Assembly: GCA_003212375.1 (NCBI GenBank)
Contig: QCPY01000002.1
Coordinates: 35,785-99,784, forward strand
Source of the DNA: Prochlorococcus sp. AG-442-N17
Lineage (GTDB): Bacteria; Cyanobacteriota; Cyanobacteriia; PCC-6307; Cyanobiaceae
Direction of reading: 5' to 3'
DNA: 64,000 bases
Below the pieces are notes generated by a model. That model was not told the origin of the DNA and did no database searches. It saw nothing but the letters and a program-made list of their open reading frames with translations. Below, one piece after another: positions 1 to 64,000 of the stretch (within the stretch, counting starts at the first letter, position 1; each line of letters starts with the position of its first letter). The position numbers and the translations under genes are program-made.

Positions 1-833
1 TATTTGGATTTTTTCTGGGCTTATTAAATGGAATACCTCATAAACCTTGGGCTAATGATCATGCATTCCACCATAGAAATAATGGTAATTGGGAAATTTA
101 CAAAGGGCCAGTAGATGTTTTAAGTCTTGAAGATTATGAGGATCTTAATAAAAGACAAAAACTTATTTATAAGATAAGTAGACATTGGTTAATGCTACTA
201 CCAGGCGGTTTTTTTTATTTAGTAATTAAAGCTCGATTAGGATTAGTTTTAATTATTTTTAATTTTATTAAGTCTTTAATGAAAGAAAGTTTTTTAAAAA
301 TTAAAAAAAGAAATTATCTAGAACTATTGAATATTCAATCGAGAATTAAACCTCCTTTCTCCGATTATGGAAACAACTTTGATGAATTATTTGATCTAAT
401 AGCAAATAATGTCATTGTGATAAGTGGTTGGGTAATTATGTGTAAATGGCTAGGAACTACTTTTTTCTTAACTTTTTACTCACTAGTATTAACTTTTTCG
501 GCAGCAATATTCATAACTATTTTTTTCGTACAACATAACTATGAAAATGCATATGCAAGTAATACAAAAAACTGGGACATTGTAGAGGGTGCTATTGCTG
601 GGAGCAGCAATTTAGATATCCCAAATTGGTTAAATTGGTTCTTAGCCGATATTTCATTTCATAGCATTCATCATTTATCTGAGAGAATTCCTAATTACAA
701 TTTAAGAGCTTGTCATAAAGCAAATTTACATTTACTGCAAAAATCAAAAGTTCTCAAATTAAGTGACTTTCCAAATTGTTTTAAATATATTATTTGGGAT
801 AGCAAGAATGAAAATCTAATCCCAATTGATTAA
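1..833 (+). CDS. Fatty acid desaturase, 5'-truncated by window edge
   Basis: The open frame runs in from the window start (frame beginning at base 3), well upstream of the ATG listed in the ORF track. The first visible residues already belong to a membrane desaturase: a histidine box HAFHH lies near the start and a second, HSIHH, about 210 codons later. These are the HxxHH di-iron ligand boxes of the family; the HxxxH box must lie off-window. Hydrophobic stretches between them fit membrane spans. It would introduce double bonds into membrane acyl lipids. The substrate position cannot be told from this part. It may be related in role to the second desaturase at 4.3 kb, but the sequences are clearly different. 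Confidence 0.85.
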   Translation, partial: FGFFLGLLNGIPHKPWANDHAFHHRNNGNWEIYKGPVDVLSLEDYEDLNKRQKLIYKISRHWLMLLPGGFFYLVIKARLGLVLIIFNFIKSLMKESFLKIKKRNYLELLNIQSRIKPPFSDYGNNFDELFDLIANNVIVISGWVIMCKWLGTTFFLTFYSLVLTFSAAIFITIFFVQHNYENAYASNTKNWDIVEGAIAGSSNLDIPNWLNWFLADISFHSIHHLSERIPNYNLRACHKANLHLLQKSKVLKLSDFPNCFKYIIWDSKNENLIPID

Positions 834-836
834 ATC

Positions 837-989
837 CTAGCTATATCTTCTTCGTATTTTTCTCTTTAGAGGCCTACTACTGTAAGCTTGAGCTCCAATA
901 GCTGGGGGCATATGGTTTTTAACAGGATGAATAAAAGCATTTGCCATGCTCTCTAACATTTTAGAAAGCCAATTCATAATTGATCTCAT
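837..989 (-). CDS. Small basic hypothetical protein (50 aa)
   Basis: Too short for the ORF track. The frame starts MRSIMNWLSKMLES, has a mildly amphipathic N-terminal half and ends in a strongly basic tail, KRKIRRRYS. It converges with the desaturase, with only 3 bases between the stop codons. Codon use is like its neighbours. No family is recognised; the basic tail could bind nucleic acid or membrane, which is speculation. Confidence 0.6.
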   Translation of the reverse strand: MRSIMNWLSKMLESMANAFIHPVKNHMPPAIGAQAYSSRPLKRKIRRRYS

Positions 990-1527
990 TTGGAAAATCT
1001 AAAAAAGTGTACTTTTATCATCTAACGAAATTACTTAAAAGTAAATCAGTCTTTATGCTGATTTATTTTTTTACTTTATTTAACATCTTTTATTAATCAG
1101 CAAAAGTCTAATGATATTTTTGAATAACCAAAACTGTCAGGCAAAGAATTATCAAAAAGATAGGCTCAAAACTGACAATAAAAATATATAAAACAAAAAA
1201 TAGATCAACTCCAAAGAGAACTCGCATATCCTAATGAATTTATTTATGGTTTCATAAAAAATCCAACAAGCTTAAGACAAAGATAGTAATAAATTAAAAG
1301 CTCAGAAATTATAATAAAAGCAAATATCAAGAAAAAGTACTAAAAAGATAAATTTTTAGAGATTAAATGGATCGGATAATTATAAATATCATCTAACTTT
1401 TTACATCTTTAAAAAATAAATACGCAAACCTAGTAACTAATACTTATTTTTTCTTATTTTCTTTACAAACAAAATTTAAACTTTAAAAGTCATGCTATAT
1501 ATCGTTCGAAATTAAGGAATAAAAATT
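990..1527. other. Gap with one coding remnant and one hairpin
   Basis: No intact gene is seen. A 34-codon open stretch at 1182-1286 (+) reads KYIKQKIDQLQRELAYPNEF and on to a stop, has coding-like composition but no start codon, and may be the tail of a dead gene. A hairpin with a T-run lies at 1042-1074. The last 100 bases should hold the promoter of the small gene pair that follows. Confidence 0.4.
1042..1074 (+). terminator. Hairpin plus T-run, possible terminator
   Basis: AAATCAG and CTGATTT form a 7-bp stem around an 8-base loop, followed by ATTTTTTTAC. This fits a rho-independent terminator reading rightward, about 210 bp after the desaturase stop. Confidence 0.4.
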
Positions 1528-1686
1528 ATGAATCTGTTTTCTTTCTCTTTAAATCAAACTAGAGCAAAAGATAACATTGATTCATATTTTGAATGCATTA
1601 GTGAATGCAGCATTATTGATGGCCAGAAAGAATGTATTACACGATGCGTAGAAGTTCATCTTAAAGGAGGAAATAAAAATGAATAA
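1528..1686 (+). CDS. Small cysteine-containing hypothetical protein (52 aa)
   Basis: ATG start preceded by AAGGAAT. The protein has four cysteines in a CxxxC ... CxxxC arrangement (ECISEC, ECITRC) in its C-terminal half, which could bind metal or form disulfides. Its 3' end overlaps the next ORF by 8 bases, and the AAAGGAGG inside its coding region serves as the RBS of that ORF, so the two are probably translationally coupled. Family not recognised. Confidence 0.65.
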   Translation: MNLFSFSLNQTRAKDNIDSYFECISECSIIDGQKECITRCVEVHLKGGNKNE

Positions 1687-1828
1687 AAAATATTCTTCTC
1701 AAAGAAAAACAACTTTAAAGTGGAACCCTAATGGAGATCTTTCTGAAATTGATATGCTAAGAATTTTGGATGCAATTTCAGCTACTGAACTTAATCAATG
1801 TCAATTAACTTGCGATTTATTTTTATAA
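1679..1828 (+). CDS. Small hypothetical protein (49 aa), coupled to upstream ORF
   Basis: Starts inside the end of the preceding gene with an excellent RBS (AAAGGAGG about 10 bases upstream). The product begins MNKKYSSQRKTTLKW and ends QCQLTCDLFL. The middle segment (LSEIDMLRILDAISATELNQ) reads as an amphipathic helix. Function unknown; the overlap suggests it works with the 52-aa protein. Confidence 0.65.
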   Translation: MNKKYSSQRKTTLKWNPNGDLSEIDMLRILDAISATELNQCQLTCDLFL

Positions 1829-1955
1829 ATTAAAAATAACTTTATTTAATATCGTTTAATCGATTTGTTATAAAAAATTAATTCACAATATAAATACTTT
1901 TTTATAAATCCATATACTTATAGCTTTCAACTTTACTTATTCTGTTGTTAAAGTT

Positions 1956-2162
1956 TTAAAGCTCTTTAATATTCTTTTTAGATTTACTCTTTTTAAATAA
2001 GTTTTTAGAAATTTCTTCCCTTGTTAACTGTATAGGTTCTACTCTTGCTGAATCCCCATGAGTAGGACAGTAATAAGTCATTAACATCCATTTTTTATCT
2101 TCTTTCATAATGTTTAAAACCCTATCTAGAATTTGATAGGACTTATCTAGGATATAAATCAT
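1956..2162 (-). CDS. Hypothetical protein (68 aa)
   Basis: The frame gives MIYILDKSYQILDRVLNIMK... with a central WMLMTYYCPTHGDSARVEP segment and a lysine-rich C-terminus (FKKSKSKKNIKEL). An internal methionine at codon 19 is an alternative start. No family is recognised. Its composition is plausible for a real gene, and no better ORF lies on the other strand. Confidence 0.55.
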   Translation of the reverse strand: MIYILDKSYQILDRVLNIMKEDKKWMLMTYYCPTHGDSARVEPIQLTREEISKNLFKKSKSKKNIKEL

Positions 2163-2302
2163 AAAAAGTTTTCATATTTAATCTTTTTTTTGTTTTTGCT
2201 TAACAATATAAAAAGTTGTAAAGAAATAGCCTAATTAGATATAAATACGCATGACTAAAAAAATAATTACTGCTATTTGTAAGATAATTTGAAATTAAAT
2301 TA

Positions 2303-2434
2303 ATGTCTTTAGAATCTATACTGATGGTTGTGGCTCCAATATGTCTTTTTACAGCAGGAGTTATAATTTTGCCAATATTAGTCAAACCACGAAAGCAATC
2401 AGTATCGCCTAAGAGATACGTTAGAGGTTTATAA
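2303..2434 (+). CDS. Small single-span membrane protein (43 aa)
   Basis: The short frame MSLESILMVVAPICLFTAGV... has one long hydrophobic segment (about residues 5-27) followed by a basic tail (KPRKQSVSPKRYVRGL), the usual look of a one-span thylakoid or plasma-membrane peptide. It is preferred over the opposite-strand 61-aa ORF in the track, which lacks an ATG. Function unknown. Confidence 0.6.
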   Translation: MSLESILMVVAPICLFTAGVIILPILVKPRKQSVSPKRYVRGL

Positions 2435-2542
2435 AATTAATCTACTTTTCTAAACCATTTTTCTTAGAGTTAAAAAGTAAGTAGATACAGAGATAAAATT
2501 AAATCTATATTGGTGGAAAGCTATGTTTCAAAAAATTTGTAT

Positions 2543-3205
2543 ATGGAGTTTTCTGGAGCAATTCTTTTTGATTGAAATGGTGTTTTTTTAGATAAAGAAC
2601 CTTTTATAGCTGGTGCCTGATGTGAGACCGCAAGTTAATATAACTACTAATTATAAAAGGAAAAATTATTTGAATTAAAAGGAAAGAAGAATAATAGATT
2701 GTGCCAAAAAAGTAAAAAAACGGATAAATAATGAAAATTCAATCGAAGAATTACTGTTTATTCAAAAAGCAAAATTAGTTCAGCAACTCTCAAAGTCAAA
2801 ACCTTTCAAAGGATTCATAGATATAATTAATTTTTACCTAAATTCAAAATTACCTATTGCACTAGTAACAATTAGCAATAGTGAAAGTTTTAAAATTAAA
2901 AGTTCTGCAATTCCCCTAGTTAAATTTATTCCCGAAAAGGATTCTTGGAGATGATAAATTTATTTCTGCTGGGAAGCCCTCTCCTAAGCCCTATTTGAGA
3001 GCATTAAAACTGTTGGCTGTAGATCCAAAAAAAAATATGGGTTGTAGAAGAGTCATATGCAGGATCTGTCTCTGGATTAAAGGCGGAATGTAATTTTCTG
3101 TTTTTTCCCAAAGATATTAAGACTCTAAGTAAATTAATAAATGAATTTGCTCAAGAAAAGATTCAAAATTTATATGATAAATTTAAAATAAATTTTATAA
3201 CTTGA
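2543..3205 (+). pseudogene. HAD-superfamily hydrolase, broken by stops and frameshifts
   Basis: Reading across frames recovers a CbbY/phosphoglucomutase-like HAD phosphatase. Motif I is visible as ILFD-stop-NGVFLDKEP, with TGA in the codon after the nucleophile Asp. Motif II resembles ALVTISNSE, motif III SAGKPSPKPYL, and motif IV VVEESYAGSVSGLKA. These sit in at least three different frames, so indels as well as the stop have killed it. The last segment is open to the TGA just before the SRAP gene. Total length (about 220 codons) matches an intact HAD protein, so decay is probably recent. Confidence 0.8.
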
Positions 3206-3220
3206 ATCCTAAGACATTAT

Positions 3221-3859
3221 ATGTGCGGTAGGTTTGAACTGAAAACTAAATTTGATAATTTACCTAAGGTTTTAAAACAAGACTATCCAAATAGACTTGA
3301 TACTAAATACGAGACTCAGAAATTAATTAGACCTACTGATCCAGTACTTGTACTTAAGAATGAAGGAAAAATCAAGACTACTTTTATGACATGGGGGTTC
3401 ATATCACCTTGGGCTAAAGAGCCATTTGCGAAGGGAATAATTAGACCATTTAATGCAAGATCAGAAACTATTGAAGATAAAAAATTATTTAGTGGAAGTT
3501 GGAAACATAAGAGATGCTTAATACCAGCAAGTGGTTTTTTTGAAAAAAGATATCGTATTAGGAAAGATAATTATGAAACTTTTTGGTTGGGAGGGATTTG
3601 GAGTAAATGGTCTTCACCTGATGGGGCAGAGATAGAAAGTTGTTGTATTTTAACAACTGAGCCAAATGATTTAATAAAACCCATACATCATCGAATGCCT
3701 GTAATTGTCCCCAATGGATTAGAAGAAAAATGGACTGAACTGGTTAAAGATATTACAAAATTAAAAGGTTTAATACCCATATTGATGGGATGGTCATCAT
3801 CAGGATGGATTCTTGAAGAGATTAATAAAGAAACTACTAATCAAATGAATTTATTTTAA
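3221..3859 (+). CDS. yedK: SRAP/HMCES-type abasic-site protein (SOS response-associated peptidase)
   Basis: Family members crosslink through Cys2 to abasic sites in single-stranded DNA and so shield them. The diagnostic MCGRFE start is present, with Cys2 exposed after Met removal. Other conserved blocks are NARSE (78-82), the GFFE segment with Glu108 (105-108) and HHRMPV (156-161), which carries the active-site His. At 212 aa it is full length. It starts 15 bases after the HAD pseudogene, so they may once have shared a transcript. No LexA box was recognised upstream. Assignment rests on these motifs and is strong. Confidence 0.92.
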   Translation: MCGRFELKTKFDNLPKVLKQDYPNRLDTKYETQKLIRPTDPVLVLKNEGKIKTTFMTWGFISPWAKEPFAKGIIRPFNARSETIEDKKLFSGSWKHKRCLIPASGFFEKRYRIRKDNYETFWLGGIWSKWSSPDGAEIESCCILTTEPNDLIKPIHHRMPVIVPNGLEEKWTELVKDITKLKGLIPILMGWSSSGWILEEINKETTNQMNLF

Positions 3860-4170
3860 ATTTTAAAATTAGAGGGTATTATTCTCATTGAAATTTATTA
3901 AGTTTATTTGATGTAACCTAGATCCTTAAATAGCTTTAGATTAAATCTTTTTTAATTAATAGCAAAATTAATTAATAGAAAAATTAGATTTTTTAGATGG
4001 CTAAACACTGGCTAAATTTTACCCCTTTCTGCTTTGGCTATTAATTCAACTCTTCTTCTCTATTTAATTCTTTTGATAGCTATTAAATAATTTTTCTTGG
4101 TAAAAAAACTCAAAAAATTAAAAAAAATTATATTAAATTAATACTTTTTGAACATTTTAAAATACACATT

Positions 4171-4208
4171 ACTTTCGTAAAAAGATTCTTTGATGGATAA
4201 TAAATTAT
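4171..4208 (+). repeat. Dispersed island repeat R1, copy a
   Basis: One of at least seven same-orientation copies of an element that begins ACTTTCCTAAATAGAT-like and ends TGATGGATAATAAATTTAT-like. This copy reads ACTTTCGTAAAAAGATTCTT then TGATGGATAATAAATTATG. It is the only copy outside the 21-46 kb region and lies in the 412-bp gap before the second desaturase. Confidence 0.7.
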
Positions 4209-4242
4209 GTAAATAAAAATTTATTTAAAACCAACACCAAAA

Positions 4243-4266
4243 CCTAAACCTAAACCTAAACCTAAA
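4243..4266 (+). repeat. CCTAAA hexamer, four perfect tandem copies
   Basis: Four exact CCTAAA units, preceded by a degenerate CCAACACCAAAA start, lie directly before the desaturase start. The array is a simple-sequence tract of the kind that changes length by slippage. It is in the likely 5' leader, so copy number could alter expression. Confidence 0.85.
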
Positions 4267-4271
4267 ATAAT

Positions 4272-5450
4272 TTGAGCAATATTAAATTTTCTGGCCTTAA
4301 AGGTCAAGCACTTGAAATAAATATCAGTGATATCCCCAGTATGAAAGAGTTTAAAAGTGTTATTCCTGCTTTCTGCTTTAATCCTGAAACCATAACTTCA
4401 TTACGTTATCTTTTGCAATCAACCATAATTCAGCTAATTGTTGTAGCTATAGGATTATCAATTCCTTTCACTCAAAGAATGATACCTATTTGGATTCTTT
4501 ATGCGATTTTATCAGGAACCACTGCAATGGGTTTTTGGGTAATTGCCCACGAATGTGGTCATGGGGCTTTCTCGAAAAATAGGTTTTTAGAAACCATGAC
4601 TGGATATTTAATTCATTCGTTATTATTGGTACCATATTTCTCTTGGCAACGTTCACATGCAATCCATCATCGTTATACCAATCATATAACTAATGGAGAA
4701 ACGCATGTCCCATTAGTTATTGATGGAAATGGAATTAGCGAAAAAGTTGGTGGTGAAAAAGAATTAGCTTTTTCTAGTAAATTAGGAAAAAATAAGTATG
4801 GAATTCTTCAACTTGTATTGCATCTTATTTTTGGTTGGCCTGCTTACCTATTATCAGGAAGTACAGGAGGGCTTAAATATGGAACTTCAAATCATTTTTG
4901 GCCAAGGGAACCTTTTTCTAAGACTTTATGGCCTTCTGAATGGGCTAAGAAAGTTTGGATTTCAGATTTTGGTGTAGGTGTAGTTATATTTGGACTTGCT
5001 ATATTGGTTATTAAGCATGGAATCTTCCCAATATTAGGGATGTATGTGGGACCCTTATTAGTAGTTAATTGTTGGTTAGTTATCTATACTTGGCTTCATC
5101 ATACAGACTCAGATGTTCCACACCTATCTAATTCAGAATTTTCTTTTATGAGAGGTGCCTTCCTTTCCATTGATAGGCCTTATGGAAAAATTATTGATAT
5201 TCTTCATCATAATATTGGTTCAAGTCATGTAGTTCATCATGTATGCCCAACAATTCCGCACTATCATGCTAAAAAGGCAACTCGTATAATAAAAAAAGAA
5301 TTTAATAAAGCATACCTTTTCAATCCAGACCCAATCCACAAGGCTCTATGGAATATTGCTTGTAGTTGTATTGCTGTCAAATCAGATATCAATAAAGGGA
5401 TGTACATTTGGCAATCCTCCTACAAAAGAAATCTTAAACATAACGTTTGA
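4272..5450 (+). CDS. Membrane fatty acid desaturase (delta-12/omega-3 type)
   Basis: All three histidine boxes of acyl-lipid desaturases are present: HECGH, then HAIHHRYTNH, then HVVHHVCPTIPHY. The last is typical of the DesA/DesB group that desaturates membrane glycerolipids. Several hydrophobic spans separate them. The track start is TTG, directly after an in-frame TAA; the next in-frame ATG is codon 24 (MKEFKSVIPAFCF). The TTG start keeps an N-terminus resembling relatives, but no clear RBS is visible at either site. The CCTAAA array abuts the start. Which of delta-12 or omega-3 it performs is not decided. Confidence 0.9.
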   Translation: MSNIKFSGLKGQALEINISDIPSMKEFKSVIPAFCFNPETITSLRYLLQSTIIQLIVVAIGLSIPFTQRMIPIWILYAILSGTTAMGFWVIAHECGHGAFSKNRFLETMTGYLIHSLLLVPYFSWQRSHAIHHRYTNHITNGETHVPLVIDGNGISEKVGGEKELAFSSKLGKNKYGILQLVLHLIFGWPAYLLSGSTGGLKYGTSNHFWPREPFSKTLWPSEWAKKVWISDFGVGVVIFGLAILVIKHGIFPILGMYVGPLLVVNCWLVIYTWLHHTDSDVPHLSNSEFSFMRGAFLSIDRPYGKIIDILHHNIGSSHVVHHVCPTIPHYHAKKATRIIKKEFNKAYLFNPDPIHKALWNIACSCIAVKSDINKGMYIWQSSYKRNLKHNV

Positions 5451-5564
5451 ATTCCACTGTAATATCACATTAATTTACACAAATCTGAAGAGAATATAAA
5501 AGAATGAGAAATTAAGTCTTTTTTATCTTAAATATTGATATGGAAACGGGTTCAATTTAAAGTT

Positions 5565-5726
5565 ATGAGTGGAGACAATCTACACGGGAAGCAACCAATA
5601 AAGTTTTACTCTGAGGAAGTAACTATTACTAAGGTTCAATTATTAGAGAAGCAACTTAGTCTTGGAGATAAAGTTTCAGACTTAGATGAAAAACACAAGG
5701 AGTGGAGCAGGAAGTTATCAGGATAG
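5565..5726 (+). CDS. Hypothetical protein (53 aa)
   Basis: The track start at 5535 is a TTG; an in-frame ATG gives MSGDNLHGKQPIKFYSEEV... and is preferred. The C-terminal half (QLLEKQLSLGDKVSDLDEKHKEW) is a predicted coiled-coil or amphipathic helix. Note a weak resemblance to the 52-aa protein at 20.3 kb (both have MSGD and a KxWxxxL segment). Function unknown. Confidence 0.55.
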   Translation: MSGDNLHGKQPIKFYSEEVTITKVQLLEKQLSLGDKVSDLDEKHKEWSRKLSG

Positions 5727-5728
5727 TT

Positions 5729-5893
5729 CTATTTAGCTCTTCTCAATGTAGGAGCTTTATAAAACATTATTTTTAGGCTTAAGATTAGTATTGACACTGT
5801 TAGAACGGGTAAAATATAAAGTATCAAATCAGAATTTAAGAGAGAAGGAATGCGTGCAAAAACCAAATGCATATAGTAAGTAGTAAATGACAT
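5729..5893 (-). CDS. Small membrane protein (54 aa)
   Basis: A short frame not in the track: it starts MSFTTYYMHLVFARIP, has a strongly hydrophobic segment LILYILPVLTVSILILSL, and ends with a basic tail KAPTLRRAK. It converges with the 53-aa gene, 2 bases between stops. Looks like a one-span membrane peptide of unknown role. Confidence 0.55.
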   Translation of the reverse strand: MSFTTYYMHLVFARIPSLLNSDLILYILPVLTVSILILSLKIMFYKAPTLRRAK

Positions 5894-6616
5894 AACTATT
5901 TTTTTAATTAATTTATTAATAGCAATTATTTACTAAAATAAAAAGAGTATTTAATCTTGTTTTATGAGTGTAAGAATGATTAAATATTAGTAAATTTTAG
6001 ATTAAATTTTTAAACTACTTAAAAAAAAGAATTTAGATATTTTTTTACTTAAAATAAAATGTTAGAGAGTCAGCCTGTATCCCTACTAGCTGACTCACTA
6101 CTTAATTTTAGTTAGAATTAATATTAAATGAGGATTATTTCTTTAATAAATTAGATACTTATAATTATTTTTTAAATAATAATGGATAAAAATTTAGTCA
6201 CTCAAAAATGAAAAAAGTAAAAAGGCCATGTTGAAACAATCTAGAATAGATTAATCTATGATTAATTAACTGCTGTAATTTTTATTTCATTATTCATTTA
6301 TAAAAGTCATATATTTATCAGCAAAAAATAGGCTTGCCTTTATCGTTTAACTAGATTATAAGAAAATAATTAAATTTTTCCCTTTTAAGGATATTAATAC
6401 CAACTCAAATCACAGTTATAAATCGATTAATGGTAGTATTAGATGGTGTCAACTTGAGATAAATTTAATAATTATCGCTTAGCTAAAGAACTTTAAAGAA
6501 AAAGTCAACTTGCATGAGTTAAGACCTTGAGATCAATAAGTAATATTGATCAATATCTTTAGACTAGAAATAAAATTTATTTTCCAAATCAAGATTCAAT
6601 TTATAACAAAACACCA
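5894..6616. other. AT-rich gap with one hairpin
   Basis: Apart from the hairpin at 6067-6096, no gene or strong regulatory signal was recognised in this 720-bp stretch. It is dense in stop codons in all frames. Confidence 0.5.
6067..6096 (-). ncRNA. Hairpin whose loop carries GTAGGGATACA
   Basis: GAGTCAGC and GCTGACTC form a perfect 8-bp stem. The 14-base loop, read on the minus strand, is TAGTAGGGATACAG. The loop of the hairpin at 9968-10003, read on the plus strand, contains GGTAGGGATACA. The stems differ while the loops agree, which is what a selected RNA loop looks like. It could belong to a small-RNA family (Yfr-type); not verified. Confidence 0.45.
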
Positions 6617-6751
6617 ATGAAAAAATTAAACAAAAAATACGCAGATTTATTGCATCAAGCTTCAATAGCTAAAGGAAGAAAAGAAGCGGTAGGTTTATTG
6701 CACAAAGCAGCAAAGCTTAAAACTAAATTTGATCAGAAGTCTAAGCTTTAG
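6617..6751 (+). CDS. Small lysine-rich hypothetical protein (44 aa)
   Basis: MKKLNKKYADLLHQASIAKG... is almost wholly charged and helical, with two similar stretches (DLLHQASIAKGRKEA and GLLHKAAKLKTKFDQ). It converges with the three-gene minus-strand cluster. Function unknown. Confidence 0.6.
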   Translation: MKKLNKKYADLLHQASIAKGRKEAVGLLHKAAKLKTKFDQKSKL

Positions 6752-6757
6752 AATAAA

Positions 6758-6907
6758 TTATTTCTCCTTAAGCATTGCCCGCAGTTGAAGATCATCCAAT
6801 TGTTCTAGATAATTTCTGATTGCAATCCATGAGTTGAGACTCTCCATTTTTCCACTTTCTTTAAAGATTTTTGCGGAAACTTGATCAACTAGATCTACAT
6901 GATTCAT
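6758..6907 (-). CDS. Hypothetical protein (49 aa)
   Basis: Last gene of a three-gene minus-strand set. The start used gives MNHVDLVDQVSAKIF...; an upstream in-frame ATG at 6922 would add MKNIV. The helical C-terminus ends LRAMLKEK. Its beginning overlaps the end of the 50-aa gene before it, implying coupled translation. Family not recognised. Confidence 0.6.
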   Translation of the reverse strand: MNHVDLVDQVSAKIFKESGKMESLNSWIAIRNYLEQLDDLQLRAMLKEK

Positions 6908-7037
6908 AACTATATTCTTCATCAATTTGAATAACTACACCATTAAAAAATTCTGCTAATAATTTTGATGAATTATTAACTAAAACTTTTGAATCTTCTT
7001 TAGAGATTTTCTTTTTAATTGAATTTAAGTATTTCAT
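6885..7037 (-). CDS. Hypothetical protein (50 aa)
   Basis: Begins MKYLNSIKKKISKEDSKVL and overlaps its neighbours on both sides: its ATG overlaps the end of the 98-aa gene by 4 bases, and its end overlaps the 49-aa gene. Tight packing supports a real operon. No domain recognised. Confidence 0.6.
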   Translation of the reverse strand: MKYLNSIKKKISKEDSKVLVNNSSKLLAEFFNGVVIQIDEEYSYESCRSS

Positions 7038-7330
7038 GCGGATTGTGATGTGCGATTGAAATTTTTAAGAATATCAAAGTTTGCTTTTTTTTTGTAAAAC
7101 TCGCATGAATGAGTTAAATGTTGTCCATGAAAAATAAGTTTGTGATGGCAGTTGCAACAAAGTATTGAACCACAATTAGCTTGGCTTAAATAATCAAATT
7201 TTGAACAAGTTATACAGACATGACTACCTATCGATCTACAATAAGTAGGCTCATCAATATATTCCCATTCTTCTTGAGAATTATGATGCCTATCAAATAA
7301 TGAATTGGCTAATGCTATTTTTTTGACCAT
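7034..7330 (-). CDS. Cysteine/histidine-rich hypothetical protein (98 aa)
   Basis: First gene of the three-gene set. The middle carries CITC (about residue 39), then CGSILCCNCHHK, then HSCEF, an array of Cys and His that resembles a zinc ribbon or an HNH-like metal site. The pattern VCITCSKFDYLSQANCGSIL is suggestive of Zn binding. No catalytic motif is clear, so function is open. Confidence 0.7.
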   Translation of the reverse strand: MVKKIALANSLFDRHHNSQEEWEYIDEPTYCRSIGSHVCITCSKFDYLSQANCGSILCCNCHHKLIFHGQHLTHSCEFYKKKANFDILKNFNRTSQSA

Positions 7331-7576
7331 CTTCTAAATAATACATTTGTACTATTATTTATAACCCTTCGCAGACGAGAGGTCAACTATGGCAGCTTGA
7401 AATATTTACCCTATTGCAGCCGTAAATCATAAAAAACGGTTAGTCCCCAATTTTTTGTATCATTTACGCGACAGATTTGTAGCTTTATAAATGAATTCTT
7501 GGATAATTTGAGGTTTTTCTTTACAAAAATAAATATTATATGTTATATTTTTTAATATAATTTACTTTTTAAAAAA

Positions 7577-7684
7577 ATGACACCTGAAGCAGAACGTTTT
7601 AATGGTTGGGCCGCTATGTTAGGTTTCGTAGCAGCTGTTGGCGCATACGTAACAACTGGTCAAATCATTCCTGGTTGGTTTTAA
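7577..7684 (+). CDS. hli: High-light-inducible protein (35 aa)
   Basis: A minimal HLIP: MTPEAERFNGWAAMLGFV... with the chlorophyll a/b-binding-type helix ending TTGQIIPGWF. The family binds chlorophyll/carotenoid at photosystem assembly sites and dissipates excess light energy. It lacks any N-terminal extension. Its TAA overlaps the ATG of the next hli by one base (TAATG). The upstream 200 bases hold an AT-rich promoter region. Confidence 0.92.
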   Translation: MTPEAERFNGWAAMLGFVAAVGAYVTTGQIIPGWF

Positions 7685-7824
7685 TGGAAAGCAACGAAAC
7701 AAAAACAGTTGAGAAGGAAAAAATTGTAGCTGAAAAGCTAAACGGTAGATTCGCAATGATTGGTTTCGTTGCATTGGTTGGAGCATATTTAACTACTGGA
7801 CAAATTATTCCAGGATTTATTTAA
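7684..7824 (+). CDS. hli: High-light-inducible protein (46 aa)
   Basis: Starts at the ATG overlapping the previous stop; the longer track start is an artefact. MESNETKTVEKEKIVAEKLNGRFAM... contains the conserved ExxNGRFAMIGF helix and the TTGQIIPGF C-terminus. The pair is probably one transcript ending at the strong terminator 20 bases downstream. Confidence 0.93.
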   Translation: MESNETKTVEKEKIVAEKLNGRFAMIGFVALVGAYLTTGQIIPGFI

Positions 7825-7844
7825 ACTTCCTAAAAAATTTTTAT

Positions 7845-7878
7845 AAAACCAGATTGGTAACCAATCTGGTTTTTTTTT
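7845..7878 (+). terminator. Rho-independent terminator of hli pair
   Basis: ACCAGATTGGT and ACCAATCTGGT form an 11-bp perfect stem followed by nine T residues. It closes the hli pair. Confidence 0.92.
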
Positions 7879-8052
7879 ATTACTTATTTTTCCTCTTAAA
7901 TCCATTAAATTATATGATTTAAAAATAATTAAGTTAATGTATAAATACATATTTTTTATATCATTTAAAAAAAATTTTTTTATCGGTATAAAAACTCTAT
8001 CGGAATAATCAAAAGCATATTAAAGTTGAATCAAATAATTGGAGGGAATCAA

Positions 8053-8154
8053 ATGACCAACCTCGGATTGGAGATTGTATTCTGGCTTATTCTATTAATC
8101 TATCTTGGAGCTAGAATTACTCAAACTAAAAAAGGTTACAAGCAACAGTATTAA
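8053..8154 (+). CDS. MTNL-family single-span membrane peptide (33 aa)
   Basis: MTNLGLEIVFWLILLIYLGARI... is one hydrophobic helix followed by a basic tail (TKKGYKQQY). RBS GGAGGG lies 6 bases before the ATG. Paralogues sharing the MTNLxLE start occur at 40.2-40.4 kb (intact, 53 aa) and 41.2 kb (broken). Position beside hli genes hints at a thylakoid role, but that is inference. Confidence 0.7.
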   Translation: MTNLGLEIVFWLILLIYLGARITQTKKGYKQQY

Positions 8155-8387
8155 ATAGCACTTTCAACATTCTTCCAATAAAAAAACTGAATTAAGAGCA
8201 GATTTAATATCAAATTTCTCTATTAAAAATTTTTAGGAAGAAAAATTTAAAGAGTTCCACTTTAAAAAAGTGTGTCTTTGCTATTTTGTCTAAAATTCTC
8301 TTTTTTTACTTAAAACTGTAAACTTTGCGGATTGATTTTTAACGGATTCATTCTAAATTAAATTTAATTATTATTTGAAAAAGATTT

Positions 8388-8492
8388 ATGTCTTCGAAAA
8401 AGAAAAATCCCAAGCAAAAAAAAGTTGAAACTAATACTGAATGGTTAGATAGAGTTATTAATCAATTAACAAATAAGGAATTTAGTTATTAA
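8388..8492 (+). CDS. Small basic hypothetical protein (34 aa)
   Basis: MSSKKKNPKQKKVETNTEW... has a lysine-rich N-terminus and an amphipathic C-terminal helix. Short, but its frame is clean and the codon use matches other tiny genes here. Function unknown. Confidence 0.5.
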   Translation: MSSKKKNPKQKKVETNTEWLDRVINQLTNKEFSY

Positions 8493-8553
8493 TTCTTTCA
8501 AATTTTTTTGAATTAAGAAGATTTATACATAAAAATAATGAATCTTATCAGTT

Positions 8554-8643
8554 ATGGGATTATACAAGTTGTTAGCGTTTCTTATGGTTCTTCTTCTTAT
8601 TGGAAGTTCCTTTATTGGTTTATTTATAATTAACTTAAGATAA
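8554..8643 (+). CDS. Possible one-span membrane peptide (29 aa)
   Basis: MGLYKLLAFLMVLLLIGSSF... is almost entirely hydrophobic with a basic end (INLR). Another ATG in a different frame 15 bases upstream would give a less convincing product. Too short to be sure. Confidence 0.4.
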   Translation: MGLYKLLAFLMVLLLIGSSFIGLFIINLR

Positions 8644-8795
8644 AGCACTGTTTTGTATTAATTGAACAAAACCTATTAATAAATTCACTGATGATTTATT
8701 TCATATTTATGCAAGGACTAAATTAATTAAAGAAATAACTTATTAATTCAAGAACAGTTCAAAAAGTCAAAAAAAGTAAAAAATAACTATAAAAA

Positions 8796-8945
8796 TTAAA
8801 TACTTACTTTGGTAAACTGTAAATTATAAATTAATCTGCCTCCATCACCACCGCTATCGTCATCATCATCTCCAAAAGAGGATATTAAAGTATATATGCC
8901 AATTAATCCAAGGAGCATGGAAAGGTAAAGAATTGGATCAGTCAT
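8796..8945 (-). CDS. Small membrane protein with acidic linker (49 aa)
   Basis: MTDPILYLSMLLGLIGIYTL... has one hydrophobic segment followed by an unusual run of aspartates (GDDDDDSGGDGG) and a C-terminus LIYNLQFTKVSI. The Asp/Gly run could bind divalent cations or just be flexible. Function unknown. Confidence 0.6.
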   Translation of the reverse strand: MTDPILYLSMLLGLIGIYTLISSFGDDDDDSGGDGGRLIYNLQFTKVSI

Positions 8946-9165
8946 ATATGTGCTTATAAAAATTATGATTAATATTTAATTTTTTCGAGGCATTAATTTA
9001 AGTTCATTATGGTTACTACATAATATTTTTATTATTTAAACAGGAAATTAAACTAGAAAACATTCTAAATATTTAAGAGGAATTTTATAAAGCAAGAGTT
9101 TCATAAGATAAAAAATGATCATAGGTTTTATTTATGACATTAGCTCTTATTAAAAATTTGATTTC

Positions 9166-9426
9166 TTACACAAATCCAGGAATTATTTGCCCTGTTGATA
9201 AATAAGCACCAACAGCAGCTATTAAACCAATCATTGCAAATCTTCCATTAAGTGTTTCAGCAAAATCTTTTTGTTTCTCAACTTTTTTTGATATTAGGCT
9301 TGTGTTTTTCATTTTATTATTATTTGAATAAATTATATTTTCCTCTTGAAACTGTTTTGTTAAATATGCAATAACAAGACAAGTTAGGGACACAATAAAA
9401 ATCAAGAAGCCAGCTAGTAGACTCAT
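9166..9426 (-). CDS. hli: High-light-inducible protein with extra N-terminal membrane span (86 aa)
   Basis: The true start is the ATG that overlaps the previous hli stop (TAATG), not the longer track ORF. Residues 1-24 (MSLLAGFLIFIVSLTCLVIA...) are an additional hydrophobic helix; after a linker comes the standard HLIP helix ETLNGRFAMIG and TTGQ/STGQIIPGFV end. Two-helix HLIPs are less usual than single-helix ones and may be anchored or dimerised differently. Confidence 0.9.
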   Translation of the reverse strand: MSLLAGFLIFIVSLTCLVIAYLTKQFQEENIIYSNNNKMKNTSLISKKVEKQKDFAETLNGRFAMIGLIAAVGAYLSTGQIIPGFV

Positions 9427-9632
9427 TAAAAAATACCTGGGATGATTTGACCTGTGGTTACATATGCACCTAGCAATGCAACAAAACCGATCATTGCCCA
9501 ACGACCATTAACTTTCTCTGCATTTTGAGGGTAACCTTCATATGAAACAGACTCATCTACATATGGACGAGTTTCTGTAGGAAACATATTCTGTCTTCCG
9601 CCTGATTCTGTTGTTACTTGAGAATTAGTCAT
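9426..9632 (-). CDS. hli: High-light-inducible protein (68 aa)
   Basis: First gene of the minus-strand hli pair. It has a 38-residue polar N-terminal extension, then AEKVNGRWAMIGFVALLGAY and the TTGQIIPGIF tail. Family role is photoprotection of chlorophyll proteins. The stop overlaps the start of the 86-aa hli by one base, matching the layout of the other two hli pairs in this window. Confidence 0.93.
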   Translation of the reverse strand: MTNSQVTTESGGRQNMFPTETRPYVDESVSYEGYPQNAEKVNGRWAMIGFVALLGAYVTTGQIIPGIF

Positions 9633-9967
9633 TAGCTATTAATTAGTTTGTTAATGAATGTAACATATGTATTAAAAAATGTAAACCTAAAAGCCCCAAT
9701 ATTGAGTAACTGAAAATTTACTTGACATTTCTGTATCATAAATGATTAATTTAGTATTTTAAAAGAAATGAATCTTATTAGGCTATAAGCTATTCATGCT
9801 TTCCTTAGTCCTCGCGATAATCAAAAAGCCTTAAGATGAGAGCCCTTAGAGCTATATAAGCATTTATACTCACAATAAGTAATTTTACTTACTACAATAT
9901 ATGTAAGGCATTTAGGAAGTGCTTAGCTGGTTTTCTTCAGTTATCTGGATTTAACCTAATCGTCATG

Positions 9968-10003
9968 AGAGTTTGCTGGTAGGGATACAAGCAAGCTCTT
10001 TTT
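9968..10003 (+). ncRNA. Hairpin with GGTAGGGATACA loop and T-run; 3' end of a candidate sRNA
   Basis: AGAGTTTGCT pairs with AGCAAGCTCT (10 bp, one G-U) around a 12-base loop GGTAGGGATACA, followed by TTTTT. No gene precedes it on the plus strand, so it may terminate a small RNA transcribed from the 9.7-9.95 kb gap. The same loop core is found in the hairpin at 6067-6096. A Yfr-type RNA is possible but was not checked. Confidence 0.5.
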
Positions 10004-10207
10004 AATTTACAGTCAATGTATGTTGAGAAATAAAAGTTGAGGCTCTGTAATTAAAAAAATTCTCTTAAGATAATTGATAAAATTTTTCTAGTAATAAATG
10101 GAATTAAATATAGTTGGAATTAAATATAGTACTCTAAAGTTTATTTTTTTCATTTACCTTTCAAAATAAAATAATTTTGCTAAAAAGGGATATTGATTAA
10201 ATTTAAA

Positions 10208-10309
10208 ATGTCTTTAGATTTTGTTCTTATCCCTTTTTGTATTATGGCTATTGTGTGGCTGTTGAATAGAGAAAACAAGATATACCGCAATAATAAAAAA
10301 GCCCGATAA
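10208..10309 (+). CDS. Small membrane peptide (33 aa)
   Basis: MSLDFVLIPFCIMAIVWLLN... is one hydrophobic helix with a basic tail (RENKIYRNNKKAR), the same plan as several other tiny genes in this window. RBS is weak (AAAT). Function unknown. Confidence 0.5.
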   Translation: MSLDFVLIPFCIMAIVWLLNRENKIYRNNKKAR

Positions 10310-10692
10310 GAATGCATCTAAAGGCAAAACTTTAAGCTTAATTCTTCAATATATCTATAATTTTTTAAGGTTTATTATTCAGATATAACCTCCACACCAT
10401 ACATAGTAAATTATTGAAAAATTTAAGCATTCAATTTTTTAAAAATTACCTTATTCCAATAAGCTCTTTAAAGGCTTATTATTGTGTTTTTTGTTTGCAA
10501 TGAATTCAATTACGATTTCTTACCAATGTTTTGGAAATCATAACTTCTTTTTTTTTTACAAATATCTAAATTAATCGCATTATTCAAATTTTTTTTCTCA
10601 AGGGGAAAGTCAATACAATTTAATAAAAATTTGTTGAGTGGTAGCACTAAAATACAAAGAATTATTTGACTAGATAAAAATATATTGCATAT
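10310..10692. other. Gap with one terminator-like hairpin
   Basis: The only clear structure is at 10458-10480, where AATAAGC and GCTTATT flank CTCTTTAAAG and are followed by a moderately T-rich stretch. No ORF with coding character was seen. Confidence 0.45.
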
Positions 10693-10803
10693 ATGCCATT
10701 AGAACTAAGTAAAAAGCCAACTGAGGAAAATATTTTATTGGATAGTAATAAGTTTATTAATTTTATCGAAGAAATATTTAACCTAAGAAGCTTTCTTCAA
10801 TAA
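10693..10803 (+). CDS. Possible small hypothetical protein (36 aa)
   Basis: MPLELSKKPTEENILLDSNK... is open and ends in an amphipathic helix, with its last 21 bases overlapping antisense to the end of the LptF-type gene. Weak evidence; it may not be expressed. Confidence 0.35.
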   Translation: MPLELSKKPTEENILLDSNKFINFIEEIFNLRSFLQ

Positions 10804-11961
10804 GAACAGTCCACCTGATAGAGATATTAAGACTGGAAGCCATGCAGACAAAAATGGAGTAAGAGTTCCCTTTATCCCAAGAGAGCTAGATACAAAAGAT
10901 AAAATATAGTAGAAGAGAATTAATATTACACTCAACCCAAAGCCCTGACTTTTTGAAGATCTTAGATTAGGTTTGGATCCCAAGCTACTGCCAATTAATC
11001 CAAATACTAAGCATGCGCAAGGCAAAGTAAATTTTTCTTGAATTCTTACCGACATCTTTCTTGCTTCGCGCACATCCCCAGTTTCTTCATAAAGTTTTTT
11101 TGCTGCCAAAGCTTGCTTTAAGGTCATCTTGGTAGCACTTTCTGGAATCTTAGAGACCCTCAAAGGTCCATCACCTAAAGGATAAACATACTTTTCAAAC
11201 CCTATAGTTGTTGTTCTTCCTCCCTCATCTAAAGTAATTAAACGTCCATCACTAAATATCCATGTTGAGTTTTCTGGATCAAAAATGCCTTCATTAGCTG
11301 AGAGGATTTGTTTATATCCTAATTTAGAAAAGTCTAAGACAGTAACATTTTTCATAACATTATCTTCGACTACTCTAGAAAAAAATATTTGATTAAGAAA
11401 AGTATTTCTATCAGTCGATTTATTTGTTTTTGGATCAGTAAAAGAACCATATCCTTTAAAAAAGATATCATGTCCTCTTTCAATAGAAACAGATTTACCC
11501 AAACCATCTCTTAACAATGCCTCTGAGTAATTATTAGACAATGGAACCAAACTATTATTTAAATAAAAAGTTAATCCAGTCATAAATATTGAAAGAATTA
11601 ATGCTGGGATAATTAATCTAGATGTTTTAATTCCCAAACTTCTTAATGCCAATATTTCGGAATTGGAAGATAATTTCCCGTAGGCTAGTAAAGTTGACAA
11701 CAATACTGACATAGGGAATGAGAGAGCCAAAAATCCTGGGAGTTTCAATAACATTACTTTCAAAGCTAATGAAATCGGCAATCCAAATTCAACAATTTTC
11801 CTTATCAAATCAAACATTACCCCTACAGAAAGAGAAACCACTGTAAAAGCAGAAATTGCGAATAGCAAAGGGGGAATAAGTTGTCCTAACAGCCACTTAT
11901 CTAGTATCGGAGTCCTCCTTGATATATTTTGGTAATATTTAAAAAAATTTTTATACATCAA
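10783..11961 (-). CDS. LptF/LptG (YjgP/YjgQ) family LPS-export permease
   Basis: The family forms the inner-membrane part of the LPS transport ABC system that extracts LPS toward the cell surface. The N-terminal region (ILDKWLLGQLIPPLLFAISAF) and the helices to about residue 125, a soluble periplasmic domain (about 130-290), and three C-terminal spans fit the known plan. The motif RSLGIKTSRLIIPAL after the second span pair is typical. At 392 aa it is full length. It is divergently placed to the 428-aa membrane protein and next to glycan genes, consistent with an envelope role. LptF and LptG cannot be told apart here. Confidence 0.88.
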   Translation of the reverse strand: MMYKNFFKYYQNISRRTPILDKWLLGQLIPPLLFAISAFTVVSLSVGVMFDLIRKIVEFGLPISLALKVMLLKLPGFLALSFPMSVLLSTLLAYGKLSSNSEILALRSLGIKTSRLIIPALILSIFMTGLTFYLNNSLVPLSNNYSEALLRDGLGKSVSIERGHDIFFKGYGSFTDPKTNKSTDRNTFLNQIFFSRVVEDNVMKNVTVLDFSKLGYKQILSANEGIFDPENSTWIFSDGRLITLDEGGRTTTIGFEKYVYPLGDGPLRVSKIPESATKMTLKQALAAKKLYEETGDVREARKMSVRIQEKFTLPCACLVFGLIGSSLGSKPNLRSSKSQGFGLSVILILFYYILSFVSSSLGIKGTLTPFLSAWLPVLISLSGGLFLLKKAS

Positions 11962-12037
11962 TATTTATAAATATAATTTTGAAAGATATTCATAAAAAAG
12001 CTAATTTATTGTTGAAGCAAATAATTAATAATCTAGT

Positions 12038-13324
12038 ATGAAAAGATTAACAATACAATTTTTACTTCATAAATTACCCAAAATCAGAATTTCGCTTCAA
12101 AGTTTATTTATTACTTTAATAATACTTGGAATACCATTAAATTTATATAAAAACAGATTTTACGATAACTCTTGGACAGTTGGTGAATGGCTTATATCTT
12201 ACGCAGGAGGGTTTGTTAGAAGAGGGTTACCTGGTCAAATTATTTTTTATTTATCATCTAAGTTGGATATAAATCCAATAATTTTAGTATGGTTTTTTAG
12301 TGTATTTTCCTTGCTATTCTTATTGATTTTATTAATTAACTTCTCTTGGAAATTATTTTATAAGCCATTTTTGCTCTCAAGTGTTGTAATTTTAGGTCCA
12401 ATTTCAGAAAACTTTCTTATTCGAAAAGATTGTTTTTTAGTTTTACTATATGGTTTATGTCTTTTAGTCCTAAAAAAAATAAATTTTAAACAAATAAAAA
12501 ATTACTCAGGATTTATATTAATTAATTTTCTCTCAATAATTGCAATCCTTTCACATGAAAGTTATGGAATATGGGCACTTCCAAGTATTCTATTTTTGAT
12601 CTTTTTGTATATAGAAACTTATTTAAAAAACTTTTTAAAATCTTTAATGACAACTTTAGGATTAATGCTTCCATCAATAATTAGTTTCATTTTTTGTATT
12701 ATTTTCAAAGGTAATAAAGACAATGCAATGGCGATTCATGAGAGTTGGAAAGAATTAAAAGATTTAATGCCTACTAATGGACTACTTGATTCAATTAATC
12801 CTGATGGTGCAATAGCTTGGATTGGGCTTGATCTAGATTCTTCACTTCAACTATCAATTTCGACTTTTAGTAAATTCAATCTTTTTATTTTTTGGCATCC
12901 CTTGATGTGGACTATGACAATATTTTTTGCAATTCGTTTATTCAGTGGATTAAAAAAGGATCCCTTTTTCAATCTTAAAAGAATATTGATATTTATTCAG
13001 TTGATACTTTTTATTCCACTTTTTATAATTGCTCATGATTACGGGAGATGGATATTTATTTGGATATGTTCATCATGCTTACTGTTGAGCTATTTAATAA
13101 CCATATTCAACGAGAAATTAATTTCACTTGAAGAAAAATTAAAAAAATTTAAAATTTTTGATAAATTATTTCCAGTTATTAAAACTCAAGGAATTTACAA
13201 TACATTTTTATTATTCCTAGGTATTCCTCATTGTTGTTGGTCTTTAGGAAGATACTTAGTTTCTAATCCTATAGGATTCTCTATTAAAAATTTAATTTTT
13301 TATACGTCTTTATTTTTTAGTTAA
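12038..13324 (+). CDS. Polytopic membrane protein, envelope-associated, unknown function
   Basis: A 428-aa protein with about 9-11 hydrophobic spans. A conserved-looking stretch SWTVGEWLISYAGGFVRRG sits near residues 43-62, after the first span, and charged loops follow. Such proteins often sit in polysaccharide loci as possible polymerases or lipid-linked glycosyltransferases, but no catalytic signature can be named. It is divergent to the LptF/G gene and convergent with the GT2-GtrA gene. Confidence 0.75.
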   Translation: MKRLTIQFLLHKLPKIRISLQSLFITLIILGIPLNLYKNRFYDNSWTVGEWLISYAGGFVRRGLPGQIIFYLSSKLDINPIILVWFFSVFSLLFLLILLINFSWKLFYKPFLLSSVVILGPISENFLIRKDCFLVLLYGLCLLVLKKINFKQIKNYSGFILINFLSIIAILSHESYGIWALPSILFLIFLYIETYLKNFLKSLMTTLGLMLPSIISFIFCIIFKGNKDNAMAIHESWKELKDLMPTNGLLDSINPDGAIAWIGLDLDSSLQLSISTFSKFNLFIFWHPLMWTMTIFFAIRLFSGLKKDPFFNLKRILIFIQLILFIPLFIIAHDYGRWIFIWICSSCLLLSYLITIFNEKLISLEEKLKKFKIFDKLFPVIKTQGIYNTFLLFLGIPHCCWSLGRYLVSNPIGFSIKNLIFYTSLFFS

Positions 13325-13340
13325 TAATAAATAAGAGAAA

Positions 13341-14450
13341 TTAATTATTCCAAACTAGTCTTGAAGAGGCCGCATAATTCCAAATAAAAACTACAATAAT
13401 TCCTGCTAATTGTGAGAATAATGTATTGGGTGAAATTAAATTATAAAAAGAAGAAGCTAATCCTACATTAGCAATTATCGGGAGAGAAGATACAATAAGA
13501 AATTTTAAAAGACCTATAAAAAGGCCTTTATTTTTAAGCCTATTTATACGAAAAGTAAGCCAATTATTAATTAGAAAATTTGAACTTGCAGCAATTACAA
13601 CTGCTAATGGTAAAACTTGCTGGAACGTAAACCCTAAATACCACATAAAAGAATATGAAATTGAAAGTTGTACTAAGACCCCCGTAATACCAACAAAAGC
13701 AAAACTTATGGCTTTTCTTGGTATTAATCTTTTTAAAAAGGAGTGAATAAGGGATACATAGAAATCCCATATTATTGCAATATCTAATTTAGATTCTCCA
13801 TATTTTCTTGGCATGAAATTTAATGGGATTTCTTTACAATCCAATATTCCATTACTCACAGAAAGCAATTCATATAAAAACTTAAATCCATTAACATCAA
13901 TTCTTTCAATTATTTTTAAAACTTTTTCCGATTTGAAGACCATGAATCCACTCATAATATCGGTCAATTTAAAATAATTTTTAGATAAACTATAACTTGC
14001 TAATAAATTTGCTATTGATGACCCTTTTTTACGCTTATCACTCAAACCTTGTATTGAAGAATTATTTAAAAAGCGACTACCTATAATTAAATCTTTCTTT
14101 GTTTTTATAAGCTCCTCAATCCCTTCATATAAATTTTCTACTTTATGCTGACCATCAGTATCCATAACCGCAATTATATCTCCAGAAGCAGAAAGGCTAC
14201 CCTCTTTTATGGCACTGGATAATCCATTTCTATTAAAACGATTAATAAGTCTAATTCTATTATCTTTTTGAGATAATTTCTTTAATAAGTTTGTTGTCCC
14301 ATCAGTTGAACCATCATCAACAACAATTATTTCGATTAAAAATTTATTCGAAAGCTGAATTATTTCTTTAATAATTGAGCTTATATTTTCCACCTCGTTA
14401 AGAGTTGGTAAAATAATGGAGATATAGTGATTAGTCTTTTGTAAAGTCAA
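13341..14450 (-). CDS. GT2 glycosyltransferase fused to GtrA-like membrane domain
   Basis: Residues about 10-235 are a GT-A fold family 2 transferase of the dolichol/polyprenol-phosphate sugar synthase type: ILPTLNEVENI, the nucleotide-binding VDDGSTDGT (about 41-49), and DTDGQH as the DxD-type metal site (about 97-102). Residues about 240-365 are a GtrA-like four-span domain. Such fusions make and flip polyprenyl-phosphate-linked sugars for cell-surface glycans. It is full length. Confidence 0.9.
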   Translation of the reverse strand: MTLQKTNHYISIILPTLNEVENISSIIKEIIQLSNKFLIEIIVVDDGSTDGTTNLLKKLSQKDNRIRLINRFNRNGLSSAIKEGSLSASGDIIAVMDTDGQHKVENLYEGIEELIKTKKDLIIGSRFLNNSSIQGLSDKRKKGSSIANLLASYSLSKNYFKLTDIMSGFMVFKSEKVLKIIERIDVNGFKFLYELLSVSNGILDCKEIPLNFMPRKYGESKLDIAIIWDFYVSLIHSFLKRLIPRKAISFAFVGITGVLVQLSISYSFMWYLGFTFQQVLPLAVVIAASSNFLINNWLTFRINRLKNKGLFIGLLKFLIVSSLPIIANVGLASSFYNLISPNTLFSQLAGIIVVFIWNYAASSRLVWNN

Positions 14451-14632
14451 TATTTTTTTCTTTTGGTTAAAAAATTCATAATTAATAACCTAAATTTATA
14501 TAGTTTCAAAACTTATAATATTTTATAAGTCACTAATTTTCAAATAATTAAAAATTATATTATTAAATTTAAATTAATCTTTTTAATACTTTAATATTGT
14601 GGGTAAAGTTAATAGATAAGCAGTTTTAATAA

Positions 14633-16000
14633 ATGCAAAAACTTAAAATATTATTTTTAGATATTTATAAAAAAGAAGGGTTTAGAATAAATAAAGATGT
14701 AAACGGTGCCTTTGGAACTGGAAATAATTACATTGGAGGTTTTTTTACAAAATTATTAGCTAGATATCAGAAGGAGTCAATATTCTGGCCTCCAATTTAT
14801 TTTGCATCCACTATGGGTGTAGCTGAAAAATTAGGCAATAATTGCAAATATTCCACAACTTTAAAAGATGCTAATGATGATTTTGATCTTTTTATTCTTA
14901 GTAGCTCAATTGTTGCTTGTGAAACAGAACTAAAAGCGATTGAATATTTAAAGAATTTTGATTTGCCTATATTAGTAATTGGACCGTTTGCCTCAACGTG
15001 TCCAGAAAAATATATTCAACAAGGTGCAAATGTTTTAATTGGAGAGCCAGATACAGCTCTTTTTACTAATTCAAAAATATTAAATCAATTAACTACCTCA
15101 TCACAACTTATTTATCCATCAAATAAACAAGCCAAAATTGTAAATTTACCAATGCCTAGTTGGGAAAATATTTTTGAACACAAAAAATGTGTAATGGGTT
15201 TTTTAGGTAGCGGTTATAGTTTGCCTATTTATGCAAGTAGAGGTTGCCCATATTCATGTTTTAATTACTGCACTTATCCACTTCAGCAAGGAAGAAATTT
15301 AAGAAACGAATCTATTAACCGATTAGTTGATCAAATAGAATTCTATATAAAAAAACTAAAAGTAAAAAGCTTTCTATTTAGGGATCCCGTTTTCACCATT
15401 AATAGAAAAAGAGTCATTGATATCTGTAATGAAATAATTGCAAGAAAAATCAAAATAGTTTGGGGAGCAGAACTACATTTGAAAGATATAGATACTGAGT
15501 TAGCGAGGATAATGGCAAAAGCGGGATTAAGAATAGTTTTTGTAGGAATTGAATCAATAAATCCTGAATCTATAAAAAAAACTAAGAGACAAAATGCACC
15601 TATCGATAAGCAATTAAGATCAATTAAAATTTTAGAGAAAAATGGTATTTCGGTTAAAGCAATGTTTATTTTTGGATTTCCTGGAGATAATTTAAATAAT
15701 GCTTTAAAAACAATTAATTACGCTTTAAGTTTACCTATTACTTATCTTCAATTTAGTGTTTTTACACCTTATCCAGGGACACCAATTTTTTCGGAATATA
15801 AAGATAAAATCACAGCTAAAAATTTTGAAGAATATACTCAATGGGATTTAGTATTTAATCACGAAAACCTTACCACTATGGATATTAAATACCTCTTAAA
15901 TAAATCTTATAAAAGCTTCTATTCTTCAATATTTAGATTGACAAGAATATTTTATAGGCTTGCAAAAATTGAATTAAGAAAAAGATTTGGCATTTTCTAA
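14633..16000 (+). CDS. B12-binding-type radical SAM protein
   Basis: The N-terminal part (to about 170) resembles a cobalamin-binding region of this class; the radical SAM core follows. The cluster ligands are Cys205, Cys209 and Cys213 in RGCPYSCFNYCTYP, so spacing is CX3CX3C rather than the standard CX3CX2C. Later blocks GAELHLKDID, VGIESINPES and FGFPGD are typical of the family. These enzymes often methylate or rearrange natural-product and lipid substrates. Its 3' end overlaps the next gene by 14 bases, so the two likely work together, perhaps on an envelope glycan. Confidence 0.85.
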   Translation: MQKLKILFLDIYKKEGFRINKDVNGAFGTGNNYIGGFFTKLLARYQKESIFWPPIYFASTMGVAEKLGNNCKYSTTLKDANDDFDLFILSSSIVACETELKAIEYLKNFDLPILVIGPFASTCPEKYIQQGANVLIGEPDTALFTNSKILNQLTTSSQLIYPSNKQAKIVNLPMPSWENIFEHKKCVMGFLGSGYSLPIYASRGCPYSCFNYCTYPLQQGRNLRNESINRLVDQIEFYIKKLKVKSFLFRDPVFTINRKRVIDICNEIIARKIKIVWGAELHLKDIDTELARIMAKAGLRIVFVGIESINPESIKKTKRQNAPIDKQLRSIKILEKNGISVKAMFIFGFPGDNLNNALKTINYALSLPITYLQFSVFTPYPGTPIFSEYKDKITAKNFEEYTQWDLVFNHENLTTMDIKYLLNKSYKSFYSSIFRLTRIFYRLAKIELRKRFGIF

Positions 16001-16823
16001 CAATAAAAAAATAGTTTTAATTGGAGATACAGGTCTCCTTTCTAAAGAATTAAATGAAAGTTTAAAAAAGCAAAATATATTCTTTATTAAGTTAAGTATT
16101 ACGAGAAAAGATAATGTCAAAACAAAAAAAGAACTATACAAAATACTTAAAAAAAATCTTAACCTTAAAAATTCCTATATTTTAATAAACTGCTTGGCTT
16201 CACTAAAACCAAAAAATAAATCCGATTACTATATAAATGAACAACTTCCACAAGATTTATTAACTTATCCAACAAAAGATTCTTGCATTTTAATTCAATT
16301 TAGCAGCAACAATATATTTATAAATCAATTAAAAGATAAATATAGTATTCAGAAGAAAAAAGCAGAAGCAAAAATTATTGAAACTAAGAATGGTAAATAT
16401 AAATTAATAAGACTGCCTCTATTGTTACCAAAAAAAGATTTCTATAAAGAAAGTATTCCAAAACAGTTTCGTCTTCTTATGAGATTTATAGATATTCCCT
16501 ATATTTCTTTTGTCCCACCATCAAGGAATATATATAAACCTATAAAAATCAAAGAAGTAGTTGATTTTACTCTTTCAAAAATAAATAATTTTGAAAAAAA
16601 TGAGAAGAATGAAATAATTAATATGAATGGTAATAAAGAAATGAATTTACTTGAAATATCTAAATTACTATTATCAAATAATAAAAAAAGGAGAAATAAT
16701 ATTTTTTTTCAAATTCCTTTTCCTTGGAAAGTTTTAGATTTTTTTATTTATAAATTCCCAAGTATTTTAAATTTGTTAGAGAAAAATACAACTTTGCAAC
16801 AATTACTTTTTATAAAAAGGTAA
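15987..16823 (+). CDS. Divergent NAD(P)-binding SDR-like protein (RmlD-like)
   Basis: The start is a TTG overlapping the end of the radical SAM gene. The N-terminus KKIVLIGDTGLLSKEL holds a Rossmann-type GxxGLL motif. A YxxxK-like pair, YSIQKKKAEAKI, lies near residue 118. The overall plan (strand-helix repeats, then about 100 residues of substrate domain) resembles dTDP-4-dehydrorhamnose reductase-type SDRs but is diverged. Probable sugar-nucleotide or lipid-intermediate reductase; substrate unknown. Confidence 0.65.
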   Translation: MAFSNNKKIVLIGDTGLLSKELNESLKKQNIFFIKLSITRKDNVKTKKELYKILKKNLNLKNSYILINCLASLKPKNKSDYYINEQLPQDLLTYPTKDSCILIQFSSNNIFINQLKDKYSIQKKKAEAKIIETKNGKYKLIRLPLLLPKKDFYKESIPKQFRLLMRFIDIPYISFVPPSRNIYKPIKIKEVVDFTLSKINNFEKNEKNEIINMNGNKEMNLLEISKLLLSNNKKRRNNIFFQIPFPWKVLDFFIYKFPSILNLLEKNTTLQQLLFIKR

Positions 16824-16828
16824 TAATA

Positions 16829-17614
16829 TCAAATTAAATTTTTATCCCAAGGTGCATCTCTATATCTTTTTAAAAGTGCATGTATTAAATCCCAAGATAA
16901 TCTTTGATAACTTTTTAAAAAATCGGTAAATGTTTGATCTGCAGAATTATCAGCTCCATCAGATATAACTCTAACTATCAAAAAAGGTACTCTTTCTTGA
17001 TAAGCCACCTGCGCAACTGCTGCACCTTCCATTTCAACAGCACATAGACCAGGTAAATCCTTAGAAAGATTATCAATAATATTTTTGTCTGCTATGAATT
17101 TATCTCCAGTAGCAATTAATCCATTAAATACATTTAGGAAGGGTTTAATTTCTTTTTTTGAAATAGATTCTCTTAAAACCTTAGTAGCCCAATAAACCCA
17201 ATCTTGCATCGGATTTATTTTTGATTTTTTTAGGGTTGGTATTATATATTTCTTAAAAAGAGGTCTTGCATCCATATCATGCTGAACCAATTCTGAAGGA
17301 ATTACAATATCCCATTGATTGATTTCAGAAATTGCTGAACCTGCCACTCCAGTAAATAAAAGAAGATTGATAAATTGATTTTTATAAGTGCTGGTTATCA
17401 ACCTAGTGGCTGCTCTAGCAGAACTAACTTTACCCCAGCCGCTCCACGCTACCGAAATTAATAAAGGAAATTTATCATTTCTATCAAAAAACAATTCTCC
17501 AGAAAAAATTGTCAAATCGCCAAAACTTTTTTCAGATAAATTTTTAAGCTTTTTTGTAGTAGAACCTATTTCCTCTGGCATCGCACACAGAATTCCAATA
17601 TGCAAAGTACTCAT
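16829..17614 (-). CDS. 5'-methylthioadenosine/S-adenosylhomocysteine nucleosidase-like protein
   Basis: MTAN cleaves adenine from MTA and SAH, feeding methionine and adenine salvage. The fold signature is clear: IGILCAMPEEIG with the catalytic Glu near residue 14, FTGVAGS as the ribose/phosphate loop, GLIATGDKFIAD, CAVEMEGAAVAQVAY and VISDGAD with the catalytic Asp. At 261 aa it is slightly longer than E. coli MTAN (about 230). It diverges from apt, which uses the adenine it releases, a good functional fit. It could act on a related purine nucleoside instead. Confidence 0.85.
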   Translation of the reverse strand: MSTLHIGILCAMPEEIGSTTKKLKNLSEKSFGDLTIFSGELFFDRNDKFPLLISVAWSGWGKVSSARAATRLITSTYKNQFINLLLFTGVAGSAISEINQWDIVIPSELVQHDMDARPLFKKYIIPTLKKSKINPMQDWVYWATKVLRESISKKEIKPFLNVFNGLIATGDKFIADKNIIDNLSKDLPGLCAVEMEGAAVAQVAYQERVPFLIVRVISDGADNSADQTFTDFLKSYQRLSWDLIHALLKRYRDAPWDKNLI

Positions 17615-17667
17615 AGATAATTAAAACAATATAATATAATCTAAGATTTAATATAACCAAACTTCTT

Positions 17668-18183
17668 TTGCCAAAACATCTCAAGAAATTAATTAATGAT
17701 CACATAGATTTTCCAATAAAAGGGATAGTCTTCAAAGATATATTACCCTTACTGCAACATCCTGAAATTTTTACAAAAGTAATTGAAGAAATGTCAGTAA
17801 GTCCAATCTTTAAAAATGCAGATGCAATATTGGCAATCGACGCAAGAGGTTTTATATTTGGCACTGCGATTTCTTTATTCTTATCTAAGCCTATGGTAGT
17901 AGCCAGAAAGCCAGGGAAATTGCCAGGAGATCTGATAGAAAAATCTTATGATTTAGAGTATGGTAAGAATTCACTGGCAATACAAAAAGACTCTATAAAG
18001 AAATATAAGTCTTTTGCTATTGTTGATGATTTATTAGCTACGGGAGGAACTGTTAAATGTGTTTCCGAAATGTTGAAAGAATTTAAAAAAGAAGTTAGTG
18101 GATTATCAGTGGTTATTGAATTAAAAGAACTTCAAGGAAGAGATAAATTCAATTTCCCTGTTGAATCACAATTATTGATCTAA
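17668..18183 (+). CDS. apt: Adenine phosphoribosyltransferase
   Basis: Converts adenine plus PRPP to AMP. The PRPP-binding loop FAIVDDLLATGGTVK is near residues 112-126, and the N-terminal DFPIKGIVFKDILPLL and AIDARGFIFG segments are classical for APT. Length (171 aa) is normal. The start is TTG with no nearer ATG; the distance to the divergent gene (about 50 bp) leaves room for a shared promoter region. Confidence 0.93.
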   Translation: MPKHLKKLINDHIDFPIKGIVFKDILPLLQHPEIFTKVIEEMSVSPIFKNADAILAIDARGFIFGTAISLFLSKPMVVARKPGKLPGDLIEKSYDLEYGKNSLAIQKDSIKKYKSFAIVDDLLATGGTVKCVSEMLKEFKKEVSGLSVVIELKELQGRDKFNFPVESQLLI

Positions 18184-18280
18184 TTAATACTAAATATTTA
18201 TTTCTTGTTTTTAAAGATATGTATATTTTCAATATCTAATTTGTTTACCAAAGATAATGTTTTGTAAAAAAAGAGCGTAT

Positions 18281-18424
18281 TTATTTAAACCAACCTTTTT
18301 TCTTAGTTTTAACTTCTGGCACAGTATTCACCTTTTTGATTTCGTCTGTTTTTCCTTTGATAATCATAAGAGGTACTATTGCGCACAAAGTAAGGAATAA
18401 TATCCAAAATAAATAAAGATTCAT
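18281..18424 (-). CDS. Small membrane protein (47 aa)
   Basis: MNLYLFWILFLTLCAIVPLMIIK... is one hydrophobic segment, then a lysine-rich tail (VKTKKKGWFK). Absent from the track because of size. It is a typical tiny picocyanobacterial membrane peptide; function unknown. Confidence 0.6.
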   Translation of the reverse strand: MNLYLFWILFLTLCAIVPLMIIKGKTDEIKKVNTVPEVKTKKKGWFK

Positions 18425-18830
18425 AGTTTCAAAATAAATTCTCTATATCTTAAAGATGTTTTCTGTAAGTCTGTGGCTTTCTTTTTATAGTTCTCTTAAA
18501 GATGTATAATCCGTTTCATTTAATCATTTGAAGATTTAAATATTTTATTAATGGGTAAAGCAGCAAATAGGTATAAACCTAAATAAAAAACAATTAATAA
18601 ACTCTGTATAAAAAAGGAGCTTTTAAGCGCCAAACAATTTTATAAATTAAAAAATGTCTCATAAGAAGATTCTTAGAACAATTTATCAGGTAAAATATTA
18701 AGCACTGTGTATATCGAACACTCCGAGAATTGCAACTTTGGCGTTAAACTTTTCAGCGTTTTATCTCACAAATTTTTTAACAAAATACATAATGAAATAG
18801 AACAAATTTATGAATATAAATTAATTAATA
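18425..18830. other. Gap, possible remnant of a small gene
   Basis: At 18552 (+) an ATG opens MGKAANRYKPK, stops at TAA, and then continues open in the same frame as KTINKLCIKKELLSAKQFYK before the next stop. It may be a small gene broken by one nonsense codon. Nothing else is seen. Confidence 0.35.
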
Positions 18831-19307
18831 TTAAAAAAGACTATTTAATTCTTTTTTAATAACTTTATATTCTGAATTGATATCATTTAATATTAAATCT
18901 ACTTCATCTTTAAAATCTTTTAGTTCATTAATTGCTTCTTTACTTTTCTTGAAAAAAATTGATTCAAATGTCCCAGGATTCGCGCTCTCAATCCAATATC
19001 CTGCATAACAATAAACTCTATTAGGAACAAGTTTTATTATTTGAGAGTTCTTAGAAGTTTTATATTGATCAATCATTTTATTAACTAAGCCACCTTTTGT
19101 CTTATTAACCCCAAATTTCAAAATATCTTTTGAAATTGCCTTAACTTTATATGATACATCTCTTCTATTTTGTATTGCATTCTTAGCAAGTATTTTTTCA
19201 AGAGAATAACAATAATCAAATAGTTTTGTATCTTGTTTTTTTGAAGGATAAATAATGCCAATTAAATTTAAAAGCAAAAAAGAAGTGAAAAGTATATTTT
19301 TCAACAT
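18831..19307 (-). CDS. Secreted or membrane-anchored hypothetical protein (158 aa)
   Basis: The N-terminus MLKNILFTSFLLLNLIGIIY is a signal peptide or anchor. The rest is lysine-rich and mostly helical, with two cysteines (YCYSLE-type and VYCYAGYW) that could pair outside the cytoplasm. No domain is recognised. It lies 62 bp downstream of the MarR-type gene on the same strand, so co-transcription is possible. Confidence 0.7.
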   Translation of the reverse strand: MLKNILFTSFLLLNLIGIIYPSKKQDTKLFDYCYSLEKILAKNAIQNRRDVSYKVKAISKDILKFGVNKTKGGLVNKMIDQYKTSKNSQIIKLVPNRVYCYAGYWIESANPGTFESIFFKKSKEAINELKDFKDEVDLILNDINSEYKVIKKELNSLF

Positions 19308-19369
19308 TTTAATTGAAGCCTATATTTTGAAAGTTTCCCAAGAGATCATAATTAGTGATAATGAAAATT

Positions 19370-19783
19370 TTATTCTTCAAAATTAACTTCATGGAAATCT
19401 TTTACATCCTCATAAAGTGTACTAAAGGACTTTTCTATTAAATCCTTACCTTTTCTAGTAAGTTTTAAAAGTGTTTTTCTTTTATCATTTGGATCTTGTT
19501 CTTTTGAAATCAACCCCAAACCTGCCTTACCTAACCTGTGATATCTGCTAATATAATCTGTTATCCTTGAGGCACTAGCCTTACTCATTTTGAAGTGATC
19601 TTCAATATCCTTTTTACTGCAATTCTGATAGGTGGCTACAAACCAAAACACAGCCATTGACTGCAATGGAACTTGCTGAGAATCATCCAACTTCATGAAC
19701 ATATGAAGGACCCTTAACAAATTATATGATTCATTATCTATCTTAAGTAAATCCTCTAGTTTTGCTTGTGTCATTGCTAACAA
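19370..19783 (-). CDS. MarR-family transcriptional regulator
   Basis: A winged helix-turn-helix protein: CSKKDIEDHFKMSKASASRITDYI is the HTH with its recognition helix (about residues 58-81), and LISKEQDPNDKRKTLLKLTRKGKDLIEK is the wing and the following helix found in MarR proteins. Flanking helices would dimerise it. The likely target is its own promoter, where a palindrome lies about 55 bp upstream. Possible regulated neighbour: the 158-aa secreted protein. Confidence 0.85.
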   Translation of the reverse strand: MLAMTQAKLEDLLKIDNESYNLLRVLHMFMKLDDSQQVPLQSMAVFWFVATYQNCSKKDIEDHFKMSKASASRITDYISRYHRLGKAGLGLISKEQDPNDKRKTLLKLTRKGKDLIEKSFSTLYEDVKDFHEVNFEE

Positions 19784-19838
19784 ATTGCTCTTCCAAACTT
19801 ATATAATTTTAACCTATAAGATGTAATTTGCATGCATG

Positions 19839-19854
19839 GATCCATCAATGGATC
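19839..19854. promoter_or_regulatory. Palindrome upstream of MarR-type gene
   Basis: GATCCAT-CA-ATGGATC is a perfect inverted repeat with 7-bp arms. It is 55 bp before the MarR-type start codon and so a candidate autoregulatory operator. On the plus strand it is followed by ATTTTTTAT, so it might instead act as a weak terminator. Adjacent TGCATGCA is also palindromic. Confidence 0.45.
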
Positions 19855-20264
19855 ATTTTTTATATTTAGTACTAAAAAATCTTCATAAAGATTTTATTTA
19901 ATTAGTTTCAAATTCTACTAAAAGTATTAGAAAATAAAAAATATTTTATTAGGCCATTGTCTAATAGAACCTTAAATTAAATATAATAATTTTCATTAAG
20001 GTGCATCAAAAACCAATTACTAATAAGCATAGTTAGAATTTGCTGATTTTATAGGCAACCAATAAAAAAAAACGAGATCTACTCCCAATTTAAAACCTTG
20101 ATCATATCGATTAAAAGCATTTTTAAGAAGCTAGAACTAAATGAAGTTTTTGAATGTAGTATTTAAAATTTTGAATAGAATTTTAATCTTTTTTTATATA
20201 TTTTGACAGTAAACTTATTAATCCAAAATAGGTTATGTCTTTTTTGCCTCAAATAATTCTAAAA
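19855..20264. other. AT-rich gap, nothing recognised
   Basis: No ORF with coding character and no clear hairpin were found. It is dense in stop codons on both strands. Confidence 0.5.
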
Positions 20265-20423
20265 CTAAGCAGGTTCGGATATTTTATTTTTCATTTTATC
20301 AATTTTATTTATTAATTCATCCAACCAATCTTTATTATTTTCTAATCTTTTCTTAAAATATGAAATTTTCGGTTGATTAATTTCAAGTGTCTCGTAATCT
20401 CCACTCATAAAATTTTTTTCCAT
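20265..20423 (-). CDS. Small hypothetical protein (52 aa)
   Basis: MEKNFMSGDYETLEINQPKI... is charged and helical, ending in DWLDELINKIDKMKNKISEPA. The pattern MSGDxE near the start and a KDW/KEW-containing helix recall the 53-aa protein at 5.6 kb. Function unknown. Confidence 0.6.
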   Translation of the reverse strand: MEKNFMSGDYETLEINQPKISYFKKRLENNKDWLDELINKIDKMKNKISEPA

Positions 20424-20513
20424 TTTCTAAATATTTTTTAATGTAACTAGCTTTTAAGTCAGTATCAATAAGTAGAAAATACTAAGATACCTAATACAAA
20501 TATATTTAAAGAA

Positions 20514-20699
20514 CTAGAAAGAAATGCTATCTAGCATTAATATATCCTGCGCCTTAATCGTATCAATATTTTTTTCATCTTCAGAATCTTTAAAAGAATC
20601 AATTTCAGCTTGAACTCTTTGCTTGTAGACTCCTTTGATGTATTCCAGTTCTCTACTGTCTTTATTAAGAATTGAGAATGGTAATGTTTTTAGCCTCAT
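20514..20699 (-). CDS. Small hypothetical protein (61 aa)
   Basis: The ATG is preceded by AAAGGAGGAAGT, a near-ideal RBS. MRLKTLPFSILNKDSRELEY... is hydrophilic with no cysteine or membrane span. It lies 28 bp downstream of the 45-aa gene, probably in one transcript. Confidence 0.65.
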   Translation of the reverse strand: MRLKTLPFSILNKDSRELEYIKGVYKQRVQAEIDSFKDSEDEKNIDTIKAQDILMLDSISF

Positions 20700-20726
20700 A
20701 CTTCCTCCTTTAAAATAATTTTTTAA

Positions 20727-20864
20727 TTAGCACCATTTTTTATCAGCTTCACAAAGAATGTCTATAGTTTGCTGGTTTCTGATTTTCTCTTCAAGAAGTT
20801 CGTCTTCTGATCTTTTTTCAATCTCAGATATAAAATCTTCTTTTTGTGTGTTTTTATTAGACAT
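20727..20864 (-). CDS. Small acidic hypothetical protein (45 aa)
   Basis: MSNKNTQKEDFISEIEKRSE... is highly charged and ends with cysteines (LCEADKKWC). An upstream in-frame ATG at 20870 would add two residues. A bipartite motif 64-104 bp upstream is shared with the small gene at 40964 (separate entries), suggesting common regulation. Confidence 0.6.
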   Translation of the reverse strand: MSNKNTQKEDFISEIEKRSEDELLEEKIRNQQTIDILCEADKKWC

Positions 20865-20927
20865 ATACATATAGCTTTTATATTTCTAGTTATAACTAAA
20901 TAGATAAGCAATTCGATAAAAAAGTGC

Positions 20928-20968
20928 TGTACGGTTTGAAGTACCTCAATATACGGATTAAGGATCAA
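20928..20968 (-). promoter_or_regulatory. Bipartite upstream motif, copy 1
   Basis: Read on the minus strand: TTGATCCTTAATCCGTA, 15 bases, then AACCGTACA. The same two blocks with the same 15-base spacing occur at 40859-40899 before another small gene. The spacers are unrelated, which points to selection on the blocks. Confidence 0.6.
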
Positions 20969-21228
20969 CAGTTAAATTTCAAAAAGGGTAAAATCTTCAC
21001 TATTAAAATTAAATCGAGTCATTCTTTCACTCATTTAATCAGTATGAATTTTTAAATTTTTTTGTAGGTAAGTTCTCTTTCTTAGCTAAATATATATTTG
21101 TTTTATTAGCGTACTAATTTATGATAAAAAAATTAAAAGGTAATAGAAACTTACCGATTTCTGTGTAGAAAAAATTGCAATAAAAGTGCCCAAAATGGTT
21201 ATGCTATAAGAGGATTTTTAAAAATAAG

Positions 21229-21459
21229 ATGGAAAAGAGATTTATTAGAATTACATTTTTCATAGGCTCCATAACAGCCATATCATATTTATTTTTTATT
21301 TTCTTCAGAAATTATAATTCTTTAGAAAATATAGAAGAAAGATGTACACGCAAATTTCAAAAAGAAGTTAAGGAGGGTGTTGGGAAATCTGATAAAGAAT
21401 GGGGTTTAAATATGGATATAGCCAATGATAATTATTTTAAATGTATGAAAATTCCTTAA
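21229..21459 (+). CDS. Small membrane-anchored hypothetical protein (76 aa)
   Basis: An N-terminal span (FIRITFFIGSITAISYLFFIFF) is followed by a charged domain containing two cysteines (ERCTRK, YFKCMK). It is probably anchored with the tail either side unknown. ATG start with a weak upstream purine stretch. Family not recognised. Confidence 0.6.
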   Translation: MEKRFIRITFFIGSITAISYLFFIFFRNYNSLENIEERCTRKFQKEVKEGVGKSDKEWGLNMDIANDNYFKCMKIP

Positions 21460-21616
21460 AATTAACACTAAATTACGTGCAAAAATTTATTTTTTCATTC
21501 GGAGAGTTTTAACCTTTAAGGTTAATTTTTGGCCCAATTTTCATTATTAAAAAAGGTTTATGAATACTTAATTTACCTATAAAGAAAGTATTAATCAAAC
21601 CTAAATATCAACCACA

Positions 21617-21650
21617 TCTCTCCTAAATAGATTATTTGATGGCTAATGAA
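21617..21650 (+). repeat. Dispersed island repeat R1, copy b (diverged)
   Basis: Reads CTCTCCTAAATAGATTATTT then GATGGCTAATGAA, close to the other R1 copies in the first two-thirds but changed in the GGATAATAAA part. Confidence 0.6.
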
Positions 21651-21788
21651 CTCAGAACTAATGCAAATAAATTTCTTCGAAAAAAGAGATTATTTTCATA
21701 ATAAATTCAAAAAAAATCAGTATATTTACGGATATACAAAAAAAGTTTTTCGTAATAATTTGTATTTGTTAAAAGGGAGGGATTAGAA

Positions 21789-21830
21789 ATGATCGATAGT
21801 CCACCAGAGAAGCTAAATAAATTAACTTAA
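21789..21830 (+). CDS. 13-aa MIDSPPEK mini-ORF (mini-gene copy 1)
   Basis: ATG preceded by GGGAGGGATTAGAA encodes MIDSPPEKLNKLT. A second locus at 40608 has nearly the same RBS and start and encodes MIDCPPEK plus five residues. Both are followed about 85 bases later by a terminator hairpin and both have ACGGATAT(A/T)CAAAAAA upstream. Conservation of RBS and the first eight codons, not of the tail, argues for translation. It could be a leader peptide or a tiny effector. Confidence 0.55.
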   Translation: MIDSPPEKLNKLT

Positions 21831-21915
21831 GTAGCAAACTAAATTATAAAGAATGATCATTCTTTTTAGTGCGTTCTTAATTTAATCATAGACATTACTA
21901 AGCATAAATAAATAT

Positions 21916-21962
21916 AGAGATTGTATCCTACAGTTGGGATTCAATCTCTTATTTATTAGCTT
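21916..21962 (+). terminator. Terminator hairpin of mini-gene copy 1
   Basis: AGAGATTG and CAATCTCT form an 8-bp stem with TTATTTATT after it. The matching hairpin downstream of mini-gene copy 2 uses the same stem arms with a different loop. Confidence 0.65.
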
Positions 21963-21973
21963 TACTTCAAAAC

Positions 21974-22261
21974 TTATCTCAACTTTATTGTAAATTTGAA
22001 GTAAATAATGAACATCCGATTCAAATTGAACAAAGCGGTGGTCAATACCTCTAAGAATTTAAAAACTTTTTGAAAATACGCTTTATAAATAGATTTTTTC
22101 TTCGAAAAATCTCCCATCAATTCTTTATATTCTTTTCTTGCATATTCAATAGATTCGAATATTGAACTTATAATTACTGGTTTTCTTGGTAATTTATCAA
22201 CACAATAATAAGAAATTTCTATTGCATTAATAATTGAAGAAGAGTTAGAAATTTCATCCAA
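21974..22261 (-). CDS. Hypothetical protein (95 aa), DUF1651-like
   Basis: The segment INAIEISYYCVDKLPRKPVI and then ESIEYARKEYKELM matches the 82-aa protein at 36.95 kb (INAMEISYGCVYK..., ESIEDARKEYKQLL). The Ala-rich helix followed by a usual GWR end recalls the picocyanobacterial DUF1651 family, but here the GWR end is replaced by a hydrophobic tail (ALFNLNRMFIIYFKF), so this copy may have an altered C-terminus from a frameshift. Confidence 0.55.
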   Translation of the reverse strand: MDEISNSSSIINAIEISYYCVDKLPRKPVIISSIFESIEYARKEYKELMGDFSKKKSIYKAYFQKVFKFLEVLTTALFNLNRMFIIYFKFTIKLR

Positions 22262-22307
22262 CCTCTTACAAAATTGATTATTAAATTCTATTAAATATAA
22301 GATCTTT

Positions 22308-22409
22308 TTATCTTAAGTAACTAGATCCTCTATAAGTAAGCTTTATTGTCTTCTCTTCTTGTCTCTTGCAATATACAAATGACTTTCCATTGAAATACAT
22401 GTTTACCAT
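22308..22409 (-). CDS. Small DUF4278-like protein (33 aa)
   Basis: MVNMYFNGKSFVYCKRQEEK ends KLTYRGSSYLR; the LTYRGxxY motif is the hallmark of cyanobacterial DUF4278 proteins. RBS AGGAGC is 6 bases before the ATG. It has a long, strongly structured 5' leader, described separately. Function unknown. Confidence 0.65.
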   Translation of the reverse strand: MVNMYFNGKSFVYCKRQEEKTIKLTYRGSSYLR

Positions 22410-22428
22410 GATGCAGCTCCTATACTTG

Positions 22429-22507
22429 CTCAAGTCCCCGTCCTATGACTTGAGTCGTACTGCGGTCTAACTAATGGTAGATCGGACGATTTAGTAGCAT
22501 TAGCTAC
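22429..22507 (-). promoter_or_regulatory. Structured 5' leader of the DUF4278-like gene
   Basis: Two hairpins lie within 100 bases upstream of the ATG (minus strand): GTAGC-TAAT-GCTAC at 22494-22507 and CTCAAGTC/GACTTGAG with a 10-base loop at 22429-22454. CGTCC near 22487 could also pair with GGACG in the second loop, giving a pseudoknot-like fold. The GC content is visibly above its surroundings. Candidate cis-regulatory RNA or sRNA. Confidence 0.5.
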
Positions 22508-22711
22508 ACTCTATTAATAAAGTAATAATACTTAGTTGTCAACCTTTAAAGGCATTAAATTACCCTATACCTTCCTTGATTTGGCTAAAAAAGATATTCG
22601 ATAGAGAAAAGATTCGTACCAAAAAGTTTCAAAAGCTTGGATCTCAATTGGAACTCGAATTATCTATTAACAATGGTAAAGTCAATAAAGAGTGAATAAA
22701 ATAAACAACAA

Positions 22712-23569
22712 ATGAGCAAGGTTAAATTGATTAATAAGATCACATATTATTTTGGTTTGGTTATAAAAAAGCTTAGTTATAAAATTGGTAGATTCTTATC
22801 TTTAATTATTCCAGACCTTATTATTTATGGAATGCAAAAAAAATTGCGTGCAGTTAAATACAAAAATCGAAAAATATTTCATATTGAGGATAAGAGTTGG
22901 ATTACTAGGTACAGGGCAATTAGTTTTGAACAAAAAGAGCCCGAAACCTTAAGGTGGATAGAGAGCTTTGATCAAGATCAATGTCTTCTTGATGTAGGTG
23001 CCAACATCGGTTTATATACAATGTTTGCTTTATTTAAAGGACACGAAGTGATAGCTATAGAACCAGAAGCGCACAATTTTTGCCTACTTAATCGGAATAT
23101 AAAGATTAATAATTTTAGTGATAGAGCGATAAGCTATCCCATCGCTTTAAATGACAAGCTAACAATTTCGCAATTAAATTTAGCAAGTTTTGAATACGGC
23201 TCTGCTTTGCATACATTTGACAGAACAATCAATCAATACGGGGATCAATTCAATCCAATTACGAGGCAAGGTATGATTGGATTTACTATGGATGACCTAA
23301 TTTCATCTTTAAATAAGAGAGTCAATCATATAAAAATTGATGTTGATGGTAATGAATTTCTTGTATTAAAGGGTGGTGAGAAAACCTTCAGGAGTGATTC
23401 ATTACAATCAGTTTTAATAGAATTAGACTACAAACATGTGGAATACAGAAGTTCCGTAGAACTGATTGAGTCATATGGATTTAAACTAAATAATATAGAT
23501 TCAGAATCTAAAAAAGGTATTAAAGGAGATTCTCATTCAACTGCAAATCATATTTTTATGAGAGATTAA
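22712..23569 (+). CDS. FkbM-family SAM-dependent methyltransferase
   Basis: Methyltransferases of this family act on O-atoms of sugars or polyketides and are common in surface-glycan islands. The SAM site is LLDVGANIGLYTMF (about 92-105), with AIEPEAHNF (acidic residue for SAM ribose) at 115 and the C-terminal IKIDVDGNEFLVLKGGE block typical of FkbM. At 285 aa it is complete. It is first in a three-gene set: the next gene begins 3 bases after its stop. Substrate unknown; the neighbours give no hint. Confidence 0.9.
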   Translation: MSKVKLINKITYYFGLVIKKLSYKIGRFLSLIIPDLIIYGMQKKLRAVKYKNRKIFHIEDKSWITRYRAISFEQKEPETLRWIESFDQDQCLLDVGANIGLYTMFALFKGHEVIAIEPEAHNFCLLNRNIKINNFSDRAISYPIALNDKLTISQLNLASFEYGSALHTFDRTINQYGDQFNPITRQGMIGFTMDDLISSLNKRVNHIKIDVDGNEFLVLKGGEKTFRSDSLQSVLIELDYKHVEYRSSVELIESYGFKLNNIDSESKKGIKGDSHSTANHIFMRD

Positions 23570-23572
23570 TTG

Positions 23573-24361
23573 ATGTCATTATTTTTTCCTATTCTAAAGA
23601 GTAATGAAATTTATAAAGGAAGTACGGTAGTACACAATTTTCCCCCTAATGATGTTCAAAAAGTTGTAGAAAAGTCAAGATATTTAAATCTTATTTGGAT
23701 GGATGTTAATTGTTGGAAGACGAAATTAATTACTAAAATCAGACCTTTAGAATCTAAAGAAGTTTTTTACGACTTAATAAAACCAAAGGCAAGCCATAAT
23801 GATCTATTAATAATGTGTATTACAGATGAGCCCCTGCCGCCTATCATGGCTTCTTTGCCTAAACATACACTCCCGACAACTACACCTCTCTGGAGATCAA
23901 CAGTTTGTATTTACAGAAATAACTCCTCTGCAAGTTATCAAGGAGAAATAGTACCTTTTCCAGAAAATGGGACTCTTTTATCTTTCATACCTTTTATGCA
24001 AAAAACAATAAATACAAATAATTACCTTATCTTTCTGAATCTCGAATCAAAACCTAACTCAAGGAAAGGTTCACTAAAATTTTCTACAGTCAACAAGCCA
24101 GAAATTATTATTAAAGATGCTGAAATAAACTCAAATAGTTGCAATTTTATAGATCTTAATAGCCTTAATATTGATAATGATGAACTATTAGTTTGTTACA
24201 CCAAAAGTATGTCTGGGATACCATTATTCTTATCATTTTCTGATGAAGATAGCCCAATGAGTCTTGAGCATACACATCCTCCTGCTTCATTTGTTATTCA
24301 TGGTAATAAAAATAATTTACAAAAGATCATAAAAGAAAACTGGTTTAATTTACTCTCTTAA
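23573..24361 (+). CDS. Hypothetical protein in FkbM operon (262 aa)
   Basis: The track starts at TTG 23570; the ATG at 23573 is preferred. No signal peptide or membrane span. Beta-rich sequence with many short strands; a histidine-rich end, LEHTHPPASFVIHG, is notable and could bind metal. Its stop overlaps the ATG of the next gene by one base, so the pair is translationally coupled. Not related to a family I can name. Confidence 0.75.
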   Translation: MSLFFPILKSNEIYKGSTVVHNFPPNDVQKVVEKSRYLNLIWMDVNCWKTKLITKIRPLESKEVFYDLIKPKASHNDLLIMCITDEPLPPIMASLPKHTLPTTTPLWRSTVCIYRNNSSASYQGEIVPFPENGTLLSFIPFMQKTINTNNYLIFLNLESKPNSRKGSLKFSTVNKPEIIIKDAEINSNSCNFIDLNSLNIDNDELLVCYTKSMSGIPLFLSFSDEDSPMSLEHTHPPASFVIHGNKNNLQKIIKENWFNLLS

Positions 24362-25209
24362 TGATTACTAATCGTATATTAAAAGCACTTAAAAACCCAG
24401 AAAAAATTGTCCCGTATATCAGAAACAGATATGCGCCAATTGTCGCTGTAAATCCAATGGATAGAAAATGCACTTTTAGTGATTTATTTATTTGGAGATG
24501 TGGTAATGAATGGAAGACTATGTACGATTTGTTCCCTTACATTAGATTATTAAATAAAAAAGAGGTTCTCTCTACTATTGAAACCTGTAAGTGTCGTTTA
24601 GTAATTCTCTCTAATAATGGAAACTTTTTAAAAGAAACTGAAATCAAATTTGAGCCTACAAAAAAAAATCTATTAAACCTTGCTGATTATATTCCTTCTT
24701 CTATGTCTTCAAACCAATACGGAACATTTATGATATTTCATGAAAATATACCAAGAAAAGAAATTTTAGGTGGAGGATATTTAACAGAAAGAGGCTATGC
24801 AAGTTATGGGTTTGGAGGCAGTAGTACTTTAAGCTACGTCCATGGAAATTTGGATGCAGTATCAGGTAAATTTTGTAGTAGAGGAATTGAAGAACTTACA
24901 TTTTTTAAAAGTACTTTTTTTAAACGGTCTTTTCAACTACAGTATTTATTCACCCCTGGAAATAGCTATGAAATAGCTATTACTAATCCAACAAGTAAAA
25001 GCCATAAAATATCTATTAACTTCTTTAATAACCAGGGAGAGAAGTTTAAGACTATTGAAAAAAAGCTTTCTAATCTTGGAGTAATAATTGTTCAATTACC
25101 TAGTTGCGAATCTAATTTCATAATTTCTATCACAAGTAATTTACCACTAGCTCGCCCTCTAATTTTTAAATCAAGAAATCAAAAATTCTTAGATGTTTTT
25201 CATGGTTAA
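24361..25209 (+). CDS. Hypothetical protein in FkbM operon (282 aa)
   Basis: The basic N-terminus MITNRILKALKNPEKIVPYI is followed by a beta-strand-rich body with a glycine-rich block LGGGYLTERGYASYGFGGSS (about 139-158). The C-terminal third (SYEIAITNPTSKSHKISINF) looks like an immunoglobulin-like or jelly-roll fold. It could bind glycans. Coupled to the gene before it. Last gene of the operon; no family recognised. Confidence 0.75.
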   Translation: MITNRILKALKNPEKIVPYIRNRYAPIVAVNPMDRKCTFSDLFIWRCGNEWKTMYDLFPYIRLLNKKEVLSTIETCKCRLVILSNNGNFLKETEIKFEPTKKNLLNLADYIPSSMSSNQYGTFMIFHENIPRKEILGGGYLTERGYASYGFGGSSTLSYVHGNLDAVSGKFCSRGIEELTFFKSTFFKRSFQLQYLFTPGNSYEIAITNPTSKSHKISINFFNNQGEKFKTIEKKLSNLGVIIVQLPSCESNFIISITSNLPLARPLIFKSRNQKFLDVFHG

Positions 25210-25670
25210 TGGGCATTAGATAGCAGTTCTGTTCAAATTAATTCAATTGTTTTGATTGGTTGATATATGAGTTTTGTATATTGCTATTACTAACCTAATA
25301 AGGTTATCTAGATTAGTTACTAGATCCTTTTTGGAGAAAGCTTTAGTTAACTTCTTTTACTGGTTATTAATAAGATCAGCCTTGTCACATTACGGCGAAT
25401 CATTGGTACCATTAGAAGTCTCATCTAATTCAATTAAACCTTTTTCTTAAATTTCTAAAATTAGTTTATAGCAAGGATTTAATACTAAGATCCTAAGCTT
25501 AGTTAAACTAGCTTTAATAATTACGAATTCTATTGATAAATGGAGAAAATTTTTAGCTAATTAAGAATAAAATTTTTAAGCAATAATAAGTTTTCAAAGA
25601 TTAATATTTTTCAATCAAAACTTTATTCAAATTTTTATTGATTAAAAATAGATCACAAATTTGAGGAAAA
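25210..25670. other. Gap after FkbM operon
   Basis: No gene is supported. Short frames (for example 21 codons on the minus strand starting MVPMIRRNVTRL) are below what can be trusted. Confidence 0.5.
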
Positions 25671-25817
25671 TTATTTAGCTCTTTTTAAATAGAGATTCTT
25701 AGTATTTGCCTGATCTGATGTAAAAAACAAGACTAATATTATTCCAACTAAAAAAGAAAATACTAATGCCACTTCCAAAACTTGAATCATCCCGCCAGGA
25801 AGATAGTTTAAAAACAT
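25671..25817 (-). CDS. Small membrane protein (48 aa)
   Basis: MFLNYLPGGMIQVLEVALVF... has one strong span (VALVFSFLVGIILVLFF) and a basic tail (NTKNLYLKRAK). It is preferred over the 66-aa track ORF in another frame. The plan resembles small subunits of photosynthetic complexes, but identity is unknown. Confidence 0.6.
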   Translation of the reverse strand: MFLNYLPGGMIQVLEVALVFSFLVGIILVLFFTSDQANTKNLYLKRAK

Positions 25818-26029
25818 AATCAATTAGATCTCTTATTTCAAAAGTAGCAAATTTTACGATTTGGGGCATTATAGTTATCGTTAATTTTTTTAATATCAAA
25901 GTACATTATATTCCTTAATTTACTGGTCAACTAACACATTAGCTATAGTGACCTCTGCTTTATATCCATCTAGAAGAGTCTCATCGTGACCTTTGATTTA
26001 GCAAATGTTCCTGAGAAATATATGAAATT

Positions 26030-26326
26030 TTATATTTTTTCAATTGGTGCCATTGTTAATCCCCTGATTACAAGTTGCTCGTGATAAAGCTCTGCTTGCT
26101 CAAGATTTCCTCTCCATACTTCCGCCGAATCTGACTTATCTACCTCAATAGCAAGATCCCAAGATCTTTTTTGACTCATTCCTGGAATAATTGTTAAAAG
26201 GCAATTTGCTACATGCTCAAACGTATTGAAATTATCATTTAAGACTATTACTCGTGCTTCTGGATATTTTGCTTTTTTTGTCTTTGGTTCTAAGACTGTA
26301 TTAGGTGAAGTGGTAGAAAATTCCAT
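26030..26326 (-). CDS. clpS: ATP-dependent Clp protease adaptor ClpS
   Basis: ClpS binds N-degron substrates and hands them to ClpC/ClpAP-type proteases. The signature VIVLNDNFNTFEHVANCLLTIIPGM contains the residues of the N-degron pocket and the Clp-binding surface, and a helix and strand follow (WDLAIEVDKSDSAEVWRGNLEQAE). The 98-aa length and acidic/polar N-terminal tail fit. Cyanobacteria often have two ClpS copies; which one this is cannot be said. Confidence 0.93.
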   Translation of the reverse strand: MEFSTTSPNTVLEPKTKKAKYPEARVIVLNDNFNTFEHVANCLLTIIPGMSQKRSWDLAIEVDKSDSAEVWRGNLEQAELYHEQLVIRGLTMAPIEKI

Positions 26327-26330
26327 TTTT

Positions 26331-26441
26331 TCAATTGTTGTTGATTTTGTTCTGAGTCAATATTTTTTGATAATGTTTATAGAGATCAATTTCATCTTGA
26401 TATTCACTAGCTAAACCAAGATTAAGTCGTGCTAAAAGCAT
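26331..26441 (-). CDS. Shortened paralogue of the 45.3-kb small gene (36 aa)
   Basis: MLLARLNLGLASEYQDEIDL... matches residues 12 onward of the 48-aa protein at 45324. The DNA upstream also matches (CTACAGGAATTAAAGGATAATG against CTACAGAAAACAAAGGATAATG) but carries TAG and TAA in the old N-terminal frame. So this is either a gene restarting at the internal Met or a dying copy. Confidence 0.5.
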   Translation of the reverse strand: MLLARLNLGLASEYQDEIDLYKHYQKILTQNKINNN

Positions 26442-26503
26442 TATCCTTTAATTCCTGTAGTACTAAATTGGAATCATTATTGTTGCTGGTGATCTAATAC
26501 TAA

Positions 26504-26671
26504 CTATTTAAGTTTAAGTTTTAGTTTTCTGGAAAGTCTTTGGAGAGCAGTCCAATTTGCGTTTTTCCATTGGATTAATATAACCAGTTGTTACTTTTTA
26601 TTAGGAGTCAAGTTATATTTCTTTAAAAGTTTACCTAGTGCTATTGAGTTAATAAAGTTATAAGTAGTCAT
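26504..26671 (-). pseudogene. Small hypothetical gene interrupted by TAA
   Basis: MTTYNFINSIALGKLLKKYN runs 26 codons to TAA, then the same frame stays open for 28 codons (QLVILIQWKNANWTALQRLS...) to TAG. Both halves have coding character. The simplest reading is one nonsense mutation in a 55-codon gene; a true short protein is possible. Confidence 0.45.
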
Positions 26672-26789
26672 TTTTAAAACTTTAATTTAAAAACTTTTTC
26701 ATAGTCTTATAAAATTTAAAAGATTTTTTTCTGGTATTTGTAAAAAGAACAACAAGTTTCATTCAAAAAATATTATTACAATAATAAAT

Positions 26790-27023
26790 ATGAATAAAAT
26801 TATGCCTCAAAATCCCTTCCATCTTTATTGGAATAAAGGTTGGTCCTTTCTCTTTTATCTTGAGGGAGGTACTCCTAAAATTGAAGCTAGTGGATTTGGC
26901 ATCGCTATGACTACAGATATTAAGAAGGGAGAATCACCTTCACAAACAGCAGATAGATTAGTTTTTAAAGAGCAACAGAATAGAAAATCAAGATACTATT
27001 CATGGATAAGATCAATAAATTAA
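26790..27023 (+). CDS. Hypothetical protein (77 aa)
   Basis: MNKIMPQNPFHLYWNKGWSF... is aromatic-rich at the N-terminus and ends LVFKEQQNRKSRYYSWIRSIN. It is the first of three closely spaced small genes (13 bp, then 8-base overlap). Not recognised. Confidence 0.6.
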   Translation: MNKIMPQNPFHLYWNKGWSFLFYLEGGTPKIEASGFGIAMTTDIKKGESPSQTADRLVFKEQQNRKSRYYSWIRSIN

Positions 27024-27035
27024 TCCTTTTCTACA

Positions 27036-27167
27036 ATGAAAACTCCAGACAGTCAAAAAAAAGCTATTGATGAAATAGTGCAAATAATTCAAGATTTTCA
27101 ATATAATGATGAACTTAGTGACAAATATAAAAGAGAAATTTTAGACCAAGATAAAATATATGAGTGA
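27036..27167 (+). CDS. Small acidic hypothetical protein (43 aa)
   Basis: MKTPDSQKKAIDEIVQIIQD... is fully helical and charged. Its last 8 bases overlap the start of the next ORF, so the two are likely co-translated. Confidence 0.55.
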   Translation: MKTPDSQKKAIDEIVQIIQDFQYNDELSDKYKREILDQDKIYE

Positions 27168-27396
27168 AGCACATTGGCCAATAATTTCTAATAGATCAGA
27201 AGTTAAAAGATTTATTAATAACGATAAGAGTATTGAAGGCTTCTTCAAGAATATGTTTATTGAACCGAACAATAGTTCGATTATCAGGAAAAGAATCTCC
27301 ATTAATGACAAAAAAATTTTATTGGAAATAGATATGGCTAGGAAAATTAATAAAGGATTACTCTCTAAAGGTTGGAGAAAAACTAAAGTAGTTTAG
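27160..27396 (+). CDS. DUF1651-like hypothetical protein (78 aa)
   Basis: MSEAHWPIISNRSEVKRFIN... ends ARKINKGLLSKGWRKTKVV; an Ala-initiated helix followed by GWRK near the C-terminus is the pattern of DUF1651 small proteins of marine picocyanobacteria and also of the 82-aa protein at 36.95 kb. Family placement is tentative. Confidence 0.55.
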   Translation: MSEAHWPIISNRSEVKRFINNDKSIEGFFKNMFIEPNNSSIIRKRISINDKKILLEIDMARKINKGLLSKGWRKTKVV

Positions 27397-27419
27397 CAAG
27401 TTGTTTGTAGTTGAAAAAT

Positions 27420-27455
27420 GTTCTAAAAACCGTTCTTAAAACTGTTCTAACAAAA
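27420..27455 (+). repeat. 12-bp imperfect tandem triplet
   Basis: GTTCTAAAAACC, GTTCTTAAAACT and GTTCTAACAAAA follow head to tail, 23 bases after the previous stop codon. It could be a protein-binding array or a slippage product. Confidence 0.6.
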
Positions 27456-27505
27456 AATTTCTCATTTCAAACCTAATTTTAAATCTTAAATGCAGGGGGT
27501 TATCT

Positions 27506-27628
27506 ATGACTTATCCAGCGATCCAAAAGAATATCTTAAACATTTCAGTAAAACATGAGAGTGCATGTTCCATTTTTATGGAGAAAAGAGATAGAAACAT
27601 TTCAGAGAGAATAGAACTAGTTATTTGA
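27506..27628 (+). CDS. Small hypothetical protein (40 aa)
   Basis: ATG preceded by CAGGGGG at a fair RBS distance; MTYPAIQKNILNISVKHESA has one cysteine and a charged C-terminal half. Could be real; no homologue recalled. Confidence 0.45.
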   Translation: MTYPAIQKNILNISVKHESACSIFMEKRDRNISERIELVI

Positions 27629-27739
27629 TGCGGTTGTTATAAGCGAGGGGAATATATTTTACTTAAGAAACAAACTCCAAATTTATAAACTTTGAATTTC
27701 AGTTTTAAATATGAGTAAATACATTTGCTTTGATAAATA

Positions 27740-27890
27740 ATGAGAAAAAATTGCTCGTCATCAACTTCAGCAGATATCAAAATTAAAAAACATGCAAGAC
27801 TAATATTTGAAATAAAAGCAATGTAAAGATGAAGAACCTGTTATCTATCCATTAACTGGTAGCCCCTCCAATTACAACGAAGATTATTAA
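27740..27890 (+). pseudogene. Frameshifted small gene (about 50 codons)
   Basis: MRKNCSSSTSADIKIKKHARLIFEIKAM ends at TAA, but skipping one base at the end of that segment opens KDEEPVIYPLTGSPSNYNED to a natural stop. The two pieces have coding character and total about 50 codons. Interpreted as a single-base insertion. Confidence 0.5.
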
Positions 27891-28034
27891 CTAATTTGTT
27901 AACTAAAGGTTTTACAATATTAATAAGAATCGGAGCGCTAACGGCAACCAAAGACATAGTAGTAGCATTAGTAATAGAGAAATAGCATGGACATTTGGAA
28001 TGTAATGCTCCTTATAAATTTGCGTCTTCATAAT

Positions 28035-28124
28035 CTATTTAGCTTTCTTAAGTTTGAATTCTCTTCTGACCAAAAGTCCTATTACAACAACACACATATT
28101 CATTAGAAAAACGTCTAATGGCAT
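28035..28124 (-). CDS. Possible one-span membrane peptide (29 aa)
   Basis: MPLDVFLMNMCVVVIGLLVR followed by REFKLKKAK: hydrophobic helix plus basic tail, as in the other tiny membrane genes here. Small size limits certainty. Confidence 0.4.
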   Translation of the reverse strand: MPLDVFLMNMCVVVIGLLVRREFKLKKAK

Positions 28125-28309
28125 TTAAAAAAAGTCTCTACTTAATTAATAGCAAGAATATAAATGATTGAATCAAGAAAAGTACATAAATATTCAGGGA
28201 GAGTAATTACGGGTTAAAAAGCGAGGATTAAAAAGTTTAATCTAATACTGACAAATATTTAAAAAATCAATACCATAAATTTATATATATATTTTAGGAA
28301 TTCAAATTC

Positions 28310-28738
28310 ATGATTAAGAATCTATTAATAGCATTAGCATTTTCGTTGATGCTTATCAACCCAAGCATTTCTATAGCTGCAGAATCTTCTGTAGATGTAC
28401 AAGAAGTTTTTGTAGGTTCTGAGACTATGGATGGAGATGCTCTTAAATATCCAAAAGGCAAAGCGGAAATAAGATTACAACGAGTCGAGCTAGCTGAGGG
28501 AGGAATAGTCCCGCTTCACTCCCATCCAATCCCATTATTAGGTAATGTTGAGCAGGGTACTATTATTGTCAAAAGAGAAGGGATGGAAGATATCACCTAT
28601 TCAGAAGGTGATTCTTTTATAGTTGGACCAAAGACACCAAAACACACAATGGGTAACGCTAAAAGTGATAAGGCAGTTGTTTGGTTTGCGGCAATAGGAG
28701 CAAAAGATGTTCCAATTCTTATTCCCGCCGAAGGATAG
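28310..28738 (+). CDS. Exported cupin-domain protein
   Basis: Residues 1-24 are a signal peptide with an AxA-type cleavage site (SIAAES). The mature part is a single cupin: VPLHSHPIPLLGNVEQGTII carries the HxH metal ligands and a following Gly-rich turn, and YSEGDSFIVGPKTPKHTMG carries the second motif with the third His. It probably sits in the periplasm and may bind a metal or small ligand. Enzymatic role unknown. AT-rich promoter with a TATATATA stretch lies just upstream. Confidence 0.85.
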   Translation: MIKNLLIALAFSLMLINPSISIAAESSVDVQEVFVGSETMDGDALKYPKGKAEIRLQRVELAEGGIVPLHSHPIPLLGNVEQGTIIVKREGMEDITYSEGDSFIVGPKTPKHTMGNAKSDKAVVWFAAIGAKDVPILIPAEG

Positions 28739-28764
28739 TTATAACTTTAAATCAATTTATTTTA

Positions 28765-28806
28765 TTGACAGTTGATCTAAAGTAGAGGGATCAAACCCTC
28801 TTTTAA
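28765..28806 (+). promoter_or_regulatory. Conserved short-leader promoter element, copy 1
   Basis: TTGACAGTTGATCTAAAGTA, then GAGGG-ATCAAA-CCCTC hairpin and TTTTAA, directly before the ATG. The same order (TTGACAGTCGGTCTAAAATA, then GGGCATTAGCACC and TTTTTA) precedes the ATG at 45587 at the same distance. A hairpin this close to the start may control translation. Confidence 0.5.
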
Positions 28807-28962
28807 ATGGCAAATCTAGATCAAAAAACGATATTAATAGAAAAGGCTTATAAAGAAATTAAAGAAATTTGTACTAAATTCCAAGACGAATCTGGAGCTT
28901 CAGATATGGAAATAAAAACTTTATCAAGAGAACTTTCTAGGGTTTTGGAAAAAGAAAATTAA
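28807..28962 (+). CDS. Small helical hypothetical protein (51 aa)
   Basis: MANLDQKTILIEKAYKEIKE... has a single cysteine and is otherwise helical and acidic. First of three small genes packed end to end (next ATG directly follows its stop). No domain recognised. Confidence 0.6.
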   Translation: MANLDQKTILIEKAYKEIKEICTKFQDESGASDMEIKTLSRELSRVLEKEN

Positions 28963-29076
28963 ATGGAATTACTACATCAAATATTTCCTCCTTGGCATAT
29001 TTATCTAGATGTTTTTCTTATTGGTATTGGTTTATATGTTTACCTAAGAATTACTAAAAAAATAAATACAAAATAA
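28963..29076 (+). CDS. Small membrane peptide (37 aa)
   Basis: MELLHQIFPPWHIYLDVFLI... has one span (LDVFLIGIGLYVYLRI) and a basic tail TKKINTK. Its ATG abuts the stop of the preceding gene, so it is likely translated from the same mRNA. Confidence 0.6.
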   Translation: MELLHQIFPPWHIYLDVFLIGIGLYVYLRITKKINTK

Positions 29077-29226
29077 ATGTATCGCTTTCTACTCCCACCA
29101 CTTTTCAAAGTATTCAATAAAAGTACTTTCTTTTCATCACTGAATCAAAATAACTGCCCTGTTTTAGACACTGAAGATATTAAAAAGCAAGAACAAAAAA
29201 AAGCTATTGAAAAATTATACCCATAA
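29077..29226 (+). CDS. Small hypothetical protein (49 aa)
   Basis: MYRFLLPPLFKVFNKSTFFS... follows the membrane peptide with no gap. N-terminal half is hydrophobic and aromatic; C-terminal half is charged (DTEDIKKQEQKKAIEKLYP). Likely the third gene of the same operon. Confidence 0.55.
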   Translation: MYRFLLPPLFKVFNKSTFFSSLNQNNCPVLDTEDIKKQEQKKAIEKLYP

Positions 29227-29296
29227 ACCTTAATTAGAAATTTCTTAGGTCATTTTTGCTTTATAAGACGTTCCAGTTTGCCCTGTGCCTCCGATC

Positions 29297-29335
29297 ACTT
29301 TCCTAAAAAGAAACTTTAATGGATAATAAATTTAT
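29297..29335 (+). repeat. Dispersed island repeat R1, copy c
   Basis: ACTTTCCTAAAAAGAAACTT then TAATGGATAATAAATTTATG. Upstream bases (GCC...CCGATC) also resemble those before copy e. The ATG inside opens a 28-codon frame (MDNKFMKKGFGNSS...) that could be a fused remnant of another gene. Confidence 0.75.
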
Positions 29336-29514
29336 GAAAAAAGGTTTTGGTAACTCTTCACAAAAGTCCAAAAAATCGCTGAAATCCATTACTAATAATA
29401 GTTAGCAAATAAATAATATTTCTAGATTGGATTTCAAAAAAATTTTAACCGCTTTATTCAGAATATGCTCAAAAAAATTTCGATGATAATAAATAAATGA
29501 AATCTGATAAACAT

Positions 29515-30738
29515 CTAGTTAAATAAAAGTTTTTTTAAATATGAAAAGTTTGATAATTCTAAAGCAGTATAATTTTCAGAAGAAATTCTTATCAATATTA
29601 AAGACAATATATTTTTTATTACATTAATTTTTTTTGTATGATTGAAAGTCTTTAAATCAAAAGAAAAATTAATTTGACATATTCTATGAGAGTCGCATAT
29701 CGGAATACACATTTCTTTTCCTATTGAAATAAATTGATCAATGGAATAGGACATGAATTCATCACTAGGAATATCTGGTAAAGTAAAATCTTCAAGAATT
29801 CCTTTTTTATATGGAATGAAAATAATAATATTTGATTTTAAATATGAAAAACTCTCATAATCAAATTTTGTTATTGAATTATCTAAAGTTTTTAAGACAA
29901 TATCCTTAGTATTTATTCCTGAAACTTGAAACAAATAATCTCCTCCAATGCCAAAACCTCCTACTCTTGGTGACATGTCAATAATTCTTGGAACCGGGTC
30001 TTGTTCTTCAACAATAAATTCTAAATGTATGAAAAATTTTTTTGAATTAGAGAATTGATGTAAAAAACTTTTAATTTTTTTACTTATATACTCAATATAT
30101 GAGTGATATTTATCTTTATCTAAATCTAGTGAATAAATAATATTACAACTATATTGATTCATTAACCTCCTCGATAAGAGCCAAGGATAAAAATGCGAGC
30201 CATTAACAAACCCCTCTAACGAATATTCCTTTCCTATATACTTTTGCTGAAAAAAATTATTATTATCTATATTACTTAAATCATTCTTTAAGATAACATC
30301 AGAAATCCCTCTGCTTCCAGAACCTAAACGTGGCTTTTTAATAAATTTAATTTTTTTAGTAAAGTTATAATCAATCTCTGTAAAAACATTTTCACCTAAA
30401 AATGACAAATATAAAAACTTATCGATTAATAAATATAATAATTCATTATCTGGTAAGAGTAATAGTTCAATTTGCTTATAATTGACTTTTAGTTCGTATG
30501 CTATTTTTATGGCAAAATCTGAACACCAAGATATAAAATAAAAAACACTAAAACATTCTTTTTTAATTATGAATTTTATATCATCTGAAGAAAAGATTTT
30601 AAAACCATGATTTGCCAAATAACATTTTGGATCATCATCTACGATAAATAAATTTGAATTAGACGTTAAATTATTAGTTATTAAGTTCGCAAAATCTAAA
30701 GAAAATTTAGATCCTGGAGATAAAATATAATTTATCAC
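29515..30738 (-). CDS. ATP-grasp carboxylate-amine ligase-like protein
   Basis: ATP-grasp enzymes couple ATP hydrolysis to joining a carboxylate and an amine. The fold is recognisable: FIKKPRLGSGSRGI (nucleotide-clamp Lys and Gly/Ser-rich loop, about 132-145), then FIHLEFIVEEQDPVPRIIDMSPRVGG (metal- and ATP-binding Glu/Asp and the final loop, about 236-261). The C-terminal 140 residues are a lid or substrate domain. It is the last gene of a four-gene overlapping operon and may attach an amino acid or peptide to a sugar or small metabolite. Substrate unknown. Confidence 0.8.
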   Translation of the reverse strand: MINYILSPGSKFSLDFANLITNNLTSNSNLFIVDDDPKCYLANHGFKIFSSDDIKFIIKKECFSVFYFISWCSDFAIKIAYELKVNYKQIELLLLPDNELLYLLIDKFLYLSFLGENVFTEIDYNFTKKIKFIKKPRLGSGSRGISDVILKNDLSNIDNNNFFQQKYIGKEYSLEGFVNGSHFYPWLLSRRLMNQYSCNIIYSLDLDKDKYHSYIEYISKKIKSFLHQFSNSKKFFIHLEFIVEEQDPVPRIIDMSPRVGGFGIGGDYLFQVSGINTKDIVLKTLDNSITKFDYESFSYLKSNIIIFIPYKKGILEDFTLPDIPSDEFMSYSIDQFISIGKEMCIPICDSHRICQINFSFDLKTFNHTKKINVIKNILSLILIRISSENYTALELSNFSYLKKLLFN

Positions 30739-31349
30739 TTTATTATTGTAATAGTCTTTTCATACAAATATTTATTTTTAGATATGATTATCCTACTAGA
30801 GATAGGTTCAAATAATCCAATAATATCTGATAATTCTGAATAGAAATATTTTTCCTCTTCATAGTCAACATCTTTAGTTAATAAATTAAAAGCCATGGCT
30901 TTTGAACAGACCCTATATAAAGAGACAAGCAAATTATCTCTATAATCCTTAGTAACAAAACTACTACTTAATAAACCTGATGCTACACAATAATCATAAG
31001 AATTTTCCTCTAAATTGGTTGGGAAATCATCTTGACTATGCATAAAACTACAAGTATCGATGTTATCAAATCTTTTTATGGCATACTCTATAAAATTCAA
31101 ATTAACATCACATCCTAAATATTCAAAAGTATTAATCGATCTCATATCATTTAAATAATTAAATAAATCTCCTCTACCACATCCAAGATCTAGCAATGTA
31201 AAATACTCTTTAAATTGAAAATAGTTTATAAGTTCTTGAAAACGAATTTCTTGCTTTCCGCTAGCCCAACCAATAGATTTTAATGAATTTATTCCATATT
31301 TTTCTATTAATCGATCATAGTGATCTGATATAGATTGGTGGCTACTCAT
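30735..31349 (-). CDS. Class I SAM-dependent methyltransferase
   Basis: The SAM-binding motif YFTLLDLGCGRGDLFNYL is at about residues 44-61, and the next strand ends GCDVNLNFIEYA. The C-terminal part (DYCVASGLLSSSF) has the acidic and hydrophobic post-motif segments of the family. 204 aa is typical. Overlaps the genes on both sides (4 and 8 bases), so it belongs to the operon. Methyl acceptor unknown. Confidence 0.85.
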   Translation of the reverse strand: MSSHQSISDHYDRLIEKYGINSLKSIGWASGKQEIRFQELINYFQFKEYFTLLDLGCGRGDLFNYLNDMRSINTFEYLGCDVNLNFIEYAIKRFDNIDTCSFMHSQDDFPTNLEENSYDYCVASGLLSSSFVTKDYRDNLLVSLYRVCSKAMAFNLLTKDVDYEEEKYFYSELSDIIGLFEPISSRIIISKNKYLYEKTITIIK

Positions 31350-32142
31350 TTTTCTTTAATTTATGGCAAAGGTTAATAAGATTTTCATTCAAAACTAGTT
31401 CTAATTTTTTTTCAGGAAGTGAATTGGCTAGCTTATTTTTCACGAAGTCAATAACATCTCCAGGACATTGATAAGGATAATCGCTACCAATTAGAATCTT
31501 CTGTTCTAGATTCAAGCATAGGTCTATTATGGTCAATTCATGAAGTAATCCCTTTCTTTTAGTGATTGTGTAGGACAAGTCAATCCAACAATTTTTTTTA
31601 TGCCGTATAAGTTGACTAAATTCAAGCATTTTTATATCAAATCCGTGAAGAAAAATGAAATCGTTATCATTATAATTGTCAATTTTATCTAATAAATTAA
31701 AAATTGTATTTTCTTTGTATAGCTGTTTTGTTGACCAAGGATATGTACAAATAAAGCCTGCTAAACCTTTTTCAGCAACAAATTCAAGAAATCTTTGAAA
31801 CCTATTTGACTCGAACAAGAAATTATCAGATAGTAATCTTGGATGATATTTTATGCCAATAATATTTAGATCCGAAATAAGCTTGTTATCAATATTTATT
31901 TTATGTAAGTCATCACTATATGGTAGTACATTATAAAGATCAGTATTTTGTGAATAATCAATCAGGGTTTCCATTGAACTTATAACTTTTTTAATACTTA
32001 ATCCTGGTAAATATGTATTTACTAAGCAAGTCACTCTAGTAGAAGAAAGCTTAGATTTATAATCCTTAAAATCTGATATTTCTATAAAATGTACATTGCT
32101 ATCAGATATTTTTTTCATATTAGGTTCTCTATTTCCTGACAT
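31342..32142 (-). CDS. Amidohydrolase-family TIM-barrel hydrolase (metal-dependent)
   Basis: KYHPRLLSDN, FICTYPWSTKQ, FLHGFDIKMLEF and ILIGSDYPYQCPGD are the strand-end metal-binding segments of the amidohydrolase_2/ACMSD-like fold (GSDYP carries the conserved Asp). The N-terminus lacks the usual HxH, so metal binding may be reduced or altered. It overlaps the PhyH gene by 28 bases and the methyltransferase by 8. It may hydrolyse or decarboxylate an intermediate made by the pathway. Could instead be non-catalytic. Confidence 0.7.
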   Translation of the reverse strand: MSGNREPNMKKISDSNVHFIEISDFKDYKSKLSSTRVTCLVNTYLPGLSIKKVISSMETLIDYSQNTDLYNVLPYSDDLHKINIDNKLISDLNIIGIKYHPRLLSDNFLFESNRFQRFLEFVAEKGLAGFICTYPWSTKQLYKENTIFNLLDKIDNYNDNDFIFLHGFDIKMLEFSQLIRHKKNCWIDLSYTITKRKGLLHELTIIDLCLNLEQKILIGSDYPYQCPGDVIDFVKNKLANSLPEKKLELVLNENLINLCHKLKKNE

Positions 32143-32837
32143 ACCTTCGTAACAGAATCTATTGTTTTTTGTGTCGTAACAGACAAACTATTTATAATAT
32201 CTTTTCTTAAACTTAAGTTATTTGGAGACCAATATCTTAACTGCAAAGTAATCTGCCCTTTTTTAATGGGATTACTTTTATGAATAAGGTCATGGTTAAA
32301 TATTAATGCAGATCCTCTTTCTATTGAAATTGGATTGTAATTTTCATCCTTTTCATACTCTTCTCCAACTATTTTTAGGCCCCAATATGGATCCTTTTTT
32401 ACAGTTACTGTCTCTCTTCCTTTAAATATATTTAGTCTTCCTTGATCACTTAAAGGTAACCATATAATAATACCTTTTGCATTTGGACCTAGTATCCAAA
32501 AATCTTTATGAGGAGGGGCCGAGAATTTACTATTAAGTGAATTATCTATTCGTATTTGTGGGGAAGTCCATTTTAAAGGACTTTTTAAGTGTTCATTTAT
32601 TAAATTTTGGAAATCTTGATCAAATTTTTTATATGTAAAAGATGTAAGATTTATAGATTGGTTAAAAAGTTCAAAGGCATCTCTAAGATTCTCAGTAAGT
32701 GGATTTTTAGACAGTTCGATACCTCCTCTGGAAGATCTATTTATAATACCTAGGTTGTAATATCTATCTATCGTTAAAAGCTCTACAGTTAATTCTTCTA
32801 AGATTTTCAAATCAAACTTATAAATTCTTAAATCCAT
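32115..32837 (-). CDS. PhyH-type Fe(II)/2-oxoglutarate dioxygenase
   Basis: Family hydroxylates or desaturates small metabolites. The facial triad is visible: His110-x-Asp112 in PPHKDFW and a distal His186 in FNHDLIHKSNP, with Arg201 in LQLRYW for 2-oxoglutarate. The middle IIIWLPLSDQGRL is the usual core strand. First gene of the overlapping four-gene operon; the PseG gene ends 270 bp upstream on the same strand. Substrate unknown, perhaps a sugar or amino-acid derivative. Confidence 0.82.
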   Translation of the reverse strand: MDLRIYKFDLKILEELTVELLTIDRYYNLGIINRSSRGGIELSKNPLTENLRDAFELFNQSINLTSFTYKKFDQDFQNLINEHLKSPLKWTSPQIRIDNSLNSKFSAPPHKDFWILGPNAKGIIIWLPLSDQGRLNIFKGRETVTVKKDPYWGLKIVGEEYEKDENYNPISIERGSALIFNHDLIHKSNPIKKGQITLQLRYWSPNNLSLRKDIINSLSVTTQKTIDSVTKVCQEIENLI

Positions 32838-33109
32838 CTATTATTTGTTCATACATTAACCACAATCTTATCACTATTAACTATTTCGGATAATGGAAAA
32901 TGCAATACATATATATTATAGATTGTATAGACTACAAAAGATTCTTAGAAGTTCAATCGATTTAAAGGTTAATTAAAATTATTTAACTTTGAAAAAATCA
33001 ATATTTAAAATCATAGGAATAATTTATATCCAAACCTGAAATCTATTTTTAAGAGAAACATTCCTCAGAATAATTATTGTAAAGATATGATATAAATTCT
33101 CTAAATTTT
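32838..33109. other. Gap between sugar genes and dioxygenase operon
   Basis: No ORF. Contains the AT-rich promoter region (for example TATATATATTATAGATTGTATAG) that probably drives the dioxygenase operon separately from PseI/PseG. Confidence 0.4.
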
Positions 33110-33985
33110 TTATATTTTTTTTAATTTAATTAAATAAATTACTTCATTCAATATACGCTCCATTCCTTTTTTATCAATAATTAATGAGGCTGCTCTGGCT
33201 GTTATCTTTTTTTGAGAGATTGAAGGAATTAAAATCTTCTCACCAATCCCTAAAATAGCTTTCGCTTTAAGGAGCTTATTGGCTAATCTATTTTCAGCTT
33301 GTGTTTGTGGGATCACCCAAACCGGTTTAGCAAGACTCATAAGTTCAAGAAGTGTCATTCCACCATTAGTAATAGCCCAATCACATGAAGCCATTATTTG
33401 GGGTAAATTATTTGGGTTTTTGAAAACTTTAAAGTTAAAGTTTTCAGAAGATATTTCTCTTTTATTAAAAGGTCCTTGAATAAGTTTAACTGACTGGTTT
33501 TTATTTGCTAAATATCTTGATACTTTTAATGATCTATTTAATATATCCGCACCGCCAATACAAACTAAAACACCTTTCTTTTCAATATTTGTAGAAATAC
33601 TAGCAATATCATTCCTTATAATGCAATACTCAAAACCTTCTTTGTGAAACGTTCCTATATTTGCATTTTCTTGTTCATTAACATTAATTGTAAGATCAGG
33701 TATGCACTTTGATTGCCAATCTAAGCCAACTATTATCGAATCTGTATTTCTAAGTTCCTTAAATAAGGAATCATTTGCTGAAGGGAGATCTAGTAAGAAT
33801 ACATCTGGTTTAAAAACATCATCATTTTTTAGAAAATTAGATTTTTTTATTTTGTTATTTATTATTAGTGAAACATAATAACCACTATCTATTAAAAATT
33901 CTGAAAGTGAAGTGCTTCTTTTGATATGACCATAACCTAATTGCGAATTCCCTTCTGCAAACAATGTAAATTTGTACTTATCCAT
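33110..33985 (-). CDS. PseG-like UDP-sugar hydrolase/glycosyltransferase-fold protein
   Basis: PseG removes UDP from UDP-2,4-diacetamido-trideoxy-altropyranose in pseudaminic acid synthesis. The N-terminus holds the hallmark GYGHIKRS (catalytic His20, Arg23), and the C-terminal GT-B domain holds ITNGGMTLLELMSLAKPVWV for nucleotide binding. Length (291 aa) is right. Adjacent to the PseI-like gene (36 bp), it supports a nonulosonic-acid step. Other GT-B sugar enzymes share these features. Confidence 0.82.
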   Translation of the reverse strand: MDKYKFTLFAEGNSQLGYGHIKRSTSLSEFLIDSGYYVSLIINNKIKKSNFLKNDDVFKPDVFLLDLPSANDSLFKELRNTDSIIVGLDWQSKCIPDLTINVNEQENANIGTFHKEGFEYCIIRNDIASISTNIEKKGVLVCIGGADILNRSLKVSRYLANKNQSVKLIQGPFNKREISSENFNFKVFKNPNNLPQIMASCDWAITNGGMTLLELMSLAKPVWVIPQTQAENRLANKLLKAKAILGIGEKILIPSISQKKITARAASLIIDKKGMERILNEVIYLIKLKKI

Positions 33986-34021
33986 AAAGTTAATAAGGAT
34001 ATCTTGAAAATATCTTAAAAT

Positions 34022-35089
34022 TTAATTTTGAATCATCGAATGGCAAAGTGGCTCGCCAAATTTAATATCTCTTGAGGCTTTCTTTCCTAAAATACTTTCA
34101 TAGTGACTTGGCTTGATTCCTAATCCAGGGCGAATTGATCTTACATTTAATGGAGTAAAGATTTCTCCTTCTTTTATATTATCAACTACATATAATGATT
34201 TCCTACTTTGAATTGAAGTTTTTTCACAATCAGCAACCTTTAGTCTGCCGTCTCCTTTAGATAGATTTGCTAATTTTGTTGTTTCCACTAAAGTGGTTAA
34301 CTCTTCAGGAGTAATAGAAAATTGACTGTCCACTCCTCCTTCCCCGTCATTTAACATGAAATGTTTTTCAATTAATTTAGCCCCCATCATTACCGATAAA
34401 AGAGGTATTGTGATGCCTTTTGTATGATCAGAGAGTCCAGAAATTACTTTAAAAGATTTAGATATTTCTTTTATTGCTCTTAGATTAGCTTCTTCAGGAG
34501 GTGCAGGATATGAAGATGTACAGTGTAGAACAATTAATTTAGTCGCACCTTCTTCTCTCGCTGTATTAATTGCTTCATTTATTTCTTGATAGGTAGCTAA
34601 TCCAGTGGACAATATAATTGGCTTCCCAGTCTTGGCAACTTTTTTTATTAAGGGTATATCTATTAATTCAGGTGAGGCAATCTTATATACAGGACAATTA
34701 AGTTCTTCCAGAAAATCAACAGATGTCAAATCAAAAGGTGAAGAAAAAATTGTTATACCAATCTTTTGAGCATGTTTAAACAACTGAGAATGCCATTCCC
34801 AAGGAGTATGAGCTTCCTGATATAAATTGTATAATTTTTTGCCTTTCCAAATACCATCTTTAACAAAAAATTCTGGTGAATTATGGTTAATGGTAATAGT
34901 ATCTGCAGTATATGTTTGGATTTTTATAGCATCAGCTCCACACTCCTTAGCTTTTGAAATAATTTTGAGTGCATTTTCTATATTCCCTTTATGGTTGCCT
35001 GACATTTCAGCAACAATATAAGGATTATTCTCACCTCCAATTTTCCTTCCATTTATATTCACTTCGCCTCCTAATGACTCTTCCATCAA
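34022..35089 (-). CDS. Nonulosonic acid synthase (PseI/NeuB family)
   Basis: Condenses PEP with a hexose to give a nine-carbon acid sugar (pseudaminic or related acid). NeuB TIM-barrel signatures are present: YIVAEMSGNHKGNIENALKI, GADAIKIQTY, YKIASPELIDIPLIK, LSTGLATYQEI, LHCTSSYPAP, GLSDHTKG and IEKHFM. The C-terminal SAF/antifreeze-like domain includes SRKSLYVVDNIKEGE and NVRSIRPGLGI. 355 aa is full length. With PseG next door, PseI is more likely than NeuB. The other enzymes of the pathway (PseB, C, H, F) are not in this window. Confidence 0.9.
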   Translation of the reverse strand: MMEESLGGEVNINGRKIGGENNPYIVAEMSGNHKGNIENALKIISKAKECGADAIKIQTYTADTITINHNSPEFFVKDGIWKGKKLYNLYQEAHTPWEWHSQLFKHAQKIGITIFSSPFDLTSVDFLEELNCPVYKIASPELIDIPLIKKVAKTGKPIILSTGLATYQEINEAINTAREEGATKLIVLHCTSSYPAPPEEANLRAIKEISKSFKVISGLSDHTKGITIPLLSVMMGAKLIEKHFMLNDGEGGVDSQFSITPEELTTLVETTKLANLSKGDGRLKVADCEKTSIQSRKSLYVVDNIKEGEIFTPLNVRSIRPGLGIKPSHYESILGKKASRDIKFGEPLCHSMIQN

Positions 35090-35474
35090 ATTTAAAATTA
35101 AAAATTTTTTTTATTTTAATTTATAGCTTTAAACGCTAGTTGAAATTAAAATATTTAGACATTAATCCATAATGCCAAGTTTAGTGGGTATTCCTAATTG
35201 TATTAATTCAATAGATCATAACTTAAAGTTTTCATTTGTTTTTGGTTAACAACTATTCTTTCATCTTCCAGACAATTCCAGTATCAAATTACAGTAAGTT
35301 ATATGATCTAAAAAGGATTTAAAATTCTTCAATTGCATAACTTAAGCCAATATCCCTAAAATAAAATATTCACATCAAATTGAGAAGCACAAAGAGAAGT
35401 ATTTTTATATGAAAAACCAAATTCAAGAGAAAAGTACTAAAGTAATCAAGTAATAATAAATATTCGTAAAGTAT
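35090..35474. other. Gap between divergent PseI-like and PhyH genes
   Basis: Presumed promoter region for both flanking genes. A 25-codon frame (MPSLVGIPNCINSI...) is probably chance or a remnant. No hairpin of note. Confidence 0.45.
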
Positions 35475-36314
35475 ATGGTTAGTAAAGTTATATTTAGGGA
35501 AATAGACAAGGAAGAGGAATCTTCAATAATTGAGTCTTTATATGAATTTGGCTATGCAAAGATTAAATCTTATTTTAATTTTGATGATGCTTTAAGAATA
35601 GGAGATTGGCTTACTAGTAAACATTCAGAACTTATCGCCAAAAATAAATCATATAACGAGAAAATTAGAGCAGGTTCAAAGGACAAAATAATTTTTAGTA
35701 TTCATAAATATAATGATATTTTCCTTGATTTTATAGATACAAGTATAGTCAGAAAAATTTTAATTAAGTTCCTTAATGATCCCTATTACAGACTAATTCC
35801 GAATGAACTTCCTAATTTTACTCTAGGCTACTTCAATGCTAGGTCTAGCGGGAATGAATTACCTTTACATATGGATAACTATGTTCCCTACAGTGGTTCT
35901 GTGCCTCTTGCTTGTCAAGTAGCTTATTATTTTAATAAGAGTGATATTAAAAATGGTTGTACTATTGTCGTTCCTAAGTCTCATAAGTCAGGGACCTACG
36001 CAGATAGAAGTTCAACCGATATAAAGCATATAATCTGTCAGCCTGGAGATTGCGTTGTTTGGGACAGTAGAATTTGGCATGGAACAACTAATAATGTGGA
36101 AAGCCATGATAGATGGGCTTTAATTTCTACCTATAAGCAATGGTTCTTAAAGCAAACCTTGGAAATGACTAGTACTATTTCTTCAAGCCAGTATTCAAAA
36201 TTAAATAATATTCAGAAACAACTTCTTGGCTTTTGTGCAATGACTCCAAAAAATGAATTTGATAGTGTTTCTACCAAAAAGGGTTATGAAGATCTTCCAA
36301 CTCTTATAAATTAG
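35475..36314 (+). CDS. PhyH-type Fe(II)/2-oxoglutarate dioxygenase (second copy)
   Basis: Iron and cofactor ligands are seen at LHMDN (His132, Asp134), RIWHGTTNN (His202) and HDRWALIS (Arg213). PGDCVVWDSR is the usual strand before the distal His. It is not closely similar to the 32.1-kb dioxygenase. It starts a new plus-strand unit facing away from the PseI gene, and may hydroxylate a glycan or lipid intermediate. 279 aa is normal. Confidence 0.85.
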   Translation: MVSKVIFREIDKEEESSIIESLYEFGYAKIKSYFNFDDALRIGDWLTSKHSELIAKNKSYNEKIRAGSKDKIIFSIHKYNDIFLDFIDTSIVRKILIKFLNDPYYRLIPNELPNFTLGYFNARSSGNELPLHMDNYVPYSGSVPLACQVAYYFNKSDIKNGCTIVVPKSHKSGTYADRSSTDIKHIICQPGDCVVWDSRIWHGTTNNVESHDRWALISTYKQWFLKQTLEMTSTISSSQYSKLNNIQKQLLGFCAMTPKNEFDSVSTKKGYEDLPTLIN

Positions 36315-36344
36315 AAAGTAACCTAAGGATATGGACGCGTATAT

Positions 36345-36605
36345 TAAATCTGCATGGGAGGATATTAAAAACATTCAAAAGATTTAGTTGCAGAATCATC
36401 AGAACTTATCAAAATCCATTAAATTGAGATTTTTCATTATATTGCTTATGCGATTTTTACCTTAAAAGAGGCCTTTAGCTATAAAGGGATTCAAAATAAA
36501 GACCTTACAACTTATAATTGCATTTTTAAAAATGTAAGAATTACTTGGGAATTTACTTAGACGCAAAGATCACAAGGAACTACTGATATGAACACTTGGT
36601 CATAA
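36345..36605 (+). pseudogene. Degraded copy of the SnoaL-like gene at 45.6 kb
   Basis: From TTAGTTGCAGAATCATCAGA onward the DNA closely matches the 3' half of the 45587-45970 gene through ACTACTGATATGA and ending ACTTGGTCATAA, but it contains several in-frame stops (for example ...AAAATTTACTTAG). The 5' half is lost or unrecognisable. Confidence 0.8.
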
Positions 36606-36731
36606 ATGACACATATGTATGGGATAGCAATTACATATGGTCTCATAAGTTTATTATTACTTGGTAGATTTGCTTATTCAACTTTTAAGATTAATAAAAA
36701 AGAACAGATTAGAAAAATAGGAAGATATTAA
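36606..36731 (+). CDS. Small membrane protein (41 aa), possibly frameshifted
   Basis: MTHMYGIAITYGLISLLLLG has one span and a basic tail, KINKKEQIRKIGRY. In the next frame the DNA continues KKENYYDDFDNDWEI to a stop, so the original product may have been longer, with an acidic tail, and this one truncated by a frameshift. Confidence 0.5.
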   Translation: MTHMYGIAITYGLISLLLLGRFAYSTFKINKKEQIRKIGRY

Positions 36732-36949
36732 GAAAGAAAATTATTATGACGACTTTGATAATGATTGGGAAATTTAAACTTTTTTAGCCCTATTAGCTTT
36801 GTTCATTATTTTTCTCATAATATTATTTTTTATTGATATGTCAGAAATACAATAAAGAGTTAAAAACAATACTACTTTAGCAAAAAATGATATTTGCATA
36901 ATGAAAATAACTTTATTTATATAGAACCAGATTTCTACAAAAGAGCAAA

Positions 36950-37198
36950 TTAGAAATAGCTTTTAAATATAGAAGTCTTCCTCCAACCCTCTTCTAGTAA
37001 CTGTTTATATTCCTTTCTTGCATCTTCAATAGATTCGACTCTTGAACCTTTCATTACTGGTTTATTTGATCTTTTATAAACACAACCGTAAGAAATCTCC
37101 ATGGCATTAATACTCGTATAAGGGTTAGAAGTATCTTCAAATGGCTTAAATACTTTTATTCGACTTCTATTATTATTTATCAAAGTAAATTCTTCCAT
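36950..37198 (-). CDS. DUF1651-like hypothetical protein (82 aa)
   Basis: Paralogue of the 95-aa protein at 22.0 kb: INAMEISYGCVYKRSNKPVM and ESIEDARKEYKQLLEEGWRK. The Ala-initiated helix then EEGWRKT fits the DUF1651 C-terminal pattern. Its ATG overlaps the stop of the 65-aa gene (TAATG), so they are coupled. Confidence 0.6.
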   Translation of the reverse strand: MEEFTLINNNRSRIKVFKPFEDTSNPYTSINAMEISYGCVYKRSNKPVMKGSRVESIEDARKEYKQLLEEGWRKTSIFKSYF

Positions 37199-37395
37199 TA
37201 ATTACTTTTGTCTCTTAATTCTGGAAAGCAATTGGCAATATGTATTAACTCGTAAATTTCTTTACTATCGTATTGTTTATTAGGCACTCCACTACCAACT
37301 TCTATTCCTTTAGCTTTCATTTTTTCTAAGATTAATTTTAGCCTCTCACTACTAGACATTGACTTAAATCTTTTTGTTCTTTCTTCTCTATCCAT
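37198..37395 (-). CDS. Hypothetical protein (65 aa), possible regulator
   Basis: MDREERTKRFKSMSSSERLK... is charged and helical. KLILEKMKAKGIEVGSGV followed by KQYDSKEIYELIHIANCF gives two helices with a short turn, but no definite DNA-binding motif. First gene of the coupled pair with the DUF1651-like protein. Confidence 0.6.
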   Translation of the reverse strand: MDREERTKRFKSMSSSERLKLILEKMKAKGIEVGSGVPNKQYDSKEIYELIHIANCFPELRDKSN

Positions 37396-37522
37396 TAGAC
37401 ATAATATACTTTAATTCTATTTTTTTCTCTTTTAATGGATCAAATCTAATATCAGAATTTCCGACTATCCCAAGTCTTACAAGAAGTAAAGTAATTGAAA
37501 GTTGTGGAGAAGGCAATATCAT

Positions 37523-37654
37523 CTAACGATTCATTATATAAGTAAGAAAACCAGTAAAGGTTAACAATTTAAATCCAATAAAAAAAGGTAAATACTTTTT
37601 GGCTTTTTTACCAAAGGGCAATAATTTATTAACTGAATTTATTATTTTTTTCAT
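37523..37654 (-). CDS. Small basic membrane peptide (43 aa)
   Basis: MKKIINSVNKLLPFGKKAKK has a positively charged amphipathic start, then FFIGFKLLTFTGFLTYIMNR, a possible span. Not in the track because it is short. Function unknown. Confidence 0.5.
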   Translation of the reverse strand: MKKIINSVNKLLPFGKKAKKYLPFFIGFKLLTFTGFLTYIMNR

Positions 37655-37841
37655 TAATATGTTTATATTTTTGGTATTCTAACGAAATATTTTCAAAAAT
37701 TTACTTCTTTTATTAAGCTTCAAAATATATTAAATACTCAAAAAGATTTAGAGAAAGAAGACGTTTAAAAGGAGGGAGAAATTGAACAGGTAGAGGAATT
37801 CAATAAAGAAGGAAAATTGGAATCAACTTTTCAAAATATCA

Positions 37842-37994
37842 ATGATTTATGGTTTTGCTTATCTAGGAATGGTTCCTGCTATTAGTGCAGAATGAGTAGT
37901 ACTTGCAGCTTTTTATAAAACTAAGTTTATTTAAAAGCCAGTTGAGCAATTAAAAAATTAAATAAGACCTTTATAAAGTTCCAAAGAAGATTAA
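37842..37994 (+). pseudogene. Dead collinear copy of the 44.08-kb membrane gene
   Basis: Exactly 153 bases, as long as the intact gene at 44078-44230, with no indels. It starts MIYGFAYLGMVPAIS and ends SSKED, but four in-frame stops replace Trp18, Glu31, Lys40 and Leu45. The close DNA match shows a duplication followed by decay through point mutations. Confidence 0.9.
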
Positions 37995-38120
37995 TTAAAG
38001 ATTTTAATTTGGGAATAAATTCTTTTATTGTAAAACCAGAATTAATACTCAAAATAAAATTTAAGTAGAGGCTACAAAATAAAGGTCTAACAATAAAGGA
38101 ATTATTCCAATGTGGAGATT

Positions 38121-38152
38121 TAAAAAAAAAAGAGAGGTTGTAAACCTCTCTT
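38121..38152 (-). terminator. Rho-independent terminator
   Basis: On the minus strand AAGAGAGGTT and AACCTCTCTT form a 10-bp stem, followed by a run of T residues. It lies about 30 bases downstream of the small gene stop at 38183. Confidence 0.9.
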
Positions 38153-38182
38153 ATAGATCAGTTGTAAATAAGATTTTAATAT

Positions 38183-38347
38183 TTACAAATTTAGCAATCT
38201 CAAATCTTTTTGAGCTTCCCTGATTCTTTTATCAAAGACTGATCTTCTATAAGGAGTAACTTCTCCATTTTTAGTCGCCAAAAGTTTGGCTTGATGAAGC
38301 CTATTGGCTCTATTGATTTTATCTCTTATTTGTAAGAGGTTATTCAT
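38183..38347 (-). CDS. Small basic hypothetical protein (54 aa)
   Basis: MNNLLQIRDKINRANRLHQA... is helical and basic (RRSVFDKRIREAQKDLRLL). It has a good terminator and an operator-like palindrome upstream, so it is probably a real, regulated single-gene unit. Function unknown. Confidence 0.65.
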   Translation of the reverse strand: MNNLLQIRDKINRANRLHQAKLLATKNGEVTPYRRSVFDKRIREAQKDLRLLNL

Positions 38348-38424
38348 AGTGTTGTGCAGTTAATGAGAATCCCGTTCCCTATTCCCATGTCTTGCGTCCA
38401 GTTATATAAATATTTGGATGAACG

Positions 38425-38448
38425 TTATTGAACGATAACATTCAATAA
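38425..38448. promoter_or_regulatory. Operator-like inverted repeat
   Basis: TTATTGAA and TTCAATAA, perfect 8-bp arms separated by 8 bases, about 80 bp upstream of the small gene at 38183-38347. Spacing fits a dimeric repressor site. Confidence 0.45.
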
Positions 38449-38576
38449 TAAATATTGTGAGAGTAATTCTTCCTAAATTTCCCTACTTTTAAAAAAATTA
38501 CAGATCGCAATTGAGCAAGATAATAATACTTAAAAAGTATAGTCAAGGTCTACCAATCACTAACTTTTCACCCTCT

Positions 38577-38614
38577 CTTTCCTAGTTAGTAAATTTGATG
38601 GATAATAAATTTAT
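38577..38614 (+). repeat. Dispersed island repeat R1, copy d
   Basis: CTTTCCTAGTTAGTAAATTT then GATGGATAATAAATTTATAG, same orientation as all other copies. A further CCAATCAC-type stretch lies just upstream, as in copy e. Confidence 0.75.
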
Positions 38615-38809
38615 AGTTATTCATTGAGCAAATTGATCTACAAATTTTAACTTTCACTAGGAGTAACCAACAGATAACTTACTTAATCTTTCCTTCAAAT
38701 CAGTTGACATGAAACAAAGAAAAGTTCCGACTAATAAACCATATCTCAGATATCATGGCAAAGGTTTTTAAAAACCTATAAAAAATATTCACGATATATT
38801 GACTATTAA

Positions 38810-39013
38810 ATGGCTTCACCTTCGAGTTGGGAATTCTATAAAGAAGAACAAGATAAAATTTTGTGGGTCCATATTTGTACCCAAGATTTAAGAGGTGTTG
38901 ATATTTCAATTCATAAATGGTGGAAGATAAGGTATCCAGATTACAAAATTAGATTAGTTTCGAAAAAAGAATTTGATCAAATAAAACTTCAAGAACAGCA
39001 ACAGCAACAATAA
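38810..39013 (+). CDS. Hypothetical protein with poly-Gln end (67 aa)
   Basis: MASPSSWEFYKEEQDKILWV... followed by GVDISIHKWWKIRYPDYKIR and a run of glutamines (QEQQQQQ). The 48-aa protein at 45.3 kb also ends in NQQQQ, another sign that island genes share end sequences. No domain is recognised. Confidence 0.65.
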   Translation: MASPSSWEFYKEEQDKILWVHICTQDLRGVDISIHKWWKIRYPDYKIRLVSKKEFDQIKLQEQQQQQ

Positions 39014-39089
39014 AAATAATCTTTGGTAAATTTTGATGCTGAATATTTAATCTATTTAGCTAATATGTTTTAAACAGATTAATGAATTA

Positions 39090-39245
39090 ATGAACTCCGC
39101 ATTTACAAAAGTTTCCAATTTGAAAGTTAATAGGGCTTCTAAAATAGCTATTACTCTCGCATCATCAAGTTTCTTCTTATACGTATTAGGTCAAGCACCA
39201 ATTATTAAAAATATTTTTGCAGGTGCCTTTTCTTGTTCTGGCTAA
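39090..39245 (+). CDS. Small membrane protein (51 aa)
   Basis: MNSAFTKVSNLKVNRASKIA... contains one span (IAITLASSSFFLYVLGQAP) and ends FAGAFSCSG. Could be exported or anchored. Unknown function. Confidence 0.55.
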   Translation: MNSAFTKVSNLKVNRASKIAITLASSSFFLYVLGQAPIIKNIFAGAFSCSG

Positions 39246-39338
39246 ATAAAATACTTACTTACGAGATAAGCATAAAATTTAATATATATAGTAATTAACA
39301 TTCGATCAAAACTGAGAGGCAATTAGCCCCTTTTTACT

Positions 39339-39734
39339 ATGAAGTTAAAAAATGTTTTAAAAATTACTGGGAGTCTCCATATCCTATTGGGATTATTAAT
39401 TATTTTCCTACTAATCTTTTCTGTTGAAACTATCGCAAGCAATGCTTCAAGTGAAACATTGCTTCTTGTAAGAGGTACTGCGGATGTTGTATCAGCTAGT
39501 AATTTAGGTATAGGTTTCTTATTGATTATTTGTAGCTCTATCAAAGATAAACAATCTTTAAAAAAAGTTTTAGCTGGTGAACTAGCTTTAATGGCTTGTT
39601 TATTAGCAGTAGCTTTGTTTAATACTTTTAATGCTGGAACAATTGTAGATGGAGGTCCTCCTCCTCCTTTTTGGGTTGTTTTGATAGTTAACCCTATTTT
39701 ATGTATTTATGGATTAGTTAAAAGGAAAGAATGA
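39339..39734 (+). CDS. Four-span membrane protein (131 aa)
   Basis: Four hydrophobic segments: LHILLGLLIIFLLIF, LGIGFLLIICSSI, LALMACLLAVALF and FWVVLIVNPILCIYG. A proline run GGPPPPFW precedes the last. Small integral membrane protein of unknown role. Overlaps the lipoprotein-like gene by 4 bases (ATGA). The leader has the same hairpin-like AGGCAATTAGCCCCTTTTTA near the ATG as other island genes. Confidence 0.7.
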   Translation: MKLKNVLKITGSLHILLGLLIIFLLIFSVETIASNASSETLLLVRGTADVVSASNLGIGFLLIICSSIKDKQSLKKVLAGELALMACLLAVALFNTFNAGTIVDGGPPPPFWVVLIVNPILCIYGLVKRKE

Positions 39735-39973
39735 AACGCTTAATTTTATTTATCCCCTTTATTTCTCTGATGTGGGGTTGTGCCAATTCATCAAATAAAT
39801 TAGATATGCCTGAGATTTCTGACACCCAAAGGCAAAGAGAAGTTTGTCTAGATTGGTATGGCTACAGAATCGATACCAAGAGAGCAATTAATGATTTAAA
39901 TCTTAAAATTGAAACCGAATCAGAATTGATTGCTTATTGTGATTTCTTCAAAAATGTAGCTGATATAAAATAG
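39731..39973 (+). CDS. Small lipoprotein-like protein (80 aa)
   Basis: Signal peptide MKRLILFIPFISLMWGC with a lipobox-like LMWGC, so Cys17 may be lipidated. The mature part has two more cysteines (REVCLDWYG and AYCDFFKN). Coupled to the membrane protein before it. The end (FFKNVADIK) has a decayed twin at 44.3 kb. Confidence 0.7.
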   Translation: MKRLILFIPFISLMWGCANSSNKLDMPEISDTQRQREVCLDWYGYRIDTKRAINDLNLKIETESELIAYCDFFKNVADIK

Positions 39974-40002
39974 GTAAAATTATTAAATTTTACCTTTTTT
40001 TT
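39973..40002 (+). terminator. Rho-independent terminator
   Basis: GGTAAAATT and AATTTTACC pair around a short loop, followed by eight T residues. Closes the membrane protein/lipoprotein operon. Confidence 0.9.
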
Positions 40003-40010
40003 CCTCGTTA

Positions 40011-40199
40011 TTAATAATGAAAATAAGGAATTTCTTCTAATGCTTTTGGTGAAAATGAACAGATGCCAAATTGCATACATTCCATTTGATCATCATTCAC
40101 AGCTCTCGAGTTTGAATAATGAGCTGCAAACGTATGAATTAAAGAATGGATTGCATTTTGAATCTTATTTTTATAATGAATTCGGCAAGACATAGTCAA
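40011..40199 (-). CDS. Hypothetical protein (62 aa)
   Basis: MTMSCRIHYKNKIQNAIHSL... contains an EC...FGICSF cysteine pair in its second half and ends ALEEIPYFHY. Start could also be the next Met (MSCRIHYK). Not recognised. Confidence 0.55.
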   Translation of the reverse strand: MTMSCRIHYKNKIQNAIHSLIHTFAAHYSNSRAVNDDQMECMQFGICSFSPKALEEIPYFHY

Positions 40200-40228
40200 C
40201 CTACTTTTTTGAAATGTTTTAAAGACTA

Positions 40229-40390
40229 TTATTCAGATATGCAATAAGGATCACTTTCTGATTTACTGCAAAAAATGGTTTTGCGTAAAAAGGCTTTTTC
40301 ATATTGTTTATAAATACTTTGAGTCATAAAAACTCCAAAATAAATAAATAAGACAGTCAATGTGAGTAGCTCTAATCCCAAGTTGGTCAT
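40229..40390 (-). CDS. MTNL-family membrane protein (53 aa)
   Basis: MTNLGLELLTLTVLFIYFGV matches the 33-aa MTNLGLE protein at 8.05 kb and extends it with a polar tail (KAFLRKTIFCSKSESDPYCISE). RBS AAAGGAGG. Its promoter block is duplicated, inverted, at 41126-41169. Probably a single-span membrane peptide. Confidence 0.7.
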   Translation of the reverse strand: MTNLGLELLTLTVLFIYFGVFMTQSIYKQYEKAFLRKTIFCSKSESDPYCISE

Positions 40391-40420
40391 TTGATAACCT
40401 CCTTTAATTTGAGTGTTATC

Positions 40421-40464
40421 TAGTACGGTTGATATATAAAAATCAAGCGTAAGAATACTTAAAA
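40421..40464 (-). promoter_or_regulatory. Duplicated 44-bp promoter block, copy 1 (minus strand)
   Basis: Minus-strand TTTTAAGTATTCTTACGCTT continues to an ACCGTACTA end. It matches 41126-41169 on the plus strand at 41 of 44 positions. Each copy ends about 30 bases before an AAAGGAGG RBS and an MTNL gene, so it is very likely a promoter/operator. Confidence 0.7.
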
Positions 40465-40607
40465 TATCAAGTGTTGAATATAATTGAATTTACGAACAAA
40501 GATAAGAGATTCTTTTCATACCAAGTTTTGAATAAATCAGCATAATGACGGATATTCAAAAAAGTAATTTAAACTAGATTCAACTCAATCAAAAGGAGGG
40601 ATTAGAA

Positions 40608-40649
40608 ATGATCGATTGTCCACCAGAAAAGTTCATCAGATTCGTTTAA
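40608..40649 (+). CDS. 13-aa MIDCPPEK mini-ORF (mini-gene copy 2)
   Basis: ATG preceded by AAAAGGAGGGATTAGAA; the product is MIDCPPEKFIRFV. Same arrangement as at 21789: shared upstream ACGGATATTCAAAAAA, same RBS, same first eight codons bar one, terminator 80 bases after. Likely translated. Confidence 0.55.
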   Translation: MIDCPPEKFIRFV

Positions 40650-40727
40650 ACAGCCAACTAAATTAATAACATTGCACAATTAAGAACGTTGTTAATTTAT
40701 TCCTACACATAACTAAGTACTAAGAGA

Positions 40728-40766
40728 AGAGATTGTTTCCTGATATCAGAAATCAATCTCTTTTTA
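40728..40766 (+). terminator. Terminator hairpin of mini-gene copy 2
   Basis: AGAGATTG/CAATCTCT with extra TTTC/GAAA pairing and TTTTTA after it. Stem arms equal those of mini-gene copy 1. Confidence 0.75.
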
Positions 40767-40858
40767 TTGCTTTACCTTGGAATCCAAATTTTTTTAAATT
40801 AAAATTAATACTTTTGAAGATATTTATCTTTTCATTATTGTGAATTTGACATTCTTTT

Positions 40859-40899
40859 TTGATCCTTAATCCGTACAATTTTGTTCCTCTAACCGCACA
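40859..40899 (+). promoter_or_regulatory. Bipartite upstream motif, copy 2
   Basis: TTGATCCTTAATCCGTA, 15 bases, AACCGCACA: the same as the minus-strand motif at 20928-20968 (one base different in the second block). It lies about 65-105 bp before the start at 40964. Confidence 0.6.
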
Positions 40900-40963
40900 C
40901 ATAAAACTTGAGATTAACTATTCAAATGAATTAGAACATAGTTGTAGTCAAGAGGTAAGTCTT

Positions 40964-41116
40964 ATGGCACTAAACGACACATTTACCATTCAAGAGATGG
41001 AAATGGATAAAAAAGACCTTTCATACGTTATCAAGTCAAAAGAACTCGAAGCTTATTGGAATAATGAATGCGAAAAGCATCCTACAAATAACCATTGCAA
41101 AGTTTATTGTGATTGA
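40964..41116 (+). CDS. Small protein with C-x3-PT-x3-C-x3-C tail (50 aa)
   Basis: Starts at the ATG after AAGAGGTAAGTCTT, not at the upstream TTG of the track. MALNDTFTIQEMEMDKKDLS... ends ECEKHPTNNHCKVYCD. The same tail pattern ends the protein at 41317. Three cysteines could form a metal site or disulfides. Confidence 0.65.
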   Translation: MALNDTFTIQEMEMDKKDLSYVIKSKELEAYWNNECEKHPTNNHCKVYCD

Positions 41117-41125
41117 TACTTAATG

Positions 41126-41169
41126 TTTTAAGTATTCTTACGCTTGATTTTTATACACCACCCGTACTA
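41126..41169 (+). promoter_or_regulatory. Duplicated 44-bp promoter block, copy 2 (plus strand)
   Basis: TTTTAAGTATTCTTACGCTT with the CCGTACTA end, 3 mismatches to the minus-strand copy at 40421-40464. It precedes the broken MTNL gene at 41202 and probably also serves the gene at 41317. Confidence 0.7.
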
Positions 41170-41201
41170 AAGCATAGACAGATAGAAAGGAGGACGAGCA
41201 A

Positions 41202-41306
41202 ATGACTAATTTAGATTTAGAAAACTTATTTTGGACAATTTTTATTTCCCATCTTGGATTGAGATGATCTCGAATTAGGTATAGCTTCAAACACCAATAT
41301 TCATAA
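41202..41306 (+). pseudogene. Broken MTNL-family gene
   Basis: MTNLDLENLFWTIFISHLGL then TGA; reading on in the same frame gives SRIRYSFKHQYS, which lines up with the TKKGYKQQY tail of the 8.05-kb copy. RBS AAAGGAGG is intact. Either a nonsense mutation or a 21-aa product remains. Confidence 0.6.
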
Positions 41307-41316
41307 GGAGGATCAA

Positions 41317-41463
41317 ATGAAACTTCAAACACAATTCACAATTCCAAATAAAGATCTGCGAGATCTTGATTATGTCAATAAAGTAAAAGTTTTAGAAAAA
41401 ACTTTTAAGAGAAAATGTCAAGATTACCCAACTAAAGAAAATTGTTTAGTTTGTTGTAACTGA
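41317..41463 (+). CDS. Small protein with C-x3-PT-x3-C-x3-C tail (48 aa)
   Basis: ATG after AAGGAGGATCAA (strong RBS). MKLQTQFTIPNKDLRDLDYV... ends RKCQDYPTKENCLVCCN, the same motif as the 50-aa protein at 40964, with the last cysteine followed by Asn or Asp and the stop. The N-terminal halves are also loosely alike (QFTIPNKD/TFTIQEME). A paralogous pair. Confidence 0.65.
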   Translation: MKLQTQFTIPNKDLRDLDYVNKVKVLEKTFKRKCQDYPTKENCLVCCN

Positions 41464-41535
41464 CTATTCATTAATTGATTTTCATAGCTTATAAATTCTA
41501 AGAATATCCATAAAATTTTAGTGAGAGGTTTAACT

Positions 41536-42054
41536 ATGAAATTAAAATTCATGCCAACAACAATTTTTAGAGAGACTCCAAAAGTGACATTCTTTGATGC
41601 AGGTTTGGAGAAATCTAACGGTTGTGATGTAGTAATTCACTCTGAAGAGGCTATATCTCCTCCAGATGATTTTAAAGATGAACAATATTACGTTCACAAT
41701 CATCAAATTGATCACAACTTAGTTATCTCTGGAGAAAGAACATTTGTTTTATTAAATCCTTCATGGGATGAACCCCATCATGTGATTTATTTAAATAGAT
41801 CAATGGGAGCATTAGAAATTCCTATTGGAACTTATCACAGATCAATCTCAGGGAAAGAAGGTAGTATTGTATTAAATCAACCCAAAAGAGATAAATTTTT
41901 CGATCCCACTAAAGAATTTATCCCACAAAAATTAGACAAAATAAATTTAATTAAGGCAAGAAAGACTCCTCCTGTTTATTGGATTTACGAAAATAATCAA
42001 ATTAAGAGAGTCAGCTTTAATCCCCTAGAACGAAATAGTAAGATCCTTGCTTGA
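41536..42054 (+). CDS. Cupin-like hypothetical protein (172 aa)
   Basis: The GTG at 41521 in the track is replaced by ATG at 41536 (MKLKFMPTTIF). The central YYVHNHQIDHNLVISGERTFVLLN resembles a cupin strand pair with a possible HxxxxH metal site; LEIPIGTYHRSISGKEG would be the second cupin motif with a His. Likely a metal-binding beta-barrel of unknown activity. The LOG-like gene begins right after its stop, so they form an operon. Confidence 0.65.
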   Translation: MKLKFMPTTIFRETPKVTFFDAGLEKSNGCDVVIHSEEAISPPDDFKDEQYYVHNHQIDHNLVISGERTFVLLNPSWDEPHHVIYLNRSMGALEIPIGTYHRSISGKEGSIVLNQPKRDKFFDPTKEFIPQKLDKINLIKARKTPPVYWIYENNQIKRVSFNPLERNSKILA

Positions 42055-42055
42055 T

Positions 42056-42922
42056 ATGAACAAAACAAAAAAAGGGCTTTCAAATAAAAATAATAATTCA
42101 AAAAATCTGAATTTAATTATTAATTCTGATACTTATAAATTGGCTTATGAAGATATTGGTTTGCTCAACAAAAACGAAATGCGCGGAGTCAGAATGCTGC
42201 TCGAAATTACTAAACCAGATTTAATCCTAGAAGAAAATAAAATTCTTTCAACCGTAATAATTTTTGGAGGTGCAAGTATTACAGAAAAATCAAAAACAAA
42301 AGAGAAAATTGCCGATGCAAAAAAGTTAATTGAAAAAAATCCTTCATCTATTTGGCTTAAACGAAATTTAAATCGATTAGAAAATTTGCTAACAATGAGT
42401 CACTATTATCAATCTGCAAGGGAGTTTTCACAACTTGCTTCAATAAATAATCAAAATAAAAACTGCAATTCTCATGTGATTGTGACAGGTGGCGGTCCTG
42501 GGATTATGGAAGCTGCTAATAGAGGTGCATTTGAAGCAAATTGTAAATCTATAGGGTTCAATATCAGTCTTCCAAATGAACAAATCCCCAATGCTTTTAT
42601 CACTCCAGGTCTATGCTTTAAATTTAATTATTTTGCATTAAGAAAGATCCATTTCGTCATGCGATCAATAGGAGCTGTATTTTTTCCTGGAGGTTTTGGA
42701 ACATTGGATGAATTATTTGAACTTTTAACACTCCGCCAAACAGGAATGAAAAATAAAATCCCAATAATACTTTTTGGTAGAGAATATTGGAATAAGATAA
42801 TTAATTTCGAATACTTAGCTGATCTTGGATTGATTGCAGATGAGCACTTAAATCTTTTTGAATATGCAGATACTGCAGCCGAAGCATGGGAAATTATCAA
42901 ATCATCAAATATCTCAGATTAG
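42056..42922 (+). CDS. LOG/TIGR00730-family nucleotide phosphoribohydrolase-like protein
   Basis: The family has the motifs GGGPGIMEA and PGGFGTLDELFE, both present (VIVTGGGPGIMEAANRGAF; FFPGGFGTLDELFELL). Family members release bases from nucleoside monophosphates or act as cytokinin riboside phosphoribohydrolases; many were once called lysine decarboxylases. The N-terminal 95 residues are an extra helical domain. ATG at 42056 is chosen over the track TTG. 288 aa. Confidence 0.9.
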   Translation: MNKTKKGLSNKNNNSKNLNLIINSDTYKLAYEDIGLLNKNEMRGVRMLLEITKPDLILEENKILSTVIIFGGASITEKSKTKEKIADAKKLIEKNPSSIWLKRNLNRLENLLTMSHYYQSAREFSQLASINNQNKNCNSHVIVTGGGPGIMEAANRGAFEANCKSIGFNISLPNEQIPNAFITPGLCFKFNYFALRKIHFVMRSIGAVFFPGGFGTLDELFELLTLRQTGMKNKIPIILFGREYWNKIINFEYLADLGLIADEHLNLFEYADTAAEAWEIIKSSNISD

Positions 42923-42965
42923 GGTAGAAATCCAAAAAATAATGAAGTTTGCCATACCACCAATC

Positions 42966-43003
42966 ACTTTTCCGAATAGTAAATTTGACGGATAATAAAT
43001 TCA
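42966..43003 (+). repeat. Dispersed island repeat R1, copy e
   Basis: ACTTTTCCGAATAGTAAATT then TGACGGATAATAAATTCACA. Preceded by GTTTGCCATACCACCAATC, similar to the bases before copy c. Followed 73 bp later by a decayed EVE 5' end. Confidence 0.75.
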
Positions 43004-43060
43004 CATATACAAATCTTTTGAATTTCATTCACAATTTACAATTTTCCCGTAATCATTTTT

Positions 43061-43130
43061 ATGACTAAAGAAAAGTTTTGACTAATTAAAAGTGAGCCAG
43101 TAGTTATAACAATCGCTCTTAAAAATCAGA
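43061..43130 (+). pseudogene. Decayed 5' end of the EVE-domain gene
   Basis: MTKEKF-stop-LIKSEPVVITIALKN lines up with MPQKEPSYWLMKSEPDAYSIDSLK of the intact EVE protein; TGG became TGA. Position relative to R1 copy e (73 bp) is the same as for the intact gene (71 bp). Confidence 0.7.
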
Positions 43131-43180
43131 TAAATTCCATTGACACCTCATCCACATTTTTTTTAAAAAAATTTTTAGTA

Positions 43181-43217
43181 AAAAAAGCCAATATGTACAT
43201 TCAACAAACTGGCTTTC
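43181..43217 (-). terminator. Terminator of third hli pair
   Basis: On the minus strand AAAGCCA ... TGGCTTTTTTT gives a 7-bp stem with a long loop and a T-run, 25 bases after the hli stop. Confidence 0.65.
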
Positions 43218-43242
43218 ATAACGATCTTGATTGAATGAGTTT

Positions 43243-43386
43243 TTAAATGACCCCAGGTACAATTTGTCCTGTTGTTATGTAGGCTCCAACTAAAGCAATA
43301 ACACCAACAAGAGCAAATCTGCCATTTAATTTCTCTGCATTTGTTTTTTGAGGATCGATGTTTCTTTTTTGATTTTTGTTTTCCAT
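43243..43386 (-). CDS. hli: High-light-inducible protein (47 aa)
   Basis: Start is the ATG at 43386 overlapping the stop of the preceding hli. MENKNQKRNIDPQKTNAEKL continues NGRFALVGVIALVGAYITTG and ends QIVPGVI. Standard HLIP helix. Second gene of the pair; terminator downstream. Confidence 0.92.
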   Translation of the reverse strand: MENKNQKRNIDPQKTNAEKLNGRFALVGVIALVGAYITTGQIVPGVI

Positions 43387-43502
43387 TAAAATACACCTGG
43401 AATAAGTTGACCTGTTGTTATATATGTTCCGACTAAAATCATGAAAGCCATCATTGCTGGTCTTCCAATGGCTTTGTCGAGAATGTCTTTGTTTGAATTC
43501 AT
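43386..43502 (-). CDS. hli: High-light-inducible-like protein (38 aa), divergent
   Basis: MNSNKDILDKAIGRPAMMAF continues MILVGTYITTGQLIPGVF. The ExxNGR motif is changed to KAIGRPAM, losing the usual acidic residue that helps bind chlorophyll, so pigment binding may differ. Coupled by TAATG to the next hli. ATG preceded by weak RBS. Confidence 0.85.
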   Translation of the reverse strand: MNSNKDILDKAIGRPAMMAFMILVGTYITTGQLIPGVF

Positions 43503-43654
43503 TTCGGCATTAAGCTAATGAATAAATATTACTTATTGTAAACAAAAGGGGAGAGGAGCTTGTATCATTTGAACCAATTTATACACAAATGAATCAATTA
43601 TGTCGCACATTACTCTAATATAATAATCTTTATAAACGTCATTAACACATTTAA

Positions 43655-43771
43655 ATGACTATGAACGAAGATTTAGAAAAAAGAATTAAAAACTTAGAAA
43701 AAGAAGTTCAACATTTAAAAGCTGCATTACAGTATCAAACAAAAAATAAGAGGAGATCAATTTATAGTTAA
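43655..43771 (+). CDS. Small coiled-coil protein (38 aa)
   Basis: MTMNEDLEKRIKNLEKEVQHLK has regular hydrophobic heptad positions (L-I-L-V-L) and a basic tail (KNKRRSIYS). Likely a short dimerising coiled coil. A second Met two codons on is an alternative start. Confidence 0.55.
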   Translation: MTMNEDLEKRIKNLEKEVQHLKAALQYQTKNKRRSIYS

Positions 43772-43865
43772 TTTAAGTTGAATTAACAGGAAGTTGTATT
43801 ATTTGATGTTGATTAAAACTAGATCTCTAAATTAATTTGAAATTGATAGTTAAATTTGTTGGCTA

Positions 43866-44066
43866 ATGGAAGTTTTGCTTTTTGCACTATTTTTTATAGT
43901 GTCACTTACATTCTTTGTCTCAGGTAAAGATGATTTCGGAAGAAAAGAAAAAAGATTAATAATTAAAAATAAAGAAAAAGAGGAGGTGAAAAAAGTGATG
44001 AGACTTGAACAAAAGGAGGAAGTCAAAGAGGATGTCAAAGAGGAAGTTGAAATGGAATCAAATTAA
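43866..44066 (+). CDS. Small membrane-anchored charged protein (66 aa)
   Basis: One N-terminal span (MEVLLFALFFIVSLTFFVSG) followed by an extremely Lys/Glu-rich helical region (KEKEEVKKVMRLEQKEEVKEDVKEEVEME). Coding DNA contains GGAGGTGAAAAA-type repeats. A degraded relative may lie at 37.7-37.84 kb, next to the dead copy of the following gene, which suggests the two were duplicated together. Confidence 0.65.
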   Translation: MEVLLFALFFIVSLTFFVSGKDDFGRKEKRLIIKNKEKEEVKKVMRLEQKEEVKEDVKEEVEMESN

Positions 44067-44077
44067 TTAAAGTATCG

Positions 44078-44230
44078 ATGATTTATGGTTTTACATATCT
44101 AGGAATGGTTCTTGCAATTAGTACAGGATGGTTTTTACTTGCTGTTTTAAAAAAACCTGAATTTATTGAAAAGCCAATTGAGCAATTAAAGAATAAAATA
44201 AGACCTCTTTTAAGTTCCAAAGAAGATTAA
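44078..44230 (+). CDS. Small membrane protein (50 aa)
   Basis: MIYGFTYLGMVLAISTGWFL... has one or two short spans and a charged tail (IEQLKNKIRPLLSSKED). Begins 11 bases after the 66-aa gene. The exactly equal-length dead copy at 37842 shows it was under constraint as a protein. Confidence 0.7.
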   Translation: MIYGFTYLGMVLAISTGWFLLAVLKKPEFIEKPIEQLKNKIRPLLSSKED

Positions 44231-44296
44231 TTAAAGATGATTTATTTTAAAAGCTATTGTTTTATTTAAAAACCAAAATTAATGACTTTTTGAGTT

Positions 44297-44326
44297 TTCT
44301 TTAAGAATGTAGCTGATGCAAAATAA
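44297..44326 (+). pseudogene. Remnant of the lipoprotein gene 3' end
   Basis: TTCTTTAAGAATGTAGCTGA continues to a stop as FFKNVADAK, equal to the FFKNVADIK end of the 39731-39973 protein with one change. The rest of the gene is missing. Confidence 0.6.
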
Positions 44327-44350
44327 TAGAGATTAATCATCTAATTTATA

Positions 44351-44510
44351 TTATTTTATTTCTAAGTTCTCCGCCTTCCTCAATATTGGATTCTTTAAAA
44401 AAACAAGCGCATCTAATTTTTCTTCATTGTCTTTTTCGATAATACGATATTTCCCACCACAACTAATTTATGGATTGTCTTTGATAAGTAAAAAATCTTT
44501 ATAATTGCTG
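44351..44510 (-). pseudogene. Possible remnant of a small gene
   Basis: Minus-strand KDFLLIKDNP-stop-ISCGGKYRIIEKDNEEKLDAL continues to a natural stop, with no start codon before it. It has a coding look but is not intact. Nothing else is seen in the 44.33-44.65 kb gap. Confidence 0.35.
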
Positions 44511-44655
44511 CATGAGGAGAGAAAAAATAAACAATACTACCAAAAAAAGTTTTTACTTTTGATTAATTAAATCCCTCCACAAGCAAGCCATCAAATAAAA
44601 GAAAGAAAGACTTGAAAAGGTTAGGAGAAAAAGAGAATGGGTCAATTTTCTAAAA

Positions 44656-44760
44656 CTAAATTAAACCAAATAATCCTGCAGTAAAACCAACTACCGCAAA
44701 GAATATGAACTCAATCAAATCCCTTGGGGCAGAGTTCATAAATAAACTGATTTGAGTCAT
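44656..44760 (-). CDS. Small membrane peptide (34 aa)
   Basis: MTQISLFMNSAPRDLIEFIF... ends FFAVVGFTAGLFGLI, a hydrophobic C-terminal anchor, the reverse of the other tiny membrane genes here. It follows the secreted 64-aa gene by 4 bases on the same strand. Confidence 0.55.
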   Translation of the reverse strand: MTQISLFMNSAPRDLIEFIFFAVVGFTAGLFGLI

Positions 44761-44764
44761 AATT

Positions 44765-44959
44765 TTATGACTTGAGAGAATCTTTTAAATCAAATTTTTC
44801 AGCTTTTTCAGTTTGACACTTAGTATCATCTTCAACGCATTTGATTTCAGCTTTTTTATTCGTTTGGCTACTGCAGCCGCCCGCCATAACTGGTAAACCT
44901 GTTGTAGCCGTAAAACCGGTTAAACATGCAAAAACGATATAAGGAAAAAGACTTTTCAT
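44765..44959 (-). CDS. Small exported cysteine-containing protein (64 aa)
   Basis: N-terminal MKSLFPYIVFACLTGFTATTG... is a signal peptide; LPVMAGGCSS resembles a lipobox with Cys29, so it may be a lipoprotein. The mature part has CVEDDTKC, a possible disulfide. Function unknown. Confidence 0.65.
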   Translation of the reverse strand: MKSLFPYIVFACLTGFTATTGLPVMAGGCSSQTNKKAEIKCVEDDTKCQTEKAEKFDLKDSLKS

Positions 44960-45090
44960 TTAATTATTACTTTATGTAAACTTATTATGTTACATAAAAA
45001 GCTCAACTGTGAGTAGCTGATAATTTGACAGGAATTTATCAAGTCATCTTTACGATGTAGTAAGATCGTGTGTACCCCAAATCAACCTTA

Positions 45091-45130
45091 ACTTTCCTTA
45101 ATAGATTTTTTAATGGATAATTAATGTATA
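45091..45130 (+). repeat. Dispersed island repeat R1, copy f
   Basis: ACTTTCCTTAATAGATTTTT then TAATGGATAATTAATGTATA. From here to 45230 the DNA closely follows 46092-46230. Confidence 0.8.
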
Positions 45131-45183
45131 TCTGAACGAGTTATTCTTACTTCATTCGAACTTGAAATTTTCGCCGAGATCCA

Positions 45184-45318
45184 ATGCCAAAAAAGGAAAC
45201 TAGCTACTGGCTAATGAACCATGTGCTAGTAGTCATAGCAATCGATTTAACAACCTTTAAAAAAATGTTCAGGATCTGTTCACGATTTTTACATCTAAAA
45301 TTGATTGCAAAGATTTGA
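45184..45318 (+). pseudogene. Truncated copy of the EVE-domain gene
   Basis: MPKKETSYWLMN matches the first 12 codons of the intact EVE gene (MPQKEPSYWLMK), then unrelated sequence continues to a TGA (44 codons in all). Upstream DNA (ATCTGAACGAGTTATTCT, TTTTCGCCGAGATCC) also matches. The break in similarity at about 45225 marks a recombination junction. Confidence 0.85.
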
Positions 45319-45323
45319 TAATA

Positions 45324-45470
45324 ATGGCAATTTCACACTACAGAAAACAAAGGATAATGCTTTTAGCAAGACTCAATCTTGGTTTAGCTAGTGAAGATAA
45401 AGAAGAAATTGATCTTTATAATCATTATCAAAAAAATATTTATTTAGAACAAAATCAACAGCAGCAATAA
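45324..45470 (+). CDS. Small helical protein with poly-Gln end (48 aa)
   Basis: MAISHYRKQRIMLLARLNLG... is helical, with a Gln-rich end (EQNQQQQ). Shares residues 12 onward with the 36-aa copy at 26.3 kb. It starts 5 bases after the truncated EVE frame and may be read from the same transcript. Confidence 0.65.
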   Translation: MAISHYRKQRIMLLARLNLGLASEDKEEIDLYNHYQKNIYLEQNQQQQ

Positions 45471-45545
45471 AATGATTTAAGGATCAGGCGCGGCTTTAAA
45501 ATATATCGTAATTTTTTACCCAAACTTTGCTCAAACTTTTAACGA

Positions 45546-45586
45546 TTGACAGTCGGTCTAAAATAATGGGCATTAGCACCTTTTTA
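45546..45586 (+). promoter_or_regulatory. Conserved short-leader promoter element, copy 2
   Basis: TTGACAGTCGGTCTAAAATA, then GGGCATTAGCACCTTTTTA directly before the ATG at 45587, matching the element before 28807. This distance argues for the 45587 start. Confidence 0.5.
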
Positions 45587-45970
45587 ATGTCAAATACTAA
45601 AGCCATAGAAGATTTAATTAATGGTTATGCAAACAGTGAAGATTCTTCTTTTCTAATACCAAACATAACTGAAGATTTTTTAGCTGTAAGACCAAGTGGG
45701 AATCCAATATCTGCTAAAGGATTAGTGGGAATGTTTGATAGTAAAGACTTAGTTGCAGAATCATCAGAACTAATCAAAACCCACAAAATTGAAATTTACG
45801 GTGAGATAGCTTACGCAGTTTTTACTTTAAATGAAATCTTCAGTTATAAAGGAAATCAAAATAAAGATCTTTCAACTTATACTTGCATTTTTAAAAATGT
45901 AAATGGTACTTGGAAGTATTCTTGGATGCAAAGATCTCAAGGCACTACTGATATGACCACGTGGGAATAA
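45587..45970 (+). CDS. SnoaL/NTF2-like protein (127 aa)
   Basis: The track starts at TTG 45527; ATG 45566 and ATG 45587 are in frame, and the latter (MSNTKAIEDLINGYAN) is preferred because of the leader element. An alpha+beta cone fold is suggested: an N-terminal helix pair, then DLSTYTCIFKNVNGTWKYSWMQRS, the C-terminal strands typical of NTF2-like proteins. Could bind a small ligand; no catalytic residues identified. A decayed copy lies at 36.35-36.6 kb. Confidence 0.75.
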   Translation: MSNTKAIEDLINGYANSEDSSFLIPNITEDFLAVRPSGNPISAKGLVGMFDSKDLVAESSELIKTHKIEIYGEIAYAVFTLNEIFSYKGNQNKDLSTYTCIFKNVNGTWKYSWMQRSQGTTDMTTWE

Positions 45971-46091
45971 ATTAATCGCTTACTACTTAAATAAATTTAT
46001 AACCTCAAAAAAATGTATACAAAATAATTTATAAATCTTTCTAGGTTTTAAATAATTAATCATCTACTTAGTTTTCCCCATATAACCCCTT

Positions 46092-46130
46092 ACTTTCCTA
46101 AATAGATAATTTGATGGATAATAAATTTAT
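46092..46130 (+). repeat. Dispersed island repeat R1, copy g (at intact EVE gene)
   Basis: ACTTTCCTAAATAGATAATT then TGATGGATAATAAATTTATA. The contained ATG opens a 17-codon frame (MDNKFISERVILTSFEP) ending before the EVE gene; it may be a leader peptide or chance. Confidence 0.85.
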
Positions 46131-46184
46131 ATCTGAACGAGTTATTCTAACTTCATTCGAACCTTAAATTTTCGCCGAGATCCC

Positions 46185-46658
46185 ATGCCTCAAAAGGAAC
46201 CTAGCTACTGGCTAATGAAGAGTGAACCAGATGCTTATAGTATTGATAGCCTAAAAAGCGACGGAGTTACCTTATGGGATGGAATCCGGAATTATCAGGC
46301 ACGCAATTTCATGAGAAGAATGCAAATAGGTGATAAAATTTTTTTTTACCATTCAAATTGTAAACCCCCAGGAATCGTTGGTTTGATGGAGGTTATTGAT
46401 CTGAACATTATTGATCCAACTCAATTTCAAAAAGAATCAAAGTACTTTGACCCTAAATCGAGTCCTGAAAAACCAAGGTGGGATTGCGTAAAAGTAAAAT
46501 ATCTTTTAAAAGGAAATAAATTTTTAAGCTTACCTGAATTAAAAATCTTATTTAATGAGGAAGAATTGTTGCTAATTAAAAAAGGTAATAGATTATCTAT
46601 AATTCCTGTAGAAATAAAAATAGCTAATATAATACTCGATAAGATTAAAGCAGAATAA
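46185..46658 (+). CDS. EVE-domain protein
   Basis: EVE domains (PUA-like) read modified bases in DNA or RNA. The diagnostic YWLMKSEPDAYSIDSL start and LWDGIRNYQARNFMR, GDKIFFYHSNCKPPGIVG segments are present; the Trp/Ser/Asn pocket residues are there. 157 aa equals the family norm. It is the first conserved gene at the right border of the island, and partial copies of its 5' end with the R1 element occur twice upstream. Confidence 0.95.
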   Translation: MPQKEPSYWLMKSEPDAYSIDSLKSDGVTLWDGIRNYQARNFMRRMQIGDKIFFYHSNCKPPGIVGLMEVIDLNIIDPTQFQKESKYFDPKSSPEKPRWDCVKVKYLLKGNKFLSLPELKILFNEEELLLIKKGNRLSIIPVEIKIANIILDKIKAE

Positions 46659-46680
46659 ATACGGTCTAATCTTTGGCATT

Positions 46681-46920
46681 TTATTTAAAATATTTTCCAC
46701 CTAAATAAACTCTTGTAAGTTCTCTATTGTGAAATCCCTTTTCAATTAAGAATCCTGCAATTGCTTTTTGAATAATTTTATATTGATCCAAATTAGGATG
46801 ATCCTCAACAAATTTATTCATAGCTTGTTGAAGATTAATGTTAATTTCGATTGGAAAACTAATTTTTTCACTTTCATCATTGATATTTTTTTGATTTGCA
46901 TCAACATCTATTTCTTGCAT
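46681..46920 (-). CDS. DUF2811-family protein (79 aa)
   Basis: ININLQQAMNKFVEDHPNLDQYKIIQKAIAGFLIEKGFHNRELTRVYLGGKYF matches the cyanobacterial DUF2811 plan: a short strand, two helices, then a RxxARVYL-type end. Ribbon-helix-helix-like arrangement suggests DNA binding, but this is inference. The N-terminal 20 residues are acidic. Confidence 0.8.
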   Translation of the reverse strand: MQEIDVDANQKNINDESEKISFPIEININLQQAMNKFVEDHPNLDQYKIIQKAIAGFLIEKGFHNRELTRVYLGGKYFK

Positions 46921-47235
46921 AATTTGGATAAAAAGGGAAAAATTTTTAATAACATTATCTAGTTTTCTTTAAAAAAAATTTTTAGTCAACTACCAATGTT
47001 TACTAAGTGTCTCAGACTGTATTATCATGAGAAACTAGTCATGGATTAACTTGTAATAGAAGTTTGCCAAAATTATTTAAATATCTTAAGTAATGTAAAA
47101 ATTTTCTTTTTTTGCTACGTTTTCCACATGTAACTGCTCTAGAAATATTTTCTAAGAATTATCTGTGGAAAAGATGTGAAAAAGAATTATTAGATTGGGG
47201 GATTTTTTTTAAAAAATTCCAATTTAATTAATTTT
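46921..47235. other. Intergenic region with DnaA-box-like sites
   Basis: Contains no gene. TTTTCCACA at 47120-47128 and its inverted copy TGTGGAAAA at 47164-47172 equal the cyanobacterial DnaA-box consensus; TGTGAAAAA at 47175-47183 is a near match. No AT-rich unwinding element or dnaN neighbour was noted. Confidence 0.5.
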
Positions 47236-47607
47236 TTAATCCGTTGATTCCCACATTTTTTTTATTTCAAAAAATAAATTTTCAGCAATTGGTATTGGCC
47301 AATACATTTCAAAAGATCTGGTTTGTTCTGAGCTTTCAAATATTAACCTTAAGTTCCACGCATATTTTTTACCCTCTAATTCTGCATACCATGGCATTTG
47401 CTCTATTTCTAAATTAATAGATTCTTCATCCATTAATTGATCTTTTATTTCCAAAAATTGACTATATAGTTTTGAAAGTAATTTGTAAAGTAATTCGAAT
47501 TCATGTTTTTGTAATTCAATAGCCCAATTATTAACTCCAATAAGAAAGCAAAATTTACCCTTTTTGATATCTTTTATTAATCTCCAATTTTTTTCTTCTG
47601 ATAACAA
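47236..47607 (-). CDS. DUF1818-family protein (123 aa)
   Basis: FLIGVNNWAIELQKHEFELL and YAWNLRLIFES... fit the cyanobacterial DUF1818 family, whose function is unknown. A 3-base gap separates it from rpoZ, with which it is usually paired in cyanobacteria, so it may be co-transcribed with that gene. Confidence 0.85.
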   Translation of the reverse strand: MLSEEKNWRLIKDIKKGKFCFLIGVNNWAIELQKHEFELLYKLLSKLYSQFLEIKDQLMDEESINLEIEQMPWYAELEGKKYAWNLRLIFESSEQTRSFEMYWPIPIAENLFFEIKKMWESTD

Positions 47608-47609
47608 AA

Positions 47610-47846
47610 TTAACCAGGAAGTAAATCTGGCTGATCTTGTTCATCACTTAATTCTATTATAGATCTTTGAACTGGTTTGATAGAGGACTCTTCTAATAAT
47701 CCATCAAAGTCATCAAAACGTCTTTGTTTTGCTCTAAAAGCAATTCTTACAGTGGTCAAGTATCTATTAGTAGATTTTCTTATTAAACTTTCACCTCTTT
47801 GTGCAAGATCATTATGATCAATACTAGGATTATGCGATAAGTTCAT
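47610..47846 (-). CDS. rpoZ: DNA-directed RNA polymerase subunit omega
   Basis: Cyanobacterial omega type: [35 protein letters not shown] is the conserved core helix pair that folds with the beta' subunit, and [20 protein letters not shown] is the typical C-terminus. 78 aa is full length. Confidence 0.93.
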
Positions 47847-47953
47847 AAAAAAATGCTTTTAAATTTATTATACAATAAAAACCAATTAAACTTTAATGTC
47901 ATTTGAAATTATAAATTTCTATAAAAACTAAATAAACTAAAAAGTTATTTGAT

Positions 47954-49519
47954 ATGGAAAAGAATTATTTAGGAACTCTTGCAATTGATTTGGGAAATAC
48001 AAATACTGTAATTGCTTTTCAAGATGAGAAAGATAAAGATGCAATTTTAATAGAAATACCTGGTATTACATCCTCTCCAGGTGTTGTACCATCAGTAGTC
48101 TGGTTCGAAGGCGAGGGGGAAATGGCAAGAATTGGGGTATCTGCATTGCAAAAGAAAAATTTCACTAATTCAGAAATATATTTTCATTCAAATTTTAAAA
48201 GATTAATTGATAATCCTATTGAAAGACATAATAAGAAATTTTTGACTCCTAAAGAGTCAGGTGAAAAATTCTTTCAAATTCTTTGGCAAAACATTCCAAA
48301 AGAATTAGACATTAAGAGGTTAGTTTTAACAGCTCCAATTGACATTTATAAAGGTTATAGACAGTGGTTAATTAATCTCTGTAAAAATTTAGCAATAGAT
48401 GAGGTTGCTTTAGTGGATGAACCGACTGCTGCTGGTATTGGCGTTAATGTACCCTTAGGTTCGAAAATTATGATAATCGATATTGGAGGAAGTACTATCG
48501 ACATGAGTATAATCAAAACACAAGGTGGTGAAGGGAAATCTGCCCCCATAGCAGAACTTTTAAAATTTCAAGGAAGGGATTTGAGTGACACTTCTAAGCA
48601 AAAAGTAAGATGTGCAGAAATAATCAGTAAATCGGGCTCAAAAATTGGAGGTAAGGATATAGATCAGTGGATTGTTAATTATTTTTTGCCTTTAAATCAA
48701 GATGAGAGAAATCTATCAATAGCTGAAAAATTAAAATGTAAGCTTAGTTCTAAAGAAATTAAATCTGAAAGAAGATATCTATTCTCATTATTTACATCAG
48801 AGAATCAAAAAAAAGAATTTTTTTTGAGTAAAGAAATATTCGAAAAGATTTTGAACGAAAATAATCTTCTAAGTCACTTACATTGCCTACTCAAAGATTT
48901 ATTAAACGAAGCTAGAGGTAATTTTTGTAAATTAGAAGATTTGAACTCTGTGATTTTTGTTGGAGGTGGAACACAAATTCCATTATTAAAAAAATGGATA
49001 TCTAATGAGATTGAAGGCATACAAATTAAGTCTCCACCTCCGATTGAATCAATAGCATTAGGAGCTCTAGCCATGACTCCAGGAGTAAAAATTAAAGATA
49101 TTTTGATTAAAGGATTATCTATAAAATTATTCAACAAAAGAGAACAAAAACATTTCTGGCATCCAATTTTTTCTAAGGGTCAAACTTGGCCAACAGAAAA
49201 ACCATTTGAGTTAATTCTTCAAGCTAGTAAAGATGGTCAAAATATATTTGAGATTATTATTGGAGAAACTAAAAAATACAGAAATTTTGATGTGATTTTT
49301 GAGAATGGTTTACCAAAGTTATCAGAGTTTCAAAATGAAGAAGAAGTTATTAAATGGAACAAAAAACCCTTAAAAATTAGATTAAAAAATCCTTGCAAAA
49401 TTGGAGAAGATAGCTTAAAGCTTTTTTTTCGTATTGCAAAGGATTCATCTCTTTACATTAGATGTCAAGGCATTAATAAAGAAGAGTTAGGCGAATTTAA
49501 TTTAGGGAGTATCTTCTAA
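47954..49519 (+). CDS. Hsp70-family (DnaK-like) ATPase
   Basis: The actin-fold nucleotide-binding domain is intact: LAIDLGNTNTVIAF (phosphate 1), DEPTAAGIGV, IMIIDIGGSTIDMSII (phosphate 2) and VIFVGGGTQIPLLKKW (adenosine). The C-terminal part (about 380-521) is short and shows no full substrate-binding domain or lid, so this is a truncated or specialised Hsp70, not the main DnaK (about 630 aa). Ends 18 bases inside pyrR on the opposite strand. Confidence 0.9.
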   Translation: MEKNYLGTLAIDLGNTNTVIAFQDEKDKDAILIEIPGITSSPGVVPSVVWFEGEGEMARIGVSALQKKNFTNSEIYFHSNFKRLIDNPIERHNKKFLTPKESGEKFFQILWQNIPKELDIKRLVLTAPIDIYKGYRQWLINLCKNLAIDEVALVDEPTAAGIGVNVPLGSKIMIIDIGGSTIDMSIIKTQGGEGKSAPIAELLKFQGRDLSDTSKQKVRCAEIISKSGSKIGGKDIDQWIVNYFLPLNQDERNLSIAEKLKCKLSSKEIKSERRYLFSLFTSENQKKEFFLSKEIFEKILNENNLLSHLHCLLKDLLNEARGNFCKLEDLNSVIFVGGGTQIPLLKKWISNEIEGIQIKSPPPIESIALGALAMTPGVKIKDILIKGLSIKLFNKREQKHFWHPIFSKGQTWPTEKPFELILQASKDGQNIFEIIIGETKKYRNFDVIFENGLPKLSEFQNEEEVIKWNKKPLKIRLKNPCKIGEDSLKLFFRIAKDSSLYIRCQGINKEELGEFNLGSIF

Positions 49520-50062
49520 GGTTTTATTACCCAAGAAAATACCTTCTTCACCATCAACTTCTTTTAAACATAAATATATAGTTTCCTTTTTGCTGGTTGG
49601 CACTTTTCTTCCACAAAAATCAGGCTGAATTGGCAGTTCTCTGTGACCTCTATCAATCATTACTAATAACATTACACTTTTAGGCCTCCCCCATGAAAGA
49701 AGGGCATCCATTGCAGCTCGTATAGTTCTTCCTGTATATATAACATCATCGACTAAAAGAATATCTTTTTTTTCTATGGATGTAGGAATATCTGTAGCTT
49801 TTATTAAACGAGTACCTACTCTATTTTGATCATCTCTATAAAAAGTTGGGTCAATAATTCCTTTTTTAACATTAAATCCTGTTTTAGCTAACATTTCTTT
49901 TCTCAAAACTTCAACGAGATGTACACCTCTCGTAGGGATCCCAACCAAAAGAAGATTATTTAAATCTGAAATCTTTTCAATGATTTCAAAAGTCAATCGC
50001 GAGAAAGTTTTCCTTAGCTCCTCTTCAGTAAGTATTACGATTCTTTTATTTGGATTGGACAT
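49502..50062 (-). CDS. pyrR: PyrR bifunctional pyr-operon regulator / uracil phosphoribosyltransferase
   Basis: The PRPP loop DILLVDDVIYTGRTIRAAMDALLSW is clear, preceded by NLLLVGIPTRGVHL and followed by VMIDRGHRELPIQPDFCGRKVPT, all PyrR signatures. It binds UMP-responsive mRNA leaders in other bacteria and has some UPRT activity. 186 aa. Faces gpmI, 137 bp away. Confidence 0.95.
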   Translation of the reverse strand: MSNPNKRIVILTEEELRKTFSRLTFEIIEKISDLNNLLLVGIPTRGVHLVEVLRKEMLAKTGFNVKKGIIDPTFYRDDQNRVGTRLIKATDIPTSIEKKDILLVDDVIYTGRTIRAAMDALLSWGRPKSVMLLVMIDRGHRELPIQPDFCGRKVPTSKKETIYLCLKEVDGEEGIFLGNKTLEDTP

Positions 50063-50199
50063 AGTTCACTTAAAATTAATATTGTTCAATTTCCTTAATA
50101 AATTAGCAAAAGCTAACTAAATTATATAAAAATTGTATGGAACAGCTTTTAAGGCTAAATTGAAGATTACTTCTTTAAAACGCCCATTTTAATTAAGAT

Positions 50200-51822
50200 A
50201 TGTCAAAGATTAGCAGCAAAAATATAAATAAAATAAAAGCTTCTGTAAGTCCAGTAGTTCTTGCAATTCTTGATGGATGGGGACACAGAGAAGAAACTTT
50301 AGATAATGCTATAAAAAAAGCCAACACTCCTGTAATGGACTCTTTATGGCACGCATATCCTCATACTCTTGTTAGTGCAAGTGGAGCTGATGTGGGTTTA
50401 CCAAATGGTCAAATGGGTAATTCTGAAGTGGGCCATCTAACAATTGGTTCAGGAAGAATAATTCAACAAGAACTTGTAAGAATTACAAATATCGTTAAGA
50501 ATAACCAGTTAAATCAAATAGAAGAGTTAAAAGAAATAGCTAATTCAATTAAGAAAAAGAAAGGAACTTTACATATCACAGGTTTATGTTCAGATGGAGG
50601 CGTTCATAGCCACATTGATCATTTATTAGGATTAATAAAATGGGCCTCTGAAGTTGGATTAGAAAAAGTAGCAATTCATGTTATTACAGATGGAAGAGAT
50701 ACTCCAGCAAAAAGTGCATCGAACTATATAAAACAAATAGAAGATTGTATAAAAAAATTTAAAGTTGGAGAAATAGCATCTATATGCGGTAGATATTGGA
50801 TGATGGATAGAAATTTATTATGGGAAAGAACAGAAAAAGCTTTTTCAAATCTAACAGATCCAAATATCAAGGTTAACAATATCTCACCTGAGGATTATTT
50901 GAACAAAAATTATAGCGAAAATATTACAGATGAATTTTTAGATCCTGTAAGAATATCTAAAAATTTCTTAAAAGATGAAGATAGTCTAATTTGTTTTAAT
51001 TTCCGTCCAGATAGAGCTAGGCAAATAATAAAGGCTCTTTCAGAAAAAGAATTTAACGATTTCGAGAGAAAAAACATTCCTAATATAGATATACTCACTT
51101 TCACTCAATATGAACCAAATTTACCAGTGAAAGTAGCCTTCCCACCTGAATCACTCAATAATTTCATTGGCCAGATAGTTTCAGAACACGGTTTAAAGCA
51201 ATACAGAACAGCTGAAACAGAAAAATATCCGCACGTTACATATTTTTTTAATGGAGGGGTCGAAGTTCCTTTACAAGGAGAGAAAAGACATTTAATTCCA
51301 TCCCCACGAGTAGCAACTTATGATATGGCTCCCGAAATGTCTGCTGAAGAATTGGCAATTAGTTGCTCTAATGCGATCAAATCTGGTCAGTATTCCTTTG
51401 TTGTAATAAATTTTGCAAATCCAGATATGGTTGGACACACAGGTAATATGGATGCTGCTATTAAAGCTATCGAAACAGTTGATAGATGCATAGGTCAGAT
51501 AGTTAATGCTACAGGAGAAATGGGCGGTAGTATACTTATCACTGCTGACCATGGAAATGCTGAAGTAATGAAAGGTCCTACTGGAGAACCTTGGACAGCA
51601 CACACTACTAATAAAGTTCCTTTGATATTTATTGAAGGTGAGAAAAGAAAAATACCCAATATGGGTAATGAGATTTATTTACGAGACAATGCTGGATTAG
51701 CTGATATTGCTCCAACGTTATTACAAATATTAAATCTTCCTATACCGAAGGAGATGACAGGAAAATCGCTTATTAAAGAAATTGAATTAAAAGGGTATAA
51801 TAAAGTTATTCAACATGTTTAA
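50200..51822 (+). CDS. gpmI: 2,3-bisphosphoglycerate-independent phosphoglycerate mutase
   Basis: Interconverts 3- and 2-phosphoglycerate in glycolysis. The alkaline phosphatase-type metal site is visible: LDGWGHRE, then [11 protein letters not shown] with the catalytic Ser, DGRDTPA, and near the end ITADHGNAE and HTTNKVPLI. The phosphatase domain is split by the transferase insert as in all iPGMs. 540 aa is normal. Confidence 0.97.
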
Positions 51823-51847
51823 ATTCAATACATAGCGATTTAGAAAA

Positions 51848-52072
51848 ATGAGTCAAATATTTACTTGGATATGGGTTGGTTCTGGAATTCTTCTCATACT
51901 TTTAGTTTTGCTTCATAGTCCAAAAGGTGATGGTATGGGAGGAATAGCTGCTAGTGGTAGCTCAATGTTTACCAGTGCAAGCAGTGCTGAGGCTTCACTA
52001 AATAAAATAACATGGACTATTTTGACAATATTTTTATCTCTTGCAATCATTCTCAGCGCTGGATGGATTTAG
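51848..52072 (+). CDS. secG: Protein translocase subunit SecG
   Basis: Two hydrophobic spans flank a glycine-rich loop (SPKGDGMGGIAASGSSMFTS), the SecG pattern. It aids SecYE-driven export. 25 bp after gpmI, the usual cyanobacterial order, probably one operon; shares the terminator with groEL. Confidence 0.93.
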   Translation: MSQIFTWIWVGSGILLILLVLLHSPKGDGMGGIAASGSSMFTSASSAEASLNKITWTILTIFLSLAIILSAGWI

Positions 52073-52115
52073 TTGCTTAAAACTAAATTACTTTTTACTT
52101 AAATTCATTTTAGAT

Positions 52116-52150
52116 AAAAAAAGGGGATTGTTTTTTAACAATCCCCTTTG
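52116..52150. terminator. Bidirectional terminator between secG and groEL
   Basis: AAAGGGGATTGTT and AACAATCCCCTTT form a long stem with a T-rich loop. A- and T-runs flank it on both sides, so it can stop transcription from both converging operons. Confidence 0.88.
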
Positions 52151-52169
52151 AACTAATAACTTTAGGAAA

Positions 52170-53831
<1,662 letters not shown>

Positions 53832-53855
53832 TTAATAATTTTTGAAACAAATAAA

Positions 53856-54167
53856 TTAGCTTACTACAGCTAAAATATCTTTTTCTGAAAGCAAGACGTA
53901 CTCATCTCCTCCCAATTTAATGTCTGTTCCAGCATATTTGCTGTACAAGACTTTATCGCCAATACTCACTTCGGGAGTTTGTCGAGAACCATCGTCGTTA
54001 AGCTTCCCAGGTCCAACCTGAGCAACTTCTCCTACCTGTGGTTTTTCTTTGGCTGAATCAGGCAAAAGAATGCCCCCAGCAGTTTTTTCCTCAGATTCGG
54101 AAACTTTAATAAATATTCTATCTCCCAGTGGTTTTACTGTAGAGACTGTAAGTGAAACAGCTGCCAT
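53856..54167 (-). CDS. groS: Co-chaperonin GroES
   Basis: The real start is [20 protein letters not shown] at 54167; the longer track ORF adds an upstream segment without support. [20 protein letters not shown] contains the mobile loop that docks on GroEL, and [15 protein letters not shown] is the core barrel. 103 aa. A K-box-like site lies 120 bp upstream. Confidence 0.96.
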
Positions 54168-54284
54168 AGATAAATGGATGGTCAAAAATGCGACGCTAAG
54201 CGTCAAAAATTTGGAAAGAGATTTACTCAAACCGTATGATCAACAACATAATCTGTTGAGTAGCAATTAAACCACTCTTTAACT

Positions 54285-54300
54285 GTGCGGTTGGCCGAAC
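54285..54300 (-). promoter_or_regulatory. K-box-like element upstream of groESL
   Basis: Minus strand GTTCGG-CCAA-CCGCAC, which fits the cyanobacterial K-box pattern GTTCGG-NNAN-CCNNAC reported for light/heat control of groE where HrcA/CIRCE control is absent. No CIRCE (TTAGCACTC-N9-GAGTGCTAA) was found here. A second structure, GACGC-TAA-GCGTC, lies just before the groES start (54191-54203). Confidence 0.7.
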
Positions 54301-54381
54301 CCAGTTAACGAATATACCCTCGGGATGGTAATATTTCGCATTATGAGCTGTTTTAAAATCAGCTAATCATCACCAAGTTAA

Positions 54382-55848
<1,467 letters not shown>

Positions 55849-55897
55849 CTTAATTAACTTTTATTTATAGTTTTAAGCTCTAAAAAAATTTAAATTT

Positions 55898-56302
55898 ATG
55901 GCAATTTCACTCAAGATCTTAGCTCCAAATCAAAATGTTTACGAAGGAGAAGCAGAAGAGGTAATTCTTCCAAGTACTACCGGTCAAATTGGTATACTTC
56001 CTGGACACATATCATTAGTAACTGCAATTGATATTGGGGTCTTAAGGCTGAGAATGAATTCCCAATGGAAATCCATAGCATTAATGGGAGGGTTTGCTGA
56101 AGTTGAGTCAGATGAAGTGATAGTTTTAGTTAATAGCGCCGAAATAGGTACGGATATTAATATTGAAAAGGCTGAAAATACTCTAAGAGAAGCAAAATCA
56201 GCAATTAGTAAATTTCCTGAAAATGAGAAAAGTCCTGAAAAGATTAAAGCTCTTAATGAAATATCAAAAGCAGAAGCGAGAATTAAAGCATCAAAAAACT
56301 AA
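55898..56302 (+). CDS. atpC: ATP synthase F1 subunit epsilon
   Basis: [40 protein letters not shown] is the beta-sandwich of the epsilon N-terminal domain; the C-terminal helices follow ([16 protein letters not shown]). 134 aa. Operon with atpD (49 bp gap). Confidence 0.97.
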
Positions 56303-56305
56303 ATT

Positions 56306-56782
56306 TTATGCCGTACCACAGAAAGCAACCTCAGGAAACTTGAGTTTTGCCTCTTCCAATTTTTTAGTTTTACCCTCTTCTTGCCAATAATTTATTACTT
56401 CAGTAGCTTTATTAAGTATTTCAACTCTTTCATTATCTGTTATCCAACTTTTATTCTCTAGTTCACTCTTTAATTTTTCCCAAGCATCATCTCTTGGCCA
56501 AAAAAAGTAAGCAGTAAGGGGACTGGGACCTCCACCCACTATTTGATCTACTGATAAAGCTACATTATCAGGTAACCACAAAACCTTAATAATAAACCTG
56601 CCCTCATCAGGTTTAGGTGTATAGCCTGTAGGAACTCCATCTTCATCAATTTTAGCAGCAGCCAAAATTGTTTTTGCTCCCATCATCCCCGCATTTGGAG
56701 GGGTTTTTTTTGATTTTTGAGAATTAATCTTTTCTTCTTTTTGCTCCAGCGAATTCTCATTGATCTTATCTGATGAAGTCAT
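56306..56782 (-). CDS. Ycf65 / plastid-specific ribosomal protein PSRP-3 homologue
   Basis: The conserved core [40 protein letters not shown] and [13 protein letters not shown] identifies Ycf65/PSRP-3, a 30S-associated protein of cyanobacteria and plastids. An N-terminal 45-residue Lys/Glu/Asn tail is variable. 158 aa. Three bases separate its stop from the stop of atpC on the opposite strand. Confidence 0.9.
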
Positions 56783-56889
56783 TAAATATTTTTAGGGTTT
56801 AGTTAATAATTTATCAGCTTATGGTCACTTATAGATCATTTTGATCGAAAATCTTGCTTTTATTTATTCATAACAACTAAATCATTATT

Positions 56890-57048
56890 TTATCTATCAG
56901 AGGGCACTTCATAAAATTCGTAGATAGTTCTTTCTAAAGAATCCCAAAGATCTTTAGGGATATCATTTTCTTCTGCAAACATTCCTAGTTGACTAGCTAA
57001 GCCTCTTGCTTGAGATAATTTGTAATCGTGAGAGTTAGTTTTATTCAT
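56890..57048 (-). CDS. Small conserved hypothetical protein (52 aa)
   Basis: MNKTNSHDYKLSQARGLASQ continues LGMFAEENDIPKDLWDSLER: helical with aromatic residues near the end. Lies between ycf65 and pepP on the same strand. Unknown function; likely real because frame and composition are good. Confidence 0.6.
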   Translation of the reverse strand: MNKTNSHDYKLSQARGLASQLGMFAEENDIPKDLWDSLERTIYEFYEVPSDR

Positions 57049-57104
57049 GTTTAATTTTTATTCTTATAAAAAAAATAAATCTATTAAATGCATAAGTCAA
57101 ATAT

Positions 57105-58430
57105 TCAAGACTCTAAATCAGAAATTTCTTTTAGAGCGGCTTTACTGAGAATTTCTGGCTTTTTATCATTTACTAGAACATCATCTTCGATCCTTATTCC
57201 AATCCCTTTCCATTTCTCATCGATACTAGGTTGACCCTCAGGAACTGGGATCCTGTCGCTTATATAAATACCTGGTTCGACAGTGAGTATCATGCCATTC
57301 TGTAATGGAACATCATATTCTCCCATCCTGTATGCTCCAACATCATGAACGTCTAAACCAAGCCAATGACCAGTTCTATGCATATAAAGATGTTTATAAG
57401 CTCCCTTCTCAATTATTCCATCAGTGTCCCCTCTCAAGAGGCCAATTTCCTTTAACCCCTCTACCAGAATTCTTAAAGCAACATTATGCACATTAGTAGC
57501 GTTAGAACCTTTTACAGAATTCTTAATTGCAGTTTTCTGTGCTTCTAAAACAATTTCATATATAAGCTTTTGCTCTCTGGAAAACTTCCCTCCGATAGGG
57601 ATAGTTCTTGTTATGTCTCCATTGTAATAATCGATTAATGAACAGCCTGCATCAACCAATAATAAATCTCCATTTTTTAAGTCGGAATTATTTAATGTGT
57701 AATGTAATATGCAAGCATTATCCCCAGAAGCAACTATTGAGTTATAAGCAGGTCCTCTTGCGCCTTTTTCTAAAAAGAATCCTTCTATTAATCCTTGAAT
57801 TTGTCTTTCATTTTTCTTTGAGGCAATAGACTCCCTAACTAATTCGTGGGCTTCAGCTGAAATTTGAGAAGCTTCTCTCATCCTATTTATCTCAAAATCA
57901 TTTTTAATTAGGCGCATTTCATTCAGATAAATTTCAGGAGATTTTATAGAATTTGGTCCTATTCCCACTCTTGAACGAGCTTCAAGTTGTTGAGAGAATA
58001 TTTCCAAAACAATTTTTTCAATTTTAGGATGTTTACCTATTGAATAAACAATCTCTTCCGAATTACCAATATAAGATGATAGTAAAGCCTTAAAATCATG
58101 TATTGAATGAGCTTTATCAGCCTTAAATTCTCTTTCGGCTCCCTCTATACCCCATCGAAAGCCATGCCAAACCTCGCTAATAATGTCTTTAGGAGCAACA
58201 AACAAAATAAACCTTTCTCCTTTCGGCTTATGAGATAAGAAAAGGGCAATAGAATCAGGCTCATCGAAGCCAGTCAGATACCAAAAATTACTATCTTGTC
58301 TAAAAGGATATTCGCAATCGGCATGATGCTTAACTAAAGAAGCACTTGGAATAATAGCAACTTTACCATTTAATTTTTTTAAGAAAATTTCTCTTCTTTC
58401 TTCAAAAACTTTATTATTAGTTCTAAACAT
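57105..58430 (-). CDS. pepP: Xaa-Pro aminopeptidase (M24B)
   Basis: Removes N-terminal residues before proline. Dinuclear metal ligands are seen: LLVDAGCSLIDYYNGDITR (two Asp), HRTGHWLGLDVHDVG (His), LTVEPGIYI (Glu) and GIRIEDDVLV (Glu). The N-terminal domain DCEYPFRQDSNFWYLTGFDEPDS is the AMP_N motif. 441 aa is normal. Confidence 0.93.
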   Translation of the reverse strand: MFRTNNKVFEERREIFLKKLNGKVAIIPSASLVKHHADCEYPFRQDSNFWYLTGFDEPDSIALFLSHKPKGERFILFVAPKDIISEVWHGFRWGIEGAEREFKADKAHSIHDFKALLSSYIGNSEEIVYSIGKHPKIEKIVLEIFSQQLEARSRVGIGPNSIKSPEIYLNEMRLIKNDFEINRMREASQISAEAHELVRESIASKKNERQIQGLIEGFFLEKGARGPAYNSIVASGDNACILHYTLNNSDLKNGDLLLVDAGCSLIDYYNGDITRTIPIGGKFSREQKLIYEIVLEAQKTAIKNSVKGSNATNVHNVALRILVEGLKEIGLLRGDTDGIIEKGAYKHLYMHRTGHWLGLDVHDVGAYRMGEYDVPLQNGMILTVEPGIYISDRIPVPEGQPSIDEKWKGIGIRIEDDVLVNDKKPEILSKAALKEISDLES

Positions 58431-58503
58431 AAATCTTAGGTTGGCGAGTTTTATAAAAAAGTGGAAGAATGAATTACGAGATATTTAAAACTAATCAATT
58501 TTA

Positions 58504-59481
58504 ATGGAACCAAGTGTTTACATTCTAATTTTACTGATAATAATCATTTTAGTAGGCTCAGCATGTTGTTCAGGGGTAGAAGCAGCATTTTTAGCAGTTA
58601 ATTCTATAAGGATTTTAGAATTAGCATCAAAACAAAAACCAAAAAGTTCTGCTAATCAACTACTCAAACTCAGAAAACATCTTGGGAGAACTTTAACTGT
58701 AATCACAATAACTAATAATGGATTTAACATAATTGGGAGTCTCCTTTTAGGTGTATATGGGGCCTTAATAATAAAGAGTAGTTTCGGTTTAACATTGTTT
58801 TCAATTACTTTTTATGTATTGGTTGTATTACTTGGCGAAGTAGTTCCAAAAGCAATAGGTACAAAATTTTCATTACAAATAGCCATATTATCTGTTCCTA
58901 TTTTGAGGACGTTAAATAGTTTAATGAGACCATTCTTAATATTAATAGAGCAGTTATTTCCTGTTATCACTGCAGAGAACGAAATATCAACTGATGAAGC
59001 AGAAATTAGACAAATGGCGCAAATTGGCTCACAAAAAGGCTTAATAGAGGCTGATGAAGCAGCAATGATACTTAAAGTTTTTCAATTAAATGATTTAAAA
59101 GCTAAAGATTTAATGACCCCTAGAGTATCAGCACCTAGTCTTGATGGGTCCTCAAATCTTGATGAAATTTCAAAACTTATAATTTCAAATAATTCTCCAT
59201 GGTGGGTTGTTTTAGGCGATAAAGTTGACAAAATACAAGGGATAGCCAAACGTGAAAACTTATTAACTAGTCTTATTAGAGGAGATAATAAAAAGTTGCT
59301 ATCGGAATTATGTGAGCCTGTTGACTACATACCAGAAATGATCAAAGTAGATAAATTGTTAACTAGATTTGACAAGGATCATAAAGGAGTGAAAGTAGTA
59401 GTAGATGAATTCGGGGGATTCGTGGGAATAATTGGATCAGAAGCTGTACTCTCTGTATTGGCCGGTTGGTGGAAAAAATAA
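58504..59481 (+). CDS. CNNM/CorC-type membrane protein with CBS domains
   Basis: Three spans form a DUF21/CNNM domain (CCSGVEAAFLAVNSIRILEL and GSLLLGVYGALI), followed by a CBS pair from about residue 190 (LMTPRVSAPSLDG is the first linker and VVVDEFGGFVGIIGSEAVLS the second). Family handles Mg or Co efflux or was called hemolysin. 325 aa, no CorC-HlyC C-terminal domain. The next gene begins right after it. Confidence 0.85.
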   Translation: MEPSVYILILLIIIILVGSACCSGVEAAFLAVNSIRILELASKQKPKSSANQLLKLRKHLGRTLTVITITNNGFNIIGSLLLGVYGALIIKSSFGLTLFSITFYVLVVLLGEVVPKAIGTKFSLQIAILSVPILRTLNSLMRPFLILIEQLFPVITAENEISTDEAEIRQMAQIGSQKGLIEADEAAMILKVFQLNDLKAKDLMTPRVSAPSLDGSSNLDEISKLIISNNSPWWVVLGDKVDKIQGIAKRENLLTSLIRGDNKKLLSELCEPVDYIPEMIKVDKLLTRFDKDHKGVKVVVDEFGGFVGIIGSEAVLSVLAGWWKK

Positions 59482-59486
59482 ATACT

Positions 59487-60728
59487 ATGAAGCAGATTAA
59501 TATTGATAAAAGTTATTTACTTTTGAAAAAATGGTGGGAAAGTATAGATCTCACAAACTATGAAAAAAGTAATCTAAATAAAGAAATAATTTCTTTTAAT
59601 CAACAACTCTTTAGACTCAAAGAAAAAAAATTAAGAATTGGAATTTATGGTAAGGCAGGCGTTGGGAAGTCCTCTATATTAAATTTATTATTAAACAAAA
59701 AAGAGTTTAAAACCAATATCATCAATGGTTCCACAAAAAATACTGAAAAAAAAGAGTGGTCTTTAAAACATAAAAGCCTAAAAAGTATCGAATTGATTGA
59801 CTCTCCAGGATTTGATTTTTATGATATTAAAAATCCTGAACAAATATTCTCGCAAATTAATAGTTCAGAACTAATTTTATTTGCAATTGCTGGAGATATA
59901 AATAGAAATGAGACCTCTCAGATTTATTCATTTATCAAGAGTGGAAAAAAAATAGTTCTTGTCTTAAATAAAATTGATATGTGGAACGTGAATGATGTAA
60001 AAAATATATTGCAAAATATAAGATATAAACTTCCTCAAGATATAAATATCCCCATAATACTGAATTCAAAAGATAACATAAAGAATCAGATCACTGATTT
60101 AATAAATAGAGATGGCTCAAGTTTATTAACTCTAAACTCTCTTCAGTTAGCAGATAACTTATTCTTAAAAATAAAACAACAAAGACTAAAAAGAAGGCAA
60201 AGAGAAGCTCAATCTATTATTGGTAGATTTGCAGCAATCAAAGCATCAGGAGTAGCATTAAATCCATTAATTTTTCTTGATATTGCAGGAGGTTTTGCAT
60301 TAGATACTGCATTAGTTAACGAACTTAGTAAAGTATACGGATTAAATCTTAAAAGTGAATCAGCACAAAAAATCATCAAAAAAATTTCTTTAAATAATAT
60401 TTACCTTGGCGCCACTCAAGTTGGTATAAATTCATCTTTTAATTTATTACGTAAAGTTTTCTTAGCCACTGCTCCTTTTACTAATGGAGTATCGTTATTA
60501 CCATACGGACCAGTTGCTATAATACAAGCAGCAATATCAGTAAGATCCACAAGAATTATTGGGAAATTAGCGGCTAAAGAAATATTTAGGAAAAGCAAAG
60601 TATGTACTTTGGATCCATCTAACATAATCAAAAAAATTATTACGAAAGAACCTGAAATTTTTAACTATGCAAATGTTTATCTATCTAACAAAAATTTAGA
60701 TAATAATTTCGCTGTTTTTCTACCTTGA
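59487..60728 (+). CDS. Era-like/DUF697 GTP-binding protein
   Basis: The start is ATG of MKQINIDKSYLLLKKWWESI; the track TTG lies inside the CNNM gene. The G domain reads GIYGKAGVGKSSILNLLL (G1), DSPGFDF (G3), NKIDMW (G4). The C-terminal hydrophobic helices (PLIFLDIAGGFALDTALV) look like a DUF697/YcjF-type membrane-associated domain. Cyanobacterial members are linked to thylakoid or cell-division tasks in some species; the role here is unknown. Confidence 0.82.
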   Translation: MKQINIDKSYLLLKKWWESIDLTNYEKSNLNKEIISFNQQLFRLKEKKLRIGIYGKAGVGKSSILNLLLNKKEFKTNIINGSTKNTEKKEWSLKHKSLKSIELIDSPGFDFYDIKNPEQIFSQINSSELILFAIAGDINRNETSQIYSFIKSGKKIVLVLNKIDMWNVNDVKNILQNIRYKLPQDINIPIILNSKDNIKNQITDLINRDGSSLLTLNSLQLADNLFLKIKQQRLKRRQREAQSIIGRFAAIKASGVALNPLIFLDIAGGFALDTALVNELSKVYGLNLKSESAQKIIKKISLNNIYLGATQVGINSSFNLLRKVFLATAPFTNGVSLLPYGPVAIIQAAISVRSTRIIGKLAAKEIFRKSKVCTLDPSNIIKKIITKEPEIFNYANVYLSNKNLDNNFAVFLP

Positions 60729-61306
60729 CATTTGATACTAAAAATCGAATTGCTTTATTTGGAACTAGTGCAGATCCACCAACAATTGGTCACAAAAAAA
60801 TTCTTGAAGAATTGTCAGCCATTTATTCTAATGTTATTACTTATGCGAGTGATAACCCCAAAAAAAAGCACAAAGAAAATATTTTCTTTCGAAAACTACT
60901 TTTAGAATCACTAATAAAAGATATAAATAATCCAAAAATAATATTTAATCAAAAGATTAGTAGCCAATGGGCAATAGAATCCATTGAGCAATGTAAAAAA
61001 ATTTATGCTGTAAATAAACTTGATTTTGTAATAGGTAGTGATTTAATTACAGAAATTTCCTCATGGAAAAATTTTGAAAAGATTATCCACGAAGTTAAAT
61101 TACTAATAATCCAGAGAGATGGATATCCAATTGAATCTAATACTCTTAAGATGCTAAAAAGTAAAAAAGTTATCTTTGCAATTTCTTCATTTAATATTCC
61201 AAATATTTCTAGTTCAATGGTTAGATTAAATAATAATTATTCCAATTTACCTAAATCTTTAATAGATATAGTTAAAAAGAATAATTTATATGATTCTATT
61301 AGGTAG
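60725..61306 (+). CDS. nadD: Nicotinate-nucleotide adenylyltransferase
   Basis: Makes nicotinic acid adenine dinucleotide. The HxGH motif is seen as LFGTSADPPTIGHKKIL, and the C-terminal ISSFNIPNISSSMVRL holds the SSTxxR-like ATP-binding motif. 193 aa. It starts at TTG overlapping the GTPase stop and is followed by nadE, the next enzyme in the pathway, so the two form a NAD unit. Confidence 0.9.
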   Translation: MTFDTKNRIALFGTSADPPTIGHKKILEELSAIYSNVITYASDNPKKKHKENIFFRKLLLESLIKDINNPKIIFNQKISSQWAIESIEQCKKIYAVNKLDFVIGSDLITEISSWKNFEKIIHEVKLLIIQRDGYPIESNTLKMLKSKKVIFAISSFNIPNISSSMVRLNNNYSNLPKSLIDIVKKNNLYDSIR

Positions 61307-61310
61307 TTGA

Positions 61311-63008
61311 ATGAAGTTTTTCCTTGCTCAATTGAATCCAATTGTGGGTGATTTAGAAGGGAATGCGAAAAAAATACTTTGTGTAGCAGAAAAAGCACAT
61401 TCTAATTATGCTGATATGGTGCTCACCCCAGAATTATCATTATGGGGTTATCCTGCCAAAGATTTACTTCTAAAAAAAAATTTAGTAGAAAGTCAATATT
61501 CTATTTTAGATAAATTATCCCTATCTATTAACAAAAAGTATGGGGATTTAAGCATTACAGTAGGCATTGCAGAAAGGATTGATGACTCTTTTTTCCCAAA
61601 TCTTTATAATTCTATTGTTCTTATTGAACGTGGTGAATGGAAAACGATTGCACGTAAAATTATTCTCCCAACTTATGAAGTTTTTGATGAGAAAAGATAC
61701 TTTCGATCTGAAGAAAGAGTATCTGTAATCTCCAAAAAAATTAAAAACAAAACTTTCAAACTTGGGATAACTATATGCGAAGATTTATGGGTGAATGAAA
61801 ATATAGAAGGTAGAGGTATTCATAAAAAGAATCCAATTTCAGATTTAAAGAGCAAGAAAATTGATCTTTTACTAAATTTATCTGCATCTCCATATACATT
61901 TAAAAAATTTAAGTTAAGGAATAAAATCGCAAGTTTTGCCGCAAAATATCTGAAAGTACCTGTTATATATGTCAATCAAGTAGGAGCTAATGATGATTTA
62001 ATTTTTGATGGGAATAGTTTCATTATCAATAAAAACGGATCAAAAATTAAGCAATTAAAATCTTTTTCAGAAGATGCATCTTGTTGGTGTATTGATGAAA
62101 AATTAAATTTAGTAGATGAAAATAAATCTTCTGAAATTTCTTCAGTTTTTGATGCTTTAGTTTTAGGCGTTAAAGATTATGCTAAAAAATGCGGATTCAA
62201 ATCCGCCTTAATTGGCTTAAGTGGAGGGATTGATTCAGCGCTAGTTTCAGTCATTGCAACCGCTGCATTAGGTAGTGAAAATGTATTTTGCGTCTCAATG
62301 CCCTCAAAGTGGAATTCAGAACACTCTAAGATTGACGCAAAAGATTTAGTTGAAAGACTAAACATTCGTTTAAATACAATCTCAATTGAGAATATTATGT
62401 CCTCTTTTGAAAACTCTTTTTTAGAGAGCTTAAACTTCAATACACAAGGAATAACTAATCAAAATATTCAATCAAGAATAAGGGGTACCCTCTTAATGGC
62501 TTTAGCTAATCAAGAAAAGCATTTATTGCTTTCAACAGGTAATAAATCAGAATTAGCTGTTGGATATTGCACACTATATGGAGATATGAATGGAGGATTA
62601 TCTGTAATTGGTGATTTATATAAAACTAATGTTTTTAAATTATGTAATTGGCTTGATAGTGAAGACTCAATAGAACGAAGAAAAGCGTATAAATTGGAGA
62701 CCAAAGTTAAAATCATTGGAGATCCCATTCGTAATAAGGCTCCCAGCGCTGAACTAGGTCCTGATCAATTAGATACTGATTCACTTCCCCCTTATTCTTT
62801 ATTAGATAAAATTCTTAAGGGAATAATTGAAGAAAAAAAAGATTTACGGCTTCTTGAACAAGATGGTCATAGAAAAGAACAAATTTTAAAAATAATTGCA
62901 CTAATTAAAAAAGCAGAATTCAAACGAAAACAAGCTCCTCCAATACTAAAGTTAAGTAGTCAGTCACTTGGTAATGACTGGAGAGTACCAATAGCTATCT
63001 TTAATTAA
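61311..63008 (+). CDS. nadE: Glutamine-dependent NAD(+) synthetase
   Basis: N-terminal nitrilase-type glutaminase domain: LTPELSLWGYPAKDLLL (catalytic Glu), RKIILPTYEVFDEKRYF (Lys), LGITICEDLWV (Cys). C-terminal synthetase: ALIGLSGGIDSALVSVIA (PP-loop), then LLLSTGNKSELAVGYCTLYGD. 565 aa. Follows nadD by 4 bases. Confidence 0.97.
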   Translation: MKFFLAQLNPIVGDLEGNAKKILCVAEKAHSNYADMVLTPELSLWGYPAKDLLLKKNLVESQYSILDKLSLSINKKYGDLSITVGIAERIDDSFFPNLYNSIVLIERGEWKTIARKIILPTYEVFDEKRYFRSEERVSVISKKIKNKTFKLGITICEDLWVNENIEGRGIHKKNPISDLKSKKIDLLLNLSASPYTFKKFKLRNKIASFAAKYLKVPVIYVNQVGANDDLIFDGNSFIINKNGSKIKQLKSFSEDASCWCIDEKLNLVDENKSSEISSVFDALVLGVKDYAKKCGFKSALIGLSGGIDSALVSVIATAALGSENVFCVSMPSKWNSEHSKIDAKDLVERLNIRLNTISIENIMSSFENSFLESLNFNTQGITNQNIQSRIRGTLLMALANQEKHLLLSTGNKSELAVGYCTLYGDMNGGLSVIGDLYKTNVFKLCNWLDSEDSIERRKAYKLETKVKIIGDPIRNKAPSAELGPDQLDTDSLPPYSLLDKILKGIIEEKKDLRLLEQDGHRKEQILKIIALIKKAEFKRKQAPPILKLSSQSLGNDWRVPIAIFN

Positions 63009-63010
63009 GA

Positions 63011-64000
63011 TTATTTATTCTTAAAATTCAATTCAGTGATATTATGCAATGGTCTTCGAATTGATTTAGGATTAATACCCTTTCTTATAGCAAGTATTAA
63101 ACCTGCAGCCTCGAGGTAATTATTCACTTCGATAAGTTTAGAATATTTTAAATTATGGTTGTCAATATTAAGTATATTTTTATTTTTTACAGATATTACA
63201 TTTAAGCCTCTTTCAATACCAGCCAATACTGCTTCTCCTCCTAAGGCACCACTCGGAACAACAAGAGATTCGATTTGATTTGGGTGTAAGGTTAAATTTT
63301 GATTTTCGTCAGTCAAATCTATAAGATCTGGAGCTTCGCTTAAGCCAATCAATACTGATGGCAAAAATGTATATCCTATCTCTTCGGAAGCAGCACGAGG
63401 ATCTAAATTTTCATTTAATTCAATTGGACTTAATGCAGGTGCATGAGCACAGGGAACTTTGAGAAACTTACTTATCAAATGACTAATTACTGCCTCTACT
63501 CCAGCGATAGGATCAACTCCTTTCCCTTCTCTATATGAATTTGTTTTAATCAAATCTAGATTATCAGGAAATTTAGCTACTATCGCGATTGCAGTTATAC
63601 CTTTATCTATTAAGATTTTTCCTGCTGCTATTAAAGCATCGGGATTTTTAATTAAACCTCCACTAATACCTTTTGATTCAAAATCAATTACTATTCCTAA
63701 AGGTTTTTCTGTTAAAACATAAGAATCAATATCCATTCCTAAGGTTGCTACACAGGCATCTGCGACTTGTAAATGTCTCATCAAAATTTCATGTTCAATA
63801 CTAGAATCAAAGATTATTCCAACTTTCTGTTGTTTTACACTTTTAAGGCCAATTTCTCCTTTTACAAATCTATCTAAGCTATAACCTTCTACATAAAAAA
63901 TATCTTTGTTGCTTTCAGAAAGAGATCCCCCATTCATGACATTTGGATGAGTTATTAAGCAACCACTTGCAGAAGCCAACAATTTTGCAGTAGGAAGGGC
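63011..64000 (-). CDS. DUF3326-family protein, 5'-truncated by window edge
   Basis: The frame continues beyond the window end: LPTAKLLASASGCLITHPNV. The segments GCLITHPNVMNGGSLSE, GIVIDFESKGISGGLIKNPD and SALSPIEL-type blocks fit the cyanobacterial DUF3326 family (unknown function). The track methionine is a TTG and is not the true start. Converges with nadE. Confidence 0.85.
   Translation of the reverse strand, partial: ALPTAKLLASASGCLITHPNVMNGGSLSESNKDIFYVEGYSLDRFVKGEIGLKSVKQQKVGIIFDSSIEHEILMRHLQVADACVATLGMDIDSYVLTEKPLGIVIDFESKGISGGLIKNPDALIAAGKILIDKGITAIAIVAKFPDNLDLIKTNSYREGKGVDPIAGVEAVISHLISKFLKVPCAHAPALSPIELNENLDPRAASEEIGYTFLPSVLIGLSEAPDLIDLTDENQNLTLHPNQIESLVVPSGALGGEAVLAGIERGLNVISVKNKNILNIDNHNLKYSKLIEVNNYLEAAGLILAIRKGINPKSIRRPLHNITELNFKNK

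Follow-up and report, generated by a model that had tools for sequence, protein, structure and literature searches.

Yfr11 and Yfr16 of Prochlorococcus MED4 were described as a paralogous pair of ncRNAs, 149 and 138 nt long, respectively, both of which are transcribed; in that publication they were labelled non-coding, with no mention of a micro-ORF or of a common operator (PMC2518516). They share with Yfr19 a published response, a decrease in light and an increase with DCMU. Yfr8 (Rfam RF02360) is annotated on the Yfr8/Yfr9 strand pair and is overlapped by the antisense RNA Yfr9, with a proposed 44-aa ORF. Yfr103 is reported to be the most abundant picocyanobacterial ncRNA and the dominant transcript of marine picocyanobacteria, with a function termed 'enigmatic' (PMC5069720). 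No function has been known for Yfr8, Yfr11 and Yfr16 since 2008, and they are linked here with the presumed Yfr103 by one operator and one translated motif. Comparative evidence makes it very likely (probability about 0.87) that this micro-ORF is translated under amino-acid selection; no ribosome-profiling or peptide data are involved.

Two Yfr11/Yfr16-type RNAs in the window

The stretch analysed, hereafter designated as the window, comprises 64,000 nucleotides of Prochlorococcus sp. AG-442-N17. The 20-mer GGAGGGATTAGAAATGATCG occurs at exactly two window sites, 21776-21795 and 40595-40614, both on the + strand, and was absent from 100 shuffles in which up to three mismatches were allowed. 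Each site belongs to a Yfr11/Yfr16-type RNA, since both copies match the Rfam model RF02363 (Yfr11) over its full length (model positions 1-144) and pass its gathering cut-off of 44 bits, with 59.0 bits for copy 1 (21768-21955) and 67.5 bits for copy 2 (40587-40767). In MED4 (G033), RF02363 matches coincide with the published Yfr11 and Yfr16 coordinates, and matches above the cut-off were found in 54 of the 266 genomes of the genus. The window copies resemble the MED4 RNAs in their full-length match, terminator plan, start region and occurrence as a paralogous pair per genome, but are approximately 40 nt longer in the middle.

All features of the two copies lie on the + strand. Copy 1 extends from a predicted start at 21768, inferred from the MED4 5' RACE of Yfr11 (PMC2518516), to its terminator at 21957. 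It is preceded by a promoter operator (AAATCAGTATATTTACGGATATA, 21714-21736) with two mismatches to the common operator pattern, at the spacing to the Shine-Dalgarno sequence seen in 182/182 related loci. The Shine-Dalgarno sequence GGAGG (21776-21780), kept in all families described below, is followed by a micro-ORF of 13 codons plus stop, MIDSPPEKLNKLT (ATG at 21789, TAA ending at 21830), whose start, frame and D-[S/T]-P-P are conserved. An intrinsic terminator at 21916-21957, supported by sequence and fold, has arms AGAGATTG/CAATCTCT at 21916-21923/21942-21949. Copy 2 (40588-40767, predicted start to terminator) has the same plan, with a diverged operator (AAATCAGCATAATGACGGATATT, 40534-40556) at unchanged spacing, GGAGG at 40595-40599, a 13-codon micro-ORF plus stop, MIDCPPEKFIRFV (ATG at 40608, TAA ending at 40649), and a terminator at 40728-40766, again supported by sequence and fold, whose arms (40728-40735/40754-40761) are identical to those of copy 1. 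The S to C replacement in the copy 2 micro-ORF is a rare variant, found at 3 of 63 Yfr11/16 loci. Fold z-scores against shuffles were -3.64 for the copy 1 RNA and -1.90 for the copy 2 RNA.

A first-pass annotation of these letters had reported, at 21.70-21.97 and 40.54-40.77 kb, two copies sharing a ribosome-binding site, a 13-codon ORF starting MID(S/C)PPEK and terminator arms, preceded by a common ACGGATAT(A/T)CAAAAA. All of this held; the upstream sequence forms the right-hand half of a palindrome conserved in the promoter. Its statement that the locus was not recognised had to be corrected, as it missed that both copies exceed the RF02363 cut-off and that the RNA is Yfr11/Yfr16.

Several other features occur in the window: an FkbM-family methyltransferase gene adjoins copy 1 (22712-23566, +), two glutamine-II riboswitches (22429-22491 and 38363-38427, both -) each lie no more than about 2.2 kb from one of the Yfr11 copies, and a Yfr20 sRNA is located at 9906-9993 (+).

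A common 5' module in otherwise different RNAs

The module at the 5' end of the window copies is shared by RNAs of four families, namely Yfr11/16, an unnamed relative, Yfr8, and a multicopy RNA taken as Yfr103. It consists of a palindromic operator, an interval of 42±1 nt, a strong Shine-Dalgarno sequence, and an ORF of 7-14 codons beginning M-x-D-[S/T]-P-P. MIDTPPE, MDDTPPE and MVDTPPE forms were found in other genera. The unnamed second family, detected as weaker Rfam Yfr11 matches, has its own body and terminator and encodes MIDSPPEELNYKI followed by a stop codon. Its members (L099-L121, e.g., L118 at ca. 250-470) are near-universal, have a perfect operator and mostly fall under the Rfam Yfr11 cut-off.

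A search with the 21-base core, allowing three mismatches, revealed a third family, with the core ATGATTGATAGTCCGCCTGAA, which in MED4 lies inside Yfr8. It differs by three bases, all of them synonymous, in a search that had no preference for synonymous changes, and the Yfr8 ORF reads MIDSPPEI-stop in 21/21 genomes read. Like the window copies, Yfr8 carries the operator, the spacing, the Shine-Dalgarno sequence and the MIDSPPE start at its 5' end, but it differs in its RNA body and in an ORF of only 8 codons. In the window's own genome the module occurs a third time, in a Yfr8 on a different contig (C5:75767). At least one 21-base core per genome was found in 235 of 266 genomes, with few matches for a reversed control pattern.

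The fourth family was delineated with a covariance model (R1) built solely from the RNA body, the part that follows the ORF, and thus ORF-blind. R1 body matches occurred in 107 of the 131 genomes of the taxonomic family and in 54 of its 59 genera, with up to nine copies per genome. No Rfam match was obtained for this RNA. Its identification as Yfr103 is very likely, but is based on how the RNA is distributed, on its copy number and on its promoter palindrome and not on sequence. Like the window copies, the presumed Yfr103 (PMC5069720) is multicopy and has the palindromic promoter element, the Shine-Dalgarno sequence and an M-x-D-[T]-P-P ORF at its 5' end; its body, of about 230-300 nt and highly conserved, is a different one. 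No R1 body match was found in the window's genome, which is 73% complete, and only the 5' module is held in common. In one high-light genome, a diverged Yfr103-like RNA (L290, G012:C1:957033-957134, +) carries the ORF MIDSLPEISE-stop and is among the few copies in which the diproline is lost.

Regarding a phage origin, no exact match to the window core was found in the viral collection searched. A degenerate core search of this collection returned 8 contigs, seven of which (L214-L217, L219-L221) contain the start of an unrelated 72-83 aa protein, MID[S/R]PPE[F/Y], a likeness taken as coincidence. Likewise, a match in Sphingobacteriales (L026) was taken as a chance 19-mer.

Selection on the encoded peptide

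Within Yfr11/16, the exact 13-codon ORF (MIDSPPE[KN]..RLV-stop) was present at 55 of 63 distinct loci, a set that leaves out one locus (L081) in which the start codon is lost. M, I and both P were invariant across the 63 loci, with D kept in 57, S in 60 and E in 57. In codons 9-13 all three positions are variable, and the conserved unit of this family is therefore the first six or seven codons. Changes in codons 2-7 numbered 8, 1 and 12 at positions 1, 2 and 3, a weak codon signal when taken alone. The evidence for selection draws its force from comparing the families with one another and from the Yfr103-like set, and not from the Yfr11/16 family by itself.

Upstream of 82 of 88 R1 body matches lies a Shine-Dalgarno-linked ORF whose first nine codons include P-P. 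The six exceptions comprise two DGPTE, one DSLPE, one degenerate copy, one mis-anchored locus and one MDDDPPTQ, the last with a weaker Shine-Dalgarno sequence. Start codons in this set are ATG, TTG or GTG only, and insertions are one-codon and in-frame only. On a tree of the RNA bodies of the 82 loci, the D, T/S, P and P codons underwent 34 synonymous and 8 non-synonymous changes (P ~1e-12), the latter mostly D to E, and the P-P codons alone 18 synonymous and 0 non-synonymous changes. Base changes in the D-[S/T]-P-P codons were distributed 3:1:38 over the three codon positions, i.e., 38 of 42 at third positions, giving a phase bias of 0.90; in 152 control windows taken from these RNAs it did not exceed 0.56. 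Changes per column reached 9.5 at third positions and 8.8 in the RNA body, compared with 0.5 at first and second positions. The codon after P-P shows no bias, and R, N, Q, G and T occur there outside Prochlorococcus; the selected core is therefore D-[S/T]-P-P.

Two points of method bear on these figures. The 82-locus test demands that P-P be present, and the few exceptions would add non-synonymous changes. An earlier statistic that included a low-light family (10:1) was biased by the amino-acid pattern used in the search and was set aside for the ORF-blind model.

An ORF selected as a protein must be translated. A definition of Yfr11 as a non-coding RNA without a selected frame is not met, as start, frame and D-[S/T]-P-P are kept and a third-position rhythm is seen in the related set. 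The first-pass annotation had left open a translated peptide or a regulatory RNA; the former is strongly supported, with start, frame and D-[S/T]-P-P kept across RNAs differing elsewhere and changes falling at third positions. Its conserved stretch of eight codons was corrected to M-x-D-[S/T]-P-P, plus E within Prochlorococcus. It had proposed a search of other Prochlorococcus genomes, where copies proved plentiful, and had named as refuting outcomes a lack of transcription, excluded by the transcription of Yfr11 and Yfr16 in MED4 (PMC2518516), and a lack of reading-frame bias, excluded by the bias observed. Since the MED4 half-lives are unequal (4.8 min for Yfr11, over 20 min for Yfr16; PMC2897979), the common ORF alone does not set stability.

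The literature searched, which lacked the MED4/MIT9313 transcriptome study (10.1038/ismej.2014.57), mentions neither a MIDSPPE peptide nor any coding function of these RNAs. The micro-ORF is new relative to that literature only, a prior mention in the lacking study not being excluded.

Start hairpin and operator

The spacer between the Shine-Dalgarno sequence and the AUG pairs with codon 2 or 3, as GAUU/GAUC with Ile, CGUC/GACG with Asp, GCC/GGC with Thr-Ala and ACC/GGU with Val. The hairpin scored a mean of 7.52 with its own arms against 5.64 (sd 0.30) with arms swapped (permutation P = 0.011, one representative per codon class). Residue 2 appears to follow this RNA pairing, which would explain its variability; its initial assignment to the peptide core was accordingly revised, as it seems to track the hairpin and not the peptide.

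The operator core, GCAT-N4-AC(G/C/T)GATT, was found in 182/182 loci with at most three mismatches, its end lying 42±1 nt before the Shine-Dalgarno sequence. The 3-mismatch level is reached by 40% of shuffles; 114 of the 182 real sites have no more than one mismatch, at a fixed place. Its edge is 31-32 nt upstream of the published MED4 start sites of Yfr8, Yfr11, Yfr16 and Yfr19. An edge at this distance is the position of a class-II activator site. The operator fits the published DCMU induction and light decrease of Yfr11, Yfr16 and Yfr19. An NtcA-like GTA-N8-TAC box was dropped as a general explanation, being present in one low-light subfamily only.

In MED4, the operator is also located 31 nt upstream of Yfr19 (L165, C1:1086193-1086215, -), an RNA without the MIDSPPE ORF. 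It is thus not exclusive to micro-ORF RNAs, and Yfr19 is tied to the set, which fits its co-regulation with Yfr11. A relative of the operator, AAATCAGCATAAAGACTGATTTA, occurs in the window at 1042-1064 (-) and in 6/6 genomes searched. Here and in G001 it precedes an ORF of about 47 codons beginning MRSIMNWLSKMLESMANAF (window ca. 835-985, -); the downstream sequence differs in G023.

Proposed function and alternative explanations

In the reading we prefer, Yfr11/Yfr16-type RNAs would be mini-mRNAs, and their module is carried by several otherwise different RNAs. The operator, about 32 to 54 nt before the transcription start, is inferred to occupy a class-II activator position, from which a regulator active at low photosynthetic electron flow may turn the set on. 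The selected product would be the D-[S/T]-P-P peptide, either nascent or released, and the RNA tail may add an sRNA role. That the peptide acts freely as a micropeptide can only be inferred; this is the foremost option, though slightly less likely than not.

A diproline pause, which is a branch of this explanation and not an alternative to translation, is slightly harder to favour. Ribosomes would initiate on the strong Shine-Dalgarno sequence and, having read five or six codons, pause at D-[S/T]-P-P, thereby protecting the RNA 5' end or holding ribosomes when energy is short, so that the pause governs RNA or ribosome fate. In its support, only four residues beside the start are selected, with variation at residue 2, from residue 7 onward and in the length of the ORF; the EF-P-dependent pauses in E. 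coli include PPE, PPQ and PPN (PMC4140641); and the presumed Yfr103 is extremely abundant (PMC5069720). However, no pause has been measured, EF-P normally relieves diproline pauses, and outside Prochlorococcus no selection is seen on the codon that follows P-P, although the identity of this residue affects pausing. Roles other than these two are improbable. A bolder reading, which is unlikely, extends the pause to Yfr103 and its high-light counterparts Yfr8, Yfr11 and Yfr16 as ribosome-engaging mini-mRNAs tuning translation to light: the set would be turned on when photosynthetic electron flow falls, and ribosomes would be held or paused at D-[S/T]-P-P.

A purely non-coding sRNA, whose 5' segment would be a base-pairing seed or structural element with an incidental ORF, is very unlikely. 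These RNAs were published as ncRNAs with conserved structure (PMC2518516), the copy 1 fold (z -3.64) beats shuffles, and the start-region hairpin covaries. Against this, pairing does not give a three-base rhythm of changes, and start codons are swapped solely for other start codons. Equally improbable is the leader peptide of a transcription attenuator acting on a downstream gene, an idea favoured by the arrangement of a short ORF with hairpins and a terminator behind it. Yet neither copy has an adjacent co-oriented gene behind its terminator, as required of such a leader: the next ORF after copy 1 is on the opposite strand and copy 2 is followed by some 200 nt without a clear gene; moreover, MED4 transcripts stop at the terminator, at 149 and 138 nt. 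Finally, a type I toxin-antitoxin system was rejected, as peptides of 7-14 residues with a polar/proline core are not hydrophobic membrane toxins.

Relation to known dual-function RNAs

If translation is confirmed, some very abundant RNAs of ocean metatranscriptomes that are counted as non-coding would be coding. SgrS/SgrT and RNAIII are dual-function sRNAs, and are cited in the report on Yfr11 and Yfr16 (PMC2518516). The requirement of a translated ORF for such RNAs is met by the window-type RNAs on comparative evidence only, and these differ from SgrS/SgrT and RNAIII in having no known base-pairing target. As in those two, a small RNA contains a short translated ORF; the window-type RNAs stand apart in that this ORF has only 7-14 codons and a four-residue core, and is common to RNAs with different bodies.

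Follow-up and report, generated by a model that had tools for sequence, protein, structure and literature searches.

How does a series of truncated gene starts come to stand upstream of an intact gene, each behind a copy of the same repeat? The question is raised by a 64,000-nucleotide stretch of DNA (hereafter the window) from Prochlorococcus sp. AG-442-N17, a member of the sea's commonest group of photosynthetic microbes, in which copies e, f and g of a repeat, R1, are each followed by the start of an EVE-domain gene. An earlier, sequence-only reading of this locus proposed successive site-specific insertion of small-gene cassettes that left att-like copies behind. We conclude, with a probability of roughly 0.8, that site-specific recombination has inserted cassettes at the start of the EVE gene and so built up an array there.

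An ordered array ending at the EVE gene

The features of the window are collected in Table 1. The three stacked R1-EVE copies of the sequence-only reading are real but form part of a larger array of seven R1 copies, all on the + strand and in one ordered series with EVE at its end. An nhmmer search of the window for further copies returned nothing with E <0.5. Copies f and g are alike over 149 nt at 87%. The intact EVE start at 46185, the decayed start at 43061 and the truncated one at 45184 are all present as first described, but that list was incomplete, as copy d also retains a decayed EVE start. The DNA that follows MPKKETSYWLM in f, at first taken to be unrelated, is a cassette left end belonging to a family present in many genomes. 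The interval between f and g does carry the SnoaL-like gene noted earlier, but it also holds a second, decayed left end. The window's own array is old and mostly decayed. R1 may be the PRE1 of Coleman et al. 2006, reportedly a ~48-bp Prochlorococcus repeat element enriched in islands; we know of no report tying PRE1 to the EVE gene, the core site or the arm repeats.

Table 1. Coordinates of array features within the 64,000-nucleotide window
Feature	Position	Strand	Remarks
R1 copy a	4149-4219	+	profile search
R1 copy b	21597-21664	+	profile search
R1 copy c	29275-29344	+	profile search
R1 copy d	38554-38623	+	a decayed EVE start follows; left-end arms at 38787-38805
LOG/lysine-decarboxylase-like gene, last in cassette left of e	42056-42922	+	PF03641
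R1 copy e	42946-43013	+	nhmmer window search, E 8e-14
EVE 5' end of e, displaced and decayed	43061-43100	+	core now GACTAATTAA (43080-43089); EVE 5' profile to model position 236
Cassette e-f	43090-45208	+	small genes, some hli-like
Decayed left-end arm repeats of e	43139-43156	+	ATTGACACCTCATCCACA
R1 copy f	45069-45138	+	nhmmer window search, E 3e-15
Right-end arm repeats of f	45143-45161	+	ATTCTTACTTCATTCGAAC
Displaced EVE 5' end of f	45184-45218	+	terminates in core GGCTAATGAA (45209-45218)
Cassette left end of f	45219-45290	+	arm repeats GTTCAGGATCTGTTCACGA (45267-45285); left-end family common to many genomes
Cassette f-g	45219-46209	+	51-aa ORF, DUF3804 (SnoaL-like) gene, relic second left end
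Relic left end within f-g	45505-45541	+	arm repeats ACCCAAACTTTGCTCAAAC, arms at 45518; left-end profile E 1e-6
R1 copy g, in right end adjoining EVE	46070-46139	+	nhmmer window search, E 1e-17
Right-end arm repeats at EVE	46144-46162	+	ATTCTAACTTCATTCGAAC; 11-bp period
EVE-domain gene, integration target	46185-46658	+	PF01878, E 1e-51
Core recombination site at EVE	46208-46230	+	CTGGCTAATGAAGAGTGAACCAG; EVE-to-left-end switch point of all internal copies; putative imperfect inverted half-sites
Common core	46210-46219	+	GGCTAATGAA; inside the 46208-46230 site

The switch point lies within the EVE coding sequence

Of 200 genomes of the genus, 170 carry the EVE-domain gene as a single copy. We located 99 internal junctions in 33 genomes of the genus, the genomes and cassettes compared being non-independent. 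A junction usually reads from the EVE promoter and start into the core and then into a cassette left end, of which a small number recur. The exact common core occurs in 75% of the junctions, and every junction type switches there. Counted by strand, the core appears 106 times on + and 0 times on -, always in the orientation of EVE. Integration falls at EVE codons ~9-14, with the core TGGCTAATGAA, and looks like the work of tyrosine-recombinase recombination. R1 itself was rejected as the crossover site, as homology continues through the EVE start and halts at the core; the crossover falls within the EVE reading frame, at least ~70 bp past the downstream end of R1. Candidate inverted half-sites (CTGGCTAA/T.AGCCAG) around 7 bp score 4.61 of 8 in the genus versus <=3.04 at other offsets, and 3.55 versus 3.00 in a non-redundant set; in other genera this offset is not the best-scoring one, and the right inverted half-site is weak. 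The same array anatomy recurs elsewhere in the family, in about ten more genera, so that what was first described as a feature of this locus is indeed present here but is family-wide.

Cassettes are mostly 2-4 kb in size, with a median of 2.8 kb. The left end consists of the core, ~50 bp, and an 11-bp repeat pair that often matches that of the right end. The right end consists of R1 or an alternative (one right-end type is without R1), the 11-bp repeat pair, the EVE promoter region, the start codon with the first ~8 codons, and the core. These paired direct repeats, or arms, lie ~60 bp from the core at both ends of cassettes, and were found in 78 of 132 right ends and 71 of 99 left ends versus 63 of 2000 controls. 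The left and right ends of a cassette tend to carry the same repeat type, with a mean of 10.75 versus 8.57 after shuffling (0 of 5000 shuffles reach 10.75), although left and right arms are mismatched in about half of cassettes. Several distinct arm types go with the one core, and matched-arm cassette types include ATTCTAGC and ACTCAAAC.

Cassettes exchange the EVE promoter and start

Shared cassettes turn up at differing ranks and with differing neighbours. Ends of homology blocks concentrate at cores (19 vs 4.7; 71 vs 22.9), and orphan left ends at two other, unrelated loci begin at the same base, namely the core. EVE itself reflects this exchange. Its 5' end and its remainder are uncorrelated across genomes (rho 0.015, 528 pairs), and EVE remains in frame with each right-end type. 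For instance, in the comparison of AG-442-N17 with genome G041 the left part agrees at 99% and the right part at 76%. In the window, the DNA left of ~46210 is, judging from the sequence, cassette-supplied. These comparisons show that an insertion leaves the old EVE 5' end upstream, while the gene acquires a promoter region and an in-frame start from the cassette. The target site is not duplicated, contrary to what had been suggested: it is the intact 5' end of EVE that came with a cassette, and the fragments are earlier 5' ends that were displaced.

The sequence-only reading also predicted that strains without the cassettes would carry one R1-EVE copy and that junctions, once located to the base, would coincide with the repeat. 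Both hold. In relative G147, a single R1 lies between the homologue of 42056-42922 and EVE, with 92% identity to window positions 41762-43006 followed by 78% to 46073-46649. A search of ~16 kb revealed no internal EVE-start copy in G004, G105, G113, G109, G172 or G022. Successive insertion is strongly supported, since the repeat and the junctions fall together, the cassettes behave as separate units that can move, and strains without these cassettes have one copy.

Searches for the enzyme

Earlier statements that the locus has neither a tRNA nor a recombinase stand: the window contains no tRNA, which removes a tRNA as target, and the contig of its own genome encodes no PF00589 tyrosine recombinase. 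No recombinase was found in cassettes. A search of 78 genomes, 36 from the genus and 42 from elsewhere in the family, found no PF00589 integrase in or near arrays, except for a diverged catalytic-domain relative of 178-203 aa that sits upstream of EVE in G022 and G112. A serine resolvase gene is conserved ~88 kb downstream in several genomes; it was dismissed as the enzyme, being absent from G209, G290 and G306, all of which have EVE upstream copies. Phage or viral carriers were likewise set aside. Viral contigs were searched with one 18-base R1-core pattern, two core and two arm patterns, and among the matches listed all lacked the context of the site; a junction query against phage records returned nothing.

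As no recombinase was found in the cassettes, the enzyme would act in trans. The leading candidate is a conserved 388-aa tyrosine recombinase encoded beside hemH. It may be that this stationary chromosomal protein is the array's own enzyme, as in a chromosomal integron with its integrase gene elsewhere in the genome, a proposal that we rate at clearly below even odds. About 13 genomes, most of which have arrays, encode no other PF00589 protein, its catalytic residues are invariant, and its N-terminus is predicted by AlphaFold to form an arm-binding-like domain of three strands plus a helix (pLDDT ~90, in a model with pLDDT 79 from 20 homologues and 35 from a single sequence). However, the protein is family-wide, including genera in which no array was seen, so that array specificity by co-distribution is unsupported and the protein could equally well serve in housekeeping, for example in dimer resolution. 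The several distinct arm types also favour several enzymes. These same arm types, with their single core, would fit helper elements (tRNA-island elements, satellites or phages) that supply several integrases of differing arm specificity, the cassettes being non-autonomous hitchhikers, a proposal that we rate at just below even odds. EVE-type junctions within the tRNA islands of G183 and G250, and the diverged recombinase upstream of EVE noted above, point the same way, but no integrase was found adjoining an EVE-type attP in the 78 genomes, among the matches listed from viral contigs or in phage records.

Two further proposals fare worse. Homologous recombination between repeated right ends might be the sole means by which cassettes are swapped, with no site-specific enzyme acting now; right ends of the same type resemble one another and measure ~130 bp, and many homology blocks cross them. 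This is improbable, and already disfavoured as the sole cause, since right ends of differing types join shared left ends precisely at the 11-bp core, the arms at opposite ends of a cassette vary together, and the orphan left ends begin at the core. Alternatively, R1 could be a promoter or regulatory repeat copied along with genes, the EVE starts being by-products. R1 does stand where a promoter of EVE would lie, always in the same orientation, but the repeat runs through the EVE start codon up to the core and ends there, downstream genes often lie in the opposite direction, and R1 is missing altogether from one right-end type. We give this proposal hardly any credence.

Proposed mechanism and its significance

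In the site-specific recombination that we favour, a cassette circle would recombine with the EVE core. The enzyme would be a tyrosine recombinase that binds the core half-sites and, through an arm-binding domain, the 11-bp repeats; it could be supplied in trans either by the 388-aa recombinase or by helper-element enzymes. Newcomers would enter mainly beside EVE and shove older cassettes upstream, where the fragments would decay. Against this, the trend of decay with cassette rank is weak (rho -0.23).

Such a system offers a base-precise mechanism by which small adaptive genes, hli among them, could come and go in a phototroph that is both streamlined and globally dominant, without prophages or local integrases. 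It means that EVE, a core gene, regularly receives its promoter region and N-terminus from mobile DNA. Island turnover becomes directly testable, as the junction sequences predict circles, target and orientation, and the naturally co-varying arm sites could be used to study integrase specificity.

Comparison with known systems

Tycheposons of Prochlorococcus (Hackl et al. 2023), as outlined in PMC10872708, integrate site-specifically in genomic islands of the same organisms. They target tRNA genes, carry their own tyrosine recombinase and span 4-200 kb, whereas EVE cassettes share neither that target, nor the recombinase, nor that size. Closer in organization are the additive flexible genomic islands with tRNA-end repeats of Methylopumilus (fGI-2, PMC10872708) and Actinomarinales (PMC7771536). 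According to the portions of these accounts consulted, they too are ordered small cassettes parted by target-end fragments in streamlined marine or freshwater bacteria, but their targets are tRNA genes rather than a protein gene, and those portions do not describe paired arm repeats or a replaced promoter. Like EVE cassettes, dusA-type islands enter a conserved protein gene, here dusA, at its 5' end, supply the gene's new 5' end, and have short att direct repeats with the old 5' end at the far end (PMC4482086). They are, however, single large islands or prophages with their own dusA-family integrase (PMC4482086), whereas the EVE arrays are tandem small cassettes with matched arms and no PF00589 protein.

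Integrons and CALIN resemble EVE arrays in having movable cassettes, in one orientation, without a local integrase and possibly served in trans (PMC11389934). Their sites are folded attC (PMC11389934), whereas the EVE sites would be a double-stranded core plus arms in a protein gene, and EVE cassettes, unlike theirs, are ~2.8 kb with several genes. It is tempting, if rather speculative, to see here an integron-like system of a new kind, Prochlorococcus-wide, in which a fixed chromosomal arm-binding tyrosine recombinase captures and releases double-stranded cassettes where a housekeeping gene begins, replacing promoter and N-terminus each time, with ends matched by co-varying arms. In their site architecture, EVE sites have both the common core and the element-side arm repeats of lambda/Tn916-type attachment sites.

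R1 copies and the EVE gene

The sequence-only reading had described three stacked copies of R1, a repeat of ~70 bp, each followed by the start of the EVE-domain gene (EVE) with the last alone intact, and all of these are present in the sequence where it had placed them. Seven copies occur in the window (nhmmer E ≤4e-11; next-best match 0.7), and convincing copies in the source genome (a 1.18-Mb assembly of 34 contigs, ~73% complete) are confined to this stretch. EVE itself is intact (PF01878, E 1e-51), and 170 of 200 genus genomes have one copy of it. In G147, a relative, the gene that in the window lies left of copy e (42946) reaches EVE via a single R1. The absence of tRNA genes from the window, claimed from sequence, was confirmed as well.

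An R1 model matches 35 of 36 genus genomes, with 1 to 13 copies per genome, some assemblies being incomplete and "single-copy" ones having been searched just ~16 kb upstream. Copies lie nearly always on the EVE strand and ≤~40 kb upstream of EVE; in the 33 extracted upstream regions, every copy shares its orientation. A profile built on the EVE 5' end shows that internal copies extend past R1: they include the 5' UTR and the beginning of EVE, and most end near codon 13-16. About ten more genera of the family, most with low GC contents (0.33-0.41), share the anatomy, as does one genus of intermediate GC (0.48), where it lies 25-50 kb upstream of EVE; none of the high-GC genera sampled showed it. 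Judging by gene content and a remark in the sequence-only reading, this family is presumably Prochlorococcus/Synechococcus. The R1 repeat itself may not be new because PRE1, a repeat of Coleman 2006, may be R1.

Features of the EVE arrays and related loci
Feature	Location	Strand	Remark
R1, seven copies	window 4149, 21597, 29275, 38554, 42946, 45069, 46070	all +	nhmmer
Inverted repeat, 118 nt	window 26363-26480 / 45318-45435		86%
Cargo gene duplicates	window 36378-36607 / 45743-45972; 37814-38002 / 44050-44238		81% identity
GATTGACAGTCG(A/G)TCTAAAATAA, example	window 45545-45570
Ubiquitin-autotransporter proteins	L077:6184-7392 (G106); L073:2860-4065 (G141)	both +	PF00240 E 2e-23, 2e-24
Diverged recombinase-like protein	L040:3104-3637, 13.5 kb upstream of EVE in G022	-	catalytic domain alone
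Relative of the G022 protein	G112:C1:109739-110263
EVE-type junctions in tRNA islands	L117 (G183:C1:1539456-1539678); L286 (G250:C1:71533)
Serine resolvase-like gene, examples	G172:C1:1441700; G041:C1:1534349		PF00239

Junction core and arm repeats

Aligned at the point where they stop, the internal copies comprise an EVE promoter and start (about eight types), the core T(A/T)(C/T)TGGCTAATGAA, and one of a few recurrent non-EVE sequences to its right. The 5' ends adjoining EVE are of the same types, and old junction copies keep this layout in decayed form. Over 0.68 Mb, the + strand has 106 copies of GGCTAATGAA and the - strand has 0. The core resembles inverted half-sites, CTGGCTAA and T.AGCCAG, with 7 bp between them; the left one is strong, while the right one is moderate within the genus and weak in the other genera. 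R1 is thus a common component of right ends and not the recombining site, because junctions switch at the core and one EVE-proximal 5'-end type has another upstream block in place of R1.

Both cassette ends carry arm repeats, paired 8-base words with an 11-bp period (ATTCTAGC, ATTCGAAC, ACTCAAAC, ATCCAAAC, GTCCACAC, GTTCACGA, CATACCAGC and others). In most right-end types they directly precede the EVE start; in most left ends they follow the core at a distance of ~59 bp. Of 132 right ends, 78 have a near-perfect pair (7 or 8 of the 8 bases alike), as do 71 of 99 left ends, compared with 63 of 2000 random windows. Left and right arms of the same cassette match with a mean score of 10.75 (n=90), versus 8.57 for shuffled partners (highest of 5000 shuffles, 9.80). 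One right-end class has an inverted arm; for 10 of 12 cassettes, its two variable bases, read by eye, match those at the left end. Such paired, matched arms would be the expected look of tyrosine-recombinase attP arms. The sequence GATTGACAGTCG(A/G)TCTAAAATAA, possibly a promoter or operator of the cargo, recurs right behind many left-end arms.

Cassettes (median 2.8 kb) carry small genes without assigned function, porin-like proteins, hli-like genes and others. Two cassette proteins of ~400 aa have an N-terminal ubiquitin domain, unexpected in such an organism, followed by an autotransporter beta-domain (PF03797). Within the window, a small gene of cassette f-g has an opposite-strand copy 19 kb off, and cargo genes, including a DUF3804/SnoaL-like gene, are duplicated in separate cassettes of the same array.

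Mobility of cassettes

Identity over the 75 nt preceding the core shows no relation to EVE identity after the core (528 genome pairs; rho 0.015, p 0.73); several of the present tests rest on related, non-independent genomes and cassettes. The source genome and G041 are 99% identical on the left side of the core and 76% identical on its right side; for G041 and G050, the values are 38% and 93%. Homology-block ends between genomes concentrate at cores: 19 were observed where 4.7 would be expected (highest of 500 shifts, 13), and 71 against 22.9 (highest, 43). Nine families account for 34 of 93 compared cassettes, recurring at varied ranks beside varied neighbours; family F1, for instance, adjoins EVE in G090 and G039 and is interior in G120, G128, G185 and G183. 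The farther a fragment lies from EVE, the more decayed it is (rho -0.37, p 7e-5), which is consistent with cassette entry beside EVE, though for rank in the array the value is just -0.23.

At other loci of G041 and G042, two left ends occur as orphans: their flanks are unrelated, and they start exactly at ATGAAAAGTGA, as would be expected if the same site were used off target. Right-end/core/left-end junctions of the EVE type also occur far from EVE in two tRNA islands, beside tRNA-Thr/Tyr (G183) and tRNA-Pro (G250); such islands are a possible vehicle.

Candidate recombinases

The earlier statement that no recombinase is present here holds: no recombinase was recognised among cassette genes, and PF00589 was not found in the arrays of 36 genus genomes and 42 other family members, the one exception being a diverged catalytic-domain protein of 178-203 aa, missed by Pfam, which lies upstream of EVE in G022 and G112, with a relic in G015. 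This protein is 23% identical to a 388-aa enzyme encoded between hemH and cobO, the single PF00589 protein in about 13 genomes, most of them array-bearing. This enzyme is conserved family-wide with invariant catalytic residues; its N-terminus is predicted to form an arm-binding-like domain of three strands plus a helix (pLDDT ~90), and among solved structures it comes closest to Xer, integron integrase, Tn1549 Int, Cre and lambda Int. For the enzyme of the arrays it is no more than a candidate, because it is also present where no array is seen and because there are several arm types, which would speak for several enzymes. A conserved serine resolvase-like gene sits ~88 kb downstream of EVE, at constant distance, in several genus genomes; three genomes from other genera lack it.

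Comparison with known systems

The searchable literature, with Coleman 2006 and the tycheposon paper outside it, yielded no account of the EVE link, the core, the paired co-varying arms or the replaced 5' end. A tycheposon as described is ruled out, the EVE arrays being without tRNA and recombinase, and a dusA island was ruled out by test. The likenesses are to dusA 5'-end islands (PMC4482086), in that the element brings a new 5' end to its target gene; to additive islands, in their tandem cassettes (PMC10872708, PMC7771536); and to CALINs (PMC11389934), as cassette arrays without an integrase, compared on array layout. By analogy, EVE arrays would work like dusA islands, additive islands and CALINs combined.
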